A stretch of 64,000 nucleotides of DNA from Anaerolineae bacterium (GTDB lineage Bacteria > Chloroflexota > Anaerolineae > UBA4142 > SHND01), in assembly GCA_020851635.1 (NCBI GenBank), contig JADZCJ010000006.1:1-64000 (forward strand), read 5' to 3'. Below the pieces are notes generated by a model. That model searched no databases. It saw only the letters and a program-made list of their open reading frames with translations, and was not told where the DNA came from. Both the position numbers and the translations under genes were made by a program. This document shows positions 1-64,000 of the stretch, piece after piece; within the stretch, counting starts at the first letter, position 1, and every line of letters starts with the position of its first letter.

Positions 1-147
1 ACGCGTCGGAATGGGCGACAATCCAGGTGAGCATGGGCGGGCTCCTTGAGTGTAAGTTTGGTTACTCACACTGTAGAGCTGTTCCCGTGCTCTTTCAATT
101 CATCCAGTTACTTGCCAATGTCCAGTTAATTATACTACACCAGCTTG

Positions 148-156
148 TGGTACAAT
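148..156 (+). promoter_or_regulatory. extended -10 promoter element
   Basis: TGGTACAAT reads as an extended -10 (TG-N-TACAAT) and would start transcription near 163, about 15 bases before the likely ATG at 179. No good -35 is seen, which is usual for extended -10 promoters. Confidence 0.4.
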
Positions 157-178
157 GAATCCATCCGGCAGCAACTCG

Positions 179-910
179 ATGCAAATTCTCATCCTATCCG
201 ACATTCACGGAAATAGCGTCGCTTTGGAAAAGATCCTGACCCACGCGCCCGCCTATCAAGCAGTCTGGTGTCTCGGCGATGTGGTTGGTTATGGTCCCGC
301 GCCGAACGAGTGTGTGGCTCGGCTGCGCGGACTGGATGCGTTGTGTTTGTCAGGCAATCACGACCTCGCAGCTCTGAGCAAACTGCCGCTCAAGGAATTT
401 AGCGAAAACGCCCGGACGTCGCTCGCGTGGACGCGCAAGGCGTTGACGCCCGAAAACTCTGCATGGCTCGCATCCAAAAACGCCAAAGAGGTGGTGTCGG
501 AATTTAGCATCACTCTTGTCCATGCCAGCCCGCGCGATCCGGTTTGGGAGTATATCGGCAATGCCCAAGCTGCCGCCGAGAACATGCCCTATTTTGACAC
601 TCCGGTCTGCCTGTTTGGACACACACATAACCCAATCGCATACATGCTGCGCGAGCAAGAGCGTATCCTCCGCGCCGAGTCTTTGCGCGAACGCGCGCCC
701 TACCCCCTGCAACCAAAAGTGCTGCTCAACGTCGGCAGCGCGGGACAGCCGCGCGACGGAGACCCGCGCGCCGCGTATGCGATTCTGGATACCGACAGGC
801 AAACCATTACGCCGTATCGCAGCGAATATAACATTCAAGCAACCCAGCGCGCCATTCACAACGCCGGTCTCCCCTACCGTCTTGCGGAACGATTGGCATA
901 TGGGAATTGA
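179..910 (+). CDS. calcineurin-like metallophosphoesterase (YfcE/MJ0936 type)
   Basis: This is a cytoplasmic metal-dependent phosphodiesterase/phosphatase of about 243 residues. All family motifs are visible: DIHGN (8-12), GDVVGYGP (33-40), GNHD (59-62), H115 in HASP and GHTH (147-150). Together these build the two-metal site. The protein is compact and has no signal peptide or membrane segment. I start it at ATG 179 because the upstream ATG at 155 lies inside the probable -10 element and adds eight residues outside the fold. It appears to stand alone before a lipoprotein gene. Members of this family cleave varied phosphodiesters or act on nucleotides, so the substrate cannot be told. Confidence 0.85.
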   Translation: MQILILSDIHGNSVALEKILTHAPAYQAVWCLGDVVGYGPAPNECVARLRGLDALCLSGNHDLAALSKLPLKEFSENARTSLAWTRKALTPENSAWLASKNAKEVVSEFSITLVHASPRDPVWEYIGNAQAAAENMPYFDTPVCLFGHTHNPIAYMLREQERILRAESLRERAPYPLQPKVLLNVGSAGQPRDGDPRAAYAILDTDRQTITPYRSEYNIQATQRAIHNAGLPYRLAERLAYGN

Positions 911-1073
911 GGGTCAGGACGCTCGACGGGTCCGGGTCTTGAAATATCCGTCCCGTACAGGACGCATCAGATTTCAAGCGACACCATTCGGAACTTTTTC
1001 GTGACCCCCTGCGTCAATTAGCTAAATTGCGCGCACCGCGCGCAGCATTGTGCTCAAACATGGAGGAGGAACC

Positions 1074-2015
1074 ATGAAACGCATCCTGATCTCGATGATC
1101 CTTTTTGGAGCGCTCCTATCTGTCATTGGCTGTTCGGCAGCGCCTAGGGCAGCGCCAACAGCAGCTCCGGCGATGCCCCTCCCGGCAATGGAAATGCCTG
1201 ACCTGGATGATTCCGGCGGCGCGGCGCCGCGCCCGGCACAGCCCACTGTCGCCCCCGCCAGGGGCAGCGTCAATACGCCCAACCAGGCCGAGGCAGAAGC
1301 GCGCATGATCGTATATACGGGTCTCATGTCCCTGCAGGTGAACGACACCGCCGACACGATCAACAAGATCAATGCCCTGCTCACAAACGTCAACGGATAT
1401 ATTGCCAGTCGCTCGGTTGTGGAATATGGCGAAAACAAATTGCGCGGCACCATAACGATTCGCGTGCCCGCCGTTCAACTGGAACCCACGCTCGCGCAGA
1501 TTCGTGCGTTGGGACTCAAAGTCTTGAAAGAAACTCAAGATTCTAACGACGTGACCGCCGAGTTCACCGACCTCGACGCGCGGCGCAAGAACCTTGAAGC
1601 GTATGAGGTGGAACTGCAAAAATTGCTCGAGACCGTGCGCGAACGCACGGGCAAAGCCGAAGATATCTTGAAGGTGTATAACCAACTGACCGAGGTACGC
1701 GGCGAAATCGAACAAATCAAGGGTCGCCAGAATTATCTGCAAAACACGAGCGCGCTCGCAACGTATACGATTGACCTCGTGCCCGTCGAAGAGGTGGTAG
1801 TGCAGGGCGACCCCGGCTGGAATCCCGGAGCCACCATCAGCCGCGCGCTCGACCGGCTCGTTACGATCCTTCAAGGACTCGCGGATGTCGCGATCAATCT
1901 CGCCATCATCGTTCTCCCTGTCCTTTTGATCGTGGCGCTGCCCTTTGTAATCTTTGTGCTCATCGTGCGCGCGATCTGGAAACGTCGCGGGGCAAAAAAG
2001 ACGGCGACAACATGA
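1074..2015 (+). CDS. DUF4349 domain lipoprotein
   Basis: A membrane-anchored protein of about 313 residues. The N-terminus has a lipoprotein signal (LLSVIGC, Cys20), followed by an Ala/Pro-rich linker to about residue 75. A DUF4349 region then starts near EARMIVYTG and includes a coiled-coil stretch (ARRKNLEAYEVELQKLL). One strong transmembrane helix lies near the C-terminus (VAINLAIIVLPVLLIVALPF) before a basic tail. ATG 1074 is chosen because GGAGGAGG sits seven bases upstream and the signal peptide then begins correctly. DUF4349 proteins are of unknown function and probably have a cell-envelope role. A terminator follows directly. Confidence 0.85.
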   Translation: MKRILISMILFGALLSVIGCSAAPRAAPTAAPAMPLPAMEMPDLDDSGGAAPRPAQPTVAPARGSVNTPNQAEAEARMIVYTGLMSLQVNDTADTINKINALLTNVNGYIASRSVVEYGENKLRGTITIRVPAVQLEPTLAQIRALGLKVLKETQDSNDVTAEFTDLDARRKNLEAYEVELQKLLETVRERTGKAEDILKVYNQLTEVRGEIEQIKGRQNYLQNTSALATYTIDLVPVEEVVVQGDPGWNPGATISRALDRLVTILQGLADVAINLAIIVLPVLLIVALPFVIFVLIVRAIWKRRGAKKTATT

Positions 2016-2024
2016 TTTGAATTT

Positions 2025-2060
2025 GCAGAGGCGCAAGGTGTTGCGTCTCTGCTGCTTTTT
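2025..2060 (+). terminator. Rho-independent terminator after DUF4349 gene
   Basis: A 12-bp stem (2025-2036 with 2041-2052, one G-U pair) closes a GGTG loop, followed by CTTTTTG. The T-run abuts the -35 box of the next promoter, so the two transcription units are tightly packed. Confidence 0.75.
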
Positions 2061-2086
2061 GACAATCGTTCCGACCTCATTATACT
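2059..2086 (+). promoter_or_regulatory. sigma-70-like promoter of the sulfur/cysteine operon
   Basis: A perfect TTGACA (2059-2064) is followed after 16 bases by TATACT (2081-2086). Transcription would begin near 2093, leaving a leader of about 110 bases before the carrier-protein ATG at 2203. Confidence 0.7.
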
Positions 2087-2100
2087 AATTCAACAAGATG

Positions 2101-2155
2101 GGTCTGCGGCAAAGTTGCCTCAACAGGGGCAATTTCGCGCAGACCGTAATTTTTT
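2101..2155 (+). promoter_or_regulatory. terminator-like hairpin in the 5' leader (candidate attenuator)
   Basis: GGTCTGCG (2101-2108) pairs with CGCAGACC (2138-2145). An inner arm also forms (AAA/TTT and TTGCC/GGCAA with small bulges), and six T follow at 2150-2155. The hairpin begins about eight bases after the predicted transcription start and ends about 50 bases before the start codon. It therefore sits inside the leader and not at the end of the upstream gene, which has its own terminator. It may regulate the operon by premature termination. No known riboswitch consensus was recognised. Confidence 0.5.
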
Positions 2156-2202
2156 GTCGCGATAGTTCACTAATAAACGATTTTGCATTAGGAGCATATT
2201 GT

Positions 2203-2481
2203 ATGGCAACAATTTTTGTGCCGACCCCGATGCGCAAGATAACCGGCGGCAACGGCAAAATTCAGATCCAAGCCAGCACTCTTCAGGAAGCGATTGACCA
2301 CGCCGATGCGACGTACCCCGGCTTTCGCGAGCGCATCCTCGACAATAAAGGGGAAATCAAGCGTTTTATCAATATATTTATCAATGGGATTGATGTGCGC
2401 AAGCTGCAGGGACGCGATACGCCCGTGCATGATAATGATCAAGTCGCCGTGATTCCTGCCATGGCGGGAGGCGCGATCTGA
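2203..2481 (+). CDS. MoaD/ThiS/CysO-like ubiquitin-fold sulfur carrier
   Basis: A beta-grasp carrier of 92 residues, opening MATIFVPTPMRK and ending DQVAVIPAMAGGAI. In this family the C-terminal GG is adenylated by a MoeB/ThiF-type enzyme and turned into a thiocarboxylate that donates sulfur. Two extra residues (Ala-Ile) follow the GG, so the carrier would need trimming before activation. The longer upstream reading frame is leader RNA without protein character, and ATG 2203 follows TTAGGAG, a fair ribosome site. It is first in an operon with rhodanese, TusA-like, MoeB-like and CysM genes, which favours a CysO role in cysteine synthesis over molybdopterin or thiamine synthesis. Confidence 0.85.
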   Translation: MATIFVPTPMRKITGGNGKIQIQASTLQEAIDHADATYPGFRERILDNKGEIKRFINIFINGIDVRKLQGRDTPVHDNDQVAVIPAMAGGAI

Positions 2482-2508
2482 GCCGTTTTGGACAGAGCGC
2501 TTGTAAAC

Positions 2509-3318
2509 ATGAGCATTTCGAATTCTGCAAAATCTGTGATGGTTTCAGCCGGCTGGCTCGCTGAAAACCTGACCAATCCGCGAGTGCGCTTGGTGGACGC
2601 ACGCGTGTCAGACCCGCGTTTGCCGATGGGCTATCGCGTCTCGCATATCCCCGGCGCGGTGCCGTTTGATCTAAACAACGACATGTACGAAATGGGACCC
2701 GATGGACCGCGCATGAAATCCTTTGAGGCGATCGCCCAAGTCCTCGGCGAGCGCGGCATCGCCAACGATTCGACCATCGTATTGTATGATGAAGGGACAG
2801 GTCCATTGAGCGGGACGGTCTACTGGCTGTTCAAGTGGATGGGGCATGACGATTTGCGCGTTCTGGATGGCGGTTGGCATGCCTGGAAGCAAGCCGATGG
2901 CATCGTCACAAATACAACGTCGCCGAGCCAACCCGTCACCTATGTTCCACGGGTGGACGAAAACCAGCTCAGCACCGCCGAATGGATCCAGAAAAACGGA
3001 ACGCGCGAGGACGTTTTGCTGCTGGATACGCGCACGGACAGCGAGTATTATATGGGTCACATTCCGGGCGCAGTGAATCTTTCGTTCGACCGGGCGATTG
3101 ATTTTCAAAAGCAAGGACTGAAAGATGAGCAAGTCCTGCGCGCGCAATTCGAGCGCGTCGGCGTGACACCCGACAAACAAGTGGTGGTGTATTGCGGGTC
3201 CGGCTCGCGTTCCGCGCATACGTATCTCGTCTTGAAAGCGCTCGGGTATCCCCACGTGAGCAACTATAAAGGTTCGATGCAGGACTGGGCACACCGTCGC
3301 GGTCTGCCGTTGGAATAG
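2509..3318 (+). CDS. two-domain rhodanese sulfurtransferase
   Basis: A cytoplasmic protein of 269 residues with tandem rhodanese domains. The N-terminal domain is inactive (VLYDEGTG has Asp94 where the Cys would be). The C-terminal domain holds the catalytic Cys229 in the loop CGSGSRS, and typical HIPGA motifs occur in both halves. It would take sulfane sulfur from thiosulfate or mercaptopyruvate and hand it on as persulfide. ATG 2509 is preferred over an upstream in-frame TTG (2488). It sits between the sulfur carrier and a TusA-like gene, so it may feed sulfur into thiocarboxylate formation. The acceptor is inferred from context. Confidence 0.88.
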   Translation: MSISNSAKSVMVSAGWLAENLTNPRVRLVDARVSDPRLPMGYRVSHIPGAVPFDLNNDMYEMGPDGPRMKSFEAIAQVLGERGIANDSTIVLYDEGTGPLSGTVYWLFKWMGHDDLRVLDGGWHAWKQADGIVTNTTSPSQPVTYVPRVDENQLSTAEWIQKNGTREDVLLLDTRTDSEYYMGHIPGAVNLSFDRAIDFQKQGLKDEQVLRAQFERVGVTPDKQVVVYCGSGSRSAHTYLVLKALGYPHVSNYKGSMQDWAHRRGLPLE

Positions 3319-3326
3319 GAGAAAAC

Positions 3327-3599
3327 ATGAGCCGCTGGACTCCGATTGAAATTCACGCCCCCGCTGATCTCGCAGCCGACGAAACGTTCGATCTCAAGGG
3401 CGAAGTGTGTCCATACACCTTTGTCAAATCCAAGCTGATGCTCGAGATGATGGAATCGGGTCAAATTTTGCAAGTGATTGTGGACAATGACGAATCCGCA
3501 ACCAATGTGCCCAAGTCGTTGACCAACGAAGGCAACACCGTGCTCGGCAACGAACGGATCAACGACACCGACTGGATGATTACGGTCCAAAAAAAGTAA
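3327..3599 (+). CDS. TusA/SirA-family sulfur-transfer protein
   Basis: A protein of 90 residues with the TusA fold pattern: FDLKGEVCPYTFVKSK near the N-terminus, with the sulfur-relay Cys28, then hydrophobic strands ending DWMITVQKK. The canonical CPxP motif is CPYT here, so the second proline is replaced, as in some divergent family members. It starts eight bases after the rhodanese stop, with GGAGAAAAC as ribosome site. It probably passes persulfide sulfur between the rhodanese and the carrier/adenylyltransferase pair. This role is inferred from the operon and not shown by the sequence. Confidence 0.8.
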   Translation: MSRWTPIEIHAPADLAADETFDLKGEVCPYTFVKSKLMLEMMESGQILQVIVDNDESATNVPKSLTNEGNTVLGNERINDTDWMITVQKK

Positions 3600-3620
3600 A
3601 AAAGCAGACAAGGGAAACGG

Positions 3621-4145
3621 GTGGACAGGCAGACATGCAAAAATCGTGTCTCCTTTCAGCCCCCAGATACCGTGACATTCACAATTCGCCCAGCAAAACC
3701 CGCCGACCTGCCGCGCATCGTCAAACAGCGTCATGCGATGTTTGTGGCGATGGGCTATATGAATCGCGCGGAATTGGACCTGACCGATGCCCGCTTTGAA
3801 GAATGGGTCGAGCCCAAGCTCGCGGATGGGAGCTATCGCGGCTGGTTCATGCAGGACGAAAACATGAATATTGTGGCGGGCGCGGGTTTGTGGATTATGG
3901 AGTGGGTCCCCCACGCGCTGGATCACTCTACCCGACGTGGCAATATCTTGAATGTGTATTGCGAGCCACAGTATGCGGAATTGGGGCTTACGCACCGCCT
4001 GTTGATTCAGATTCTCGATTTTTGTCGGGATAACGGAATTCGCACAGTGATCGTGAATCCGGCTGATGCCATTCGCCCGCTGTACGAAAACTTGGGTTTT
4101 CGCCCAACCGGAGAATTGAGACTTCAGGTATCGGTGCCAAATTAG
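3621..4145 (+). CDS. GNAT-family N-acetyltransferase
   Basis: An acetyl-CoA-dependent N-acyltransferase of up to 174 residues. It opens TFTIRPAKPADLPRIVKQRH and has the later strand-helix LNVYCEPQYAELGLTHRLL (acetyl-CoA region) and the end motif ALRPLYENLGF-like (IRPLYENLGFRPTGELRL). GTG 3621 gives the longest product, but GTG 3672 begins exactly at the domain and may be the real start. The acceptor is unknown. It lies inside the sulfur operon, so a serine or cysteine-related substrate is conceivable. A classical serine acetyltransferase fold (hexapeptide repeats) is not present. Confidence 0.75.
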   Translation: MDRQTCKNRVSFQPPDTVTFTIRPAKPADLPRIVKQRHAMFVAMGYMNRAELDLTDARFEEWVEPKLADGSYRGWFMQDENMNIVAGAGLWIMEWVPHALDHSTRRGNILNVYCEPQYAELGLTHRLLIQILDFCRDNGIRTVIVNPADAIRPLYENLGFRPTGELRLQVSVPN

Positions 4146-4170
4146 AGTAATTTCCACGTGTTTAGGAGAG

Positions 4171-4203
4171 AGACCTGCGAGGTCTCGGAGACCTCGCAGG
4201 TCT
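4171..4203. repeat. 33-base perfect palindromic repeat
   Basis: AGACCTGCGAGGTCT (4171-4185), CGG, then the exact reverse complement AGACCTCGCAGGTCT (4189-4203). Each arm is itself a small palindrome (AGACCT-GCG-AGGTCT). It lacks a T-run and looks like a dispersed REP-type palindrome, not a terminator. It sits in the leader of the MoeB-like gene. Confidence 0.8.
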
Positions 4204-4237
4204 GAAGCGTCTCACAGACAATTTTCAAGGGGTTAAC

Positions 4238-5104
4238 ATGCTCGGATTCACCAACGACCAAATTTATCGCTATTCGCGGCATATCATCTTGCCGGATGTA
4301 GGCGGCTCGGGGCAAAAGAAATTATTAAAAGCCCGGGTGCTGCTCGTCGGCGCGGGTGGGCTTGGCTCGCCCACCGCCATGTATCTCGCCGCGGCGGGAG
4401 TTGGCACGCTCGGGATTGTCGAGTTTGACACGGTTGACTTGTCGAATCTACAGCGTCAATTATTACATCACACGCGTGATGTGGGACGCCTCAAGATTGA
4501 CAGCGCGGCGGACACGATTAATGCGCTGAACCCCGATGTCACGGTAGTCAAGCATCAGGTCGTGCTCGACTCGACAAACATCATGGAGATTATCAAGGAC
4601 TATGACATTATCGTGAACGGCACCGATAATTTTCCGACGCGCTATCTGGTGAACGACGCCTGTGTGTTTGCCAAAAAACCATTGGTGGACGGCTCGATTT
4701 TTATGTTTGAAGGTCAGGCGACGGTCTTTGATGCCGCGCACGACGGGCCATGCTATCGCTGCTTGTTCCCTACCCCGCCACCTCCCGGCGAGGTACCCTC
4801 GTGCCAGGAAGCGGGCGTGCTGGGTGTGCTCCCGGGCATCATCGGAAGTATCCAAGCGATTGAAGTGATGAAACTGATCCTGGGCAAGGGCGATTCGCTC
4901 AAGGGTCGGTTGCTGTTGTTTGATGCGCTTGCGATGGAGTTTCGCGAAATGCAGGTGCAAAAGGACCCGAACTGCCCTGTTTGCGGTGAGCATCCCACCA
5001 TTCACGAATTGATTGATTACGAACAATTTTGCGGCGTGCCGTTTCCGGAAAATCCAGCGCAGGCGGCACTGAAACATCAAGAAAGGGAACTGGTGCCGGC
5101 CTGA
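4238..5104 (+). CDS. MoeB/ThiF-type E1-like adenylyltransferase
   Basis: An ATP-dependent enzyme of 288 residues that adenylates the C-terminal Gly of a ubiquitin-fold sulfur carrier. The nucleotide loop GAGGLG (38-43), VEFDTVDLSNLQRQ (61-74) and NGTDNFPTR (127-135) are all present. Zinc-binding pairs C172/C175 (CYRC) and C246/C249 (CPVC) are present, and C189 (SCQEAGVLG) is the probable catalytic cysteine. There is no C-terminal rhodanese domain. The separate rhodanese and TusA-like genes upstream could supply sulfur instead. It overlaps the CysM start by one base (TGATG), which implies translational coupling and supports a carrier-adenylylation/cysteine-synthesis unit. Confidence 0.92.
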   Translation: MLGFTNDQIYRYSRHIILPDVGGSGQKKLLKARVLLVGAGGLGSPTAMYLAAAGVGTLGIVEFDTVDLSNLQRQLLHHTRDVGRLKIDSAADTINALNPDVTVVKHQVVLDSTNIMEIIKDYDIIVNGTDNFPTRYLVNDACVFAKKPLVDGSIFMFEGQATVFDAAHDGPCYRCLFPTPPPPGEVPSCQEAGVLGVLPGIIGSIQAIEVMKLILGKGDSLKGRLLLFDALAMEFREMQVQKDPNCPVCGEHPTIHELIDYEQFCGVPFPENPAQAALKHQERELVPA

Positions 5105-6012
5105 TGCGTCCCGCCCTGCTGAACTGTATTGGCAATACGCCGCTCTTGCCCCTGAAATTAGCGGACGGTGCACCCAAGCAAAGCGAAACCCGCGTCGAAC
5201 TGTGGGCAAAAGCAGAGTGGTTCAACCCCGGCGGCTCGGTCAAGGATCGAGCCGCCTTGTTTATTGTCGAGGATGCCGAACGGCGCGGTTCACTTTTGTC
5301 CCACATGACCTTGCTCGACGCGACGAGCGGCAACACGGGCATTGCATATGCCATGATCGGCGCGGCAAAGGGGTTTGGGGTCGAGCTGTGTATGCCCGCC
5401 AATGTGAGCGAGGAACGCAAGAAAATCTTGAGCGCATATGGCGCGACGGTGACGCTGACCGATCCGCTCGAAGGGAGTGACGGCGCGATTCGCAAGGCGC
5501 GCGAACTCGCGGCTGCATTTCCCGACAAATATTATTATGCCGACCAGTACAACAATCCCAACAACCCGCGCGCTCATTACGAAACGACCGCGCCTGAAAT
5601 CTGGAAACAGACGAGTGGGCGCATCACCCATTTTGTTGCGGGCATCGGCACAAGCGGCACGGTGATGGGGAACGCCCGCCGTTTGCGCGAATACAATCCC
5701 GAAATTCAAATTATCGAAGTCGAACCTGCCGACGAATTGCAGATTATCGAGGGACTCAAGCACATGGAGTCGGCGATTGTGCCGGGCATTTATGATGCCG
5801 GGTGTGCCGACCGCAAGATTTCCGTCGCCGCCGAGGACGCATATGACACTGCGCTGCGGGTGGCAAAACAAGAGGGGCTGCTGGTCGGGTTTAGCGCGGG
5901 CGCGGCGATATTTGCAGCAAGGCAAGTTGCAAGGGAATTGGAAGAGGGAGTGATTGTCTGCGTGCTGCCCGACAGCGGGGAACGCTATCTGAGTATGGTG
6001 AGTTGGGAATAA
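5104..6012 (+). CDS. cysM: cysteine synthase, CysM/CysK family
   Basis: A PLP enzyme of 302 residues of the O-acetylserine/O-phosphoserine sulfhydrylase family. The Schiff-base lysine is K47 in NPGGSVKDRA, the phosphate/substrate loop is TSGNTG (74-79), and GIGTSGTVMG binds the cofactor phosphate. The start at ATG 5104 shares a base with the preceding stop codon. The longer upstream frame lies entirely inside the MoeB-like gene. Linkage to a CysO-like carrier and its activating enzyme suggests that the sulfur donor is a protein thiocarboxylate, as in the mycobacterial CysO-CysM pathway, and not free sulfide. The donor is inferred. Confidence 0.9.
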   Translation: MRPALLNCIGNTPLLPLKLADGAPKQSETRVELWAKAEWFNPGGSVKDRAALFIVEDAERRGSLLSHMTLLDATSGNTGIAYAMIGAAKGFGVELCMPANVSEERKKILSAYGATVTLTDPLEGSDGAIRKARELAAAFPDKYYYADQYNNPNNPRAHYETTAPEIWKQTSGRITHFVAGIGTSGTVMGNARRLREYNPEIQIIEVEPADELQIIEGLKHMESAIVPGIYDAGCADRKISVAAEDAYDTALRVAKQEGLLVGFSAGAAIFAARQVARELEEGVIVCVLPDSGERYLSMVSWE

Positions 6013-6030
6013 GCAAGCGAGACCAGTCAA

Positions 6031-6070
6031 GAGGCGACGGAATAAAGAGATTCCGTCGCCTCTTTTTTTT
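6031..6070 (+). terminator. strong Rho-independent terminator of the cysteine operon
   Basis: A perfect 13-bp stem (6031-6043 with 6050-6062), a six-base loop and a run of about nine T. It ends the operon that began at the 2059 promoter. Confidence 0.92.
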
Positions 6071-6114
6071 GCATCATGTTTGTCCAAATGTTCCATCCCG
6101 GCAGCCAAACCTAT

Positions 6115-6122
6115 GCTATACT
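6115..6122 (+). promoter_or_regulatory. extended -10 element
   Basis: TGCTATACT is an extended -10, about 54 bases upstream of the ATG at 6176. It is the likely promoter of the two-gene membrane unit that follows the terminator. Confidence 0.35.
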
Positions 6123-6175
6123 CGCGCCGCGCATATAGGCTGGACTTTGAGCCGTCATGTAAGGCAAAAAAGAAA

Positions 6176-6802
6176 ATGACTATCCAAACAACCCAACCGC
6201 GTTCTGAAAAAATGGGCAGCGTCGCCGCGTTCGCCAATGCGTTCGCGGCGGGCGCATCGCTCTTTGTCGCCGTCGCGTTGATCGGGCTCGGCGCGCTGAG
6301 CGATCCGCAGCAATTGGCTGCGCTTGCCATTTCTAATCCAATGCCATTGATCGTTCAAGACCTCTTGAAGTTCGTGTCGGCGGCAGCCGCGAGCGTACTA
6401 ATTGTCGTCCTCTGGAAACGTCTGCGCGACGCCGCGCCGACGATGCTGCGGGTGGCGACCGGGTTCGGATTCCTCGCGGTCGGGTTGCTGCTCGCCAATG
6501 CCGTACTCAGTCTCTTTGCTATTTCGCAAGCCGCGAATTTTTCGGCGAACGATGCTGCTACCGCAAACTCGCTAAATGGTATCATCGGACTTGTAGGGCT
6601 CGCCGTCATCGTGACGAACGGCGTCTGGTATCTGCTGGTTAATTGGGCGGCGCTCAAAAGCGGACGGCTGCCGCGCGGGCTGTGTTGGCTTGGGGTCGTG
6701 GTTGGCGCGGCGAGTCTCGTGCCGTTTCTCGCGCTCGGCGTCCTGGTCCTCGGCGCGGCGTGGGCATTGTGGCTCGGCATTTTTTTGTGGCGCGCAAAAT
6801 GA
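6176..6802 (+). CDS. uncharacterised multi-pass membrane protein
   Basis: A protein of about 208 residues with five or six hydrophobic segments, such as AGASLFVAVALIGLGAL, AASVLIVVLW, GFLAVGLLLANAVLSLFAI, IIGLVGLAVIVTNGVWYLL and SLVPFLALGVLVLGAAWALW. I recognise no catalytic motif. The overall pattern recalls DUF4386-type proteins, but I cannot establish that. ATG 6176 is preferred to an earlier in-frame ATG at 6080, because the extra N-terminus is not protein-like and would overlap the promoter. Its stop overlaps the next start (ATGA), so the two proteins are probably made together. Confidence 0.7.
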   Translation: MTIQTTQPRSEKMGSVAAFANAFAAGASLFVAVALIGLGALSDPQQLAALAISNPMPLIVQDLLKFVSAAAASVLIVVLWKRLRDAAPTMLRVATGFGFLAVGLLLANAVLSLFAISQAANFSANDAATANSLNGIIGLVGLAVIVTNGVWYLLVNWAALKSGRLPRGLCWLGVVVGAASLVPFLALGVLVLGAAWALWLGIFLWRAK

Positions 6803-7668
6803 AAAGCCGGGCGCTTGCTCACGCCTTGCTTTTTGCGCTGCTCGCGCTTGCGTATTCGTGGGCGATTTTTTTGGCGTTTGATGTCTGGCTAATCCCTACG
6901 CTCGCGAATCAAATAGACGCGTCACTCGTCGCGGTCGTTGGAATGTTCGGACATTTTTTGGGGATGGCAGGACCTGCTCTCGCCGCGCTCATCATGTGGC
7001 GCTACCCGGCCAGCACCCTGCGTCCCGCCTGGAATTGGAGCCGCGCGCGATATTATCTTGGCATCGCGGCGGCGGTCCTCGTCTGGCGCGGTGTTGCGCT
7101 TGCGGCGGGCGCGCTGGAAACGTCGAACGAATTGGCATTACGCAACCCGTTCGAATCGTATCTGTGGCTCTTGCTCGTAGGCGGTTTGACCTTTGGCTGG
7201 GTCGCGGGGATGGGCGAAGAATTGGGATGGTGCGCCTATCTTTTGCCGCTGCTCGCGCCGACGTTCAGAAAAATCGGCGCGGTGACGCTTTCAGGAATCG
7301 TGCGCGGGCTGTGGCATTTGCCGGTGGTGATTGTGCCGCTCATCCTCGTCGCATCTCAAGATAAAGCGTCGCAACAGGCGCTTGGCGTAACGGTGTTGAC
7401 TGCCGCGCTCGCTTTGGTGGTTTCGAATATTTTGTTTGGCGCGGCTATGGGGTGGTTGTGGTTCAAAACCGAAAGTATTCCTTTGGTGGGCTGGGCGCAT
7501 CAGTGGTTTGACGTCGCGCGTGATTTTGGGTTGCTGCTCGCGGCGGGCACGGCGAGCAGCGACGCGGCAATGCTGTTGTGGAGTGTTGGGATTCATTTGC
7601 TCGGGCTTGGTGCGCTGGGATGGCTGGCGCGACAAGAATTTAGAAAGCAAAAAGAAATACGCCTTTAG
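6799..7668 (+). CDS. CPBP-family intramembrane protein (Abi/Rce1-like)
   Basis: A membrane protein of 289 residues with about eight hydrophobic segments. Motif 1 of the CPBP glutamic protease family appears as GMGEELGWCAYLLP (E140, E141) and motif 2 as GLWHLP (H173). A later WAHQWFD may be motif 3. The usual arginine of motif 1 (EExxxR) is cysteine here (C145), so activity is uncertain. The start ATG 6799 overlaps the previous stop. Relatives process prenylated proteins or bacteriocin-related peptides, but no substrate is apparent here. An AT-rich stretch without a clear terminator follows. Confidence 0.8.
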   Translation: MKSRALAHALLFALLALAYSWAIFLAFDVWLIPTLANQIDASLVAVVGMFGHFLGMAGPALAALIMWRYPASTLRPAWNWSRARYYLGIAAAVLVWRGVALAAGALETSNELALRNPFESYLWLLLVGGLTFGWVAGMGEELGWCAYLLPLLAPTFRKIGAVTLSGIVRGLWHLPVVIVPLILVASQDKASQQALGVTVLTAALALVVSNILFGAAMGWLWFKTESIPLVGWAHQWFDVARDFGLLLAAGTASSDAAMLLWSVGIHLLGLGALGWLARQEFRKQKEIRL

Positions 7669-7771
7669 GACGCCAAGCATTGCGTTTTTCATCACAATTC
7701 TAACGTCATTTTTATAAACATCTGTGTATTCTTATATTCTTTTAAGCCCGCGCGACTAGAATGATTTTGTC

Positions 7772-7869
7772 CTGGCAAGTTGTCGGAGTGAAATCAAATC
7801 ACAATTAGATTAGAGTTCCTGCGGCGCGCGTTGATAGCTGCAATTGACGTCCCTCCGACAACCTGCCAG
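7772..7869. mobile_element. 98-bp MITE-like element, copy 1
   Basis: The terminal inverted repeats CTGGCAAGTTGTCGGA (7772-7787) and TCCGACAACCTGCCAG (7854-7869) have one mismatch. The element is exactly as long as the one at 45005-45102 and matches that copy's reverse complement along its whole length, including 20 identical bases (7780-7799). It has no coding capacity. It lies just upstream of sufC and ends 68 bases before the sufC start, so it may affect the promoter. Confidence 0.8.
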
Positions 7870-7936
7870 CAGCGACATTTTCTTGTCGCGCGATGCGTTT
7901 TTGTGTGCTGAAAATTCTGGAGGAAATTTCAAGCGT

Positions 7937-8707
7937 ATGGCGAACGATTTGGAAATTCATGACCTGCATGTCGAGGTCGAAGGCAAGGAAATTCTGCGCG
8001 GGATCAACTTGACGGTCAACAAAGGTGAGGTCCATGCAGTGATGGGTCCGAACGGTTCGGGCAAATCCACATTGGCAAACACCTTGCTCGGACATCCGCA
8101 TTATGTCGTCACACAGGGCGATATTTTGTACAAGGGCAACAGCGTTTTGGAACTCAAGCCCGACGAGCGCGCGCGGGCGGGGATGTTTCTCGCGTTCCAG
8201 TATCCTCATTCTGTTTCGGGCGTTACGGTTGCCAACTTTTTGCGGACCGCGCTAAACGCCAAACGCAAAGAGCGAATGAACGGCGATTTCAAACCGATCC
8301 CCATTCCCGAATTTCGCAAATTGATGCGGGAAAAGATGAAATTGCTCAAACTGGATGAATCCTTTGCGACGCGCTATCTGAACGAGGGGTTTTCGGGCGG
8401 CGAAAAGAAACGCACCGAGATTTTACAGATGGCTGTGCTGGAACCGGAAATCGCGATTCTCGACGAGACCGATTCGGGTCTGGATATTGACGGCGTTCGC
8501 ATCGTGAGCCAGGGCGTCAATTCGCTTCAGGGACCAAATCTGGGTATTTTGATCATCACGCACTATCAGCGCATTTTGAACTATATCAAACCGAACTTTG
8601 TGCATGTTTTGGTCAAGGGTAAAATCGCCGTCGAGGGTGGTCCGGAACTCGCCCACAAACTGGAAGAACAAGGATACGACTGGGTCATCAAACAGGTGAC
8701 CGAGTAG
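7937..8707 (+). CDS. sufC: SufC, Fe-S assembly ATPase
   Basis: A soluble ABC-type ATPase of 256 residues that drives the SufBCD scaffold. Walker A is GPNGSGKST (38-46), the signature is FSGGEKKR, and Walker B is EIAILDETDSGLDID. ATG 7937 is preferred because GGAGGAAAT lies upstream and the family N-terminus begins MANDLEIHDLHVEVEG. It heads the SUF cluster with sufB and sufD. The last 51 bases, including the stop codon, are duplicated in tandem directly downstream, so an amber read-through would stay in frame and end with a second copy of the C-terminus. Confidence 0.97.
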   Translation: MANDLEIHDLHVEVEGKEILRGINLTVNKGEVHAVMGPNGSGKSTLANTLLGHPHYVVTQGDILYKGNSVLELKPDERARAGMFLAFQYPHSVSGVTVANFLRTALNAKRKERMNGDFKPIPIPEFRKLMREKMKLLKLDESFATRYLNEGFSGGEKKRTEILQMAVLEPEIAILDETDSGLDIDGVRIVSQGVNSLQGPNLGILIITHYQRILNYIKPNFVHVLVKGKIAVEGGPELAHKLEEQGYDWVIKQVTE

Positions 8708-8782
8708 CGAACGCTCGCCGCAGCGTTCGGATGGGTCATCAAACAGGCGACCGAGTAACGAACGCTCGCTGCAGCGTTCGGA
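8681..8782 (+). repeat. two tandem 51-bp copies covering the sufC end
   Basis: Unit 1 (8681-8731) and unit 2 (8732-8782) differ at three positions. The period is 17 codons. Unit 1 carries the sufC amber stop and unit 2 an in-frame TAA. Each unit contains the hairpin CGAACGCT/AGCGTTCG. Confidence 0.9.
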
Positions 8783-8836
8783 TGCAGGGAACATCATGCG
8801 TTCGTTCCCTCCAACGGGTGAAACGGAGATCGGATA

Positions 8837-10261
8837 ATGGGTCAAGAATTGGAACAGCAGTTTGATTTTGGCGCGAGCGGGTCAACTTATCAGGAAAAGT
8901 ACGGCTTTTTTGACCCCGAAAATTACGCGTTCAGGTCCAAAAAAGGACTTTCTCACGACGTCGTCGAAGAAATTTCGTGGATGAAAAACGAGCCGGAATG
9001 GATGCGCGATTTTCGCCATCGTTCGCTCGATATTTTTTACAAAAAAGCCATGCCGCAGTGGGGCGGCAACCTGAACGACATCAACTTTGACGACATTTAT
9101 TATTTCGTGCGCGCGGCTGAAAAGCAGGGGCGCAATTGGGACGAAGTCCCCCCAGACATCAAAAATACGTTCGACAAACTGGGCATTCCGGAAGCGGAAC
9201 AAAAGTTTTTGTCGGGCGTGGGCGCGCAGTATGAAAGCGAAGTCGTTTATCACAACGTCAAAGAATCCCTGACCAAACAGGGCGTCATCTTTTTGGACAC
9301 GGACAGCGCGCTCAAAGAGCATCCCGAACTGTTCAAGAAATATTTTGGGACGATCATTCCTCCCGCCGACAACAAATTCTCGGCGCTCAACAGCGCGGTT
9401 TGGTCCGGCGGCTCGTTCATTTACGTCCCGCCCGGCGTGCATGTAGAAATGCCTCTGCAAGCATACTTTCGCATCAACACCAAGAACATGGGGCAATTCG
9501 AGCGCACGCTGATCATTGTGGACGAGGGCGCGTTCGTGCATTACGTCGAGGGCTGCACGGCTCCGACCTATTCGAGCGATTCGCTGCACAGCGCCGTCGT
9601 CGAAATCATTGTGCACAAGGGAGGTCGCGCGCGCTATACCACGATTCAAAACTGGTCGGCGAATGTATACAACCTCGTCACCAAGCGCACGGTTTGCCAG
9701 GAAGACGCGACGATGGAATGGGTGGACGCAAATCTCGGCTCGAAATTGACCATGAAATATCCGAGCGTCTTTTTGATGGGCAAAGGCGCGCACGGCGAAG
9801 TCCTGAGCGTTGCAATGGCAGGCAAGGGGCAGCACCAGGATGCGGGCGGCAAAGCCGTTCACGCCGCGCCACACACGACGTCTCAAATCATCAGCAAATC
9901 CATCAGCAAGGACGGTGGGCGCGCCTCGTATCGCGGTCTCTTGCAGGTATTTCCCGGCGCCGTGGGTTCGCGGTCCAAAGTCCAATGCGATGCATTGATT
10001 CTGGACGAACATTCCCGCTCCGACACATACCCGTATATTGACATCCAGGAAGACGATGTGACAATCGGTCACGAAGCGTCGGTCTCCAAAATCGGCGAAG
10101 AGCAGCTCTTTTATCTCACCTCGCGCGGTTTGACCGACAATGAAGCGTCGGGGATGATTGTCAACGGGTTTATCGAACCGGTTGCCAAAGAGCTCCCGAT
10201 GGAATTTGCGGTGGAACTGAATCGCCTGATCAATCTGCAAATGGAAGGTTCTGTGGGCTAA
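8837..10261 (+). CDS. sufB: SufB, Fe-S cluster scaffold
   Basis: A protein of 474 residues, the normal SufB length. It has the N-terminal MKNEPEWM segment and a right-handed beta-helix core with SYVEGCTAP-like ([18 protein letters not shown]) and [13 protein letters not shown]. The C-terminal region has [31 protein letters not shown] and SRGL. It forms the SufBC2D complex on which clusters are assembled, with the C-terminal Cys/His region taking part at the SufB-SufD interface. It follows sufC after the tandem repeat. The long antisense frame opposite it is a GC-driven shadow. Confidence 0.97.
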
Positions 10262-10342
10262 AAAGAATAGCGGAGGCGTTCACTGGAGCGCCTCCGCCAA
10301 CAGACACCCAAACAAACCCCGCACGCGTTTGGCAACTATCGA

Positions 10343-10552
10343 ATGAATCTTGGGATTGGCGAGTTATTGGTCGTGTTTGCCATCGTCACCCTGCTGGTCC
10401 TGGGCGTCTCGATGATTGCGGGGGTTGGATTGGTCATTAGCCGAAGACTCGAACCCAAGCCGCATACGCTGCTTCAAGAATTGAGATTGCGCTACGAGCG
10501 CGGAGAGATCAGCAAAGAGCAGTATGACAAGATAAAAAAGGAATTGATATAG
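10343..10552 (+). CDS. small SHOCT-domain membrane protein
   Basis: A protein of 69 residues. One transmembrane helix (LLVVFAIVTLLVLGVSMIAGV) is followed by a short basic linker and a C-terminal SHOCT helix pair (LRYERGEISKEQYDKIKKEL). SHOCT modules are short oligomerisation segments at protein ends, and their role here is unknown. It lies between sufB and sufD. The roughly 200 bases after it are non-coding, so it may belong to its own small transcript. Confidence 0.75.
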   Translation: MNLGIGELLVVFAIVTLLVLGVSMIAGVGLVISRRLEPKPHTLLQELRLRYERGEISKEQYDKIKKELI

Positions 10553-10589
10553 CAAACGCGCATGAATCAATCAGAGTGAAATCAATTGC

Positions 10590-10637
10590 CTTGAATAACA
10601 ACGCTCTCCCGTCGTGACACGAGAGGGCGTTTGATTG
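10590..10637 (+). terminator. possible terminator hairpin after the SHOCT gene
   Basis: AACGCTCTC pairs with GAGGGCGTT (nine pairs, one G-U) and is followed by TGATTGT. The T-run is weak, so this could be an imperfect terminator or a processing site inside the suf cluster. Confidence 0.35.
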
Positions 10638-10753
10638 TACAAAGGAATGTTAAAAAACTGTTGGAATAGCAATGGATTCGTTCCTATGGGTTTGACGAGT
10701 AAACTCGTCACCACGTGTGCTGCGGCACTAAATTCCTGGAGATAATTTTACCT

Positions 10754-12154
10754 GTGACTGAAACACAAACGCTCGTCGGATTTTCAAAGCAAGCGCTGGA
10801 AGCGCTCTCGCACATCAACGGCGAACCGGAATGGATGCTCGCACGTCGTCTGGAAGCGTGGCATGTATATAACGAAACGCCCCTGCCCGGAGACAAGGAC
10901 GAACTCTGGCGTCGCACATCACTGCAAGGTCTGAAACTGGATACGGTTGTGCCGTTTGTCGCCGACGATCCCAAGTGGACCCCGGCGCGACTTCCGGAAG
11001 AATTCCGCGGACTAGCCAAGAGCCGTCAAGCGGCAGGCGCGCTGATTATGCACAACGGACGCTCGGCGACGGCGCAACTCAAACCCGAGTATCGAGACCG
11101 CGGCGTGATTCTGTGCGACATGAACACTGCCCTGCGCGAGCATCCCGACCTGGTGCGCGAGCATTTCATGACGCGCGCCGTCTCGTTGGCGGAGAACCGC
11201 TATGCGCGGCACGTCAACGCGCAAGGCGTCACCGAACATCAAGGATACAGCGACACGATCGGCGATCTAAAATTCGCGTCCCTGCACGGCGCGTTTTGGA
11301 ACGGCGGAACGTTTTTGTATGTGCCGCGCAATGTGGTCATCGAACAGCCCATCAATACGCTGACCTACTTTGATGCGCCGGAGGTGGGGATATTCAGCCA
11401 TTCGCTCATAATCCTCGAACAAGGCGCCTCTGTGAGATTGATCGAAGACCTCGAGTCCGCCGCAAATGAAGCACAACGATTTGGCAGCCGCGCGGTCGAG
11501 TTGATCTTGCGACCAAACAGCGACCTGCAATATTTCAACCTGCAAGACTGGGCGCAAAATGTTTGGGACTTTACTTCGCAAACCGCGATCCTGGAACGGA
11601 ACACGAATCTGGTCTGGCTCGCGGGAATGTTGGGCAGCGCAGTCACGAAAGCGTTTTTGGACTCGCGCATCGAAGGTTCGGGCGCAAACGTGCGGATGCT
11701 CGGCTTTTTCTTTGGCGACAAGGAACAGCATTTCGACCAACACACCTTTCAAAATCACATTCATCCCAACGGCAAAAGCGACCTGCTCTACAAGGGCGCG
11801 CTCAAAGACAAGGCGTATTCCGCATTTCGCGGCTTGATTCGGATCAATCCCGATGCGCAGCGTTCCGACGCTTACCAACAAAACCGCAACTTGCTCCTCT
11901 CGAACCGGGCACACGCCGATTCGATCCCCGAATTGGAAATCGAAGCGAACGATGTGCGCTGTACGCACGGCGCCACCGTCGGACCTATCGAAGAAGCGGC
12001 AGTGTTTTATCTGATGGCGCGCGGGATTCCGCGCCCGGAAGCGGAACGGTTGTTTACCGAAGGTTTCTTTGACGAACTCATTTCCAAAGTTCCGCTCCAA
12101 GTCGTCCAGGACCGCCTGTTTCACGTCATTCGGCAGAAAATCGTCGGGTTATAG
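10754..12154 (+). CDS. sufD: SufD, SufB paralogue of the Fe-S scaffold
   Basis: A protein of 466 residues of the SufBD family, partner of SufB and SufC. It opens TETQTLVGFSKQALEALS with the GEPEWMLARR segment. The beta-helix core has GTFLYVPRNVVIEQP and IILEQGASVRLIEDLES, and the C-terminal half has EIEANDVRCTHGATVGPI and EAAVFYLMARGI. GTG 10754 is chosen because GGAG sits about 13 bases upstream, whereas the upstream in-frame ATG adds non-homologous residues. It is separated from sufB by the small SHOCT gene, which is less usual than direct sufB-sufD adjacency. Confidence 0.95.
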   Translation: MTETQTLVGFSKQALEALSHINGEPEWMLARRLEAWHVYNETPLPGDKDELWRRTSLQGLKLDTVVPFVADDPKWTPARLPEEFRGLAKSRQAAGALIMHNGRSATAQLKPEYRDRGVILCDMNTALREHPDLVREHFMTRAVSLAENRYARHVNAQGVTEHQGYSDTIGDLKFASLHGAFWNGGTFLYVPRNVVIEQPINTLTYFDAPEVGIFSHSLIILEQGASVRLIEDLESAANEAQRFGSRAVELILRPNSDLQYFNLQDWAQNVWDFTSQTAILERNTNLVWLAGMLGSAVTKAFLDSRIEGSGANVRMLGFFFGDKEQHFDQHTFQNHIHPNGKSDLLYKGALKDKAYSAFRGLIRINPDAQRSDAYQQNRNLLLSNRAHADSIPELEIEANDVRCTHGATVGPIEEAAVFYLMARGIPRPEAERLFTEGFFDELISKVPLQVVQDRLFHVIRQKIVGL

Positions 12155-12175
12155 GGACGTTCAAAGGATACGAGA

Positions 12176-13021
12176 ATGGCTGACGGATATGCTCATCCCG
12201 AGAAATTGGTAGAAACCGACTGGGTCGCCAAACACCTCGACGATCCCAACATTCGCATCGTGGAATCGGACGAAGATGTGTTGCTGTACGAAGTGGGACA
12301 CATTCCCGGCGCCGTCAAGATTGACTGGCTCGAGGACCTGAACGACCCGCTCAAGCGTGATTACATTGACCGGGTTCGTTTTGAAGCGCTCCTTTCAAAA
12401 GCGGGCATCGGACCCCACACCAGAGTCTTGTTTTATGGCGACAAGAATAACTGGTGGGCTTGCTATGCGCTTTGGGTTTTTGAACTGTTTGGATTCACCA
12501 ACACCGCGATCATCAATGGCGGTCGTCAAAAGTGGATTGACGAAGGACGCGAACTTTCGAAACAAGCGCCCTCCTATCCTGCGGGGAACGCACAAGTGGC
12601 GGACCGCGACGACCACACCATCCGCGCGTTTCGCCAGGATGTGCTCGAACATCTCGACAAGAATCTGCCTTTGGTGGATGTGCGCTCGCCCGGCGAATTT
12701 TCGGGCGAACTGCTGGCGATTCCGGGCTACCCGCAAGAGGGCGCGCTGCGCGGCGGACACATACCCGGCGCCAAATCAATTCCGTGGGCAAAAGCAGTCA
12801 CCGAAAAAGCGACTTTCAAGACGCCGGAGGACCTCAAGACCTTGTTCGAAGCGCAAGGCATTACGGCAGACCACGATATTATTGCGTACTGCCGTATCGG
12901 CGAGCGTTCTTCGCTCACCTGGTTCGTGCTCACATACTTGCTCGGTTATCCGAACGTCCGCAACTATGACGGCTCTTGGACCGAATGGGGCAATCTTGTC
13001 GGCGCGCCGATTGAAAAATAG
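12176..13021 (+). CDS. two-domain rhodanese sulfurtransferase of the suf cluster
   Basis: A protein of 281 residues with two rhodanese domains, each with a GHIPGA motif. The first domain lacks a catalytic Cys ([10 protein letters not shown]). The second has Cys239 in [10 protein letters not shown]. The CRIGERSS loop differs from that of the other rhodanese in this window (CGSGSRS), so the two probably have different partners. It lies between sufD and sufU, 21 bases after sufD, and may supply or relay sulfur for cluster assembly alongside the SufS desulfurase. Confidence 0.9.
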
Positions 13022-13035
13022 ACGGCAAATCGAAC

Positions 13036-13491
13036 ATGACTCGCCAAGACTATATCGAATTTATTCTGGACCATTACAACAACCCGCATCACAAAGGCAA
13101 GTTAAATGACCCCGACTTGATGGTCAATGGGGGCAATCCGGGTTGCGGCGACATCGTGACGATTTTTGTCCGGCTCGATGAAAACGACCGCATCGTTGAT
13201 GCGACGTTTGACGGCGAGGGATGCACCATCAGCATGGCAGCCGCGTCCATGGTCATGGACAAGATTATCGGCAAAACAATCGAGCAAGTTGACGCCATGG
13301 ACCATACTGAATTGTTGGACGAGTTGGGTCGCGAAGTAGTGCAGTCACGCATCCGCTGTGCCACGCTGGCGCTCGATACCATCAAAGCAGGTGCGCGCGA
13401 GTATCCATCACACAAAGCGACCGGCAAGAAACTGGTCTCGCCGATCATTCTCTCTGAAACTTTTCGCCAGGATGGGCTCGAGGGCAAATAA
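13036..13491 (+). CDS. sufU: SufU/IscU-like Fe-S assembly protein (copy 1)
   Basis: A protein of 151 residues of the NifU-N/IscU/SufU family. It has three conserved cysteines, C37 (NPGCGD, with the metal-ligand Asp39), C63 (EGCTIS) and C108 (IRCATL). It binds zinc or a nascent cluster and accepts sulfur from SufS. The C63-C108 spacing is 45 residues, so the roughly 18-residue insertion of Firmicute SufU is absent. The C-terminus is longer than in copy 2 (AREYPSHKATGKKLVSPIIL). It starts 14 bases after the rhodanese stop. Confidence 0.9.
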   Translation: MTRQDYIEFILDHYNNPHHKGKLNDPDLMVNGGNPGCGDIVTIFVRLDENDRIVDATFDGEGCTISMAAASMVMDKIIGKTIEQVDAMDHTELLDELGREVVQSRIRCATLALDTIKAGAREYPSHKATGKKLVSPIILSETFRQDGLEGK

Positions 13492-13533
13492 CACCGGCGG
13501 AGCGATCGCCGAAACGATCAACGAGGAGCAGCA

Positions 13534-13926
13534 ATGAACGAATTTTCCAACCCAAACCTTACCGACACTAAACCGCTGGGGGCGGTCGCCGACGCCGATG
13601 ATCCGTTGGCACATCCGAGCTATCCGCTCGTCACTCCCGGCAGTCCCGAAGACGATATCAAAAAGGCGCTGCGACAAGTCTATGACCCCGAAATCGGTCT
13701 GGAAGTCGTCCAGCTGGGGCTGATCCGAGAGATTCTGCTTGGCGCGGACCCTCCTGAAGTCAAAATGATGCTGACGACGCCATTCTGTCCCTATGGGGGC
13801 TGGCTGATTCAACAGGTTAAAGACGTGAGCGAATCCGTATCAGGCAAGCAATTCAAGGTCTCTGTTTTACCGGACTTGTGGAGCCCCGAAATGATGGAAG
13901 ATCCGGGTCTTTTGTCGGGATGGTAA
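13534..13926 (+). CDS. sufT: SufT/MIP18-type (DUF59) Fe-S maturation protein
   Basis: A protein of 130 residues with a variable N-terminus and then the MIP18/PaaD domain. The domain shows IKKALRQVYDPEIGLEVVQLG, TTPFCPYGGW with the conserved Cys85, and the end WSPEMMED. Family members help insert clusters into client proteins. GAGGAGCAGC precedes the ATG. It closes the first half of the suf cluster, with a hairpin terminator directly after it. Confidence 0.88.
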   Translation: MNEFSNPNLTDTKPLGAVADADDPLAHPSYPLVTPGSPEDDIKKALRQVYDPEIGLEVVQLGLIREILLGADPPEVKMMLTTPFCPYGGWLIQQVKDVSESVSGKQFKVSVLPDLWSPEMMEDPGLLSGW

Positions 13927-13950
13927 ACCAATATTGAAAACCAAGGGCAG

Positions 13951-13994
13951 CAGGTAGACAGGATCACAAACGGCTTGTCTACCTGTTTCTCTTT
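13951..13994 (+). terminator. hairpin terminator inside the suf cluster
   Basis: CAGGTAGACA (13951-13960) pairs perfectly with TGTCTACCTG (13976-13985) around a 15-base loop and is followed by TTTCTCTTT. It would separate or attenuate sufS-sufU2-Rieske expression relative to sufC-sufT. Confidence 0.6.
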
Positions 13995-14082
13995 GAGCAG
14001 TCCAAGGGCGCGCGGCGTTGCGAAAGGGCGTTCAATAGAACACCCCTCCGGAATGTCGCCCTGCGCCGAATATAGGCAGCTT

Positions 14083-15315
14083 ATGTCCGCACTCGATGTT
14101 TCCAGTCTGCGCGAGGATTTTCCGATTCTCCAGCAAATGGTGCATGGCAAACCGCTGGTGTATCTGGATTCCGCAGCCACTTCTCAAAAACCCGAAAGCG
14201 TGATTCAGACGCTCGACGCGTATTATCGCGCCACGAATGCCAACATTCATCGCGGCATCTATCAGCTCGCCGAGCAAGCCACCGAACAATACGAAACCGC
14301 GCGCAAAAAGGCGCAAAAATTTGTCAATGCCAAATCGTGGCGCGAAATCGTATGGACGCGCAACACGACCGAAGCAATCAATCTCGTCGCATACACATAT
14401 GGGCGCGCCAACGTGCGCGCGGGCGATGAGATCGTGATTTCACTGCTCGAACATCACTCGAACATTGTCCCCTGGCAGCTGCTGGCAAAAGAAAAAAACG
14501 CGACCCTCAAGCATATTCCCGTGGACGGACAGGGGCGGCTGGCGCTTGACGACTTGGACACGCTCATCACCGACAAGACAAAAATCGTCGCCGTGACCAT
14601 GATGTCGAACGTCACCGGCGCGATCACTCCGCTCGAGACCATCATTGCGCGCGCACATGCGGTCGGAGCAGTCGTGATCGTTGATGCGGCGCAAGCGGTG
14701 CCGCACCTTCCGGTTGATGTGCGCGCGCTGGATGTGGATTTTCTCGCGTTCAGCGGGCACAAGATGCTCGGGCCGTTCGTCGGCGTCCTCTATGGCAAAC
14801 GCGCGCTGCTGGAAGCGATGCCGCCCTTTATGGGGGGGGGCGACATGATCCGCAAGGTCGAGTTGTACGAATCTACCTGGAATGAGCTGCCATACAAATT
14901 CGAAGCGGGCACCCCGGCAATCGCCGAAGCCATCGGTCTCGGCGCGGCGATAGATTATTTGGAAACGCTCGGGATGGACAATGTGCGAGAGCATGAGCAA
15001 GAACTGACCGCGTATGCGCTTGAAAAACTGCAAGAGGTGCCTACCCTGCGCCTGTTAGGTCCAGAAAAGATTGCTGAACGCGGCGGGCTGGCGGCGTTTG
15101 AGCTGCCGGGGATTCATCCGCACGATGTTGCCGCCGTGCTCGATCGCGATGCCATCTGTATCCGCGCAGGCCATCACTGCGCTCAACCCCTGCACGCGTA
15201 TTTTGATTTGCCCGCCACTTCCCGCGCGAGCTTTTATGTATACAATACGCCCGACGAGATAGACACCCTCGTCACCTCATTGCAGGGTGTCCGAAGGATG
15301 TTTTCAAATGGATGA
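14083..15315 (+). CDS. sufS: SufS cysteine desulfurase
   Basis: A PLP enzyme of 410 residues that takes sulfur from cysteine as a persulfide. The Schiff-base lysine is K227 in FSGHKMLGP, the catalytic Cys366 lies in RAGHHCAQPLH, and HHSNIVPW is present. ATG 14083 starts the conserved N-terminus (LREDFPIL). The frame extends upstream to 13975, but there it runs through a hairpin terminator and is unlikely to be translated. An ATG at 14053 is a second candidate. The start of sufU2 lies eight bases before its stop, so the two are coupled and probably form the sulfur-donating pair. Confidence 0.96.
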   Translation: MSALDVSSLREDFPILQQMVHGKPLVYLDSAATSQKPESVIQTLDAYYRATNANIHRGIYQLAEQATEQYETARKKAQKFVNAKSWREIVWTRNTTEAINLVAYTYGRANVRAGDEIVISLLEHHSNIVPWQLLAKEKNATLKHIPVDGQGRLALDDLDTLITDKTKIVAVTMMSNVTGAITPLETIIARAHAVGAVVIVDAAQAVPHLPVDVRALDVDFLAFSGHKMLGPFVGVLYGKRALLEAMPPFMGGGDMIRKVELYESTWNELPYKFEAGTPAIAEAIGLGAAIDYLETLGMDNVREHEQELTAYALEKLQEVPTLRLLGPEKIAERGGLAAFELPGIHPHDVAAVLDRDAICIRAGHHCAQPLHAYFDLPATSRASFYVYNTPDEIDTLVTSLQGVRRMFSNG

Positions 15316-15700
15316 TTTGTACAAAGAGGTCATCCTCGACCACAACCAGCACCCGCATAATCAAGGCGCCCTGCCCGACGCGACGCACTCGTTCGAGGAT
15401 GTCAACCCGTTATGCGGCGATCGTGTGCGTATGGAACTCAGGGTCGAAAATGGCATCGTCGCCGATGTGAGATTCACGGGCAAAGGGTGCGCCATCAGTC
15501 AAGCGACAGCATCCATGCTCACCGACGAGATCAAGGGCAAGTCGCTGGACGAAATCAAGCACATTAACAAACAGGCGGTCCTCGATATGCTCGGCATCCC
15601 GTTGGGATTGACGCGTGTCAAGTGCGCACTCTTGCCGCTCAAAGTCATCAAGGCGAGCGTGTATGGCATTCAAGAAGCAGAAGAGGACGACGATAATTGA
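15308..15700 (+). CDS. sufU: SufU/IscU-like Fe-S assembly protein (copy 2)
   Basis: A protein of 130 residues with conserved cysteines C36 (NPLCGD), C61 (KGCAIS) and C106 (VKCALL). Like copy 1 it lacks the SufU insertion between the second and third cysteine. ATG 15308 overlaps the sufS stop. Tight coupling to sufS suggests that this is the direct sulfur acceptor, and copy 1 may have a different client. The acidic C-terminus ends EAEEDDDN. Confidence 0.9.
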   Translation: MDDLYKEVILDHNQHPHNQGALPDATHSFEDVNPLCGDRVRMELRVENGIVADVRFTGKGCAISQATASMLTDEIKGKSLDEIKHINKQAVLDMLGIPLGLTRVKCALLPLKVIKASVYGIQEAEEDDDN

Positions 15701-15714
15701 TTGGGAGAAAACGA

Positions 15715-16026
15715 ATGGCAGAGTTTTTGACGGTCGCCCGCGTGGGCGATGTACGCAACGGCAAAGTAAAGACCTATCACGTCGGCGGGCAAGCGATTGC
15801 CTTGTGTAACGTCGAAGGCACCTACTTTGCAACACAGGATTTGTGCACGCACGATGGGGGACCACTCGGCGAAGGCGAATTATGGGGGTACAATATCGAA
15901 TGTCCCCGTCACGGCGGACGCTTTGACGTGCGGACGGGTCAGGTGACTGCCCTGCCGCCCGTCATCCCGATCAAAACCTTTCCCGTGCGCGTCGAGGGAG
16001 ATGACATTCAAGTTGCCATAGATTAA
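15715..16026 (+). CDS. Rieske [2Fe-2S] ferredoxin
   Basis: A small soluble protein of 103 residues with a complete Rieske site, CTH (Cys44, His46) and CPRH (Cys63, His66), in the order CxH...CxxH. There is no membrane helix and no attached oxygenase domain, so it is a stand-alone electron carrier of the bacterial Rieske ferredoxin (SufE2/NirD-like) group. GGGAGAAAACG precedes the ATG 15715. It is often the last gene of SUF clusters of this type. Its partner is unknown. Confidence 0.92.
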   Translation: MAEFLTVARVGDVRNGKVKTYHVGGQAIALCNVEGTYFATQDLCTHDGGPLGEGELWGYNIECPRHGGRFDVRTGQVTALPPVIPIKTFPVRVEGDDIQVAID

Positions 16027-16054
16027 GGTTCAGATACAATAGCGTCAACACTCG

Positions 16055-16087
16055 ACGCCTGCGTGTTTCTCCACGCAGGCGTTTTTT
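16055..16087 (+). terminator. Rho-independent terminator of the suf cluster
   Basis: An 11-bp perfect stem (16055-16065 with 16072-16082) has a six-base loop and is followed by a run of T. Confidence 0.9.
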
Positions 16088-16140
16088 GTCCACAATCTCT
16101 CAGCAGTTCGACGCTTGATTCTCCACGAGGAGCATATCAC

Positions 16141-17223
16141 ATGAATTTGCGGATTCCCGGTCCTGTCACGATTCCCGAAGATATTCTGGACATCATGGAC
16201 CACCAAATGATTGACCACCGCGGCCCGCAATTTGCCGCGATCCAGGAACGCATCGTCAAGAACCTCAAGACCAGTTTTCAAACCAAAAACGACATCCTGC
16301 TTTTTACATCGTCGGGAACGGGCGGTCTGGAATCGGCGGTCGTCAATACAATTTCGCCCGGCGATAGTGTGCTCGCCTTTGTCGCGGGCGAATTTGGCGA
16401 GCGCATCGCCCGGCTGGCAGCCACCTATGGCGGCAGCGTCAACAAGATCAAATTTGAAAACGGTCAAGGCATTGACTCCGAACGCGTCGCGCAGGAACTG
16501 AAAAACGCGCCAAACACCCGTGCCGTGCTTGTGACGCACAACGAGACTTCGACGGGCATCATGCACCCGCTTCGAGAAATCGCGCACGCGGTCCGAGCCA
16601 ATTCGGATGCCGTGTTAATCGTGGACGGCGTGAGTTCCATGCTGACCGCCGACGCACAGATTGACAACTGGGGCATTGATGTGATGGTGTCCGCCTCTCA
16701 AAAAGCGTGGGCGTGTCCCCCCGGTGTCGCAATGCTTTCGATCTCGGAACGCGCATGGAAGGCGAATGCAAACTGCAAAACGCCGCGCTATTATTTTGAC
16801 TGGAGCGAAACCAGGAACTGGCTTGAAAAAGGTCAGACTCCGTTCACCCCCGCCGTGTCGGTCTATTATGCGCTCGATCTGGCGCTTCAAAAGATTCTGG
16901 CGGAGGGGCTGCAGCAGGTATTTGAACGCCATGCCCGCATTGCGGCGCTGACACGCCAACAAGCCAAGACGCTGGGCTTTCGCATGTTTGGTGACGAACG
17001 CTATGCGTCTAATGCGGTTACCGCGCTGTTTGCGCCGGAAGGGGTTGACACCGAAGCCCTGCGCAAAGCGGCGCGCGAGGACTATGATCTGATCATTGGC
17101 GGTGGACAGGGACCGATGCGCGGCAAGATCATTCGCGTGGGGCATCTCGGCTGGGTCAAAGAAGCGGATATCAACGACTGCTTTGCGGCAATCGGACACA
17201 TTCTCGAAAAGGTGACAGCATAA
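16141..17223 (+). CDS. class V aminotransferase (alanine/serine-glyoxylate type)
   Basis: A PLP aminotransferase of 360 residues. It opens MNLRIPGPVTIPEDI with the typical PGP motif. The cofactor lysine is K188 in SASQKAW, the PLP Asp lies in IVDGVSSM, and TSSGTGGLESAV forms the phosphate pocket. This matches the alanine-glyoxylate/serine-glyoxylate/purine-catabolism group, which moves the amino group of serine or alanine to glyoxylate. The exact donor cannot be decided. ATG 16141 follows ACGAGGAGCAT. It stands alone between two terminators. The hydroxyacid dehydrogenase at 32911-33891 would be a functional partner in glyoxylate or hydroxypyruvate metabolism. Confidence 0.9.
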   Translation: MNLRIPGPVTIPEDILDIMDHQMIDHRGPQFAAIQERIVKNLKTSFQTKNDILLFTSSGTGGLESAVVNTISPGDSVLAFVAGEFGERIARLAATYGGSVNKIKFENGQGIDSERVAQELKNAPNTRAVLVTHNETSTGIMHPLREIAHAVRANSDAVLIVDGVSSMLTADAQIDNWGIDVMVSASQKAWACPPGVAMLSISERAWKANANCKTPRYYFDWSETRNWLEKGQTPFTPAVSVYYALDLALQKILAEGLQQVFERHARIAALTRQQAKTLGFRMFGDERYASNAVTALFAPEGVDTEALRKAAREDYDLIIGGGQGPMRGKIIRVGHLGWVKEADINDCFAAIGHILEKVTA

Positions 17224-17234
17224 TCACGCATTAA

Positions 17235-17264
17235 AGCGAGGCGGCGCAATTGCGCCGCCTCGCT
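17235..17264. terminator. bidirectional palindromic terminator
   Basis: A perfect 30-base palindrome lies between convergent genes. It ends the aminotransferase on the plus strand and, 5 bases past its stop, the LysM gene on the minus strand. The T-run is weak on both sides. Confidence 0.65.
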
Positions 17265-17268
17265 TGTG

Positions 17269-18792
17269 TTATTTCGAGAATTTCATTTGACCTGCGCCCT
17301 CCGCCAGCGCGATCCACAAGTCATGATCCATCAGTGAGTAATTCCCCGCCTTTTGAAGCTGCGAGACAAAGACCGTATCCTTGCTCGTGTCTCCGCAGTA
17401 CGCGCGCGTCATGGCAATCGGACTTATTGTTATCACTGTGGCATCGGTTGTGTATGTTGCGCTGCCGCGGTTGCAGTCCGCTTTGATCCGTGCGTTGCCG
17501 TCGTCTGTAAACTCGACCGTGTATTTGTTGGGGTCGTCGGGAGTCGTCTCCTCCGTCGGCGTCTTGGAAAACTGCCACTTCCATACCACGCCCGTCAACG
17601 TTTGCGCCGACGGAGACGGCGGCGGTGTCTGTGTGGGCTGTTCCGCCGTGCCACCCCCTGCGCCGCCCACGCGCTGCACCAGAATTTGAACGTCGCTGGT
17701 GGGCGCGCCATTCGTAATGACCGGAATGTGCGTGGTGCTGATCCACATCAACTGCCCATTCACCTCAATGCGCGCCGAGACTGCATAGCGATTGTTGGGA
17801 ATGATCTTGCTGCCATCGTATGGCACACTGTATTTGACAGGCATATTGCCTGGCGCCGTGATGACCTGTTCGCCAATCACCTCAGCGGCGACATCCTGCC
17901 TCGAAACGTCGGAAACCCGTACGGTCACGACCGCGTTCTCGGGCATGGCGATGCGCTCTCGATACACCACCTCGCCGGTGACGGCGAGTGGGGCGCCGGG
18001 TGTTTCGCCGTTCGGTCCGAGGTTCCCCAGTTCATTTTGCGAGTCCAGTTTCAATTGACTGCCCTCGAGTTTGAAATTGTTGATTACGCGCAAGGTGCCG
18101 CAGCAAAACGGCTGGTCGGGACCCTGGGTCATCATGTCCACACTCGTCAGATTGTCCCGGACGATAATCGCGATGATCGGGCTGCGGTCGCCGAGCAGCG
18201 TGTTGGCAACCTCGAACGGTTTGCCGTCCTTTTCCTGCATAATGTGCAGCAGATAGAAATAGCCGCTGCCCCCGCCGGTCTCGCCGGTAATGACGGCGGC
18301 GGACGGAATGTCGTTCAATTCACCATACGCAATCTGGTCGGTCAGGGTGACGATGGTCTTGAGCGGGATAGTCGGGTCATCCTGCTTTTCATATGTGCCA
18401 TCTTGGAGCGTGACCTGCGCATTGGCAACCATGCTCGTATAAGTGGCGTTTTCCAACGCACTCTTGCTTAACCCCTCGGGCGGGTTGGCGCCATTCAGCG
18501 CATCTGCCGTCTCCTGGTCCGGAATACACAACTTCCAGCCAACCTCGATAGAATCGGGGTTGACCACCGTAGCATAGGTGAAATCAGTTTCCGATTTCAG
18601 GTTCGTCTGGGTCGCCAGCGCATGGTAGGCGGTCGGGCTGCCCAGAAATTTTTCTGCCAGTTTCGAGAGCCAATCCCCCGCGCTGACAGTATAGTCCTGA
18701 GCACACGTGACTGTCGCTTGGGCATTTGCAGGGGCATTGATGATCGAGAGCAAAAGGACCGCGCCAACCAATCCTAAAATTATTGTTTTCAT
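17269..18792 (-). CDS. secreted LysM-YbaY-META protein
   Basis: An exported protein of 507 residues. It has an N-terminal signal peptide (IILGLVGAVLLLSIINAPANA) and a LysM-like segment with YTVSAGDWLSKLAEKF and VGWKLCIP (about 33-95). After an unassigned middle region comes a YbaY-like domain (GEVVYRERIAMPENAVVTV, about 275-370), a Gly/Pro-rich linker and a C-terminal META/DUF306-like domain (LTGVVWKW to MTRAYC). It probably binds peptidoglycan and works in the envelope. AAAGGAAAAGGA precedes the ATG. It is the last gene of a long minus-strand run. Its function is unknown. Confidence 0.8.
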   Translation of the reverse strand: MKTIILGLVGAVLLLSIINAPANAQATVTCAQDYTVSAGDWLSKLAEKFLGSPTAYHALATQTNLKSETDFTYATVVNPDSIEVGWKLCIPDQETADALNGANPPEGLSKSALENATYTSMVANAQVTLQDGTYEKQDDPTIPLKTIVTLTDQIAYGELNDIPSAAVITGETGGGSGYFYLLHIMQEKDGKPFEVANTLLGDRSPIIAIIVRDNLTSVDMMTQGPDQPFCCGTLRVINNFKLEGSQLKLDSQNELGNLGPNGETPGAPLAVTGEVVYRERIAMPENAVVTVRVSDVSRQDVAAEVIGEQVITAPGNMPVKYSVPYDGSKIIPNNRYAVSARIEVNGQLMWISTTHIPVITNGAPTSDVQILVQRVGGAGGGTAEQPTQTPPPSPSAQTLTGVVWKWQFSKTPTEETTPDDPNKYTVEFTDDGNARIKADCNRGSATYTTDATVITISPIAMTRAYCGDTSKDTVFVSQLQKAGNYSLMDHDLWIALAEGAGQMKFSK

Positions 18793-18861
18793 TCCTTTTC
18801 CTTTGATATGATCTGACGCACAGCGCCAGCTTGAGACGCCTTTCGCTCTTTGTTAGTTCCG

Positions 18862-20562
18862 TCAGATGATCGCCTCTTCCCGATACTCTCCCCAGACCTT
18901 GCGTAATACGTCCATCATTTCTTGCAAGGTCGCATACGCGTTCACCGCATCCAGCAAATACGGCATCAAATTCTCGTCCGGTTTGGCGGAGGCATCTCGA
19001 ATCGCATTCAATGTAGAAGCGACCTTTTCGCCATCACGTTCCCGTCGCACACGATTCAAGCGTTCCAATTGGTGTTTTGCCCCCGCCTCGTCCACGCGCA
19101 GCAGCGGCACACTCACAAGCTCATCGCTGACGTATTCGTTGACCCCGACAATGATGCGTTCGCGCGCGTCAATCTCGCGCTGGTAACGCGACGCTGCTTC
19201 GGCAATTTCACGCTGTTGGAACCCGCGTTCGATGGCGGGCAGCACGCCGCCCAGTTTTTCGATGCGCGCAAAATAATCGTATGCTTCCTGCTCGAGCTTG
19301 TTGGTCAACGCTTCCAAAAAGTAACTTCCGCCAAAGGGGTCCACCGTTTCCGTGATGCCGGTCTCTTCGGCAATAATCTGCTGGGTCCGCAGGGCGATCA
19401 TGGCGGCATGTTCGCTGGGCAGCGCCCACGCCTCATCGAGCGAATTGGTGTGAAGCGACTGCGTCCCACCCAATGTCGCCGCGAGCGCCTGCAAGGCGAC
19501 ACGGGCGACATTGTTCATGGGCTGCTGCGCCGTGAGTGAAACACCCGCCGTCTGCGAGTGAAACCGCATGAGCCAGGAACGCGGGTTTTTCGCGCCAAAG
19601 GTCTCTTGCATTTCGCGCGCCCAGATGCGCCGCGCCGCGCGATATTTGGCGAGTTCCTCGAAAAAGTCATTATGCGCGTTGAAAAAGAACGAGAGGCGCG
19701 GCGCAAAATCGTCCACATTCAGACCGCGCGCAATCGCCCAGCGCACATATTCCAATCCGTCCGCCAGCGTAAACGCCAGTTCCTGCGCCGCCGTCGAACC
19801 CGCCTCGCGGATGTGATAACCCGAAATCGAAATCGTATTCCAGCGCGGCAGTTCCCGCATGCCAAACTCGACCGTATCCGTGACAAGCCGCATAGAAGGT
19901 CGCGGCGGAAAGATAAATTCCTTTTGCGCGATGTATTCTTTTAGAATGTCATTTTGGAGCGTGCCGCCCAGCCGGGCGCGCGGGATGCCGCGTTTCTCTG
20001 CTGCCGCGATATACATTGCCCAGATGATGGCAGCGGGCGAATTGATGGTCATGGACGTGGTGACCCGGTCCACAGGAATCCCATCAAAGAGGGTCTCCAT
20101 GTCGGCGAGCGAAGAAATGGCGACCCCGCACTTGCCGAACTCGCCCCCGGCTTGCGGCGCATCCGTGTCATAGCCATACAACGTCGGCAGATCGAACGCG
20201 GTCGAAAGTCCGGTCTCGCCATGTTCGAGCAGGTATTTGAAACGCGCGTTGGTCTCTTCTGCCGTGCCAAAACCCGCAAACATGCGCATCGTCCACACCT
20301 TGCCGCGGTACATGGTTGTATGCACGCCGCGCGTATAGGGGTACTGTCCCGCGTCATTTAGGTCGCGCGTGTAATCCATGTCTGCGAGATCAATGGGCGT
20401 ATAGAGCCGTTCAACCTCTTCGGAAGAAGTTGTAATAAATCTTGACGAATCAACTCCCGGCGGCACACGCTCGGGAGACCGCGCGAGAGTTTTCTGCAGT
20501 GTGGTTTCTTCCCACTTGTCGCGCGCCTGTCGAATCTGATCGAGTTCGTCGGGTCCAAACAT
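18862..20562 (-). CDS. icmA: B12-dependent acyl-CoA mutase large subunit, isobutyryl-CoA mutase type
   Basis: A protein of 566 residues with the methylmalonyl-CoA mutase TIM-barrel domain only. There is no C-terminal B12-binding domain (no DxHxxG). SGYHIREAG carries the conserved His250. At the two positions that set substrate choice it has Phe95 (TMRMFAGFG) and Gln213 (AQKEFIFPP). These correspond to Tyr89 and Arg207 of methylmalonyl-CoA mutase, and are Phe80 and Gln198 in isobutyryl-CoA mutase. It therefore most likely interconverts isobutyryl- and n-butyryl-CoA. ATG 20562 follows GAGGAAGAGGA. The B12-binding partner subunit must lie outside the window. Confidence 0.85.
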
Positions 20563-20635
20563 AAGAATCCTCTTCCTCTGCATCGCTATCTTGAAGATGG
20601 GCAATCACAAGGAATTGCCCCTACTCCCCACAGTC

Positions 20636-22696
20636 CTAATTCACGACGCGGGTAAACCAATAGCCAATTCCCGAAACAATGACCAACGCGAGCGTTCCCA
20701 CAGCAACCGCACGGCCCGGCAACCCGCGCGCCGCCAACCGATCCAGCACGTACGCACCGCCCAGCGCAAAAAAAGGCGCCCCAAACAACATATAGCGCGT
20801 ATATACGTTCAGCATCATTCCAACCAGAAAAAAAGTAATGACCAGCAAGACGCCGACAAATAAAACGACAGCGAGGTCCTTGAGTACCGGGTCGCACCAC
20901 ATCAAGGCAAATCCCACGAGCGCAAACAGAATCGGGATCGTCCGGTAATAGACCCACGTCTCGCGCGCCAGATACCACGCCCCCTGAAGGACCCATTCGA
21001 CGGGCGAATGGACACGAACGGGGAGCAATCCGATGCCCACTTCTGCCATGCCGTTTCCCACCACCCGCTCAAAACCTTCCGTCGCCGCGCTCGCCGAGTT
21101 GGATTGCAATGCGCCAATGTTAGCAAGGGTCTTGTCCACAAAAAACGAAAAATAGACTCCGAACGTAACGAGCAGCGCAGCGACCAGCGCGCCAAACACA
21201 AACGCGGCGCGCTTGTGTTCTTGAAACAAGAGCCAATTTGCGCACGAGACCAGCCCCCAATACAGACTCAACAAAATCACCATGCTGGCATGCGAGACGA
21301 GACCCACAATCAGCGCCAGCCATATGAACGCGGCAGTCTGAAGCGGGTGCCCACGCCAGCGAGTCGTAAACCAGAGCACGAGCATGAGTATGAACAGCTG
21401 CTGCGCGAACAGATTGGCATAGACGCCCCAGCCAAACGTGATAAACGCAATGGGTGAGCCGAGATAGAGCAGCACGGCAAAGAAACCTGCGCGAGACGAC
21501 AAGTGCGCCAGACGCGCGACGGCAAACAACATCAGCCCGCCAATGGCTTCGGTCAAGATTACAGCAAGACGAATTAGAGCCAGGTCATCGCCAAACAAGG
21601 TCGCCAGGGGCGAGAGAAACACATAGAGCGCGGGCGGATAGACGGTTTCCAGACTGCCAAACTCGCGCGAACGCGTGACGAAAAATAGATTTCCCTTTTC
21701 GACAAATTGCAGGCGGTGCAAATGAAAAATCTGGTCAATGATATACATCCCGGGATAGAACGACCCTACCGCTTTGAGAACAAAAAAGGCGACCACGATC
21801 AAGCCCAGACGATTCAAGCTAATGCGGTCGGTCTCCAAACCCAGCCGCCGATACAGTCCGCCAAGCAGGTCCATTCCGAAAAGCATAAAAACAAGCCCGC
21901 CGACAAGAAAAAACACCAGGGTCCATACTGCCTGCGCGTTCAGATACACGCGATAGAACGCAATCGCCGCAAACAGAGCCGCAATGAGCGCTGCGGTCAG
22001 CGCGAGGAGGTAACGCTCACGCATTTCCGCAAGGCGCGCGGTGGCGTAAAAAAGCATGACGCCCAGCGTGAGCGGAAGGATATAGCCCGCCACAGGTGGG
22101 ATGCGAAAACTGCCGCCCATGGGCGCAAGCGACATTGAATCTAGCCGAATCCCCAGCTCGCGCGTGTCCGCGTTGCCGCTGTCGGACGGTTTAAAGGTAT
22201 CCGACGACAGGATAATATCGTAATCGCCTGCGGACACGTCGAGGTCGAATGTCCATTCTTGCCAGTCACCGTCCGAGGGACGCGTCAAGACTGCATCGCC
22301 CAGCTGAATCTGAACGGGCACGCCGCCAGCGGGCTGCCAGCCGTTCACGCGCATAACGAGCTGCCACGCGCCGCTCACCAGCGCGGGAACGCGCAATTCC
22401 GCGCGCGCGCGCGTCCAGCGATAGGTTTGCGCTCCGTCGCTCTCGTCATCGTGCATGCCCCCGAGAATGAGTAAATGGTCAGGGCGCGCTCCAAAATCAA
22501 TCGTATAGACGTAGGGAATCTGAAAGGCGAGGGCAAAGACGATGAACGCCAGGACTCCGCAGAGCCAGACGGTACGGGAGCGCAATGTATCGCGCACCCG
22601 CGCCAAATTCCAACGCGTCACGCTCCACCCTGCAAGACCCGAGGGGGTCGCGCGGGGCAGCGGCGCCAAGGTCGCGTCAGTGGTGGGCGTGCTCAT
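20636..22696 (-). CDS. GT-C/ArnT-like polytopic membrane protein with N-terminal sandwich domain
   Basis: A protein of 686 residues. A first helix (VLAFIVFALAFQIPYVYTID) is followed by an extracytoplasmic beta-rich domain of about 170 residues (RVNGWQPAGGVPVQIQLGD, DWQEWTFDLDV). Many transmembrane helices follow, with GT-C features such as YIIDQIFHLHRLQFVEKG and YPPALYVFLSPLATLFG. It resembles lipid-linked glycosyltransferases of families GT39/GT83. The acceptor is unknown. It lies between epimerase and mutase genes with gaps of 27 and 73 bases, so it is likely co-transcribed although functionally unrelated. The protein at 39698 has the same architecture. Confidence 0.75.
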   Translation of the reverse strand: MSTPTTDATLAPLPRATPSGLAGWSVTRWNLARVRDTLRSRTVWLCGVLAFIVFALAFQIPYVYTIDFGARPDHLLILGGMHDDESDGAQTYRWTRARAELRVPALVSGAWQLVMRVNGWQPAGGVPVQIQLGDAVLTRPSDGDWQEWTFDLDVSAGDYDIILSSDTFKPSDSGNADTRELGIRLDSMSLAPMGGSFRIPPVAGYILPLTLGVMLFYATARLAEMRERYLLALTAALIAALFAAIAFYRVYLNAQAVWTLVFFLVGGLVFMLFGMDLLGGLYRRLGLETDRISLNRLGLIVVAFFVLKAVGSFYPGMYIIDQIFHLHRLQFVEKGNLFFVTRSREFGSLETVYPPALYVFLSPLATLFGDDLALIRLAVILTEAIGGLMLFAVARLAHLSSRAGFFAVLLYLGSPIAFITFGWGVYANLFAQQLFILMLVLWFTTRWRGHPLQTAAFIWLALIVGLVSHASMVILLSLYWGLVSCANWLLFQEHKRAAFVFGALVAALLVTFGVYFSFFVDKTLANIGALQSNSASAATEGFERVVGNGMAEVGIGLLPVRVHSPVEWVLQGAWYLARETWVYYRTIPILFALVGFALMWCDPVLKDLAVVLFVGVLLVITFFLVGMMLNVYTRYMLFGAPFFALGGAYVLDRLAARGLPGRAVAVGTLALVIVSGIGYWFTRVVN

Positions 22697-22723
22697 CGCA
22701 GGTAATTCAGGACTCGGACCGGG

Positions 22724-23125
22724 TCAGGCCCGTTGATAGAGTTCGATCAAAACCCCGTGCGCGCTTTTGGGGTGGATAAACGCATATCTTGTCCCGCTCG
22801 CGTTGACGCGCGGCTTGGCGTCAATCAATTGTGCGCCGTGCGCCACGAGACGCGCCAAAGCAGCGTCCATGTCGTCCACCTCAAAACAAATGTGATGGAT
22901 CCCCTCGCCGCGCTTGGCAAGAAATTTCGCAAGCCCACTCTCGGACTCGAGCGGTTGCACCAACTCTAGCTCGCCGTCACCCATGGGCATAAAGGCGACG
23001 CTCGTCTTGCCGCCCTCTTCCAGGGCAACATGGTCGAGCTCCATTCCCAATGCGTCCTGAAAAAAAACAAGCGCATCCTGTATGTTTTGGACAGCGATGC
23101 CGATGTGGTCCAGTCTGATGAGCAT
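22724..23125 (-). CDS. mce: methylmalonyl-CoA epimerase
   Basis: A metal-dependent VOC-fold enzyme of 133 residues. It has LDHIGIAVQN with the first ligand His, GIHHICFEVDD with the second His and HGVLIELYQ with the ligand Glu. It converts (S)- to (R)-methylmalonyl-CoA between propionyl-CoA carboxylase and the mutase. The start at 23125 matches the family; the frame extends further only as overlap with the mutase gene. It starts seven bases after the mutase stop, which fits a shared operon and a shared pathway. Confidence 0.93.
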   Translation of the reverse strand: MLIRLDHIGIAVQNIQDALVFFQDALGMELDHVALEEGGKTSVAFMPMGDGELELVQPLESESGLAKFLAKRGEGIHHICFEVDDMDAALARLVAHGAQLIDAKPRVNASGTRYAFIHPKSAHGVLIELYQRA

Positions 23126-23132
23126 AAGAGTC

Positions 23133-24719
23133 CTAAAATGCGGCATTGCCGCGATATTCGCCAAATACACGGCGCAGCGTATCCGAAATTTCGCCGACGG
23201 TTGCATCGGACTCGACTGCAGCCAGAATAAAGGGCATCAGGTTTTCGCTGCCGTGCGCGGCGTTTTCCAGCGCGCGCAGAGATGCAGAACAACGCCCCGC
23301 CTCGCGTGTCGCCCGCCATTCGCGCAAACGCGCTTTTTGCCTTGATTGGGACTCGGGATCGGGGCGGTTGAGTCGCGGTTTGGCCTCCTGGTCCGTCGCG
23401 TATTTGTTGACGCCGACGACGGTGCGTTCGCCGGTGTCCACCGCGCGTTGAAACTGCCATGCCGATTCCTGAATTTCACGATTGATGAATCCCGTCTCGA
23501 TCGCTCGCTGCGCGCCGCCCAGTCTCTCGATCTGCTGCAGGTATTCGACCACACGCTTTTCAATTTCGTCGGTGAGATGCTCGATGTAAAAACTGCCCGC
23601 AGCGGGGTCTATGGTGTTTGTCACGCCCGATTCATATCCGATAATTTGCTGAGTCCGCAGGGCAATTTTGGCGGATTGTTCGGTGGGCAGAGCCAGCGCT
23701 TCGTCAAACGAATTGGTGTGCAGTGACTGGGTGCCGCCCAGCACCGCGGCGAGCGCTTCAATGGCTGTGCGAACAATATTGTTTTCGGGCTGCTGCGCGG
23801 TGAGCGAGACGCCCGCCGTTTGAGTGTGAAACCGCAGCATCATCGAACGGGGGTCCCGCGCGCCAAATTTTTCCTTGACCAACGATGCCCACAGCCGGCG
23901 CGCGGCGCGGAATTTGGCGATCTCTTGCAAAAAATTCATCTGGGCGACAAAAAAGAACGAAAGCTGCGGCGCAAACTCGTCAATTTTCATTCCACGCGCG
24001 AGCGTGGCAGTGACATATTCGATGGCGTTGGCAAAGGTGAACGCCACTTCCTGGACCGCTGTTGCGCCCGCTTCGCGGATGTGATAGCCGGAAATCGAGA
24101 TAGGGTTCCAGCCCGGCAGCTCGCGCGCACAGTACTCGATCACGTCAACGGTCAAGCGCAGTGACTCTTGCGGCGGGTAAATATAGGTGCCGCGCGCGAT
24201 ATATTCTTTGAGAATGTCGTTCTGTGTCGTGCCGCGAATTTTACTGCCGGGCACGCCCTGTTTTTTTGCCACTGCCACATAGAGCGCAAGCAGAATCGGC
24301 GCAGTGGCATTGATGGTCATGGATGTGGAAACGCGGTCGAGCGGGATACCCTCAAACAACTGCTCCATGTCCTGAAGCGACGAGACGGCAACGCCGACCT
24401 TGCCGACCTCGCCCTCTGCCATGCGCGCATCCGAGTCGTAACCGGTCTGGGTTGGCAGGTCAAATGCGACGGAAAGCCCGGTTTGCCCTTGCGAGAGGAG
24501 GTATTTGAACCGCCGGTTGGTGTCCTCTGCGCTCGCATAACCCGAATATTGCCGCATCGTCCACAGCCGCCCGCGATACATGGTGGGCTGAATCCCGCGC
24601 GTGAATGGGAACTCACCGGGAAAGCCGAGGTCTGTGAGATAGTCTATCTGCGTGTTTTCGGGAGAGTAGACGCGTTCGACGGGAATGTCCGAGAGATTTG
24701 GAATCTTGTTTTCGTTCAT
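23133..24719 (-). CDS. mutB: methylmalonyl-CoA mutase large subunit (catalytic domain only)
   Basis: A protein of 528 residues. This is the TIM-barrel domain of B12-dependent methylmalonyl-CoA mutase, with [25 protein letters not shown] (His213) and [15 protein letters not shown]. The substrate-setting residues are Tyr58 and Arg176, matching Tyr89 and Arg207 of the well-studied enzyme, so (R)-methylmalonyl-CoA to succinyl-CoA is expected. It ends before the B12-binding domain (ends GEYRGNAAF), so a separate small subunit is needed. ATG 24719 begins a short N-terminus ([10 protein letters not shown]); the longer frame passes a terminator region. Confidence 0.93.
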
Positions 24720-24774
24720 TTCAATTGCCCGATGGTTTCTCTTTTGGCTTCGTGCCACATCAGAATTTATCCCA

Positions 24775-24819
24775 ACAAAAAACGGGGCGGCAGCGTGATT
24801 ATACACGTCCCGCCCCGTT
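24775..24819 (-). terminator. terminator of the Ala/Lys-rich protein gene
   Basis: On the minus strand AACGGGGCGG (24781-24790) pairs with CCGCCCCGTT (24810-24819), with an inner CGTG/CACG stem, followed by TTTTTTGTTGGG. It separates the mutase/epimerase unit from the carboxylase unit. Confidence 0.8.
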
Positions 24820-24846
24820 ACAATCAATTTCGCGCGCCGAATAAAA

Positions 24847-25593
24847 CTATGAGGTGACCGCCTTGACGGTATTGGAAATACCCTTTTCTGCCGCTTTGAC
24901 CGCTTTGCCGGCTTTTTTGCGAGCGGTCTTGATATTCGCGCCGGTAGTTTTCTCTACACGCGCGAGCTGCTTTTGGACATTCTTGATCTGAGTGTTGAAT
25001 GTTTTTTGTGCGACTGCAGCTTGCTTTTGCGCGGCTTTGGTCTGTTTCCGCACCAGCGCTTGCGCCGATGCCGACGAGTCTTTGGCTCTGGCAGTGATTG
25101 TGTTTTCCGCTGTCGCGATCTGCTTGCGCGCCGCGCTCACCTGCTTTTGTGCCGCTTTGGTTGCGGCATCCATCTGCGCCTTGGCGTCAGCGAACAATGC
25201 CTTTTCAGACTCGATAGTTTCGGCTTTGGCGGTCTTGGCGCTCGCTTTGAGGGCTTGATTCGCGGCTGCCCACCGAGTTCTTGCGGCAGCAATCTCTTTT
25301 TGCATCCGTTTCTCAACCGCAGCAAGCTGCCGCTTGGCATCTCGCAGCAATTGTTTCTGCGATTTCGCCACCGATTTTTGCATGCTCTTGGCGGCTTTGG
25401 GCGCCGAGGCAACGGCATCGCTCGCTTTTGCGGCGACGGCGCTTGCGCCCCCTTGTGCTCCGCCGATCGCTCCCTTTGCCGCTTCAACCGCCACATCCGC
25501 CGTCCCCTGCACCGTCCCAACCGCCCCGCCAATCGTCTCAGCGACCTGCGTCAACAGACCTGATGTCTGTTTCGCCTTTTTTTTGCCTGCCAT
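24847..25593 (-). CDS. Ala/Lys-rich coiled-coil protein, histone H1-like
   Basis: A low-complexity protein of 248 residues, dominated by Ala, Lys, Gln and Thr. It opens MAGKKKAKQ, then has long amphipathic helix patterns such as [19 protein letters not shown] and a basic end ([16 protein letters not shown]). No membrane segment, catalytic motif or signal peptide is seen. The composition fits a histone H1-like nucleoid protein or an LEA/phasin-like coiled coil; I cannot choose between them from sequence alone. It has its own terminator and lies 67 bases after the biotin carrier gene. Base composition does not look foreign. Confidence 0.65.
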
Positions 25594-25660
25594 CGCTTCC
25601 TCCTTTGGAGAAATAGTATCGGACGTGGCACGCTCGCGCGCAACATCCGGGGATCGAAAC

Positions 25661-26158
25661 TCAGTGTAGTACGATCAATGCTTGTCCCAACTCGACGGCG
25701 TCGCCGGGCTTGACGTGAATGTCGCGCACGACCCCCACGCGCGGTGAGCGCAATTCATTCTCCATTTTCATTGCTTCAAGAATGACCAAGCCCTGCCCTT
25801 TTTCCACCTCCTGTCCAATGTGTAAAGGCACCCCGCGCACCAGACCGGGCATGGGCGCTCTGAGGACAAATTCGCCCGTTTCTTTGGCGGCGCGGGTCAG
25901 CGCCTTTTGAATTTTGCGGCTGCGTTCATCCTGGACATTGACACCATACAATTCGCCATCAATCGAAACGCGGTACTCGTCGCCGTCTCGCTCCACCAGC
26001 ACCTGCCACGAACGATTGTCAACCAACAGAGAATACAGCGCGCCCGCGTCAATCGTTTGAAAGTCAACGCGATGCGGTTCCCCGTTCACCTCGACAGTCT
26101 GATTGGTGCCGGGGCGGATTTCGTATACAGTTTCACCGACAACGCAAGTGTAATTCAT
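25661..26158 (-). CDS. biotin carboxyl carrier protein of an acyl-CoA carboxylase
   Basis: A protein of 165 residues. The C-terminal biotinyl domain has the attachment site EAMKMEN (K131) with LRAPMPGLV and PGDAVELGQALIVLH. The N-terminal half is a linker domain (about 1-95), as in free propionyl/acetyl-CoA carboxylase carriers. It accepts CO2 from biotin carboxylase and passes it to the carboxyltransferase. It starts 22 bases after the biotin carboxylase stop. A biotin ligase gene is nearby at 35157. Confidence 0.93.
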   Translation of the reverse strand: MNYTCVVGETVYEIRPGTNQTVEVNGEPHRVDFQTIDAGALYSLLVDNRSWQVLVERDGDEYRVSIDGELYGVNVQDERSRKIQKALTRAAKETGEFVLRAPMPGLVRGVPLHIGQEVEKGQGLVILEAMKMENELRSPRVGVVRDIHVKPGDAVELGQALIVLH

Positions 26159-26180
26159 GCTGCCATTCCGCTTTGCTCGT

Positions 26181-27665
26181 CTAGTTTCGCCAACCCTGTC
26201 GGCGCCAAGCCGAGCCGTTGGTCCCGCTCGTCGGAGGTATGGTCAAGGCGGTCTGACGCCGTTCATGTGTCAACAAGGCGCCCACTATCGCGGCAATCCG
26301 CTCTTTTTCCGGCATACCGCCGTGTGCCATCACCATTTTGTCCTGCACAAAATTCGTGTCGAAATGCCCGCCCATAAAATTCGTGCTCTCCATGATCCGC
26401 TGATGAAACGGAATCGAAGTCGAGACGCCCATGATGTTGAATTCGGAAAGAGCGCGGCGCATCCGCACGATGGCAGCGGCACGCGTTTCGCCCCACACGA
26501 CCAACTTGGCGATCAGCGGGTCATAGAACAATGAAACTTCCATCCCCTCATACAGCCCCGTTTCCAGTCGCACGCCGGGACCCGTCGGCTCATTCAGACT
26601 CGCAATCTTGCCGATCGAGGGCATAAAATTATTAAAAGGGTCCTCGGCTGTGATGCGGCACTCGATTGCCCAACCGCGTATGATGATATTTTCCTGCCTG
26701 TGCGAGAGGGGCCGCCCTGACGCGATGCGGATTTTTTCCTTGACAATATCAACACCCGTGACCAGTTCGGTCACCGGATGTTCGACCTGCAAGCGCGTAT
26801 TCATTTCCAGAAAATAGAAATTGGAATCCCTGTCAACCAAAAACTCGAGCGTGCCCGCGTTCACATAGTTCGCCGCTTGCGCGATTTTGACTGCCGCATT
26901 TCCCATCCGCTCGCGCAGAGCTTCGTCAACCACCACCGACGGCGCCTCTTCGACCAGTTTCTGGTGCCGCCGCTGCAGGGAACACTCGCGCTCGCCCAGG
27001 TGAATGACATTGCCCTTGTTGTCGGCGAGGACCTGAAATTCGACGTGGCGCACGCCTGTCAACGCTTTTTCGATATAGACCGAGTCGTCGCCAAACGCCT
27101 GGAGCGCCTCGCTGTGGGCGCGGGCGAGCGCATTGGGCAGCTCTTGTGCCGAGTCCACGCGGCGCATCCCTTTGCCGCCTCCGCCCGCCGCGGCTTTGAT
27201 CATGACCGGGTAGCCGATTTCATTGGCGGCGGCGAGAATTGCCTCGTCGCTCAGCGTATCATAGACGCCGGGCACCACCGGCGCGCCGACTTGGAGCGCC
27301 AACCTGCGCGCCTCGACCTTGTTGCCCATCGCATGGATCGCGCTCGCGGGCGGACCGACAAAAACAATGCCCGCGGCGGTAACCGCGCGCGCAAACTGGG
27401 CATTTTCGGCAAGAAAGCCATAACCCGGGTGAATGGCATTTGCTTTGGCGCGCAGCGCCACTTCGATCATCTTGTCAATCCGCAGATAACTTTCGCGCGC
27501 CGGAGCCGGACCAATATTGTATGCCTCATCCGCATAGCGGACGTGCAGGGCATTGCGGTCAGCATCCGAATACACGGCGACCGTTTCGACGCCCAACTCA
27601 CGACACGCTCGCAGAATACGCACTGCAATTTCGCCGCGATTGGCTACCAATAGCTTTTTGAACAT
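26181..27665 (-). CDS. accC: biotin carboxylase subunit (AccC/PccA type)
   Basis: An ATP-grasp enzyme of 494 residues that carboxylates biotin. It shows FKKLLVANRGEIAVRILRAC at the start, GGGGKGMR (ATP-binding glycine loop), MNTRLQVEHPVTE, EMNTRLQ and VTGVDIV. The length suits a single-domain biotin carboxylase without a fused carrier. The stop is followed closely by the carrier gene. The C-terminal tail (TIPPTSGTNGSAWRRQGWRN) looks like a linker. With the linked carboxyltransferase, propionyl-CoA is the likely substrate given the nearby epimerase and mutase. Confidence 0.95.
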   Translation of the reverse strand: MFKKLLVANRGEIAVRILRACRELGVETVAVYSDADRNALHVRYADEAYNIGPAPARESYLRIDKMIEVALRAKANAIHPGYGFLAENAQFARAVTAAGIVFVGPPASAIHAMGNKVEARRLALQVGAPVVPGVYDTLSDEAILAAANEIGYPVMIKAAAGGGGKGMRRVDSAQELPNALARAHSEALQAFGDDSVYIEKALTGVRHVEFQVLADNKGNVIHLGERECSLQRRHQKLVEEAPSVVVDEALRERMGNAAVKIAQAANYVNAGTLEFLVDRDSNFYFLEMNTRLQVEHPVTELVTGVDIVKEKIRIASGRPLSHRQENIIIRGWAIECRITAEDPFNNFMPSIGKIASLNEPTGPGVRLETGLYEGMEVSLFYDPLIAKLVVWGETRAAAIVRMRRALSEFNIMGVSTSIPFHQRIMESTNFMGGHFDTNFVQDKMVMAHGGMPEKERIAAIVGALLTHERRQTALTIPPTSGTNGSAWRRQGWRN

Positions 27666-27695
27666 TCGATCCTCTATCCGGTCATTTCCGCGCGA

Positions 27696-28172
27696 TCACG
27701 ATTGCGGATTGACCTCTCCCTCCAGCACTGCCAGGACATCGTCCGCTTCCAGAGGCAAATTGATCCCGCGCCAGTGTTTTACCGCGTCCGGTTCATTGCG
27801 CGCGTCCCAATAGATTTCCAGACCATTGCCGTCCGGATCGTCAAAATACATTGCCCAGCTGATACAGTGGTCCACCAGCGCAACCTTGACCCCCGCCTCG
27901 GTCAGCGTCTTGAATGCCCTCGCAAAGGACTCTTTGTCGGGGACCTCAAAGGCGACGTGATACAATCCCGGCGCGTCCGGCGGGGGAATCGGCGCATACG
28001 CGCCGACGTTTTGCAGCGCGATTTCATGATGAACCTCGCCGCCGCTCAGAAACACATACATGTCCCCGACGCGTTCCACGAACCGAAGCGAAAGATAACG
28101 TGTATAGAACGCGGTCGCGCGGTCCAGGTCACGCACCTTCAAATGCGCGTGACCGATCTTGGTTTTATACAT
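27696..28172 (-). CDS. VOC-family (glyoxalase/extradiol-dioxygenase-like) protein
   Basis: A protein of 158 residues with the vicinal-oxygen-chelate fold: KIGHAHLKVRDLDRATAFY (ligand His), PGLYHVAFEVPDKESF (ligand His) and GNGLEIYWD (ligand Glu). It resembles catechol-2,3-dioxygenase-like or lactoylglutathione-lyase-like single-domain proteins. It sits between the carboxyltransferase and biotin carboxylase genes, a position that could suggest an acyl-CoA epimerase-like activity, but the true epimerase is at 22724. Its substrate is unknown. Confidence 0.85.
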   Translation of the reverse strand: MYKTKIGHAHLKVRDLDRATAFYTRYLSLRFVERVGDMYVFLSGGEVHHEIALQNVGAYAPIPPPDAPGLYHVAFEVPDKESFARAFKTLTEAGVKVALVDHCISWAMYFDDPDGNGLEIYWDARNEPDAVKHWRGINLPLEADDVLAVLEGEVNPQS

Positions 28173-28182
28173 GGCAATTCAT

Positions 28183-29733
28183 CTACAGCGGAATGTTGCC
28201 GTGCTTTTTTGGCGGCAGCGTATCGCGCTTGTTTTGCAGCATCTCCAGCGCCGAAATCACACGCGCGCGCGTGAAACGCGGCTCGATAATGTCATCTACA
28301 TACCCGCGCGAGGCGGCAACATAGGGATTCGCAAAGCGTTCGCGGTATTCCTCGATCAGGCGCTGACGCGTGGATTCAGGGTCCGACGACATGGCGATTT
28401 CCTCGCGGAAAATAATGTTGACCGCACCCTCCGGACCCATGACGGCAATTTCGGCGGTGGGCCAGGCGAGATTCAAATCACCGCGAATGTGTTTCGAGTT
28501 CATGACGCAATACGCGCCGCCGTACGATTTCCGCGTGATAATCGTGATCTTGGGGACCGTCGCTTCGCAGTAGGCGAATAACAACTTGGCGCCGTGACGA
28601 ATGACCCCGCCGTGTTCTTGCCCCACGCCGGGAAGAAAACCGGGAACATCTTCCAACGTGAGAATCGGGATATTGAAACAATCGCAAAAGCGGACAAAAC
28701 GCGCCCCCTTGACAGAGGCGTTAATGTCAAGCACGCCCGCAAGCACCATCGGCTGTTGAGCAACGATTCCCACCACACGCCCATACATGCGCGCAAACCC
28801 GATGAGCAAATTGCCCGCAAAATGTTCCTGCACCTGAAAGAAATCGCCATCGTCCACAATCCTCTTGATGACATCGTTCATGTCATATGCTTTATTTGGA
28901 TTGTCAGGCACAATGTCGTCCAACTCTTCGTCTGCGCGCAGAGGAGAATCGCTTGTGGCGCGGCGCGGCGGGTCTTCGGCATTGTTTTGCGGCAAAAAAG
29001 ACAATAACGTCCGCAGCATGTTTACTGCTTCTTCCTCGCTGCCGGCGGCGAAATGCGCGACCCCGCTCGTGTTGTTGTGCACCATAGCGCCGCCAAGAGT
29101 CTCGAACGAGACGTCCTCATGCGTCACCGCGCGCACCACATCGGGTCCGGTCACAAACATATAACTGGTGTCTTTGACCATTAATGTGAAATCGGTCAAC
29201 GCGGGGGAATAGACCGCGCCGCCCGCGCAAGGACCCATGATGGCGCTGATTTGGGGGATCACACCGCTGGCAATCGTGTTGCGCAAAAAAATATCGGCGT
29301 ATCCGCCGAGCGAAATCACCCCTTCCTGAATCCGCGCGCCGCCGGAATCATTCAGCCCGATGATCGGCGCGCCGTTCTTGAGCGCCATGTCCTGCAAACG
29401 CACGATCTTTTCGGCGTGTGCTTCGCCGAGCGACCCTCCAAACACTGTAAAATCCTGAGAAAAGACATAGACCAGACGACCGTCAATTGTGCCATAGCCG
29501 GTCACCACGCCGTCGCCATAATAAGTCTGCTCGCCCGTGCTGAACGACGTGCCGCGCTGGGTCACATACATCCCGATTTCCTGAAACGAACCTTCGTCGA
29601 GCAAGAGATCAATACGCTCGCGGGCAGTGTATTTCCCTTTGGCATGCTGTTGGTCAATGCGTTTTTGACCGCCGCCGATCAACGCCTGCTCGCGCATTGC
29701 GCGCAGCGCCATCATTTTTCCGTCAAGTGACAT
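28183..29733 (-). CDS. acyl-CoA carboxylase carboxyltransferase subunit (propionyl-CoA type)
   Basis: A protein of 516 residues, the expected length of PccB/MmdA-type carboxyltransferases. It has N-terminal [49 protein letters not shown] and [16 protein letters not shown] (oxyanion holes), and the C-terminal [20 protein letters not shown] and [11 protein letters not shown]. It transfers the carboxyl group from biotin to propionyl-CoA, giving (S)-methylmalonyl-CoA. It starts 36 bases downstream of the acyl-CoA dehydrogenase stop. Confidence 0.95.
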
Positions 29734-29769
29734 GTTTTGCTCCGCACATTTCGTTCCGGGGGGAAAAAA

Positions 29770-30918
29770 TTATGCAATCGCTTTGAGCGTCTCGCGCGCA
29801 ATCACGATACGCTGGATTTCGCTGGTGCCCTCATAAATTTCGGTGATTTTGGCGTCACGAAAATAGCGTTCGATGGGGAGCTCTTTGGAATACCCCATGC
29901 CGCCGTGGACCTGAATCGCTTTGGTCGTCACCCACATGGCGGTCTCGCTGGCATACAGTTTTGCCATCGAAGCGTCGCGGGTGAATTTTTCGCCGCGCGT
30001 TTTTTTGAGCGCCGCGTTATAGACGAGCAAGCGCGCCGCTTCGATGCGGGTTGCCATGTCGGCAAGCATCCACTGGACCGCCTGAAACTCTGAGATCGAA
30101 CTGCCAAATGCCTCGCGCTGCTTGGCGTATTTGACCGATGCTTCGAACGCTGCCTGGGCAATCCCCACTGCCTGCGCCGCGATGCCGATGCGCCCTGCGT
30201 CAAGAATGGACATGGCGATTTTGAATCCGTCGCCTTCTTGCCCCACCCGCTCGGCTGCTGACACCCGGTAATTGTCGAAAAAGAGTTCGCACGTGGCGCT
30301 GGCGCGAATCCCCAGCTTGGGTTCCACTTTGCCGCGCTCGAATCCGGGTTTGGTCGTATCAATCATAAAGGCAGCGGTGCCCTTGTGCTTTTGCTCCGGG
30401 TTCACCATCGCAAACAAGACGACAAAATCGGCAACAGGTCCGCTCGTGACCCACGACTTGCGCCCGTTGATGGTATAGGTATCGCCGTTCAACACGGCGC
30501 GAGTTTTCATGTTGCCCGCGTCGCTGCCCGACTGCGGTTCGGTGAGCGAATAGGCGCCGATTTTTTTGCCGGACGCCACCGGGACCAGATATTTTTCTTT
30601 TTGCTCACGCGTCCCAAACTTGTACAACCCGTGACAAAAGAGCGAGTTGTTGACCGAAACAATCGTGCCGTGCGATGCATCCGCTTTGGAGATTTCTTCC
30701 ATCGCCAGCACATAGCACATGGTGTCCAACCCTGCGCCGCCGTATTCGGCAGGGATCTCGATGCCCATCAGACCGAGCTCGCCCAATTTCTTGATCGTGT
30801 CGGTGGGAAATTCGCCGCGCGCATCAAATTCGGCGGCAATCGGAGCAATTTCATTTTGCGCAAACTCGCGCGCGAGATCGCGAATCTGTTTTTGTTCTTC
30901 GGTCAATTCAAAATTCAT
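29770..30918 (-). CDS. acyl-CoA dehydrogenase (short-chain type)
   Basis: An FAD enzyme of 382 residues. It has [78 protein letters not shown] and the end motif [23 protein letters not shown], with the catalytic-base Glu likely in the [11 protein letters not shown] region. It oxidises a short acyl-CoA (butyryl-, isobutyryl- or related) to the enoyl-CoA and passes electrons to ETF, whose genes are not in this window. It lies between thiolase and carboxyltransferase, in the same direction. Confidence 0.95.
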
Positions 30919-30969
30919 AAATCAACTCGTTGTCTGGTTTGGAATCGAGAAATTCAGGGCGTGCGCAGA

Positions 30970-32148
30970 TCAGACCATCTCGACTGCAACCGCGACGGCT
31001 TCGCCGCCGCCCAAACAGGCGGATGCGATGCCGCGTTTGCCGCCGCGTCGTTTCAATTCATACAGAAGGGTGACAAGAATTCTTGCGCCACTCGCGCCGA
31101 GAGGATGCCCCAGTGCAATCGCGCCGCCGTTGACGTTGACCTTGTCCCAGTTCCATCCAAGCTCTCGTCCGTCCGCAAGCACCTGAGCGGCGAACGCTTC
31201 GTTGAGCTCGAACAAGTCAACCTCGTCAATGGACCAACCCAGTTTTTTCAACAGTCCTTGAATCGCATCAATTGGCGCCCAGAATATTTTTTCAGGCACG
31301 GTGCCCGCTTGGTGATAGCCCGCGACGCGCGCAAGCGGCTTGCTCCCGTTCAACGAATCTTGTCCCGCAAGCACCAACGCCGCTGCGCCATCGCTCCAAC
31401 CCGGCGCATTGCCCGCCGTCACAGTGCCATCCGCCTGAAACACGGGTTTGAGTTTTGCCAACGCTTCGAGCGAGGTATCAGCGCGAATGGTTTCGTCGGC
31501 ATCATAGAGTTTCACACCGCCCTTGACGGCAAGCTCAATCGGCGTGATTTCATCTCTGAATTTTCCCTCGCGCTGCGCCGCAGCCGCGCGCCGGTGCGAA
31601 CGCAGCGCATATTCGTCCTGTTCCGCGCGCGTGACCTCCATTTTTTGGGCAATGAGTTCGGCTGCATTGCCCATATGCCAATCGTGAAACGCATCGGTGA
31701 GCGCATCAAACACCACCGCATCGCGGAATCGAACGTCCCCCATGCGCGCGCCGCGCCGCAGTTGGTCTGAAAGATACGGACCGCGTGACATGCTTTCAAA
31801 CCCGCCCGTGACGAGAATGTTGGCGTCTTGGGCGCGTATCATGGCAGTTCCCATCATGACCGTTTTGAGCGCCGAGCCGCAGACTTTGTTGAGCAGCGTG
31901 GCATTAATCGTCTCGGGCAAACCGGCGCCGAGCGCGGCTTGACGAGCGGGCGCTTGGCCCAGACCCGCGCTGACGACATTGCCCATCAGCACTTCATCAA
32001 TCTGTTTTGAGTTGATCTGCGCGCGTTCCACCGCCGCGCGGATAGCGTGCGCGCCCAGTTGAGGGGCAGGAATATCTTGAAGCGAACCTTGAAACTTGGC
32101 AGTAGGAAGTCTTGCTCCGGACAGGATAAATACCTCTTTGTATTTCAT
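30970..32148 (-). CDS. acetyl-CoA acetyltransferase (thiolase)
   Basis: A type II thiolase of 392 residues. The nucleophile is Cys90 in [23 protein letters not shown] carries the His, and [12 protein letters not shown] carries the second Cys. It cleaves acetoacetyl-CoA or longer 3-ketoacyl-CoA to acetyl-CoA, or runs in reverse. The start at 32148 (MKYKEVFI) begins the domain; the longer frame overlaps non-coding sequence. It is the first gene of the acyl-CoA block, and the promoter is expected in 32149-32250. Confidence 0.94.
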
Positions 32149-32250
32149 TTCACATGACCTCATGCCGATTATACCAAACTTTGCGCGTCGCGTAACGTTG
32201 TTCGCGAATTGCAGCTCTGCCACTTGCTCGCAGCCGATTTAGCGCCGCAA

Positions 32251-32278
32251 CAAAAAACGGGGTCAAGCCCCGTTTTTG
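32251..32278 (-). terminator. Rho-independent terminator overlapping the HIT gene end
   Basis: AAAAAACGGGG (32252-32262) pairs with CCCCGTTTTTG (32268-32278) around TCAAG. On the minus strand the run of T follows the hairpin, and the HIT gene's TGA (32265-32263) lies in the loop, so the last codons form part of the stem. It could also work on the plus strand. Confidence 0.85.
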
Positions 32279-32805
32279 ATCGCCCTCCGCAACCGCCGAT
32301 ACATGCTGTCTATATCCTCCGCCAGAACTCGGGAACCCCCAATAGTGGTCATGAAATTGGTATCCGCGTCCCAACGCGGAACGACGTGCGTGTGGAGGTG
32401 GTCTTGAAGCCCCGCCCCGGCTGCCTCCCCCTGGTTAATGCCGAGATTGAAACCTTTGGGATGGACCGCGGCTTGAAGGATATTCAGACTGCGTTTGACC
32501 AGCCGGTTCATCTCGGAGAGGGTTTTCTCGTCCAGCGCGCGGAAATCGCCGCGATGCGCGACCGGAGCCACCATCAGCGCGCCCATCGTATATGGATACC
32601 GATTTAGCATGATGACGGCGCGTTCGCCGCGCACCAGGAGCAGATTCTTTGCATCAAGGCGCGGGTCCGACGCAATGGCGCGACAGATAAAGCACCCGGT
32701 CTCTTTGGGTGAATCAAAATACTTGAAACGCCAGGGGGCGTCAATCAATGTATAACCGGTGCCCTTTTTCGCAGAGGGGCGCGGCGTTTTGGCTTGGCGG
32801 GTCAT
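32263..32805 (-). CDS. HIT-family nucleotide hydrolase/phosphorylase
   Basis: A protein of 180 residues with the histidine triad HLHTHVVPRW (H136, H138, H140) and upstream zinc-type residues C38 and C41 plus H84. This pattern matches the AP4A phosphorylase/GalT-like branch of the HIT superfamily (FICRAIAS near 40, NQGEAAGAGLQDHLHTH). It would split dinucleoside polyphosphates or nucleoside phosphoramidates. The Lys-rich N-terminus (TRQAKTPRPSAKKG) looks disordered. It reads toward a terminator that begins inside its last codons. Confidence 0.9.
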   Translation of the reverse strand: MTRQAKTPRPSAKKGTGYTLIDAPWRFKYFDSPKETGCFICRAIASDPRLDAKNLLLVRGERAVIMLNRYPYTMGALMVAPVAHRGDFRALDEKTLSEMNRLVKRSLNILQAAVHPKGFNLGINQGEAAGAGLQDHLHTHVVPRWDADTNFMTTIGGSRVLAEDIDSMYRRLRRAIKNGA

Positions 32806-32868
32806 GAATCTGGAACGCCGGGGGACGCTACGGAAAGATGCAGATACGGCAGATGCTCGCGCGACAAG

Positions 32869-32902
32869 ACGAACGTTCCGCCGGTTTCGACGGAACGTTC
32901 GT
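32869..32902 (-). terminator. hairpin after the hydroxyacid dehydrogenase
   Basis: ACGAACGTTCCG (32869-32880) pairs perfectly with CGGAACGTTCGT (32891-32902) around a 10-base loop. It is nine bases past the dehydrogenase stop on the minus strand. The T-run is weak. Confidence 0.55.
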
Positions 32903-32910
32903 TCAGGGCG

Positions 32911-33891
32911 TTATTTTCGGTCATACACTTCGGGGTTTACACACGTCGGGAGTCGTTCTCCGTTGATGCCCGCGATCAGATTGCGAGCTGCCATCTCTGC
33001 CATTTTGCCGCGCGTGTTGTCTGTGGCGCTGGCAATATGAGGAGCGATGAGACAGTTTTGGAGGGTGTGCAGTGGATTGTCCATCGGGAGCGGTTCCGGG
33101 TCGGTGACATCGAGCGCTGCCGCGCGCAGGTGACCATTGCGCAGCGCGTCATACAACGCGGTCTGGTCTACGATGGGACCGCGCGCGGTGTTGATTAGAA
33201 TCGCCCCCCGTTTCATTTTTGCAAAAGTCGCGGCGTTGAACAGGTGACGCGACTGTGCGTTCAAGTCGGTATGAATCGAAACAAAATCCGATTCCTTGAG
33301 CAGGGTATCCAGATCAACAAAGCTGGCACCGATCGTTTTTTCCGCTTCGGGCACGCGCCTGAGATCGTTATAAAGGATACGCATATTGAAACCGCGTGCG
33401 CGCTGCGCCACCGCCTGACCAATCCGACCAAAACCGATCAGACCCAACGTCGCGCCCGCAAGGTCCGCTCCCAACAACAGTTTGGGACCCCACGTCTTCC
33501 ATTTTCCGGCGCGCACATAATCGGCGCCCTGCACGATATTGCGCGCGCTTGCCATCAACAGCGCAAACGCAAAATCAGCAGTCGCTTCGGTCAGGACGCC
33601 GGGCGTATTTCCAACCGGCACACCGCGTTCGGTTGCCGCCTTGATATCTATATTGTCGTAACCGACTGCCATATTCGATACGACGCGCAGCTGCGGGTTC
33701 GCATCGAGCAGCGCCGCATCGGTACGGTCCGTAAGCAGGGACAAGAGTCCAACCTTGTCGCGGATTTTTTCGAGCAGCACCTCGTGCGGAGGCGGCATTT
33801 CGTCCTGCCAGATTTCGGCATCGCATGCTTGACGGACGAGTTCAAGACCTTGATCGGGAATAATTCGTGAGACGAATACTTTGGGTTTCAT
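32911..33891 (-). CDS. D-isomer 2-hydroxyacid dehydrogenase (glyoxylate/hydroxypyruvate reductase type)
   Basis: An NAD(P)H-dependent enzyme of 326 residues. It has the Rossmann loop LGLIGFGRIGQAV, AVGYDNIDIKAATERGVPV, NTARGPIVDQ (active-site Arg), the catalytic Glu in DVTDPEP and APHIASAT (catalytic His). It resembles glyoxylate/hydroxypyruvate reductase. The aminotransferase at 16141 could provide hydroxypyruvate. Neighbouring genes are unrelated. The start at 33891 is natural for this family (MKPKVFVSRIIPDQ). Confidence 0.92.
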   Translation of the reverse strand: MKPKVFVSRIIPDQGLELVRQACDAEIWQDEMPPPHEVLLEKIRDKVGLLSLLTDRTDAALLDANPQLRVVSNMAVGYDNIDIKAATERGVPVGNTPGVLTEATADFAFALLMASARNIVQGADYVRAGKWKTWGPKLLLGADLAGATLGLIGFGRIGQAVAQRARGFNMRILYNDLRRVPEAEKTIGASFVDLDTLLKESDFVSIHTDLNAQSRHLFNAATFAKMKRGAILINTARGPIVDQTALYDALRNGHLRAAALDVTDPEPLPMDNPLHTLQNCLIAPHIASATDNTRGKMAEMAARNLIAGINGERLPTCVNPEVYDRK

Positions 33892-34007
33892 AGGTGATTG
33901 AGAAAAAAGTATTGGGATTGGGATTTGGATTTGGGATCGAATCGCAAGCGATCCCGGCAGATTGAGGATTGGTGGAACGGCATGTGACCGGCGCTATTAT
34001 CCTCCGA

Positions 34008-35063
34008 TTAGCAAGATACCGCAACCCGGCGCACCATATCATACCACCACTCCAGGTCTTGATGGTTGTTCAGGACCATCTGCCACAACAAGCGGAGCGC
34101 GCCGCCGCAAACAAGCCCGAGTTCGATTGTCTCCCGAGACAGCTCATGTCCCCGGTCTGCGAGACTCGTGCGATACATTTCCACCAACGTCGTCGCATCG
34201 AACGCAAGCCACTTGGCATTGAGCGCGAGGAAATAACCGAGGTCAAGCGGCGCGGGACCGAGCGTAGCATCCTGCCAATCGAGGACGACAGCGCGCCCGC
34301 GCGAGTCAATGCCGAGATTGGGGATCTTGTAATCGCCATGCACCAGCGTCTTGGGAAGCTTTTGGAGCAAAGCAACCGGCGTGGCAGGGTCTTGCTGGAA
34401 ACCCTGAACGATTTCTACCACGTCGGCGGGAGCGCGCGCCTCAAATTCCCGCCAGCCGCGTGCCGCCAATTCCACGACAGGATGAGCGCGCCCCTGATCA
34501 ATCTCTGCGCGGACGCGAGACGGCGCGAGAACGGTTATGAAATCCTCGAGCGACGACAAGCCGAGCGCGGGGTTCGAGAGCGCGGGGCTGTTCCAGAAAT
34601 GAGCGTGCATGACGGCGAGGTGATGTATCAGCAGCCGCGCGGTCGTTTCGCTCTGCATCGTATCCACCGCGAGCAGGTCCGCCGACACATCCCACATCAA
34701 ACACGCCCAGGTGTCGCTATGGCGCGCCACGGCAAGGATGGGAATGACAATTTCGGGCGGCATCGCCGCATACACACCATGCCGATACAACATGGCTTCT
34801 CGGGTGAGTGTATCGTGGGTCAGACGCATCACCCAGTCGCGGTGCGGTTGAAACTCTTTGAGGATCAGCCGTTTACGTCTGGATTCAGTTTCAAGCCAGA
34901 TCTGATAGAGCTGGTTCGCGGAGCGATGGGCAACCACGTATTGCTCTTGCGTAATGCTCTTGACGCGCGTGCCCAACAGATTACCAAGGACAGCCGGAGT
35001 GAGCATTGCATCGAGCGAACCAAAGACATTCGGGGATGACGCGGGTTGGCGGTCGGTTGACAT
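34008..35063 (-). CDS. APH/choline-kinase-like phosphotransferase
   Basis: A protein of 351 residues of the aminoglycoside phosphotransferase/kinase-like fold. The catalytic loop is VHGDYKIPN (H242, D244, N249), the metal-binding Asp262 is in LDWQDATLGP, and the N-lobe has QLYQIWLETESRRKRLILKE (Lys of the ATP site). The substrate is unknown; relatives act on aminoglycosides, choline, homoserine or macrolides. It diverges from birA. A large plus-strand frame over the same stretch has no recognisable motifs, so I prefer this strand. Confidence 0.85.
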   Translation of the reverse strand: MSTDRQPASSPNVFGSLDAMLTPAVLGNLLGTRVKSITQEQYVVAHRSANQLYQIWLETESRRKRLILKEFQPHRDWVMRLTHDTLTREAMLYRHGVYAAMPPEIVIPILAVARHSDTWACLMWDVSADLLAVDTMQSETTARLLIHHLAVMHAHFWNSPALSNPALGLSSLEDFITVLAPSRVRAEIDQGRAHPVVELAARGWREFEARAPADVVEIVQGFQQDPATPVALLQKLPKTLVHGDYKIPNLGIDSRGRAVVLDWQDATLGPAPLDLGYFLALNAKWLAFDATTLVEMYRTSLADRGHELSRETIELGLVCGGALRLLWQMVLNNHQDLEWWYDMVRRVAVSC

Positions 35064-35144
35064 GTGGCGAGAGGGGGGTAGAGACTGCCCCCATTTTCCT
35101 ATACAAAACGAGATTTTTCAAGCATTCGAGACGCGAGTTGGTGC

Positions 35145-35150
35145 TATAAT
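35145..35150 (+). promoter_or_regulatory. TATAAT -10 element of birA
   Basis: GTGCTATAAT ends seven bases before GTG 35157. Transcription would begin at or near that codon, making birA leaderless. No good -35 was found. Confidence 0.5.
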
Positions 35151-35156
35151 TTTCAT

Positions 35157-35936
35157 GTGGCGACAGATCGTATGATCGGGCGAAACATTTTGCGTTTCGG
35201 GCAGGTGACTTCGACCAATACGCTCTTGCGCGACTATGCCGAACGCGGCGAGCCGGAAGGGCTGGTCATTGCGGCGGACGAGCAGACCGCCGGGCGAGGT
35301 CGGCTGGGACGCAGGTGGATTGTTCCGCGCGCGACCTCACTGCAATTCTCTGTGCTGCTGCGTCCGCCCCTGTCGCCCCAAAACGCCGCGCGCCTGCTGC
35401 CGATGGCAGCGCTCGCCGTCGCGCGGACACTGGAACAAGAGCTGCGTCTCGAAACACAGCTCAAGTGGCCCAATGATGTTTTGGTCGCAGACAGTAAAGG
35501 ATCATTCAAAAAAGTTTGCGGGATTCTGATCGAATCGAGTGTGCAGGATGACGCGCTGCGCTATGCGATCCTGGGCATCGGGCTGAACGTTAATTATACA
35601 ATGAGCGACTATCCGGAGCTCGCGTCGCTGGCAACCACCGTGCAGGATGCAGTCGGGCACCCGGTGGACCGCGACGCGCTGCAAGCTGCGCTGCTCGACG
35701 AGTTGGACCATCGGTATCGTCGCGTCTGCCGCGGCGAATCACTGCAGGAAGAATACCGCGCGCGGTTGACGATGCTCGGACAGCGGGTGCGCGTGGCGCG
35801 CGGGGACCAGATTCTGGAGGGCATTGCGAGTGACGTAGATGCGGATGGGGCACTGATTCTGACACAGGGCGATGCGCGGCTGACCATTTTTGCGGGCGAT
35901 GTGACGATTCTCAAGGAAAACAAGGAGGTCATATGA
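35157..35936 (+). CDS. birA: biotin--[acetyl-CoA-carboxylase] ligase
   Basis: A protein of 259 residues without an N-terminal DNA-binding domain (group I BirA). It has RFGQVTSTNTLLRDYAE, the biotin/ATP loop AGRGRLGRRW, KWPNDVLV, KVCGILIESS and ILGIGLNVN, and a C-terminal SH3-like part (GIASDVDADGALILTQG). It attaches biotin to the carrier encoded at 25661. GTG 35157 lies exactly seven bases after TATAAT, and no ribosome site precedes it; ATG 35172 is an alternative start. Its stop overlaps the start of the next small gene (ATATGA). Confidence 0.93.
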   Translation: MATDRMIGRNILRFGQVTSTNTLLRDYAERGEPEGLVIAADEQTAGRGRLGRRWIVPRATSLQFSVLLRPPLSPQNAARLLPMAALAVARTLEQELRLETQLKWPNDVLVADSKGSFKKVCGILIESSVQDDALRYAILGIGLNVNYTMSDYPELASLATTVQDAVGHPVDRDALQAALLDELDHRYRRVCRGESLQEEYRARLTMLGQRVRVARGDQILEGIASDVDADGALILTQGDARLTIFAGDVTILKENKEVI

Positions 35937-36040
35937 CGTGGCGACATTGGTTTGTGGTCTCGGTGCTGCTTTTTATAAACGTATTCATTTTTGGATGCAT
36001 GATTCTGACGGCGCTGGGACGCGTGCGGGTGGGGTTTTAG
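35933..36040 (+). CDS. 35-residue single-helix membrane peptide
   Basis: A short frame opening MTWRHWFVVSVLLFINVFIF and ending GRVRVGF, so it is one transmembrane helix with a small basic tail. It has an exemplary ribosome site (AAGGAGGTCAT before ATG) and overlaps the birA stop (ATGA), so translation is likely. I know no family for it; small membrane peptides of this type often bind and modulate larger membrane proteins. The start codon overlap implies birA-coupled expression. Confidence 0.6.
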   Translation: MTWRHWFVVSVLLFINVFIFGCMILTALGRVRVGF

Positions 36041-36049
36041 ACGCCGCAT

Positions 36050-36475
36050 ATGCCAAAATCAAGAAATGAGGCGCCCTGCTGTTTACAGTGCGGGGTCGCG
36101 CTGAAATGGTACCAAACTAAATACTGCAGCAATGCCTGCCAAAGCGCGTTTCAGCGCGCCGAATATATCAAGCGGTGGAAACAAGGCGAGATTTCGGGGA
36201 ATACCGTTGACGAGATGCTTTCCGATCACATTCGAGCATACATGCTCGAAACCTATGGGGAATTATGCTCCCGGTGGGGTTGGAACGAGCGAAATCCCAG
36301 GACCGGGCGAGTGCCGCTTGCCATTGATCACATAGACGGAAACTGGCAAAACAACCGAGAGGACAACCTGCGATTACTTTGCCCCAACTGCCATTCGCTG
36401 ACGGATACCTATATGAATTTGAATCGGGGAAAAGGACGAACATATCGCCGCAAGTTTGAGGGACGCAGACAATAA
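36050..36475 (+). CDS. HNH endonuclease with N-terminal zinc ribbon
   Basis: A protein of 141 residues. An N-terminal CxxC...CxxxC knuckle (C11, C14, C26, C30) precedes the HNH core: LAIDHIDGNWQNN (H94), NLRLLCPNCHS (N106, C111, C114, H115). It resembles phage or intron-associated HNH nucleases. It starts nine bases after the small membrane peptide and ends 50 bases before a tRNA-Thr gene, a frequent insertion neighbourhood. No recombinase or attachment-site repeat is visible, so current mobility is unproven. Confidence 0.82.
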   Translation: MPKSRNEAPCCLQCGVALKWYQTKYCSNACQSAFQRAEYIKRWKQGEISGNTVDEMLSDHIRAYMLETYGELCSRWGWNERNPRTGRVPLAIDHIDGNWQNNREDNLRLLCPNCHSLTDTYMNLNRGKGRTYRRKFEGRRQ

Positions 36476-36487
36476 GAATCGTTAGTT

Positions 36488-36515
36488 TTGATAAATCTTG
36501 GAAAATCACTATAAT
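36488..36515 (+). promoter_or_regulatory. promoter of the tRNA-Thr gene
   Basis: TTGATA (36488-36493), a 16-base spacer and TATAAT (36510-36515), ending ten bases before the tRNA. Both boxes are near consensus. Confidence 0.75.
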
Positions 36516-36524
36516 GGCTTTGTT

Positions 36525-36600
36525 GCCACCCTAGCTCAGTTGGTAGAGCAGCTCATTCGTAATGAGCCGGTCAAGAGTTCAAGTCTCTTGGGTGGCTCCA
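36525..36600 (+). tRNA. tRNA-Thr (CGT anticodon)
   Basis: Cloverleaf of 76 bases with an encoded CCA. Acceptor GCCACCC pairs with GGGTGGC, the D arm is GCTCAGTTGGTAGAGC, the anticodon stem GCTCA/TGAGC closes the loop TTCGTAA with CGT at 36558-36560, and the T arm is AAGAG-TTCAAGT-CTCTT. It decodes ACG (Thr). No intron is present. Confidence 0.95.
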
Positions 36601-36601
36601 C

Positions 36602-36636
36602 AAAACGCCGTGTGATTCTTTCGCACGGCGTTTTTC
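36602..36636 (+). terminator. terminator of the tRNA-Thr gene
   Basis: AAAACGCCGTG pairs with CACGGCGTTTT around an 11-base loop, followed by T. Confidence 0.85.
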
Positions 36637-36755
36637 TATTCTCCGAAGCTTGTTTGTAGGGCGCGGGTTGGCAATTTGGCAAATCATCGCGTCCGCGTTT
36701 ATAGTTGCACCAGAGAACGATTCGCCGAGCGCGAAGCTTTACGACAGGAGATTTT

Positions 36756-37787
36756 GTGAAACGACTGTTTGCCTTTCTCGCCGCATTCATTTTTGTTGCA
36801 ATCGCCGGCGCAACCCTTGGTATTGCCCAAGCGAACCCATCCGCAGCGCCCAACGAAACGCCCTCCGGCACATTCACCCTGACACCCACAGAAACCATCG
36901 AAAACCCATCCGCCAGCGTTACGCCAACAGCAACCGAAGAAATCTGCCCGCCGCCGCCCCTCGCGCCCGAGCTGATCGCGCCCGCGCACCATGCAGAGTT
37001 CAAAATCAAAACACGCATCAAACTGCGTTGGGGCAAGGTGGACTGCGCCAACAAGTACCGCATCCTCGTGCGGCGCGGCTCGCGCACCGGCGAGCCGGTG
37101 GCACGCGGACATACAGGCAAAACAAAAAAGTTTGTCCTGCTCGAGCCGGGTTATTCATACTTTTGGAACATCAAGTCGTGCATCAACAAACGCTGTCAAC
37201 GCTCCAACACTAGAAAATTCACACTTTTGCCGCCGCCAACGCCTACGCCAACTGCCACACCAACGGTCACCAACACACCGACGAGGACCAACACGCCCCG
37301 AAAGACAAACACTCCTCGCCCCAAGACCCCGCCGGGCACACCCGTGCCGGGCAAACCGCCGGGCAGCTTGAATGATTACAAGGGTCCCGGAGTTTATCTC
37401 AGCGACGACGGTTCGCGTGTGTATTATGCGGACTGTATGTCGGGATACGTAAGATACGGACAAGGTTCAGGAATCGCCACCGTGACCCTCTGGTTCTATC
37501 CCAACGAATTGGTGAGTTTCGAGAGTCGCACTCTCCCCGGACTCTTGGTGCAAAAGGGCAGCGTGCGCGCAAACGGCGAAGGGTATACCGAATTCACTTT
37601 CGACTCGAGCTCGTGGCCCGGCGAACACTATCACATTGATTTTACCGGTCAGTCGAGCAAGGCACATTACTGCGGTCACTTTCAGCTAATGACCAACGAA
37701 TCGGCAAACGCAGGCGAAATCCTCGCGCCGCACACGCCGGAAGAGCTGGAGCAGATTCGTCAAATGGCGGGATCCGAATCGGAATGA
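36756..37787 (+). CDS. secreted fibronectin-III-like protein with Thr/Pro-rich linkers
   Basis: An exported protein of about 343 residues. The signal peptide (LFAFLAAFIFVAIAGATLGIAQA) is followed by a Thr/Pro-rich segment and an FN3-like domain with YRILVRRGSRTGEPV and YSYFWNIKSCINKRC. A repeated TPTATPTVTNTPTRTNT linker then leads to a second unassigned domain with a cysteine pair (YYADCMSGY and AHYCGHFQL). GTG 36756 follows ACAGGAGATTTT; the longer frame lacks a signal. The ATG of the next gene overlaps its stop (ATGA), so the two are coupled and probably work together at the cell surface. Confidence 0.75.
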   Translation: MKRLFAFLAAFIFVAIAGATLGIAQANPSAAPNETPSGTFTLTPTETIENPSASVTPTATEEICPPPPLAPELIAPAHHAEFKIKTRIKLRWGKVDCANKYRILVRRGSRTGEPVARGHTGKTKKFVLLEPGYSYFWNIKSCINKRCQRSNTRKFTLLPPPTPTPTATPTVTNTPTRTNTPRKTNTPRPKTPPGTPVPGKPPGSLNDYKGPGVYLSDDGSRVYYADCMSGYVRYGQGSGIATVTLWFYPNELVSFESRTLPGLLVQKGSVRANGEGYTEFTFDSSSWPGEHYHIDFTGQSSKAHYCGHFQLMTNESANAGEILAPHTPEELEQIRQMAGSESE

Positions 37788-39688
37788 GCTCGCGTGCCGG
37801 CGCCGCGCCCACACTCCAGCTCGAGTCCGACCGGCGCATAAAAAGCGCGCAGATGCTGCGAGACCCGTATCGGTTATGGGTAAACCTGGCGGCGCCGGTG
37901 GCGCTCGCGGCCTACGTGGGGTGGGCGCTTTATCTCGCGTTTTTGCGGCACGCGGCGCTGCACACGTTCCTGTTCGACCTGGGCTTTTTTACCCAGCTGC
38001 TCTGGAATACGGCGCAGGGCAATTGGCTGCAGTCCTCGCTCAAACCCGATACCTTTTTCGGCGGACACTTGTCGCCGGTCCTCTTGCTCCTGACGCCATT
38101 CGTCCGGCTCGTGCCTAACGGTCGAACCCTGCTCTTGTTTCAACAAATCAGCCTGGCAGTCGCAGTACTGCCGGGCTATTTTGTACTGAGACGGGCACGA
38201 CCCGGGTTCGCGCCACTGCTCGTGATTGCGTTTGTCTTGAACCCGCTGCTGCACCAGGTCGCCTCAGCCGAATTTCAAGGCATCATGTTTGCTGTGCCGA
38301 CGCTCGCATTGGCTTTGTACGCGCTCGAAACAAAAAAAGAAAAATTGTTTTGGCTGGCAATTGGTTTGACCCTGCTCGTCCGCGAGGACATGGGCATTTA
38401 TGTGGCAAGCATCGGTTTGTATGTGCTGACATTGCGGAAACGTCCACTGTGGCATGGCATCCTGCTCGTGCTTGTCGGAGCCGCATGGGTGATTGCGATA
38501 CCTACCTATGTGTTTCCCTATCTTGCGGGGTCGCCGTACCCTTATACAAACCTGTTTGAAGAATTTGGCGGATCGTTTGGCGAGATTGCGGTCAATCTCG
38601 CGCGTAATCCCCTACTGCTCATTTCGCGTTGGTTCGAACCTGCCAAGATGGTCGCGCTGTGGCAGATGCTCTACCCGATGGCGTTTCTACCGCTGCTCGC
38701 GCCGGGAGAACAACTCCTCTGGGTCCCGGGAGTTCTGGCATTGCTGACGACCTCAGAACCGGAAATCAACACATTGGGCGGCTGGTGGGTCGCCCCCCTG
38801 CTGCCGCTCTTATGGTTTGCAGCGGCGCGCGCCTTGAGCCGCCTACAAGACACGCCCTTGCGCCTCGCGGCTGCCGTGATGGTCGTCGCGGCGCTGGCGG
38901 GTTTTGTGCTCACGAGCAGGTTTCCCGGAGGAGGACGTTTTGCGCCCGAAATGTATGCCCTGAATCGGCACGCGCAGATCGGTCAAGAAATTCTCGGCAC
39001 CATTCCCCCCGATGCATCACTGGCGACAACAAATCGTCTTGGCGCCCATGCAGCGACGCGACGCGAAATCTATCTGTATCCATGGATTCCGACGACCGCA
39101 TCGCCGCAGTATTTTTTGCTCGACGCACAAGAACCTGATCCTTACCCGCTGTCATCCGACGAGTTGGAGAAAGCCATCACGCGCTTGATGGTTGCGCCGC
39201 GCGTCGAGACCGTGCGTGAGCAGGACGGCTATTTCTTGTTTCGCGCGCACGACAGTCCGGCGTTCGAGCCACAAGGACCGTGGATTTGGGAACCTTATCT
39301 GCGGCTGAACGGCTATCACGTGACCGCCGAGGATGATGCGGGCGCGTTTTTGCAGCCGAACGGGACGCTGCGCGCGGGGAAACAGGCGCGCGTGGTGTTG
39401 TATTGGACCGCACTCGAGACGATGGACAGGGGGTATCGTATTTCGGTCCAACTAGTTGACGGGGACGGACAGGTGGTTGCCGAACACGAGGGCGAGCCCG
39501 CGCTCGGCAGTGTGCCAACCACAAAATGGCTGCGCGAGCGGAATGTGCGCGATGTTCATTATCTCGACATCCCCGCCGATGCGCCTCTTGAGCTGTCACT
39601 GCGCGTCTCGATCCGTGAAACGGATTCGGACGCGCCCCTGGCGCCATCGCAAGGATTCGTCCTGACCGCGCTGCCGGTCCAGCCGTAG
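37784..39688 (+). CDS. DUF2079-like polytopic membrane protein with C-terminal beta module
   Basis: A protein of 634 residues with about ten transmembrane helices and DUF2079-type features (DLGFFTQLLWNTAQGNWL, FGGHLSPVLLLL, LVREDMGIYVASIGLY). It probably has a GT-C fold. The periplasmic C-terminal segment from about residue 532 (ARVVLYWTALETMDRGYRIS) matches a module shared with other large membrane proteins in this window. Function is unknown, possibly a lipid-linked sugar transferase. It is translationally coupled to the FN3-like protein upstream and followed nine bases later by another GT-C-like gene. Confidence 0.8.
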   Translation: MSSRAGAAPTLQLESDRRIKSAQMLRDPYRLWVNLAAPVALAAYVGWALYLAFLRHAALHTFLFDLGFFTQLLWNTAQGNWLQSSLKPDTFFGGHLSPVLLLLTPFVRLVPNGRTLLLFQQISLAVAVLPGYFVLRRARPGFAPLLVIAFVLNPLLHQVASAEFQGIMFAVPTLALALYALETKKEKLFWLAIGLTLLVREDMGIYVASIGLYVLTLRKRPLWHGILLVLVGAAWVIAIPTYVFPYLAGSPYPYTNLFEEFGGSFGEIAVNLARNPLLLISRWFEPAKMVALWQMLYPMAFLPLLAPGEQLLWVPGVLALLTTSEPEINTLGGWWVAPLLPLLWFAAARALSRLQDTPLRLAAAVMVVAALAGFVLTSRFPGGGRFAPEMYALNRHAQIGQEILGTIPPDASLATTNRLGAHAATRREIYLYPWIPTTASPQYFLLDAQEPDPYPLSSDELEKAITRLMVAPRVETVREQDGYFLFRAHDSPAFEPQGPWIWEPYLRLNGYHVTAEDDAGAFLQPNGTLRAGKQARVVLYWTALETMDRGYRISVQLVDGDGQVVAEHEGEPALGSVPTTKWLRERNVRDVHYLDIPADAPLELSLRVSIRETDSDAPLAPSQGFVLTALPVQP

Positions 39689-39697
39689 GTGTTTTGA

Positions 39698-41533
39698 ATG
39701 AGTAAAATCACGCGCCGCGTTTGGCTCGTTCCCTTGCTGACTCTCTGGGGCATCACTATTTGCGCGCTGGCGCTTGCCTATCAAACGCGCCAGCCCCATA
39801 CATTGAATGTGGGCGGCGACGATTGGCTCTATCTCGGCGGATATATGCGGGACATGCACGGCGTGACCGACGACGGAACAGCGCGCTTTCGCTTTACGGG
39901 TGAAACGTCGAGCGTTTCATTTCCATTTATGGGGCAGATGGCTCCGCTCGAAATGACCATGCGGGTCAACGCATGGCGTCCCGAAGGGGTGCGCGCGGTG
40001 ACACTGACGGTGAACGACCTGCCGCTGCGCGAGATTGCAAATGGCGAATGGCGCACGCATCGCACCGTGATGACCGACACTGCGCGGTTTGGACCCAACG
40101 CGTTTGAATTGGGGCTGGCATCCGAGACCTTTGTGCCGCACGAGTATGATGCCAATAACGCCGACCGGCGCGCGCTCGGACCCGCGCTGGAATGGGTCAC
40201 GCTCACGCCGCAAACGTCCCCGAACACGCCGTGGTGGTCGAATCTGACCCAACCCGCATGGGAGCTGGTCCTGCTGGTGGGTCTGTTGGGGACACTCGCT
40301 TATGCGGGGGGCGTATTGCTGGGCGCGCCGCGCGCCGGGATGCTGCTTGCGTTGACGCTTGTCGCTTTTTTTACACTTGTTGTCGCCCTGGCGCGCCTCG
40401 CCATTGCCGCCTACCTGTTGCCGGCAACCGGCGTCGTGCTGGGAGGATTGTTGCTGCTCGCACAACGCGACGCACAGATGAAAAAGCGTTGGATCACTGT
40501 CGCGCTCGTGCTGGGCGTCATTTGCCTGGCATGGGCGGCGCGGTGGGTTGCGGCGACGCACATGCCGTTGAGCGGTGACGAACAGATCTATGTGCCCGTC
40601 AGCGCGCAGTACGCGCAAGCCATCGCCAATGGGCGCGCTGCCGAGATTCTCACGCTGCGTGAAAATATCGAGCATCCGCTTTTCAACAAGCTGGCATTCG
40701 CCGCCGCTATCCTCGTCGGGCAATCGAGCGGTATTCCCGATTTGTTGAGCGCGCGTTATGTCTCGATTGCCGCTTCGGCGCTGCTCACCGCCCTGCTCGC
40801 GTTTGTGAATCCGATTGCCGCCGTCGGGCTGGCGGTCCATTCGATTCAAATTCAGTATGCGAGTCAGGCATATTTAGAAGCTCTGCCCGCGTTGACAATT
40901 TCCGCGGCGGTGATTGCGTTCGAGCGGGCGCGGAGGCACGGAACGCGGTGGCTGCTCCTTTCGGCAATCTGTCTGGGGCTGACCGCCGCCTCAAAATATA
41001 TTTATGCGATTGCGGGATTTGCGATTCTGCCCTTTCTCGTATGGCGGTATCGTCATGCGCCGCTGTTGATTGTGACATACGGGGTTGCTGCGCTCGGCGT
41101 CTTTTTCGTCGCCAATCCGTTTTTGTGGACAACCCCCGCAGCGAATTTTCTCGAAACGCTGACGTTTCACAATCGCGTGAGCGGGAGCGAATTGGTGACC
41201 GGGTATGCGCGCCCTGCGTGGTGGCACATTCCGTATCTCTCACGTCTGTCCGATTTTTATCCCGGCATCCCCTATCTTTCGCTCGACACGTTGATTTTTA
41301 TCGGGGGCATTCTCGGTCTGCCCGCGCTTTGGCGATACAGTCGCCTCTATTTTGCTTGGTTTGTCGTTGCGCTCGTCTTTTTGCTGTTGTGGAACACCAA
41401 GTGGGAGCAGTACGCGCTGACGCTTATCACCCCGCTGTGTCTGGCGTTCGGATTTGGACTGACGGATGTCGCGCGCCGAATATATTCCCGGCGCAGACAA
41501 ACCAAGCGCGTCACGGCTCCCGCTTCCTCGTAA
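39698..41533 (+). CDS. GT39-like polytopic glycosyltransferase with N-terminal sandwich domain
   Basis: A protein of 611 residues. A first helix (LVPLLTLWGITICALALAYQ) is followed by an extracytoplasmic beta-sandwich (MRVNAWRPEGVRAVTLTVN, EWRTHRTVMTDTARFGPNAFE), then about ten helices with GT-C features (LSGDEQIYVPVSAQYAQAI, ENIEHPLFNKLAFAAAILV). In this superfamily the Asp/Glu near the first loop is catalytic (GDEQ). The layout is that of the protein at 20636. It probably glycosylates a protein or lipid acceptor from a polyprenyl-linked sugar. Confidence 0.78.
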   Translation: MSKITRRVWLVPLLTLWGITICALALAYQTRQPHTLNVGGDDWLYLGGYMRDMHGVTDDGTARFRFTGETSSVSFPFMGQMAPLEMTMRVNAWRPEGVRAVTLTVNDLPLREIANGEWRTHRTVMTDTARFGPNAFELGLASETFVPHEYDANNADRRALGPALEWVTLTPQTSPNTPWWSNLTQPAWELVLLVGLLGTLAYAGGVLLGAPRAGMLLALTLVAFFTLVVALARLAIAAYLLPATGVVLGGLLLLAQRDAQMKKRWITVALVLGVICLAWAARWVAATHMPLSGDEQIYVPVSAQYAQAIANGRAAEILTLRENIEHPLFNKLAFAAAILVGQSSGIPDLLSARYVSIAASALLTALLAFVNPIAAVGLAVHSIQIQYASQAYLEALPALTISAAVIAFERARRHGTRWLLLSAICLGLTAASKYIYAIAGFAILPFLVWRYRHAPLLIVTYGVAALGVFFVANPFLWTTPAANFLETLTFHNRVSGSELVTGYARPAWWHIPYLSRLSDFYPGIPYLSLDTLIFIGGILGLPALWRYSRLYFAWFVVALVFLLLWNTKWEQYALTLITPLCLAFGFGLTDVARRIYSRRRQTKRVTAPASS

Positions 41534-41534
41534 A

Positions 41535-43952
41535 GTGGCTACCGTCAACAGTTCTCAACGCGTTCGCACAGACGCAACAGTCAAGACAATCGCCGTGCTG
41601 GGGCTGTTTGTGCTTTTGACAGTTGTTTTGTTGTTTCCGCTTTCGGTGCAGCTGTCCGACCATCTGCCCGATTGGGGCGACCCGCTGGAAAACACATGGG
41701 TCCTGGCATCCGCCGGACGCGCGCTGGTCACCGATCCTCTCAACCTCTATCACGCCAACATTTTCTATCCGTACCCAAATGCGCTTGCATTTTCAGAGAG
41801 TCAGGTCGCGAGCGCGGTGATGGGTCTCCCCGTTTGGCTGGCGACGGGGAACCCCGTCCTTGCATACAATTTTGTCTTTCTCGGCGCGTTCGTCCTGTCA
41901 GGGTTCACCAGCTATCTGCTGGCATACGATCTGACCCGCCATCGCGCGGGCGCTTTGCTCGCGGGCGCGGCGTATGCGTTTTGGGCGTACAAGTTCAATC
42001 ACCTGTCACACCTCAACCTGGTTACGTTGCAATGGCTGCCGCTCGTGCTGTTTGCGCTGCGGCGGAGTTTGATCCAAGACCGCGCGGTCTTTGCCGTGTT
42101 ATTTGCGGTCACGCTCGTATTTCAGGCGCTTTCCTCGTGGTATGCCGCGCTAATGACTCTGCTGGTCGTGGCAGCATATCTTTGCTATTTTTTTCTGTTT
42201 CGTCGCAGACAGACAAACAAGCGACGCATCGCGCAATTCGCCATATTTTTCGGCATTGCCATGCTATTGACCACACTCGTCGCGCTGCCCTATTTTCAGG
42301 TCAGTCGCGAATTGCAGTTTGTGCGCGGGCTGGAGGAAGCCGAACGGTTCTCGGCGCGCCTGCTCTCGTTTCTCAGCGTCGCGCCGTTCAACCGGCTGTA
42401 TCAGGATTTGCTGCCTGTCGCTTTTGGCGAGGCATTGTTTCCCGGGATCATTGTCTTGTTGTGCGCGGCGTTGGGTTTGAGAAAACGGTATCCCTTTCCC
42501 GACCGCGCGTTTTGGATTGCCGCCATCCTTTTCTTTGCGCTAATTTCGTTTGGACCTGTCATGCAATTGGGCGCGGGCATCAAATTCCCCTCACCGCTCT
42601 ACCGGATTCTTTACGAAATTGTCCCGGGATTTCAAGGCACACGCGCGCCCGCACGCTTTTTTGTCGTGAGCATGTTGGGTCTTGCGCTGCTCGCCGCAAA
42701 CGGGTTTGGCGCGGTCACACAGAAAATGAACGCGCAGACGCGCGCACTGGTGACCACAATCGCGTTGGCTTTGTTGTGTATCGAGGCGCTCGCGGTCCCG
42801 GTTCGGGTGATTCCGATCGAAACCAATGGGCGGATTCCGGCGGTCTATGATTGGCTACAAAGACAGCCCGAAGGGAATGTGCTCGAAGTCCCCGTCCGCG
42901 TCGGCGATATCGAGCCGATCACGCGCGCCATGTATTTCAGCATCGCGCACCGGCGCGCGATGCCCGTCGGCTATGCGAGTTTTATCCCCCCGACACAAGC
43001 GGATTTTCTTCAGACGCTCAATACCGCGCTTGCCGCGCCATCGCCGCGCCTGCCCAATCTCTTGCGGGAATTTGACGTGCGTTATGTGATCGTCAATCGC
43101 GCGCAAGAGGGAGCAGGTGAGACAGACGCCGCATTGGGGCAGCGGTCCGAATTTGAATCAGTCTATGAGGACGAATCACACCGGGTCTATCGCGTAAATT
43201 CCGATGCGCCGGAGCATCCTCTGAAATTTGGGTGCCTGGTACCTGCGTATGCTGCGCCCAACGAACCAATCATCCTCTATCTCACGGCACAACACGCGCG
43301 GCGCTATCCGATTGTCAATCGCGACCTGGGCGAACACGAGGTCTCGCTCGATTGGCTCTCTGCCGCCGGAACCATGTCTGAATGGCGCGAGCGCGTCCGA
43401 CTACCCTATGTGCTGCGCGAGCGCATCGAGGGTGTGCCGGTACGGATGACCGCACCCTCACAGACGGGCGAGTACCGCGTTACGTGCGCACTGAATGGGA
43501 CGGTGGACAGCACAACGGAATTGCGCGTCCAGGTAGCGCCCGAATTTCAGACGAATGATGCGTCGCCGCAGCTCGAACTGTTGAAATTTGACTATACCAT
43601 TCCGCAAACGCGCGCAAGCGGCGACATTATCACCACGGCTTTTTGGCGGCGGCGCGGCGAGGTGCGCGAACCGATTGCGATGCAAGCGCAACTGGTGAAT
43701 AAAGACGGGACGGTGGTCTCGGAGGTGACGCGTCAGCCCGTGCTCTATACCTATCCCGTGCGACTCTGGCGGGACAATGAACTGGTCGCGGACACGATTG
43801 CCTTGCCCGTGCCTGCCGAGACGCGTGCAGGTCCGTATCATCTCGTCATTCGCGCCATCAATGAAAACACCGGCGCGGTCGTGCCCATTCGCGACCCGAA
43901 CGGCGCGAGCGCATCGGAATTTGTGACAGGGACATTTGAAATCCGAGAATGA
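41535..43952 (+). CDS. large polytopic membrane protein (YfhO/GT-C-like) with C-terminal beta module
   Basis: A protein of about 805 residues. It has at least ten helices (LGLFVLLTVVLLFPLSV, AYNFVFLGAFVLSGFTSYLL), with DWGDPLENTW in the first loop, which is consistent with GT-C-type membrane enzymes. A long extracellular C-terminal part has beta-rich segments; the last, from about residue 695 (DIITTAFWRRRGEVREPIAM), resembles the module found in neighbouring genes. GTG 41535 lies one base after the preceding stop. A longer in-frame start (ATG 41466) would overlap by 68 bases and is less likely. Function is unknown. Confidence 0.7.
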   Translation: MATVNSSQRVRTDATVKTIAVLGLFVLLTVVLLFPLSVQLSDHLPDWGDPLENTWVLASAGRALVTDPLNLYHANIFYPYPNALAFSESQVASAVMGLPVWLATGNPVLAYNFVFLGAFVLSGFTSYLLAYDLTRHRAGALLAGAAYAFWAYKFNHLSHLNLVTLQWLPLVLFALRRSLIQDRAVFAVLFAVTLVFQALSSWYAALMTLLVVAAYLCYFFLFRRRQTNKRRIAQFAIFFGIAMLLTTLVALPYFQVSRELQFVRGLEEAERFSARLLSFLSVAPFNRLYQDLLPVAFGEALFPGIIVLLCAALGLRKRYPFPDRAFWIAAILFFALISFGPVMQLGAGIKFPSPLYRILYEIVPGFQGTRAPARFFVVSMLGLALLAANGFGAVTQKMNAQTRALVTTIALALLCIEALAVPVRVIPIETNGRIPAVYDWLQRQPEGNVLEVPVRVGDIEPITRAMYFSIAHRRAMPVGYASFIPPTQADFLQTLNTALAAPSPRLPNLLREFDVRYVIVNRAQEGAGETDAALGQRSEFESVYEDESHRVYRVNSDAPEHPLKFGCLVPAYAAPNEPIILYLTAQHARRYPIVNRDLGEHEVSLDWLSAAGTMSEWRERVRLPYVLRERIEGVPVRMTAPSQTGEYRVTCALNGTVDSTTELRVQVAPEFQTNDASPQLELLKFDYTIPQTRASGDIITTAFWRRRGEVREPIAMQAQLVNKDGTVVSEVTRQPVLYTYPVRLWRDNELVADTIALPVPAETRAGPYHLVIRAINENTGAVVPIRDPNGASASEFVTGTFEIRE

Positions 43953-44944
43953 CCGAGCCAACGATTTCAGTTGTGATTCCCGCCTATAACGCGGCGCAGA
44001 CGCTACCGCAAACGCTCGAGGCATTGCGCGCGGCACAGCCGCCCGCGCTCGAAATCATTGTCGTCAGCGACGGTTCCACCGACAACACGGCGCAGCTGGC
44101 GGAATCCTACAGCGCGCGTGTGATTGCGTTGGACAAGAACATCGGCGCGGCGGCGGCAAAAAATCGGGGCGCAGCCGAGGCGCGCGGCGAGGTCCTCTAT
44201 TTCACCGACGCAGATATCGTGGTCCCGCGCGATGCCATCGGCAAACTGCAGACGGCGTTTCAGATGCGGGCGGTGGACGGCGTGGTGGGGCTGCTCGATG
44301 ACAAGATTCCATATCCCGACTGGGCGAGCCAATACAAGAACCTGTGGATGAATTTCACATATGCTCGGTTCGCCAAGGCGGACCGAATCGGTCTTTTTTA
44401 CACCAGCGTTGCGGCAATGAAACGGGCGAGATTTTTCGATTTGGGCGGGTTTGACGAGAACTATCGCGGCGCGAGCATTGCCGAGGACACGGAATTTGGG
44501 CAGCGCGCGTGGGGGCGCGGGGCGTCCATTGTGCTGGAGCCATCGCTGCGGGTGGTGCATCTCAAGGCGTATACGGTTGGGAGCGTCCTGCGCGAGGATT
44601 ACAAACGGGCATATGCCTTGACCTTGATGCGCTTGCGCAAACGCGGCGAGCCGTTTTTTACGAGCGTCCCATTCTTTTACCAGGCGGCGGTGCCGGTCAT
44701 TTATGCGACGGCGCTGTTATTTCTGGCGGCGTTGGTCCTGCAAAACATCTGCCTGATGCTCGTCGCGTTTGCCGGGCTCGGACTCTTTTATCTCTTGAAT
44801 GCGTCGCTGCTGACGTTTGTCCACCGCGCGCGGGGGCTGTCCTTTGCGACCAGGACCGCGCTCTTTTTGCCCGCAGATGTTTTTGTCGTGGGGCTGGGTA
44901 TGCTCCGCGCCTTGCTCGATTTTGCGCGCGGGCGGCGTTATTGA
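43949..44944 (+). CDS. family 2 glycosyltransferase with C-terminal membrane helices
   Basis: A GT2 enzyme of 331 residues. It opens TEPTISVVIPAYNAAQTLPQ, with VVSDGSTDNT, LYFTDADIVVPRD (DxD) and the acceptor-loop EDTEFGQRAWGRG. Two or three C-terminal helices follow (VPVIYATALLFLAALVLQN, ATRTALFLPADVFVVGLGM). It transfers a sugar from a nucleotide donor, probably onto a membrane-lipid acceptor. The ATG overlaps the preceding stop (ATGA), which ties it to the three membrane proteins before it as a glycan unit. Confidence 0.88.
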   Translation: MTEPTISVVIPAYNAAQTLPQTLEALRAAQPPALEIIVVSDGSTDNTAQLAESYSARVIALDKNIGAAAAKNRGAAEARGEVLYFTDADIVVPRDAIGKLQTAFQMRAVDGVVGLLDDKIPYPDWASQYKNLWMNFTYARFAKADRIGLFYTSVAAMKRARFFDLGGFDENYRGASIAEDTEFGQRAWGRGASIVLEPSLRVVHLKAYTVGSVLREDYKRAYALTLMRLRKRGEPFFTSVPFFYQAAVPVIYATALLFLAALVLQNICLMLVAFAGLGLFYLLNASLLTFVHRARGLSFATRTALFLPADVFVVGLGMLRALLDFARGRRY

Positions 44945-45004
44945 GCAAAATCGGGCGAAAATGTGCCTTTGATCGAGCCGCGAGCGGCACAATTGAACGG
45001 CGCA

Positions 45005-45102
45005 CTAGCAGGTTGTCGAAGAGACCTCATTTGTGACTATGAACGCGCGTCGTAGTATCTCAAAAATGACTAGAATTTGATTTCACTCCGACAACCTGCT
45101 AG
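45005..45102. mobile_element. 98-bp MITE-like element, copy 2
   Basis: The perfect 14-bp terminal inverted repeats CTAGCAGGTTGTCG and CGACAACCTGCTAG frame 98 bases. It lies in the opposite orientation to the copy at 7772-7869. The 20 bases at 45075-45094 are the exact reverse complement of 7780-7799. It lies between the GT2 gene and the thioredoxin-like gene, about 25 bases upstream of the latter's promoter. Confidence 0.8.
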
Positions 45103-45129
45103 CGGTTCGCCTCTGTGCGGGCCCGATAT

Positions 45130-45157
45130 TCGACAAGCACTCTGAATTGGGTACAAT
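45130..45157 (+). promoter_or_regulatory. promoter of the thioredoxin/radical-SAM unit
   Basis: TCGACA (45130-45135), 16 bases, then TACAAT (45152-45157). The ATG at 45172 follows 15 bases later with almost no ribosome site, so the leader is very short. Confidence 0.5.
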
Positions 45158-45171
45158 TGGGGTCATAGATC

Positions 45172-46065
45172 ATGGCAAAGAAAACACTTTATTATCTCTT
45201 GTTTGACGCCAGTTGTTCTCTCTGCTCTGATCTTGCCGACCAGGTGGAGCGCGCGAGCGGCAGCAAACTGCTGACCAAGAGCTTGTACGCGCCGGACGCG
45301 CTGGAAATGCTGAAAAAAGCGCGTCCCGACCATAAATTCGAGCCGACGCTGCTCAAAGTGCAGGGCGACAAGGTGCGCGCATATACGGGCATGAAGATGC
45401 GCGCGGAAATGGTGACATTTCTCAATCCCGTTCAGCTCTTGAAAATCGCGCGCATCGTACAAAAGGCAGGCGTGCCGCTGTTCGGGTCGGTTCAAGCGCA
45501 CGAGCCGTCGCCGGAACATCCGGCAGAGCCGGAAGCAGAACCTGCCCCAACAGAAACCCGGCACGAGGGTTCAAATGGCTTTCGGTTGACCTATGATGGT
45601 CCCGAGTTGGGCGCGAAAACGCCCGTGACCGAGCTGACGACGACAAGCGGCGAGACGCTCACCCTTGCCAACGATCCCGAGCGGAATACCCTTCTGTTGT
45701 TTTTGTCCACTCACTGCCCCCATTGTGTGACTGTGGCGCAAGCTCTCGGCGAATTTGTGATAGACGCGCCGGAACGCGTGATTCTCGTCTTTAGCGCCGC
45801 CGAAGAGGACCGCCTCGATACCTTTGTTCAAACGCACAAGCTGGGAGAGGTGCCGGTGGTGGTCTCTCCCGAGACGCGCGCGGCGTTCAGCGTAACGGGC
45901 GTGCCGTATGGCTTTGCGCTGGACCAACAGGGAATCGTGCGCGGCAAGGGGATCGTCAACAACAACGACCACCTGGACAGTCTGGCAAACACTTTTTATA
46001 TAAGCGTCAATGCGTTCAAACAGGCGCTCGCATCACGTCAGGATGAACAAGTGGTTGTAATTTGA
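45172..46065 (+). CDS. double thioredoxin-fold protein
   Basis: A protein of 297 residues. The N-terminal thioredoxin-like domain has a CSLC redox pair (C15, C18) in LFDASCSLCSD, like DUF393 (DCC) proteins. After a Pro/Glu-rich linker a second, TlpA/redoxin-like domain has CPHC (C182, C185) in LSTHCPHCV and TGVPYGFALD with the cis-Pro region. No signal peptide is seen. Ten bases separate it from a radical SAM gene, and no other gene shares the promoter. The pair may act together, for example by reducing or modifying a cysteine-containing client. This is inferred. Confidence 0.78.
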   Translation: MAKKTLYYLLFDASCSLCSDLADQVERASGSKLLTKSLYAPDALEMLKKARPDHKFEPTLLKVQGDKVRAYTGMKMRAEMVTFLNPVQLLKIARIVQKAGVPLFGSVQAHEPSPEHPAEPEAEPAPTETRHEGSNGFRLTYDGPELGAKTPVTELTTTSGETLTLANDPERNTLLLFLSTHCPHCVTVAQALGEFVIDAPERVILVFSAAEEDRLDTFVQTHKLGEVPVVVSPETRAAFSVTGVPYGFALDQQGIVRGKGIVNNNDHLDSLANTFYISVNAFKQALASRQDEQVVVI

Positions 46066-46075
46066 GGAAACATCA

Positions 46076-47275
46076 ATGAGCAAACTCAATTATCTGCCGT
46101 TTGCAAAACGTATCGTGTCCAAAAAGGGCGCGTCGCCGTTGTATTTTGTCTTGTTTATTACAAAGAACTGCAACGCGCGCTGCGGACACTGTCTGCTGGG
46201 TTCTCACGAACGGCACACCGGCGAATTGACGATTGACGAAATCGAACGCGTCAGCGCCTCGATGGACCCGATGATCTTTTTCACCCCAACAGGGGGCGAA
46301 CCATTCCTCCGCAAGGACCTGCCCGAAATCGTCAAAATGTTTCACAAGAACGCCAAGGCATTGAACGTCGGCATCCCGTCGAACGGGTCCCTGACCAGCC
46401 GTGTGGTGGACGGGGCGCGCGAGATTCTGGACGATTGTCCCGACCTCGATCTGCACATTGACATTTCGATTGACGGCGCAGAAGACGATCACGACAAATT
46501 CCGCGGATTCAAGGGTCTCTTTGACCGCGCGATCCGCACATATCGCGAGCTGCGCGTGCTCGAAAAGCACTATCCCAACTTTTCGACGTGCATCCAGATT
46601 GCCGTCAGCGCATACAACCACGAAAAACTGGACGAGATTTACGATTATTTGCAGACCTATGTTGGCGTCAACACGGTCTTTACCCTGCTGCTGCGCGGCG
46701 GTCCCAAAGACCCGGGAGCAAAATACACACCCCCAATTGACCCGAAAGCGAACCAGTTTGACGTGGACAATTATTACAAATTCCACGAACGGCTCGAACA
46801 CGATAATCGCTCACGCGAACTGACGGGGTATTACAAACTGCCGTTTGGCGACTTTATCAACGCCAAACGCATTATTCGCCCCAAATTGATCACCAAAATG
46901 ACCAAAGAACGGCGTTACGTGATTCCCTGTTATGCAGGGTCGCTGGGCGGCGCGATGTATGCGGACGGCTCGGTGCTGGCGTGCGAATTGCTCGATGAAA
47001 AGATTCTCGGCAATGTGCGCGATTATGACTATGATTTCAAGAAAATCTGGCAGTCGCAAAAAGCCGACGAGGTGCGCGCGTGGATCAGCAAGACCAAGTG
47101 CTACTGCACCTATGAATGTTTCCTGACCATCAACATCCTTTTCAATCCGATGATGTACCCTGTCATTTTGCGCGAATGGGCATCGCTCAAATGGGCGCAG
47201 TTCCGACACAATCTTTCACCCGAAATCATGAAGAGCGCGCCGCGTCCCGTCGAATCGTATCGGATCGAATTATAG
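46076..47275 (+). CDS. radical SAM protein with SPASM-like C-terminus
   Basis: An enzyme of 399 residues. The [4Fe-4S]-SAM cluster ligands C32, C36 and C39 lie in CNARCGHC, and TPTGGEPFLR is the SAM-binding GGE motif. HIDISIDGA and a C-terminal Cys-rich part (PCYAG, CELL, KCYCTYEC) resemble a SPASM/twitch auxiliary-cluster domain. Enzymes of this type modify peptides or proteins or act on small molecules. No obvious precursor peptide is present between it and its neighbour. It is preceded by the thioredoxin-like gene and followed by a strong terminator. Confidence 0.88.
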   Translation: MSKLNYLPFAKRIVSKKGASPLYFVLFITKNCNARCGHCLLGSHERHTGELTIDEIERVSASMDPMIFFTPTGGEPFLRKDLPEIVKMFHKNAKALNVGIPSNGSLTSRVVDGAREILDDCPDLDLHIDISIDGAEDDHDKFRGFKGLFDRAIRTYRELRVLEKHYPNFSTCIQIAVSAYNHEKLDEIYDYLQTYVGVNTVFTLLLRGGPKDPGAKYTPPIDPKANQFDVDNYYKFHERLEHDNRSRELTGYYKLPFGDFINAKRIIRPKLITKMTKERRYVIPCYAGSLGGAMYADGSVLACELLDEKILGNVRDYDYDFKKIWQSQKADEVRAWISKTKCYCTYECFLTINILFNPMMYPVILREWASLKWAQFRHNLSPEIMKSAPRPVESYRIEL

Positions 47276-47310
47276 AGCACGGACAAGAGACCGGGAGAAA
47301 GCAAACAAGA

Positions 47311-47350
47311 AAACAGGTGGACAGGGTAATAGTTGTCTGCCTGTTTTTTT
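47311..47350 (+). terminator. Rho-independent terminator after the radical SAM gene
   Basis: AAACAGGTGGACA (47311-47323) pairs with TGTCTGCCTGTTT (47334-47346), with two G-U pairs, and is followed by a long run of T. It is similar in sequence to the hairpin at 13951. Confidence 0.9.
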
Positions 47351-47437
47351 ATGGCTCAACCAAAAAATAGATGGATCGGTTGCCGTTGGTTCGTTCTAAT
47401 TTTCAATCGTGACGATTCTGATTTACAATCTCTGCTG

Positions 47438-48169
47438 ATGTATCGAGAAAAACGGATTTCCCTCGTCATGCCCTGTCTCAACGAAGAACAAGGGCTGCCC
47501 CAGATCGCCCGCGACCTCCCCGCCATCGTTGACCAGGTCATTGTCGTAGACAACAACTCGACCGACAACACCGCCGCCGTCGCCCGTGCGTTCGGCTGGA
47601 CGGTCGTGCTCGAGACGCGTCCCGGCTATGGACGCGCCTATAAAACGGGACTCGCGACTGCAACGGGCGACGTGATCGTGACCATGGACGGCGACGGCAC
47701 TTATCCGCGCAATTTCATCCCCGTCTTGCTCGACGTCATGGACGACGAGAACATTGATTTTATATCGTGCGACCGCACGGGACACAAGGACCGCCCAAGC
47801 AGTTTTTTGCGCGTGTTTGGCAACGACGTGCTGAATGTCTTTATTTTCCTGATCTATGGTATCCGGATTCACGATTCCCAGTCGGGAATGTGGGTATTCA
47901 AGCGCGAGTTGTTGTCCCGTATGAATCTGACAAGCGACACGATGGCGTTTTCGGAAGAAATCAAGCTGGAAGCTTTCACCCTGCCGGGTGTGCGCTGCAA
48001 AGAACTGGTGATTTACTATAAAGAGCGTCACGGTGAGAGCAAACTCAACCTTTGGCGGGACGGGTTTGCGAATCTTGCGTTCTTGTTCAAGAAACGGTTT
48101 GGGATGCTGGACAAGGTCGAGCCGTTGGTGACAGGCGCGGACAAACCCCAAACCGTCAGCAACCGATAA
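47438..48169 (+). CDS. family 2 glycosyltransferase (dolichol-P-sugar-synthase type)
   Basis: A GT2 enzyme of 243 residues. It has RISLVMPCLNEEQGLPQI, IVVDNNSTDNTAA, GYGRAYKTGL, VTMDGDGTYP (DxD), DSQSGMWVFKRELL and CKELVIYYKERHGESKLN (QxxRW-like acceptor region). It resembles polyprenyl-phosphate mannose/glucose synthases, which provide lipid-linked sugar to GT-C enzymes. ATG 47438 lies nine bases after TACAAT (47424-47429), so the message may be leaderless. It is followed by a GT39-like membrane protein, which fits a donor-acceptor pair. Confidence 0.85.
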   Translation: MYREKRISLVMPCLNEEQGLPQIARDLPAIVDQVIVVDNNSTDNTAAVARAFGWTVVLETRPGYGRAYKTGLATATGDVIVTMDGDGTYPRNFIPVLLDVMDDENIDFISCDRTGHKDRPSSFLRVFGNDVLNVFIFLIYGIRIHDSQSGMWVFKRELLSRMNLTSDTMAFSEEIKLEAFTLPGVRCKELVIYYKERHGESKLNLWRDGFANLAFLFKKRFGMLDKVEPLVTGADKPQTVSNR

Positions 48170-48231
48170 GAGACCATCACGACACGAAAAGTGACGGGCG
48201 TTTGCCATGTCATTGGACCGAAACCGGACTG

Positions 48232-49878
48232 TTGCTCGAGCACATAGGTCTATGCCGAAATAAATTCAAGACCGAATTGAATCTCTCACCGAGTGAAAAA
48301 AAAGTGCTGGCTAGCCAAAGATGGTGTTATGCAGTTTATTTTATTTTGGCAGCCATAATGCTTGCCCAGGGTCTGCCAATTTTCGAGGCGGGGCGAGATT
48401 CCGGATTGTTCCTTTACATAGGGGAAAAGCTTTTAACCGGACAAATACCTTATCGAGATATCTGGGACCACAAGGGTCCGGTAATCTATTTTATTGATGC
48501 GCTGGGTTTGACGCTGGGAGGAGGTTCCCGCTGGGGACTTTGGGCTATTGAACTGGCGTGCCTGTATTTGTCTGCGCTATTGAGCCATACAATTCTCCTG
48601 AAACGCTATGGCTATGGTCCTGCGCTGATCACTACGCTCGCATGGCTGTGTTCAATTCCCCTTGTGCTGGAGGGAGGAAATTTTACCGAAGAATTCGCCT
48701 TGCCTCTGCAATTCCTGGCGCTCTATATCTATCTGACTCTTGATGGCGGGAATACAAAGAGTCGGGCGAGCATTCTCCATTTGAGCGCCATCGGTGTTCT
48801 GGCAGCGCTCACCTTTTTTCTTCGTCCGAATAATATCGGCATATTCATTGCCATCGCGATTTCGATCTTGGCGGTGGGCGTAGAGGGCAGACAGCCGGGC
48901 AGGGCTGTGCTTGAACTTGGACAGATGCTGATTGGTTTTGCGCTTGTCGCGATTCCTCTTGTAATCTACTTGGCACTCAATGACGCGCTCTTTGATTTTG
49001 TTGATGCAGCATTTCTTTACAATGCCGTGTACGCCTCGTCCTCATTCGAGGACAGACTCTTGGGCAGCTTTGCCGGATTTTTGGCTCTTGGTCCTACCGG
49101 GTTGTCCTTGCTGGCACTGGGCGGGTGGCTGGGCGCCATGTTCGAGACCTTGCGGTGGGGTCGTTTCCAGCAGCTGACGTCCGACCGCACGCTGTTGGTA
49201 GGTCTTGTCGCCTTTCCTCTCGAAGTCGTGCTTTCTTCTCTTTCAGGAAGGACTTTTGCGCATTATTACCTGCCCTGGATTGCCGCGAGCTCGTTGCTTG
49301 TTGGATGGCTAATCCATCGAATCGGCACATTCGGGCAGCAAAGCACCACTCCGCCCACACAGGCGGTCCCATCTCGACGTTATATGGCATTTGGAATTGT
49401 GTTGCTTGTTGTCATACTCTCGCAAGTCTATTTCACCATGATTCGATTGCCCTGGGAACAAACGGCGCGCACGGCAGGAATCGTGCGTGAGCTCAAGCCG
49501 ATGCTCGGAAACGGAACAAGTCTTTTGGTGTGGGGCGCGGAAGCAGAAATCTACAATTTGACGCGAGTGCCGTCACCCGGTCGCTTTGTGTACCAATATC
49601 CGCTCTTTACGTGCGGCTATGCCAAACCGGAGCATATAGCAGAGTTCATAGACAATCTCGCCAGTGCCAAGCCGCTCATTCTCGATACGTCATCCACAAA
49701 CCCAAACATTTCTCCTTTGGACCCACAGGCGCGCAAGAACTGGGTGCCCAACAACAAGAGCTGTCCAAGTCCGGAATTGGAGACTTTGTATTCATATGTG
49801 AATACCAATTACGAATGCACTAAAACGTTCGAAAACGGTTGGAGGATCTGCGCTCCCAGACAAGCGGCAGATCGTTGA
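48232..49878 (+). CDS. GT39/ArnT-like polytopic membrane glycosyltransferase
   Basis: A protein of about 548 residues, probably a sugar transferase using polyprenyl-linked sugar. It has many helices and the GT39-type loop FEAGRDSGLFLYIGEKLL, then GQIPYRDIWDHKGPVIYF (the Asp/Glu and KGP region). The C-terminal extracellular portion contains several cysteines (FTCGYAKPEH, NKSCPSP, YECTKTF). The start is uncertain: the frame opens upstream at 48052 within the GT2 gene, and TTG 48232 or TTG 48277 are the first starts after it. Base use is more AT-rich than its neighbours. The linked GT2 gene may supply the donor. Confidence 0.7.
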   Translation: MLEHIGLCRNKFKTELNLSPSEKKVLASQRWCYAVYFILAAIMLAQGLPIFEAGRDSGLFLYIGEKLLTGQIPYRDIWDHKGPVIYFIDALGLTLGGGSRWGLWAIELACLYLSALLSHTILLKRYGYGPALITTLAWLCSIPLVLEGGNFTEEFALPLQFLALYIYLTLDGGNTKSRASILHLSAIGVLAALTFFLRPNNIGIFIAIAISILAVGVEGRQPGRAVLELGQMLIGFALVAIPLVIYLALNDALFDFVDAAFLYNAVYASSSFEDRLLGSFAGFLALGPTGLSLLALGGWLGAMFETLRWGRFQQLTSDRTLLVGLVAFPLEVVLSSLSGRTFAHYYLPWIAASSLLVGWLIHRIGTFGQQSTTPPTQAVPSRRYMAFGIVLLVVILSQVYFTMIRLPWEQTARTAGIVRELKPMLGNGTSLLVWGAEAEIYNLTRVPSPGRFVYQYPLFTCGYAKPEHIAEFIDNLASAKPLILDTSSTNPNISPLDPQARKNWVPNNKSCPSPELETLYSYVNTNYECTKTFENGWRICAPRQAADR

Positions 49879-49942
49879 TTCGTCACTTGGGATTGCCTCA
49901 ATTCAAATCCTGTCCGCCCCGCGTAAAGTTGTACTTGTTGAG

Positions 49943-50509
49943 ATGGGCACACGAGAATTTTTCAGAACACAAGACCGTTCGAGAGGTATGTCATTGTTCT
50001 CTCTCCGCTTTGACCCAAAAGCAATCGAATATTGGGCAGCCCAGTTTCCGGATGGACCCTCCACCCGGCGCATCATGAACGAAATCGTGCCGCGCACGCG
50101 CGAGCGCGGCACGTTGAGCAAAGCCGACTTTTTGACCCTGTGCGAATGGAACAGCCCGCGCACGCGCGCGTTGTGCCGTTCGAACGCAGAAGATTTCATT
50201 CGCGAAATCACACGCGTTTCTTTTGCGACGAAACATGAACGCGTGCGCGTCGAGACGCTCACCCTGCTCAAGGGCGTAAGTCTCGGCACCGCCTCCGTGC
50301 TGCTCCATTTTTGCTCGACCGATCCCTACCCGATCTATGACCCCATGTCGCTCTGGTCTCTGCAAACTACCCCTCCAATCAAGTTCGATTTTGATTTCTG
50401 GTGGGAGTATGTCCTGACCACGCGAAAATTGGCGAAGAGAGCCAAGGTGACCATGCGAGAGCTCGACCGCGCGCTGTGGGAGTATGCGCGCGTGAATCAG
50501 GTGAGATGA
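49943..50509 (+). CDS. uncharacterised protein with HhH-like helix
   Basis: A protein of 188 residues (173 from ATG 49988). It has TLLKGVSLGTASVLLHFC, whose pattern resembles a helix-hairpin-helix as in DNA-glycosylase-like proteins, and ADFLTLCEWNSPRTRAL. I recognise no catalytic residue or family by name. ATG 49943 has no clear ribosome site; ATG 49988 lies directly after GAGAGGT, so the start is open. The next gene's start overlaps its stop (ATGA), so the two are coupled. Confidence 0.6.
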   Translation: MGTREFFRTQDRSRGMSLFSLRFDPKAIEYWAAQFPDGPSTRRIMNEIVPRTRERGTLSKADFLTLCEWNSPRTRALCRSNAEDFIREITRVSFATKHERVRVETLTLLKGVSLGTASVLLHFCSTDPYPIYDPMSLWSLQTTPPIKFDFDFWWEYVLTTRKLAKRAKVTMRELDRALWEYARVNQVR

Positions 50510-51489
50510 TGGATTTGAACTCGTTTCCGCGTTTTCCTCTCGCTAATTTGCCGACGCCCCTGGACGAACTGCCGCGCTTGTCACGCGAGCTCGGGTTACG
50601 GGTCATCTGCAAGCGCGATGATTTGACGGGTTTTGCGCTGGGAGGAAACAAGGCGCGCAAACTCGAATTTCTGGTCGCGGACGCGTTGGAAAAACGCGCT
50701 GATGTGCTGGTGACGGGCGGCGGCGTCCAGTCCAATCATGTGCGGACGACGGCAGCCGCAGCGCGCAAGGCAGGCATGGACGCGGTCGGGGTGTTTTTCA
50801 GCTCGCCGTCGGGACAGGTAAACGGCAACCTCCTGCTCGACCAAATTCTCGGCGCCGAGTTGGTGTATGCCCATGCCGACAAGCACGAGACCGAACTGGT
50901 CATTCAGGGCGTTTGCGACGACCTGCGCGCCAAAGGGCGCAACCCATACCTGATTCCGGTCGGCGGCTCGACGAAATTGGGCGTGGTTTCGTATGTGCTG
51001 GCAGTGGGCGAATTGTTGGAGCAGTTGCAAGCGCAGGGGATTGCGCTCGATGCGGTCGTTGTGACCACGGGGTCGTGCGGCACACATGCGGGCATTTTGG
51101 CGGGGATGAAATATTACGGCGCAAACATTCCTGTGCACGGCATCACAGTCAGTCGTTCACGCGCTGAATGTTTCGAACGCATCCCGCGCCTGATTCAAGA
51201 AGCTGTTCCACTGCTCGACCGCGAGATCACGCTGCAAGAGGGCGACATTATCGTCCACGACGCTTATCTGGGTGAAGCATACGCCAAAATCACGCCCGAA
51301 GCGCGTGCAACAATCCACCGTGTCGCTCGATTGGAGGGGCTCTTTCTCGATCCTGTTTATACCGCCAAGACCATGGCGGGGTTGATTGACCTGACGGCGC
51401 GCGGGACATTTGCGCCAGAGTCAACCGTCCTTTTCTGGCACACGGGCGGGACGCCGGGGATATTTGGTTTTCCGCAGGACATTGTTTGA
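50506..51489 (+). CDS. D-cysteine desulfhydrase/ACC-deaminase family PLP enzyme
   Basis: A fold-type II PLP enzyme of 327 residues. The cofactor lysine is K49 in GGNKARKLEFL. GGVQSNHVRTTAAAA, TTGSCGTHAGI (phosphate loop) and FWHTGGTPGIFGF at the end are typical of the D-cysteine desulfhydrase/1-aminocyclopropane-1-carboxylate deaminase family. It would release ammonia and either sulfide and pyruvate from D-cysteine or 2-ketobutyrate from ACC. The window's sulfur genes lie far away, so this is not proof of sulfur use. ATG 50506 is coupled to the preceding stop; ATG 50509 is equally possible. Confidence 0.88.
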   Translation: MMDLNSFPRFPLANLPTPLDELPRLSRELGLRVICKRDDLTGFALGGNKARKLEFLVADALEKRADVLVTGGGVQSNHVRTTAAAARKAGMDAVGVFFSSPSGQVNGNLLLDQILGAELVYAHADKHETELVIQGVCDDLRAKGRNPYLIPVGGSTKLGVVSYVLAVGELLEQLQAQGIALDAVVVTTGSCGTHAGILAGMKYYGANIPVHGITVSRSRAECFERIPRLIQEAVPLLDREITLQEGDIIVHDAYLGEAYAKITPEARATIHRVARLEGLFLDPVYTAKTMAGLIDLTARGTFAPESTVLFWHTGGTPGIFGFPQDIV

Positions 51490-51501
51490 GGATGCAAGGG
51501 A

Positions 51502-51530
51502 CGAGGCGGGCGAATGATTCGCCCGCCTCG
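51502..51530. terminator. bidirectional hairpin terminator
   Basis: A perfect 13-bp stem (51502-51514 with 51518-51530) with a TGA loop, between the convergent PLP enzyme and msrQ genes. There is no strong T-run. Confidence 0.65.
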
Positions 51531-51534
51531 CCGT

Positions 51535-52278
51535 TTAGACGGTCTCTTTTGGCGTCGAGACGGTAGGCGCAACTTGCTGCGCTTGGACTTGAACCCGCGG
51601 TTTGGTCAGATGCAAACGGGTTTGGATGATGCGCTGGCGGACCGGCGGGATGCGTAGGACCAAAAGCGCCATGACGATTGCCGCATACACCAGCGGCTCG
51701 AATTTCTCTGCCGCCTTGGCTTGCCAGAAAAAGTGAATCACAACCAATGCACCCGCAGGATAGATGAGCCAGTGCAGGCGCGTCCAGTTCTTTTTCAGAC
51801 GCCTGATCCAACCTTTGGTCGAGGTGATCGCCAGCGCGATGAGCATGACGAGCGCCGTCAGACCGACAAAGATATACGGCTTTTGAACAATGCCGTCTTC
51901 GAGAATGAAATTCAGGTTGAACCCATAATCGAGCGCAATAAAATTGAGGAAATGGATGCCCGCATACATAAAAGCATACAGCCCCAATGCGCGCCGCACC
52001 TTGAGCGCCTGCCGAAAACCGGACACGATATACAATGGCGTCGCGGACAAACAGAGGACCAGCAGGACCATTGCCGTCCGACCCGTGACATTGTTGATAG
52101 TGACGACAGGTTCCACGCCGAGGTCGTCATTGTAAAAACGCCAGACGAGCCACAACAACGGACCCCAGACGCCGATGTGCACAATCAGGCGCAGCCAATT
52201 CTCGCGCAGCCAATTCTTTTCGATTGTCTTTTTGCGTCCGATAGTATCTGTCGTCACTTTGTTTCCGATTATCCGCAT
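51535..52278 (-). CDS. msrQ: MsrQ, heme-binding membrane subunit of the MsrPQ sulfoxide reductase
   Basis: A membrane protein of 247 residues with about six helices. It has ferric-reductase-like features GLYAFMYAGIHFLNF, NWTRLHWLIYPAGALVVIHFFW and GRTAMVLLVLCLSATPL, and conserved histidines for heme in several helices. It delivers electrons from the quinone pool to MsrP for repair of methionine sulfoxide in envelope proteins. The C-terminus has a basic, disordered tail (RVQVQAQQVAPTVSTPKE). It lies 86 bases downstream of msrP, as usual for this pair. Confidence 0.88.
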   Translation of the reverse strand: MRIIGNKVTTDTIGRKKTIEKNWLRENWLRLIVHIGVWGPLLWLVWRFYNDDLGVEPVVTINNVTGRTAMVLLVLCLSATPLYIVSGFRQALKVRRALGLYAFMYAGIHFLNFIALDYGFNLNFILEDGIVQKPYIFVGLTALVMLIALAITSTKGWIRRLKKNWTRLHWLIYPAGALVVIHFFWQAKAAEKFEPLVYAAIVMALLVLRIPPVRQRIIQTRLHLTKPRVQVQAQQVAPTVSTPKETV

Positions 52279-52364
52279 GGTCCGGGTTGCTTTGCTTTTA
52301 ATCTCTGCAGATTCTCGCCAATAGGATTTTCGATTTGCGTAAATTCGCGGGAGACCCGCCCGCT

Positions 52365-53381
52365 CTAGAAATTTGCCTGCAAATCGAGACCCTCATACAT
52401 GCTCGCGACCTGATTTTCATAGCCGTTGAACATTAACGTGCGACGACGACCAAACTCGCCAATGCGTCGTTCGGTCGCTTGCGACCAACGCGGGTGGTCT
52501 ACTTGCGGGTTTACGTTAGCATAGAACCCGTATTCGTTCGAAGCTGCGTTGCGCCAGGTGTTGTCAATGGGTTGGTCGGTCAGTTCGATCCGGACAATTG
52601 CTTTGATGCTCTTGAAACCATACTTCCACGGGATAACCAGACGAATCGGCGCACCCTGCTGTTTGGTCAAAGGTTGTCCATACATGCCCGTCGCCAGTAT
52701 GGTCAGGTTATTGTTGGCTTCGTCCAAACGCAGCCCTTCCACATAGGGCCATTGCAGAATCGGTGTGCTTTGATTTGGCATTTCACCGAGTCGCATGACC
52801 GTCGTGAATTTCACATACTTGGCTTCGGGTTTTGGCTCGACCACCTTGAGGAGGTCCGAGAGCTGCATCCCCACCCACGGGATCACCATGGACCAGGCCT
52901 CGACACAACGCAGGCGATAGACATGTTCTTGCTGGTCAAACTTTTTATAAATGTCCTCGATCGAAAAGGTGCCGGGCTTGTTCACCATCCCGGCTACTTC
53001 GACAAACCAGGGTGAGGTGGTAAAATTTTTCGCTGCGCCCGCGACCCCCTCCTTGTCGAGTGAAAACTCGTAATAATTGTTATAGTTGGTGATCTGCTCA
53101 AAGTTATTGAGCGGGTCTCCCAGCTCGTCCGCCGTGACATTGCTGAACGCGGTAGTATGCGCGAGCGCGGGCGGAATCTCGCTCGCTGCAAGCGCCGGCG
53201 GCGCCGTCGGTTGGGGCTTGGGCGAATCGTTCGCTCGGGTCGGCGGGATGGGGGTGATTTCCGGCGAACACGCTGCAAGCAGGAGTGCGCCTGCCGCCAA
53301 CGGGATAGTTTTGACCAGAAAATGTCGGCGGTTCAGGTAGATGAATTTCGGTTGGGTGGCATTCGGGTCGCGCTTGAGCAT
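52365..53381 (-). CDS. msrP: MsrP, molybdoenzyme catalytic subunit of methionine sulfoxide reductase
   Basis: An exported protein of 338 residues. A twin-arginine signal (NRRHFLVK, R18-R19) runs into a lipobox LLAAC (C38), so it may be a Tat-exported lipoprotein; most MsrP proteins are soluble and periplasmic. The sulfite-oxidase-like fold has the molybdenum-ligand Cys159 in YRLRCVEAW, with [13 protein letters not shown] and [16 protein letters not shown] 53381 follows AAAGGAA. The longer frame adds 12 unrelated residues. It is linked to msrQ. Confidence 0.92.
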
Positions 53382-53622
53382 GGGCTGGTTCCTTTCCAAT
53401 CGTTTGGCGCGGAACATTTACGGCGGCACAATCTTGTCTCTGTCCCCGCACACGCCGTCTGTGCGCGCTAGTATACGTAACAGAATAGGTCAATATCTCA
53501 CCAGCATACAACGAAAATCTTACCGATTTCTTAAACCGGGATGAAAATCAGTCCCGGATCGTCCGTCGCGCGCGGGGCGCCCGACACTTGTTCCGGCATC
53601 CCACCGCGCAAATCACACTTTT

Positions 53623-54480
53623 ATGTCAAAGATCAGCCCGGAATTGATACGAATTGCCGCGCGCCAAGTGCGATTGTGGCGCGGCGGCAGCGGTCCGAAT
53701 CTATTCCTACTTCACGGTGGGCTGGGCGATGCCCACTGGCATTGGCGCACCGTCTGGGAAGAATTGGGCGAGTCGTTCACCGTCGCCGCTCCCGATTTGC
53801 CGCAATACGGCGGCACGGTGGAACTGCCCAACCCATCCATGGCAGAACTGGTGGAATGGGTCGCGCGTGTGCAGGAACTCGCGGGCATGACCGAAGCGTC
53901 TTTTGTGGGACATTCGTTTGGCGCGGCACTGGCGCGCTTTTATGCCGCCGCACACCCCAAACGCGTTTCTCGACTTGTGCTGGCGGGTGGAGGAACCGTG
54001 CCGCGTCCGCCCGGATTGGTCAAACGGGTCATGCGGTCGAGTGTGTTTGCGCCCATCACCGAGATGGCGGGTCCGCAGACATTTTCGGAGACGACCATTC
54101 GCCGCGCGTTCGTGAATCAAAAGCTGGTGACGCCTGCGGTCATTCAAGAATCACAAGACGCGTCGCACGGTTTTACGTCACTGGTGCGGCGCGTCGTGGA
54201 AGGCGAACTGCCCACGCGACAGAACCCTCGAGCGCCGACGATCCTGATCTGGGGTGACGCCGACCGCATTGCGCCTCAAGAACGCGCCCAGGAGATCGCC
54301 GCCGATTTTAATGTCGTGGAACTCGCGCTGGTCAAGCATACAGGACACCTGCCGCAAATCGAAGACCCGCTCTCGTTTGTAAAAATCGTGCGAGATTTTT
54401 GCCTCGACCTGCCCAGAGAGCCGCTTGCGGTCCCCGACAGCGCCGATGTCGCAAATGAACGCCCTATGAGTGAGAGCTGA
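53623..54480 (+). CDS. alpha/beta hydrolase
   Basis: A hydrolase of 285 residues. The nucleophile is S98 in FVGHSFGAAL, the oxyanion region is FLLHGGLGD, the acid Asp is in LIWGDADRIAP and the catalytic His is in KHTGHLPQIEDP. There is no signal peptide. Its substrate cannot be told. It lies three bases before a DUF2142-like membrane-protein gene in the same direction, so they are very likely co-transcribed. It is divergent from msrP across a 240-base gap that should hold both promoters. Confidence 0.9.
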   Translation: MSKISPELIRIAARQVRLWRGGSGPNLFLLHGGLGDAHWHWRTVWEELGESFTVAAPDLPQYGGTVELPNPSMAELVEWVARVQELAGMTEASFVGHSFGAALARFYAAAHPKRVSRLVLAGGGTVPRPPGLVKRVMRSSVFAPITEMAGPQTFSETTIRRAFVNQKLVTPAVIQESQDASHGFTSLVRRVVEGELPTRQNPRAPTILIWGDADRIAPQERAQEIAADFNVVELALVKHTGHLPQIEDPLSFVKIVRDFCLDLPREPLAVPDSADVANERPMSES

Positions 54481-54483
54481 TTC

Positions 54484-56280
54484 ATGTCCCTTTCACGTCC
54501 TTTGGGGTTGCTGCTCGCGGGGTTCATCCTGCTCGGCGTCACTTACAGCGCAATCACACCCTTGTTCGAAGCGCCGGACGAGCAGTGGCATTTTGCATTC
54601 ATGCAGCATGTGGCGCAGGGACGCGGACTGCCTGAGCAGTCATTGCCGTTGCAGCATCTGGCGCGACAGGAAGGGAGCCAGCCACCGCTCTATTATCTGC
54701 TCGCCGCCGCATTGACATTTTGGATTGACACCTCTGACTATTCCGCCACCGTCCGCGAGAACCCGCATTACGGGTTTGACGTGCCCGGCGTGGTGAATGA
54801 CAACAAGAATCTTTTTATTCACACGGCACAAGAAAAGTTCCCTTATCATAATACCGCGCTGGCGATGCACATGGCACGCTGGCTGTCGCTGGCAATGGGC
54901 GCGGTCGCAGTCTTGTTTACATATCGGCTGACGCGTCTCGTCGCGCCGCATAACGAAAATGCGGCGCTGGCGGCAGCTGCGCTGGTCGCATTCACACCAC
55001 AATTCCTTTTTATCAGCAGCGCGGTCAGCAACGACAGCGCGATTGTGGCATTGTGTGCGGTCGCGCTGTATTTGCTCGTCCGCGCGCTGCGGGTCGCGCC
55101 GACCTGGCGTGATGCAGTCTTGATCGGCATTGCGGCGGGATTATGCGCCATCACCAAAGTCAGCGGTCTGGCGATGCTCGCGCTGGCGATGCTCGCGCTT
55201 ATATATATCAATCGCGCCAATTTACGACAATTGATCACGCAAGCGGCGGTTGCGCTCGCCGCGTTCGCCATCGTTGCGGGTTGGTGGTATGGGCGCAATC
55301 TGGCGTTGTATGGTGAAGTTACGGGGACGCGGCGGATGGTCGAGATTTTTGGCGGACGGGTCGCCCCGCTGACGTTCGAGGGCTGGGGCGCACAGCTGCG
55401 CGAAGTTTTCGAGACATTCTGGGTTGGATTTGGCTGGGGCAACATTCGCGCGCCCGAATGGGTCTATTGGGTCGTCGGATTGGGCGCACTGCTCGGCATC
55501 GTCGGGCTGCTGATCGGGTTCTGGCGAGTTGTCAAACGCTCGCGGACCGCCACACCGCGCATCCCTCCCGTCCGGTCATTCCAAGTGTATGCGCCACTGT
55601 TTGTTCTTGCGGCGTGGGCGCTGATCATTTTTCTCGCGCTCTTGCGGTGGATGGTCCAGACGCAGGCGCCGCACGGGCGTTTGATGTTTCCCGCGCTGCC
55701 CGCGCTCGCGCCGCTCGCAGTAGTCGGCTGGATGCAGCTCGTCCCGCGCGCCGCACAAAAGCGAGTGTCGCAGGCAATCGCCGTCGGGCTGTTTGGTTTT
55801 GCGGCGGCCGCGGCGTTTATGCTCCTCCTGCCCGCGTACGCATATCCGACTCGACTGGATGAGAATGATGTTGCGTCAATCCCCTCTCGCGTGGATATTC
55901 GCTTTGACGATTCGTTGATGCTGCTCGGCTCGTCAGTGCACCCGCATCCCGTTGACCCGCGCGGCGCGCTGCAAGTGGACCTGTATTGGCGCGTGCTCAA
56001 ACCCATGAATACGGACTATTCGCTCAATCTGGCGGCGCTGGATGAGAATTATCGCGTGGTCGGGTCGCGCAACAGTTATCCCGGACAAGGGATGCTACCG
56101 ACGAGTCTGATGACGGCGGGCGAGATCTGGCGCGACACGTATTGGCTGCCCGCCACTGCGCCCACGGGCTTGGTACAAGTATCGGTTTACGAGCTCAAAT
56201 CACAGCAAAATCTGGATGCGTTTGACCCGGCAGGGAACGAGATTACGCCGATTGTAAATCGCTTTGCGTTCCCCAGATAG
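54484..56280 (+). CDS. DUF2142-like polytopic membrane protein (paralogue 1) with C-terminal beta module
   Basis: A protein of 598 residues. A first helix is followed by the family loop FEAPDEQWHFAFMQH and QPPLYYLL, then about ten helices; LTFWIDTSD lies between the first helices. The extracellular C-terminal region from about residue 494 (LQVDLYWRVLKPMNTDYSLN) is one copy of the module shared with genes at 37784, 56572, 58428 and 61278. DUF2142 proteins are of unknown function, probably GT-C-type transferases of the cell envelope. It starts three bases after the hydrolase. Confidence 0.8.
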   Translation: MSLSRPLGLLLAGFILLGVTYSAITPLFEAPDEQWHFAFMQHVAQGRGLPEQSLPLQHLARQEGSQPPLYYLLAAALTFWIDTSDYSATVRENPHYGFDVPGVVNDNKNLFIHTAQEKFPYHNTALAMHMARWLSLAMGAVAVLFTYRLTRLVAPHNENAALAAAALVAFTPQFLFISSAVSNDSAIVALCAVALYLLVRALRVAPTWRDAVLIGIAAGLCAITKVSGLAMLALAMLALIYINRANLRQLITQAAVALAAFAIVAGWWYGRNLALYGEVTGTRRMVEIFGGRVAPLTFEGWGAQLREVFETFWVGFGWGNIRAPEWVYWVVGLGALLGIVGLLIGFWRVVKRSRTATPRIPPVRSFQVYAPLFVLAAWALIIFLALLRWMVQTQAPHGRLMFPALPALAPLAVVGWMQLVPRAAQKRVSQAIAVGLFGFAAAAAFMLLLPAYAYPTRLDENDVASIPSRVDIRFDDSLMLLGSSVHPHPVDPRGALQVDLYWRVLKPMNTDYSLNLAALDENYRVVGSRNSYPGQGMLPTSLMTAGEIWRDTYWLPATAPTGLVQVSVYELKSQQNLDAFDPAGNEITPIVNRFAFPR

Positions 56281-56312
56281 GACAAGGGTTTGCGTCCTAT
56301 TCCCAGTTGCGC

Positions 56313-56476
56313 GCAGGGCATGCTCGCCGCAGCGTGCCGGGTGGGGAACGAAACGGCGTTCGTTCCTTACGGTCCAAAATCGTAATGCACTCCCGCAGGG
56401 CATGCTCGCCGCAGCGCGCCGGGTGGGGAACAAAACGGCGTTCGTTCCTTACGGTCCAAAATCGTAATGCACTCCC
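56313..56476 (+). repeat. two 82-bp tandem repeats plus partial third
   Basis: Units 56313-56394 and 56395-56476 are 82 bases each with two differences; GCAGGGCA starts a third at 56477. Each contains the stem GGAACGAA...TTCGTTCC (unit 1). Parts of the unit resemble 8748-8812 downstream of sufC. This is the main content of the 56281-56571 intergenic stretch. Confidence 0.9.
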
Positions 56477-56481
56477 GCAGG

Positions 56482-56502
56482 GCAAATTTCAAATTTGTCC
56501 TA
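56482..56502. repeat. AAATTT palindromic repeat
   Basis: GGCAAATTTCAAATTTGTCC is an imperfect palindrome directly after the 82-bp repeats. It has the look of a dispersed short intergenic repeat. Confidence 0.45.
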
Positions 56503-56571
56503 CCTCGTACGGCGAATATAATCTTGGGCGGTTGTGCTCTCCGCGCAGCCGAAAAGTGAGCGATAGTCATT

Positions 56572-58431
56572 TTGCGTCGAATTGATCCCTTTCTCATCGC
56601 GCTCTTGGCAGCTTTTGCCATTCTGTCGGCGATGACCTCGATCCTCGTTCCCCTGTTTGAAGGTCCCGACGAAGACGACCATTTTCGGTATACCAAATAT
56701 CTTGCCGATTTCCGCGCGCTGCCGGTGCAGTCGTTTCAACAGGGCGGCGGCACAGCAGGACATCAGGGCTGGCAGCCGCCGTTCTATTACGCGCTCGCCG
56801 CGCTCGTGATCTCGCCGATTGACACATCGGATTATCCCGACCGTCTGCAGCGCAACCCGGCGGCGGCGCTCGAAGGCGACCTCGCGTGCTGCGGGCGCAA
56901 CAACTATTTCCATTTCGACGCCGAAGATTTTCCTTTTCAAAAGACGACGCTCGCGGTGCATCTCGCGCGCGGCGTGACGATCGCGTTCGGGCTGGTGTGC
57001 GTGTATGCGATTTATGGGCTGACGCTGACGCTCTTGCCCGCGCGGCGCTATCTTGCATTGGCGACGACGGCGATTGCCACACTCAACCCATCCTTTTTAT
57101 ACAGCAGCGCGCTCGTATCGAACGACATCCCCCTCGTCGCATTCTGCACGCTTGCGCTGTTGGCGGCAGCGAAAATCCTCACGGAAAAATGGGAGCCCGA
57201 TTGGAAAGCGTTTGCGCTTTTGGGAATGTGGTTGGGACTCGCGCTGCTGACCAAGACAACCGCGCTCGGGCTGATTGGCTTGGCGTTTTTCGTCGTACTG
57301 TATATGGCATGGGAACAGCGCGGCGATTCACTGCTTTCCGCGCGATTTCTGTTGACGCGCGGGTTTGCGCTCGCCGCGCCGGTCGCGCTCTTGACGGGTT
57401 GGTATTTTGCGCGCAACCAGCTCGAATACGGTGACCCGCTGGCATACCGCTTGATTGCGGCATCGGCGCTGCCGCCGCGCGATGCCCCGCTCACCCTGCC
57501 CGAGCTGTTGAGCATCAATTTTCCATGGCTCTGGCAGACGTTTTGGGGTGGTCCGACGCCGGGTGATTTCCCACGTGTGCTGTTGAATGTATTTCTCGGC
57601 GCGCTGATCGTCGGTGTGATCGGCACGGCGCTGTATCTCGTCCGCGAATGGCGCGCGCTGGGCAGAAATCGGCTGGCCGCGTTCGGCTTGATGCTGGGAT
57701 GGTTCGGTTTTGTTTTTGCGGCGCAGGTGCAGTTTATCCGCACGGCAAGCGGGACCGACCAGGGACGCTATCTGTTTCCTGCGATCTCGACGCTGGCGCT
57801 GGTCTATGCGCTGGGATGGAGTCACGTCGTGTGGCGCATCGGCTCGCTCATTCGCCGCCCATTCGAGCTTGTCCGCGCCGAGCGAATGGTGGCGATTGTG
57901 TGCACTGCATTTTTTATCGCCCTTGCCTCTTTTGTGCTTGTGACGTTCACTCTGCCCGCGTATGCAGCTCCCGCAATGATTGATCCTGCGAGCATCGCAC
58001 AACGCGGCGCGCCGATAGATGCGGACTTTGCCAATGGGATGCAGCTGCGCGGCTCGGTGTTGTCGACGCGGGCAATCGCTTGTAACGAGAAATTGGGTGT
58101 GACGCTGTTCTGGACGAGCGACGAACCGATCCGGGACACGTATCGCGTGTTTGCCCACCTGGTGAATGATCAGGGCGCGGTCGCGGGCAACAAGGATGTA
58201 ATTCCGGGCGGCGGCGCGTATCCGACCGTGTATTGGAAGCCGGGAGAATATTTTGCAGACACGATAAACGTGCCGCTGAACCGGGGGGCGCGCGCCGGCA
58301 ACTATCGTGTGATCGTCGGGACGTACAAGGTCGGTGAACCCGAACACCGCGTGAATTTGAGAAATTCGGAAGAGGATTTTGTCATGCTCGGAGATGTGCA
58401 GGTGAACGCACCCGTGGAGGGCTGTCCGTGA
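56572..58431 (+). CDS. DUF2142-like polytopic membrane protein (paralogue 2) with C-terminal beta module
   Basis: A protein of 619 residues. It opens MRRIDPFLIALLAAFAIL (TTG start, uncertain), followed by the family loop LFEGPDEDDHFRY and QPPFYYALAA. About ten helices follow, and IDTSDYPDR corresponds to the IDTSD segment of the other paralogues. The C-terminal extracellular part from about residue 505 (LGVTLFWTSDEPIRDTYRVF) is a copy of the shared module. It is preceded by a repeat-rich 290-base stretch. Its stop overlaps the next start (GTGA), so it is coupled to the DUF2723-like gene. Confidence 0.78.
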   Translation: MRRIDPFLIALLAAFAILSAMTSILVPLFEGPDEDDHFRYTKYLADFRALPVQSFQQGGGTAGHQGWQPPFYYALAALVISPIDTSDYPDRLQRNPAAALEGDLACCGRNNYFHFDAEDFPFQKTTLAVHLARGVTIAFGLVCVYAIYGLTLTLLPARRYLALATTAIATLNPSFLYSSALVSNDIPLVAFCTLALLAAAKILTEKWEPDWKAFALLGMWLGLALLTKTTALGLIGLAFFVVLYMAWEQRGDSLLSARFLLTRGFALAAPVALLTGWYFARNQLEYGDPLAYRLIAASALPPRDAPLTLPELLSINFPWLWQTFWGGPTPGDFPRVLLNVFLGALIVGVIGTALYLVREWRALGRNRLAAFGLMLGWFGFVFAAQVQFIRTASGTDQGRYLFPAISTLALVYALGWSHVVWRIGSLIRRPFELVRAERMVAIVCTAFFIALASFVLVTFTLPAYAAPAMIDPASIAQRGAPIDADFANGMQLRGSVLSTRAIACNEKLGVTLFWTSDEPIRDTYRVFAHLVNDQGAVAGNKDVIPGGGAYPTVYWKPGEYFADTINVPLNRGARAGNYRVIVGTYKVGEPEHRVNLRNSEEDFVMLGDVQVNAPVEGCP

Positions 58432-61187
58432 GCGCAGCGCGCAAACCCACGTCGAACGAGCATGGCTTGGCAACGCTGACCGTCAACTGGGATGCGCTGG
58501 CGGCGGTGTCGCTGTTTCTTGCCGCGTTCGCCCTTTATGCGCGCACCGCGGCGCCCGGCGTTCTGGACGGTGATTTTGGCGAGTTTCAGACAAATGCCTA
58601 TTTGCTCGGCGTGAGCCACACGGGATATCCGCTGTATTTTCTACTGGCGAAATTGTGGACCCTCCTCATTCCCGTCGGCAGCATCGCGTTGCGCGTGAAT
58701 GTGTTTTCGGGGCTGTTTGGCGCGCTCACGCTGGTCATGCTTTTGGTCACCCTGCGCACACTGGGCATTTCGCTGATCGTCTCCTTGTTCGCCTCGGCGC
58801 TGTTTGGCGTTTCGCGGGTGCAGTGGTCGCAGGCGGTCATTCCGGATGTTTACACGCTCAATTCGTTCTTTATAGTTCTGGTCATCTGGCTGGCAATCTT
58901 GTGGCGCATGGGGCGCGTCCCGTTGTGGTGGGTGGCGCTTGCGTATGGGTTGTCGCTGACGCATCATCGCACCATGATCATGCTCGCGCCCGCGCTGGGA
59001 CTGTTTGTGCTCTGGGGCGGGGGGCGCAAGATTTTCGAGCCGCGCACCCTGCTCAAAGCAACTGCCGCACTCGTACTGCCGCTTTTGCTCTATCTGTATA
59101 TCCCCCTGCGCGGGTCGAGCGACGTGGGCGTCGAATATCACGCCGAGAATTTTATCTATGCCATCATAGAGACAAATGTTTCGAACGATATGCGGTTTGG
59201 TCCGCCGGGATTCCTGTGGGAGCGGTTCACACAGGTCTATCTCGCTCTGTTGATCGAGCAATTTACCATCGTCGGGTTTGTGTTTGGCTTGCTCGGCGTT
59301 GTGACTCTCGCCGTCAAGCGCGTGCCGCGCGATTTCCCGGCTTTGCTGCCGCCGCGCCAACTGCTGCTTTTGCTCGGGCTGGCGCATATCGTCGAGACGG
59401 CGTTCGCCATTCCGTTTTGGGTGTTTGACAGCGAGATCTTTTTTATCCCGTCGTATCTGACATTTTTGTTTTTTGTGGCGCTGGGATTGGGGTGGGTGTG
59501 GGATGTGCTGCGGGGACGATTGGAATTGCCGCTCGCACAAAAATCTGTGCTCGGAATTGCGACGACGGCGCTGGTCGTGTGGGCTGGGTTTGTGTTGTGG
59601 ACAAACCTGCCGCGCAATGATCAGAGCAGCAATGACGCGGCAGAGGCGCGCTGGCAGGAAATTCTGGCGCAACCGTTTCAAGAGGACGCGATCTTTGTCG
59701 GTCCGTGGGAAGATCTCACCCCACTCGAATATTTTCAATACGTAGAAGACGTGCGGCGCGATTTGAAACGTCATAAAGTCGTGATCCACGCAGACCAGGC
59801 GCGGACTATCCGGCAGGGAGACCTTGCCGCGATGACACAAGCATTGCTGCAAAACGACGCCGATGTATATGTGACGAGATATCCCGCCGACACCGAGACA
59901 ATGACGGGGTTCGACCGCTGGGATGCGGTCGCGGTTGCGTCCGTGTGGAAAATACAGCAGCAACCAACACGGCAAGAGCAATTGCGCGCGACGTTCAAAG
60001 ACAACGAGACGGTGCGCGTGATTGCGCTGTCGCCGCGCGAGCTGCGCGCGGGCGATTTCTTGACCGCGCGGGTGAACTGGTCTCCAGACGCGCCTCTGGA
60101 AAATATGCGGCTCGTCCTGCGCTTGCGCGACGCGACGGGCAGGGTGTGGGTGGAGCAGGAAGCCCTGCCGCTGGGCGGGCGCACGCTCGAACGCGACGGG
60201 AATGCCGTGCGCGATCTCTATGGGCTTGTTATCCCGCCGGATGCGCCGCCGGGGACCTATTCGTTTGACCTTGCCGCGTTCGAGCGCGGGTCGCAGACGC
60301 CGGTCGCGCTGGTCGGCGACGAAAATCGGATCGCGCAAGAGCTGGAGGTTGGAACGTCGAAAACACCGACCGCGCTAAACCGCCTACGCATTACACACCC
60401 ATTGCAAGTAGAGGTCGGTGATGCCGCGCTGCTGGGGTATGCGGTGAGCGCGATCGAGCCGCGCGGCGGGGACATTATCGAGTTTACAAGTTGGTGGCAG
60501 AACGTCGCCAATGCGGACGACAAGCTGGAAATCAAACTGCGCGATGCGGCGGATGTAGAGACGGTGCTTTATCGGGGCGCCTTGTTTCCCGAGGCAAGCG
60601 GCGGATTGAATCCGACGCAGGCGCTGCGCGCGCGGAACGAAATCACGATTCCTCCGACGGCGGCGGCGGGCTATGCGCGCGTCTTGGTGTCGTTGAACGG
60701 ACAAGCCGCGCCGCCGATCCGGCTGTCGTTGGGCGAGACTCTTCGCAAGTTTCAGGCGCCGATTGTTCAACATCCGCAGTTGACTCGGGTCGGCGACTCG
60801 GTGCAACTGCTCGGTTACAAACTGGACCGCACGGAATATCGCGCGGACGAAAAACTGCTCCTGACATTGTATTGGAGCGCAAGCGAAACGCCCGATGCAA
60901 GTTACAAGGTGTTTGTTCATCTGGTTGATGCGAACGGCGTTCTGCGGACTCAGCGCGATGCGATTCCCCAAAATAATACACTGCCAACAAATCGCTGGTT
61001 TGCAGGCGAATATGTTACGGATGAATATGTCCTGGACCTGCCCGCGGACCTTGCGCCGGGAGAGTACCGGATTCTGGTCGGGATGTATCTCCAAGAGAGC
61101 GGCGACCGCGTGCCCTTGAAGGCTGAGAGCGGGACGCGCATTGCGAATGACGCCGTGGTGTTGGGGAATGTGATTACAATCAGGTGA
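58428..61187 (+). CDS. DUF2723-like giant membrane protein with three C-terminal beta modules
   Basis: A protein of 919 residues. The N-terminal half has about ten helices with DUF2723 features (VLDGDFGEFQTNAYLLGVSHTG as first loop, VQWSQAVIPDVYTLN and LTHHRTMIMLAPALGL). The extracellular half carries three tandem modules, from about residues 539 (DFLTARVNWSPDAPLENM), 681 (IIEFTSWWQNVANADD) and 804 (KLLLTLYWSASETPDASYKV), each ending in a PG-Y segment. DUF2723 proteins may be protein O-glycosyltransferases. GTG 58428 overlaps the preceding stop. Function is unknown; the repeated modules are probably sugar- or protein-binding. Confidence 0.8.
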   Translation: MSAARKPTSNEHGLATLTVNWDALAAVSLFLAAFALYARTAAPGVLDGDFGEFQTNAYLLGVSHTGYPLYFLLAKLWTLLIPVGSIALRVNVFSGLFGALTLVMLLVTLRTLGISLIVSLFASALFGVSRVQWSQAVIPDVYTLNSFFIVLVIWLAILWRMGRVPLWWVALAYGLSLTHHRTMIMLAPALGLFVLWGGGRKIFEPRTLLKATAALVLPLLLYLYIPLRGSSDVGVEYHAENFIYAIIETNVSNDMRFGPPGFLWERFTQVYLALLIEQFTIVGFVFGLLGVVTLAVKRVPRDFPALLPPRQLLLLLGLAHIVETAFAIPFWVFDSEIFFIPSYLTFLFFVALGLGWVWDVLRGRLELPLAQKSVLGIATTALVVWAGFVLWTNLPRNDQSSNDAAEARWQEILAQPFQEDAIFVGPWEDLTPLEYFQYVEDVRRDLKRHKVVIHADQARTIRQGDLAAMTQALLQNDADVYVTRYPADTETMTGFDRWDAVAVASVWKIQQQPTRQEQLRATFKDNETVRVIALSPRELRAGDFLTARVNWSPDAPLENMRLVLRLRDATGRVWVEQEALPLGGRTLERDGNAVRDLYGLVIPPDAPPGTYSFDLAAFERGSQTPVALVGDENRIAQELEVGTSKTPTALNRLRITHPLQVEVGDAALLGYAVSAIEPRGGDIIEFTSWWQNVANADDKLEIKLRDAADVETVLYRGALFPEASGGLNPTQALRARNEITIPPTAAAGYARVLVSLNGQAAPPIRLSLGETLRKFQAPIVQHPQLTRVGDSVQLLGYKLDRTEYRADEKLLLTLYWSASETPDASYKVFVHLVDANGVLRTQRDAIPQNNTLPTNRWFAGEYVTDEYVLDLPADLAPGEYRILVGMYLQESGDRVPLKAESGTRIANDAVVLGNVITIR

Positions 61188-61277
61188 GTGCTTTACTGGA
61201 TGCGGGTCGAGAGAGTCGGGTTGGAAAACGCGAATCTGCGTAAAGCTTGGCGAATTGGTTCGCCGGGTTGTTGGTAA

Positions 61278-63617
61278 ATGTTAAATCGGCTGAAAGAGCT
61301 TTTGGCAAGCGAGCGCGCGATCTATGGATTGGTCGCGCTTTTTGTGCTGCTCGGCGCCCTCTACTCGGTGGTGAATCCGATTTTTGAGGCGGGCGACGAG
61401 CTCTGGCATTACCCGTATACGCAATGGATCGCCCGGGGCAACGGACTGCCCGTGCAGGACCCGACAAAAGAACAGTTGTGGGAGCAGGAAGGCGGACAGC
61501 CGCCGTTGTTTTATGCAGCGAGCGCGGCGCTGACGTTTTGGATTGATACGTCCGATATGCAAGACCGCTTGTGGCGCAATCCGTATGCAAGAATCGGCAT
61601 CCCGTTGGCATTCGGGAACAAGAATATGGTGGTGCATACAAGCGCGGAAGACTTGCCGTGGCGAGGGACGACGCTCGCAGTGCACCTGATTCGGTTCCTG
61701 TCGGTGTTGTTTAGCGCGGGGACGGTGTTTTTGACGTGGAAGGTGACGTGGGAGGTGTTGGCAGCGACGAGCGCGAAGGCGACACCGGAATCGGGACATC
61801 GCCGCGCCGTGACATATCTGCTCCCTCTGCTGGCTGCTTGTGTTGTGGCGTTCAATCCGATGTTTTTGTTTATCAGCGCGTCGGTAAACAACGATGCGCT
61901 GGCGGCGCTGCTGGCAACGGGCGCGATCTATCTGACCGTGCAGCTGGTGACGCGCGGAGTGACGAAGGCGCGGGCGCTGGCGCTGGGTGTGATCGTAGGA
62001 TTGGCGATTCTCGCCAAGGTGAGCAATCTGGCGCTGGGCATTGTGGTGATGAGCACGCTGGCGTATTGTTTGTGGAGGACGCGCGATTTCAAGCGGATTG
62101 TGTTGGCGGGTCTCTTGTTTCTGTTACCTGTGGCGGCGCTGACATTGTGGTGGTTTGCGCGGAACTATACATTGTATGGTGACCCGTTGGCGTTCAACGT
62201 ATGGATGCAGATTGCGGGAGGGCGCGCGCCGCAGACGGTGCTTGGATTGTTGGACGAGTTTCAGGGTTTCCGCATATCGTTCTGGGGAAATTTCGGCGGG
62301 GTGAACGTGATTGCGCCCGAATGGGTGTATTCGGCGCTCGATCTGTTTTCTGTGGTGGCGGTCGTCGGGTTGGTGATTGGCGCGGTCCGGCGGATTGTGC
62401 CCGCCCTTGCGTGGATCATGGCGCTGCATGTGCTCATCGTTTTCGTGGCGCTGGTGCGTTGGACGCTTATGACTTTTGCGTCACAGGGACGTTTGATGTT
62501 TCCCGCAATCGCTTCGATTTCGATCTTGATTGTCTTTGGGCTATATGCGGTGGGTGAATTTGTCGCAAAATTGGCGCGCGGGCGGTCAAAAAGCGCGGAA
62601 CGATTCGCGCCGGTCGCGCTGCCAGCCGCGCTTGGCCTATTTCTTTTTGTATTTGCATCGAGCGCGCCGTTTGTGTTGATTGCGCCCGTCTATGCCCAAC
62701 CCCCGCGCATCACGGACGAGTCAGCGGCGCCGAATCCCGTCCACATCAAATATGACGCAGGGAACGCGCAGCCCGAACTGCTGGGTTACGAGATGACGCG
62801 CGTTCTGAGAGGAAACGAACTGCCGCTCAAATTGTTCTGGCGGACGGATGCCCCAATTGATCAGGACCTGCTCTTGTATATCCACGTTTACGATGCGGAC
62901 GGTGAACGGATCGGGCAGTGGGACGCGTTTCCCGGAAATGGACTGCTGCCGACGCGGCTGTGGCAGCCCAATGAAATCATCGTGGACGATTACCGCGTGC
63001 CGCTGACGCCGACGGACGCGTATCCGCCGCTCGCGCGGGTCGAAGTGGGGTTGTCACGTCCGGGGGCATCGCGCCCACTCGTGGCGCGCGACCCGGAAGG
63101 TCGTGAGATTACGCCGACGCTGGGGCGCGTGCGGACGACGTTCCGGGACCCCAAAGGGGACGAACGCCCGGTATTTTTTCATTTTGGGGACACGTTCGAT
63201 CTGCTCGATTTCGAATTTGAACAGAATGGGGCGCCGGTTGATCTGGGGGCAGACCCTGTGCGCGTCCAAGCCGGGCAACCCCTGCGGGTCAAATGGACTC
63301 TGCGCGCGGCAAATTCACCGGACGCAGATTACAAGATGTTTTTTCAATTGGTTGACGATGCGGGCAACGTGATCGCACAGCGTGACGCCGAACCGGCGAA
63401 TGGAGCGTTTCCCACATCCTATCTGCTGGACGGCGAGGTGGTTACGGATGTGTTTGAGTTGGAAATTCCCAAAGACACGCCACCCGGTCAATACCGAATC
63501 ATTGCGGGGATGTATGGCGTTCAGGACGGCGCGCGGCTGCCTGTCATTGGGGCGATCGGCAAAGTGACGGCGGAGCAAGACCATATCGAGGCGCGGGTGG
63601 AAATTCCTGATTTCTGA
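61278..63617 (+). CDS. DUF2142-like polytopic membrane protein (paralogue 3) with two C-terminal beta modules
   Basis: A protein of 779 residues. It has the family loop FEAGDELWHYPYTQWI, QPPLFYAASAALTFWIDTSD and about ten helices. The extracellular part has two copies of the shared module, from about residues 511 (ELPLKLFWRTDAPIDQD) and 665 (PLRVKWTLRAANSPDADYKM). The last codons and the stop lie inside a (TGATTTC)n heptanucleotide repeat, so repeat-length change could alter the C-terminus. The 90-base gap before it shows no clear promoter. It is probably part of the same transcription unit as the two preceding genes. Confidence 0.8.
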   Translation: MLNRLKELLASERAIYGLVALFVLLGALYSVVNPIFEAGDELWHYPYTQWIARGNGLPVQDPTKEQLWEQEGGQPPLFYAASAALTFWIDTSDMQDRLWRNPYARIGIPLAFGNKNMVVHTSAEDLPWRGTTLAVHLIRFLSVLFSAGTVFLTWKVTWEVLAATSAKATPESGHRRAVTYLLPLLAACVVAFNPMFLFISASVNNDALAALLATGAIYLTVQLVTRGVTKARALALGVIVGLAILAKVSNLALGIVVMSTLAYCLWRTRDFKRIVLAGLLFLLPVAALTLWWFARNYTLYGDPLAFNVWMQIAGGRAPQTVLGLLDEFQGFRISFWGNFGGVNVIAPEWVYSALDLFSVVAVVGLVIGAVRRIVPALAWIMALHVLIVFVALVRWTLMTFASQGRLMFPAIASISILIVFGLYAVGEFVAKLARGRSKSAERFAPVALPAALGLFLFVFASSAPFVLIAPVYAQPPRITDESAAPNPVHIKYDAGNAQPELLGYEMTRVLRGNELPLKLFWRTDAPIDQDLLLYIHVYDADGERIGQWDAFPGNGLLPTRLWQPNEIIVDDYRVPLTPTDAYPPLARVEVGLSRPGASRPLVARDPEGREITPTLGRVRTTFRDPKGDERPVFFHFGDTFDLLDFEFEQNGAPVDLGADPVRVQAGQPLRVKWTLRAANSPDADYKMFFQLVDDAGNVIAQRDAEPANGAFPTSYLLDGEVVTDVFELEIPKDTPPGQYRIIAGMYGVQDGARLPVIGAIGKVTAEQDHIEARVEIPDF

Positions 63618-63650
63618 TTTCTGATTTTTGATTTCTGATTTCTCATTTTC
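63609..63650 (+). repeat. TGATTTC heptanucleotide tandem repeat
   Basis: Five or six units of TGATTTC, slightly degenerate, start inside the last codons of the preceding gene and run into the intergenic region. They include its stop codon. Confidence 0.85.
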
Positions 63651-63667
63651 TCACCGCTTTGATTCTT

Positions 63668-63697
63668 TTGATTGTTTTTTGGAGAAATGCCTATAAA
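63668..63697 (+). promoter_or_regulatory. possible promoter in the terminal intergenic region
   Basis: TTGATT (63668-63673), 18 bases, then TATAAA (63692-63697). It is the best promoter candidate of the final 380 bases. No good open frame follows closely. Confidence 0.35.
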
Positions 63698-63715
63698 TAG
63701 GGCGCTGTATGATTG

Positions 63716-63729
63716 TTTGATTAATCAAA
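63716..63729. promoter_or_regulatory. 14-base palindrome, possible operator
   Basis: TTTGATTAATCAAA is a perfect palindrome about 19 bases after the putative -10 at 63692, a position suited to a repressor site. Confidence 0.3.
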
Positions 63730-63865
63730 AAATTTGGATCTCTGGGGGCGACAAGAGACGCCGCGGGGAATGACTGCGGTTGGCGGGCAAGAGCGAGATG
63801 CGCGGAAATGTTAAGGTGCGGTTGTGGTATGACGATGGAGAGAGTGTACAGAAAGAGGCGCAGAA

Positions 63866-63912
63866 TGTAAATACGTGTTGCACGTAATTTTCTACGTATG
63901 TTTCACGTATTT
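63866..63912. repeat. AT-rich stretch with inverted repeats
   Basis: AAATACGTG and CACGTATTT frame a segment that itself contains TACGTGTTGCACGTA and TACGTATG. This is the only other structure in the otherwise empty 63618-64000 stretch, where I see no convincing complete gene. Confidence 0.4.
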
Positions 63913-63968
63913 GTTGCGCAGCTTGAGAGAATGGGTTACGTAGCGCGTATGGAAACGCCCCCTTTAGC

Positions 63969-64000
63969 ATGATTGAACCTGCGCAAATCTATCGTAAAAT
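63969..64000 (+). CDS. possible start of a gene running off the window
   Basis: An ATG opens MIEPAQIYRK and stays open to the window end. Only ten codons are visible, no ribosome site is clear, and it could be chance. It is recorded because it follows a 350-base region with promoter-like and operator-like features. Confidence 0.25.
   Translation, partial: MIEPAQIYRK

Follow-up and report, generated by a model that had tools for sequence, protein, structure and literature searches.

A Wzt-like module, in one to three copies, at the C-termini of GT-C-type membrane proteins in Chloroflexota, with a probable role in binding acceptor glycans

We found that six proteins encoded within 26 kb of an Anaerolineae contig, four of them consecutive, carry at their C-termini a total of nine copies of one module of about 130 residues (1, 1, 1, 1, 3 and 2 copies). 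The window, meaning the whole stretch of DNA that was analysed, is 64,000 nucleotides long. Our preferred reading, to which we assign a probability of roughly 0.58, is that this is an extracytoplasmic module, related to the sugar-binding domain of Wzt, that binds the acceptor glycan for the GT-C glycosyltransferases to which it is fused.

The tails of the six proteins matched one another by BLASTP, the best pairs with E-values of 1e-14 to 1e-21. We built an HMM from module copies of named public genomes alone, leaving out sequences from the window and from its own genome; it recovered all nine window copies (E 1.9e-6 to 4.3e-43). Run against every window ORF of at least 100 aa and against the reversed sequences of these ORFs, it gave no match beyond the nine copies; the independent HMM and the reversed-ORF control thus rule out a chance pattern. 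No module was detected by this HMM in P0002 or in the GT-C protein at 48052. The family consensus contains the motifs L-Y/F-W, Y-x-V-F-x-H-L-x-D, P-T-x-x-W, G-E-x-x-x-D and P-G-x-Y, which agree with the pattern described in an earlier, sequence-only reading of this DNA. That reading had described one beta module at the six C-termini, with a copy number rising from one to two to three, and this was borne out: the proteins starting at 37784, 41535, 54484 and 56572 have one copy, that at 61278 two and that at 58428 three. From these data we conclude that the segments are copies of one module of shared ancestry. Searches of Pfam, NCBIfam and PHROGs returned no family with a confident match, although a few copies weakly matched the Pfam Ig-like domains NPCBM_assoc (NEW3), MG2 and DUF4832, which belong to a similar sandwich class. 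A sequence search of solved structures found no significant relative, and a literature search found no paper on the module. It is a domain absent from the curated family databases Pfam and NCBIfam.

All six genes lie on the + strand, and in what follows the six-letter strings are the residues at module positions 44, 46, 57, 59, 100 and 102. P0001 (37784..39688, 634 aa) is a DUF2079-type GT-C protein (Pfam DUF2079, E 1.1e-55) whose single module spans residues 505-633 (39296..39682; pocket diverged, SQEESR). P0003 (41466..43952) is a YfhO-like GT-C protein, with a weak YfhO match (E 1.3e-4) and one module (43557..43946; diverged, QQETRI); its start codon lies at either 41466 or 41535. P0004 (54484..56280, 598 aa) is of the DUF2142/PMT_2 type (Pfam E 6.3e-11 and 1.9e-10, respectively) and has one module (55891..56274; diverged, NASNSY), as does the PMT-type P0005 (56572..58431, 619 aa; Pfam PMT, E 4.5e-15), in which the pocket is kept (58015..58407; FHNDGY). 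P0006 (58428..61187, 919 aa), a TMEM260-like (DUF2723) GT-C protein (Pfam E 1.2e-21), has three modules: copy 1 (59985..60353; diverged, VREEAF), copy 2 (60405..60749; the most diverged, EKRASN) and copy 3 (60783..61181; full pocket, FHQDGY). P0007 (61278..63617, 779 aa), of the DUF2142 type (Pfam E 8e-6), has two, at 62745..63137 (YHQDGS) and 63171..63608 (full pocket, FQQDGY).

The sequence-only reading had described the membrane parts as unlike one another and of several topologies. Instead, all are of GT-C type. In the full-length model of P0007 (pLDDT 84.6) the GT-C fold was seen directly, the membrane part matching Pmt4 (Z 24.5), ArnT (23.5) and AglB (23.4), and also PglB and Emb. The DUF2079, DUF2142, DUF2723/TMEM260-like, PMT_2 and YfhO-like domains we take to be variants of this fold. 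Helix number varies within it, and the module always follows the last transmembrane helix. An acidic motif in the first extracytoplasmic loop reads F-E-A/G-x-D-E in P0004, P0005 and P0007 and D-G-D-F-G-E in P0006; these motifs are conserved in same-genus orthologues and are presumably catalytic. Judged by topology, the module would lie outside the membrane on the same side as this loop. The earlier view of one extracytoplasmic beta module shared by membrane proteins that carry different Pfam labels and belong to a glycan-building setting was supported. Of the two outcomes that would have spoken against it, neither was obtained: the predicted structures showed one beta-sandwich fold, and the HMM hits connected the segments. 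Every complete module protein is a polytopic membrane protein, apart from two ORFs of our census that are frameshift pieces of membrane-protein genes, and we therefore reject occurrence of the module on soluble proteins.

Copy 3 of P0006, modelled with AlphaFold2 (pLDDT 96.1), is an Ig-like beta-sandwich. The best PDB match of this model was a Wzt domain by Foldseek (6o14, E 2.2e-5) and a sugar-bound Wzt domain by VIA-align (8dky, Z 11.7 over 115 residues), and copy 2 of P0007 inside the full-length model also matched 8dky (Z 10.2). By VIA-align, GH2, Spo0M and RbmA domains also scored Z 10-10.9; because this sandwich is common and these scores lie close to that of Wzt, the fold alone is no proof of sugar binding. 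Profile-profile comparison gave a probability of 79% (P 1.6e-5 over 103 columns) for Wzt_C (PF14524), against 27% over 29 columns for NPCBM_assoc and 6% for MG2, both rejected as the family of the module on this basis; 20 column-shuffled profiles gave P values of 0.09 or higher. The Pfam Wzt_C model itself weakly matched 6 of 61 module copies (best E 5.4e-4) and did not match copy 3 of P0006 at E-values up to 1. Two structural methods and the profile comparison thus point to the sugar-binding domain of the O-antigen exporter Wzt as the closest match of the module. The sandwich corresponds over its full length to that of Aquifex aeolicus Wzt (6O14/8DKY). The module differs in having a long conserved P-x-x-G-x-x-P-T-x-x-W loop and in being fused to GT-C membrane enzymes, whereas the domain in Wzt is fused to an ABC ATPase; among complete module proteins, no module was found C-terminal to an ABC-transporter ATPase.

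Wzt contacts its cap sugar through residues that include N313, H350 and W362 (PMC9445017). By profile alignment rather than superposed coordinates, Wzt N313 corresponds to module D59 (81% D), L300 to H46 (H/Q/R in 86%), A348 to G100 (71%) and H350 to Y102 (79%). Thus the pocket-equivalent positions are conserved in the module but hold D/Y where Wzt has N/H, and in this comparison no equivalent of Trp362 or of the trap loop was identified. Pocket residues agree between copy 3 of P0006, copy 2 of P0007 and P0005, and are lost in P0001, P0003, P0004 and copies 1 and 2 of P0006, so that one or more copies lacking the pocket occur in four of the six window proteins. Within each tandem array, conservation of these residues is strongest in the last copy, and the copies upstream of it have diverged. 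In the genome of the window, last copies retained 4.9 of the six positions and upstream copies 2.2 (p = 0.019), with a signature picked after conservation had been seen; this difference is weaker than that in the census, where retention is inflated by a query that contains the pocket positions. In copy 2 of P0007, F44, H/Q46, Q57, D59, G100 and Y102 are kept in all six genomes compared, although mean identity to the same-genus orthologues is only 42%.

The foremost alternative is a structural role: as an Ig-like domain that binds no sugar, the module would space, stabilise or dimerise the GT-C enzymes, and upstream copies would lengthen a stalk. Many non-binding domains share the fold (MG, GH2 sandwich), the binding domains of Wzt also form dimers (PMC9445017), the most conserved module residues (W31, P62, P68, W72, G93 and Y95) look structural, and the single copies of P0001, P0003 and P0004 have kept the core without the pocket. 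However, if the module were a spacer, one would not expect polar and aromatic residues (H/Q46, Q57, D59, Y102) to be retained at one site, chiefly in the last copy and despite a drop to 42% identity elsewhere in the module, and in the profile comparison Wzt_C scored above MG2 and NPCBM_assoc. We regard a purely structural role as possible but distinctly the less probable explanation.

The acceptor-binding role that we prefer has a parallel in mycobacterial EmbA/B/C, which are also GT-C membrane enzymes with an extracytoplasmic C-terminal module; here binding is predicted. In EmbC, the C-terminal module binds acceptor arabinan, and chain extension requires it (PMC3044687). The P0007 model can also be aligned with the membrane domains of Emb proteins (Z about 13-17). 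The C-terminal part of EmbC, in contrast, consists of a lectin-like module and another subdomain (PMC3044687), its Pfam model matched no window protein at E-values up to 1, and the proteins described here carry one to three copies of another sandwich on many GT-C types. The best explanation is that the module would work like that of EmbC by analogy and would have a different ancestry. We infer sugar binding, acceptor positioning and catalytic activity in the following scheme. The GT-C enzymes would transfer a sugar from a polyprenyl-phosphate donor to a surface glycan under construction, and the module would hold the acceptor chain so that its end reaches the active site. Where modules stand in tandem, the one at the C-terminus, which keeps the sugar-pocket residues, would be the likely reader, and upstream copies may be spacers or carriers of other specificities.

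ArnT, PMT, PglB and AglB resemble the window proteins in membrane part and catalytic side (P0007 model; Pfam PMT_2 and PMT); to our knowledge they do not carry the module and have extracytoplasmic domains of other kinds. A second alternative is that the module captures a protein acceptor, e.g. an S-layer protein or lipoprotein, that is to be O-glycosylated, a task that oligosaccharyltransferases give to their extracytoplasmic domains. The membrane part has its closest matches in the protein O-mannosyltransferase Pmt4 and in oligosaccharyltransferases, and TMEM260 initiates protein O-mannosylation in animals (PMC11292533). However, structure and profile comparisons both place the module nearest to a binder of polysaccharide termini, and the module sits on many GT-C types, DUF2142 and DUF2079 among them. 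We consider a protein acceptor improbable.

In the genome of the window, 39 module copies are spread over more than 15 contigs and about 29 proteins; of the 28 proteins that were read completely, 25 have a Pfam match of GT-C type. In a census retrieved with a consensus query, and hence biased toward typical copies, the module was present in all 20 relatives (22-69 copies each) and in 60 of 201 Chloroflexota genomes; a tblastn search with one module found no plasmid-borne copies. The sequence-only reading had also suggested one common substrate or partner and a single surface-glycan system, which we consider very unlikely: the six proteins do cluster, three keep their order in same-genus genomes and full-pocket copies have FHQDGY-like residues in common, but the proteins are scattered over many contigs, pocket residues vary between copies and are lost in some, and upstream and last copies fall in partly separate lineages. 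A more tentative extension of the acceptor-binding role is that, in many Chloroflexota, dozens of paralogous GT-C transferases carry Wzt-related sugar readers, with up to 69 module copies per genome. C-terminal readers would see a common motif of the growing surface glycan and diversified upstream readers would assign an individual acceptor to each transferase, the order of assembly thus being written in the modules, not in the catalytic domains.

These results define a widespread domain that lacks a Pfam or NCBIfam model and occurs about 20-70 times per genome in these Chloroflexota; its structure links it to an export domain that is known to recognise the O-antigen end. If the module binds glycans, it would provide a direct handle on surface polysaccharide building in a poorly studied phylum and a further example of how a GT-C transferase can acquire a module for acceptor binding. 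Otherwise unlabelled DUF2079, DUF2142 and DUF2723 proteins become testable as acceptor-guided transferases.

In a module tree in which many forks were unresolved, copies from different proteins grouped according to whether they were upstream or last (17 and 16 label changes, versus 46 and 34 in shuffles). This clustering rules out recent tandem duplication as a general rule. The order P0005-P0006-P0007 and the copy numbers 1-3-2 are kept in same-genus genomes.

Comparison of the translated window genes by BLASTP showed that the C-terminal tails of the proteins at 37784, 41535, 54484, 56572, 58428 and 61278 are homologous, confirming the sequence-only reading, which had proposed a shared C-terminal segment in these six proteins. 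HMM searches placed one copy of this module at each of 37784, 41535, 54484 and 56572, two at 61278 and three at 58428, in agreement with the rise from one to three copies described in that reading. To avoid circularity, an independent HMM was built exclusively from copies in named public genomes. This HMM joined the segments, recovering all nine window copies (E 1.9e-6 to 4.3e-43), and no further window ORF matched it, forward or reversed. The consensus of 179 copies (rFGd...LlGy.l......pG..l.vtLyWrA......dYtvfvhLlDa.G...aQ.D..P..G..PT..W.pGe.v.D.y.l.lp.dappG.Y.l.vGlYd..tg.RLpv.d) contains the motif elements listed earlier. Neither Pfam nor NCBIfam holds a model covering the module.

The proteins carrying the module had been considered unlike one another. 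Among the matches listed in our census, at least five membrane segments were predicted ahead of the first module in 57 of 59 complete module-bearing ORFs, and a segment beyond the last module was predicted in one of the 59. We rejected the possibility of modules on soluble proteins, as both ORFs lacking membrane segments were frameshift pieces of membrane-protein genes. Among these listed matches, 54 of the 59 ORFs matched Pfam families: PMT_2 (37), PMT (11), TMEM260-like (7), PTPS_related (4), DUF2142 (3), STT3 (3), DUF2079 (2) and YfhO (2). Because these families are of the GT-C glycosyltransferase type, the carriers are not unlike. In the genome containing the window, 25 of 28 completely read module proteins matched such families (E below 0.01), and the remaining three have 8–10 membrane segments. 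By coordinates, module-bearing ORFs hold about 17 of the 52 PMT_2 places and 7 of the 10 TMEM260-like places in this genome; thus the module is selective among GT-C proteins.

This 5.8 Mb genome contains 39 module copies (E below 1e-3), carried by about 29 proteins from more than 15 contigs. All 20 genomes from a search of relatives, this one included, contained 22–69 copies, and at least one module was found in 60 of 201 genomes sampled across the phylum. A consensus query against one genome per species gave at least 52 loci, and almost all of their titles name Chloroflexi, Anaerolineae or other related Chloroflexota. These relatives suggest that the window itself also comes from Chloroflexota. 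The sole match without a Chloroflexota label among those listed was in an Acidobacteria bin (locus L134:2-946), where the module is followed by about 200 more residues; this locus is at a contig end and mis-binning is possible. Plasmids queried with one module gave no match.

An AlphaFold2 model of the module from 61 copies was mostly beta (mean pLDDT 96.1). The top Foldseek match in the PDB was the Aquifex Wzt carbohydrate-binding domain (6o14, E 2.2e-5), and the top VIA-align match was the same domain with bound 3-O-methyl-mannose (8dky, Z 11.7, 115 residues, 2.6 Å), although other Ig-like sandwiches followed at Z 10–10.9, so the match in fold does not by itself decide the matter. Profile comparison with Wzt_C (probability 79%, P 1.6e-5, 103 columns) provides a second line of support for the probable relation to Wzt. 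A smaller, earlier Wzt alignment gave 47%, column-shuffled Wzt_C profiles gave P 0.09–0.66, and weaker families were NPCBM_assoc (27% over 29 columns) and MG2 (6%). Module regions of two other proteins (L046:866-3397 and L043:1726-4095) weakly match Pfam MG2, a generic Ig-like family. Since the module, when tested, fell short of the Pfam score and lacked the ABC-ATPase context of Wzt_C members, we do not class it as one. Three ABC ATPases of the Wzt type that have Wzt_C domains are also present in the genome containing the window (L140, L147 and L152 on contigs C55, C48 and C47), so the exporter form and its GT-C-fused relative coexist.

In Wzt, the sugar is contacted by the Asn313 amide, His350 and the Ile299 backbone, while Leu300, Thr346, Ala348 and Trp362 form a methyl pocket (PMC9445017). 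Profile alignment, gap-free from the Leu300 strand to Asn313, places Leu300 at position 46 of the module (H 52%, Q 21%, R 13%) and Asn313 at D59 (81% D). The other strand, anchored on the common P-G-x-Y motif, maps Ala348 to G100 (71%) and His350 to Y102 (79% Y). Polar or aromatic residues occupy positions 46 and 102, in alternation with hydrophobic positions on the respective strands. In 146 copies, the putative pocket signature (positions 44, 46, 57, 59, 100 and 102) was retained at 5.4 of 6 positions in last copies versus 2.6 in upstream copies; the figure from the genome containing the window (4.9 versus 2.2, p = 0.019) is fairer, because the signature was picked after conservation was inspected and the census query itself contained it. 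Core positions also diverged in upstream copies, but to a smaller extent (8.1 of 9 in last copies versus 6.7). A single substrate common to all carriers, as had been suggested, is unlikely because the pockets differ and the carriers are scattered over the genome.

In each of the five same-genus genomes compared, genes equivalent to 56572, 58428 and 61278 are adjacent, in the same order and with 1, 3 and 2 modules, although one relative has the first gene split over two frames. Between orthologues, the module of the 56572 protein is 78% conserved versus 65% for its membrane part. The second copy at 61278 averages 42% identity, with the signature positions kept in 6 of 6 genomes. Diverged residues of the second copy at 58428, among them E44, K46 and A59, are constant in the six genomes, suggesting another constrained role rather than decay. 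In a 146-copy tree with many poorly supported forks, upstream and last copies cluster by position far beyond chance, which argues that the tandem arrays are old.

The full-length model of the 61278 protein (pLDDT 84.6) contains eleven membrane helices, read off its secondary structure, followed by two sandwiches. For the membrane part the matches were Pmt4 (Z 24.5), ArnT, AglB, PglB and Emb; for the second module, the Wzt domain matched once more (Z 10.2). From the helix count and charge distribution, the modules would share a side of the membrane with the first extracytoplasmic loop, which carries an F-E-A/G-x-D-E motif. Most likely, the module holds an acceptor chain for the GT-C transferase: a polyprenyl-phosphate donor would supply the sugar that the enzyme transfers to a surface glycan, while the module would grip the chain outside the membrane and offer its end. 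A precedent is EmbC: its C-terminal binding module attaches to acceptor arabinan, and extension depends on it (PMC3044687). The EmbC module is of different ancestry. Less likely, the module binds a protein acceptor, or is a structural spacer with no sugar bound. Both the combination of GT-C with a C-terminal binding module and the Wzt domain, which is the nearest fold, are already known; we found no description of the module family, its multiplicity or its spread over many GT-C types in the literature searched, Pfam or NCBIfam.

A GT-C-like protein without a C-terminal module (39698-41533) adjoins the first module protein and has an extracytoplasmic segment of about 160 residues after its first membrane helix; a 163-residue piece of this segment had no Pfam match. 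Another GT-C type protein (48052-49878), with a weak PMT_2/PMT_4TMC match, had no detected module. Two family-2 glycosyltransferases (Pfam Glycos_transf_2; 43949-44944 and 47333-48169) adjoin GT-C genes and possibly make polyprenyl-phosphate sugar donors. Elsewhere, an apparent propionyl/methylmalonyl-CoA pathway cluster on the minus strand (18862-32223) encodes two methylmalonyl-CoA mutase-like subunits, biotin carboxylase, carboxyltransferase, acyl-CoA dehydrogenase and thiolase.
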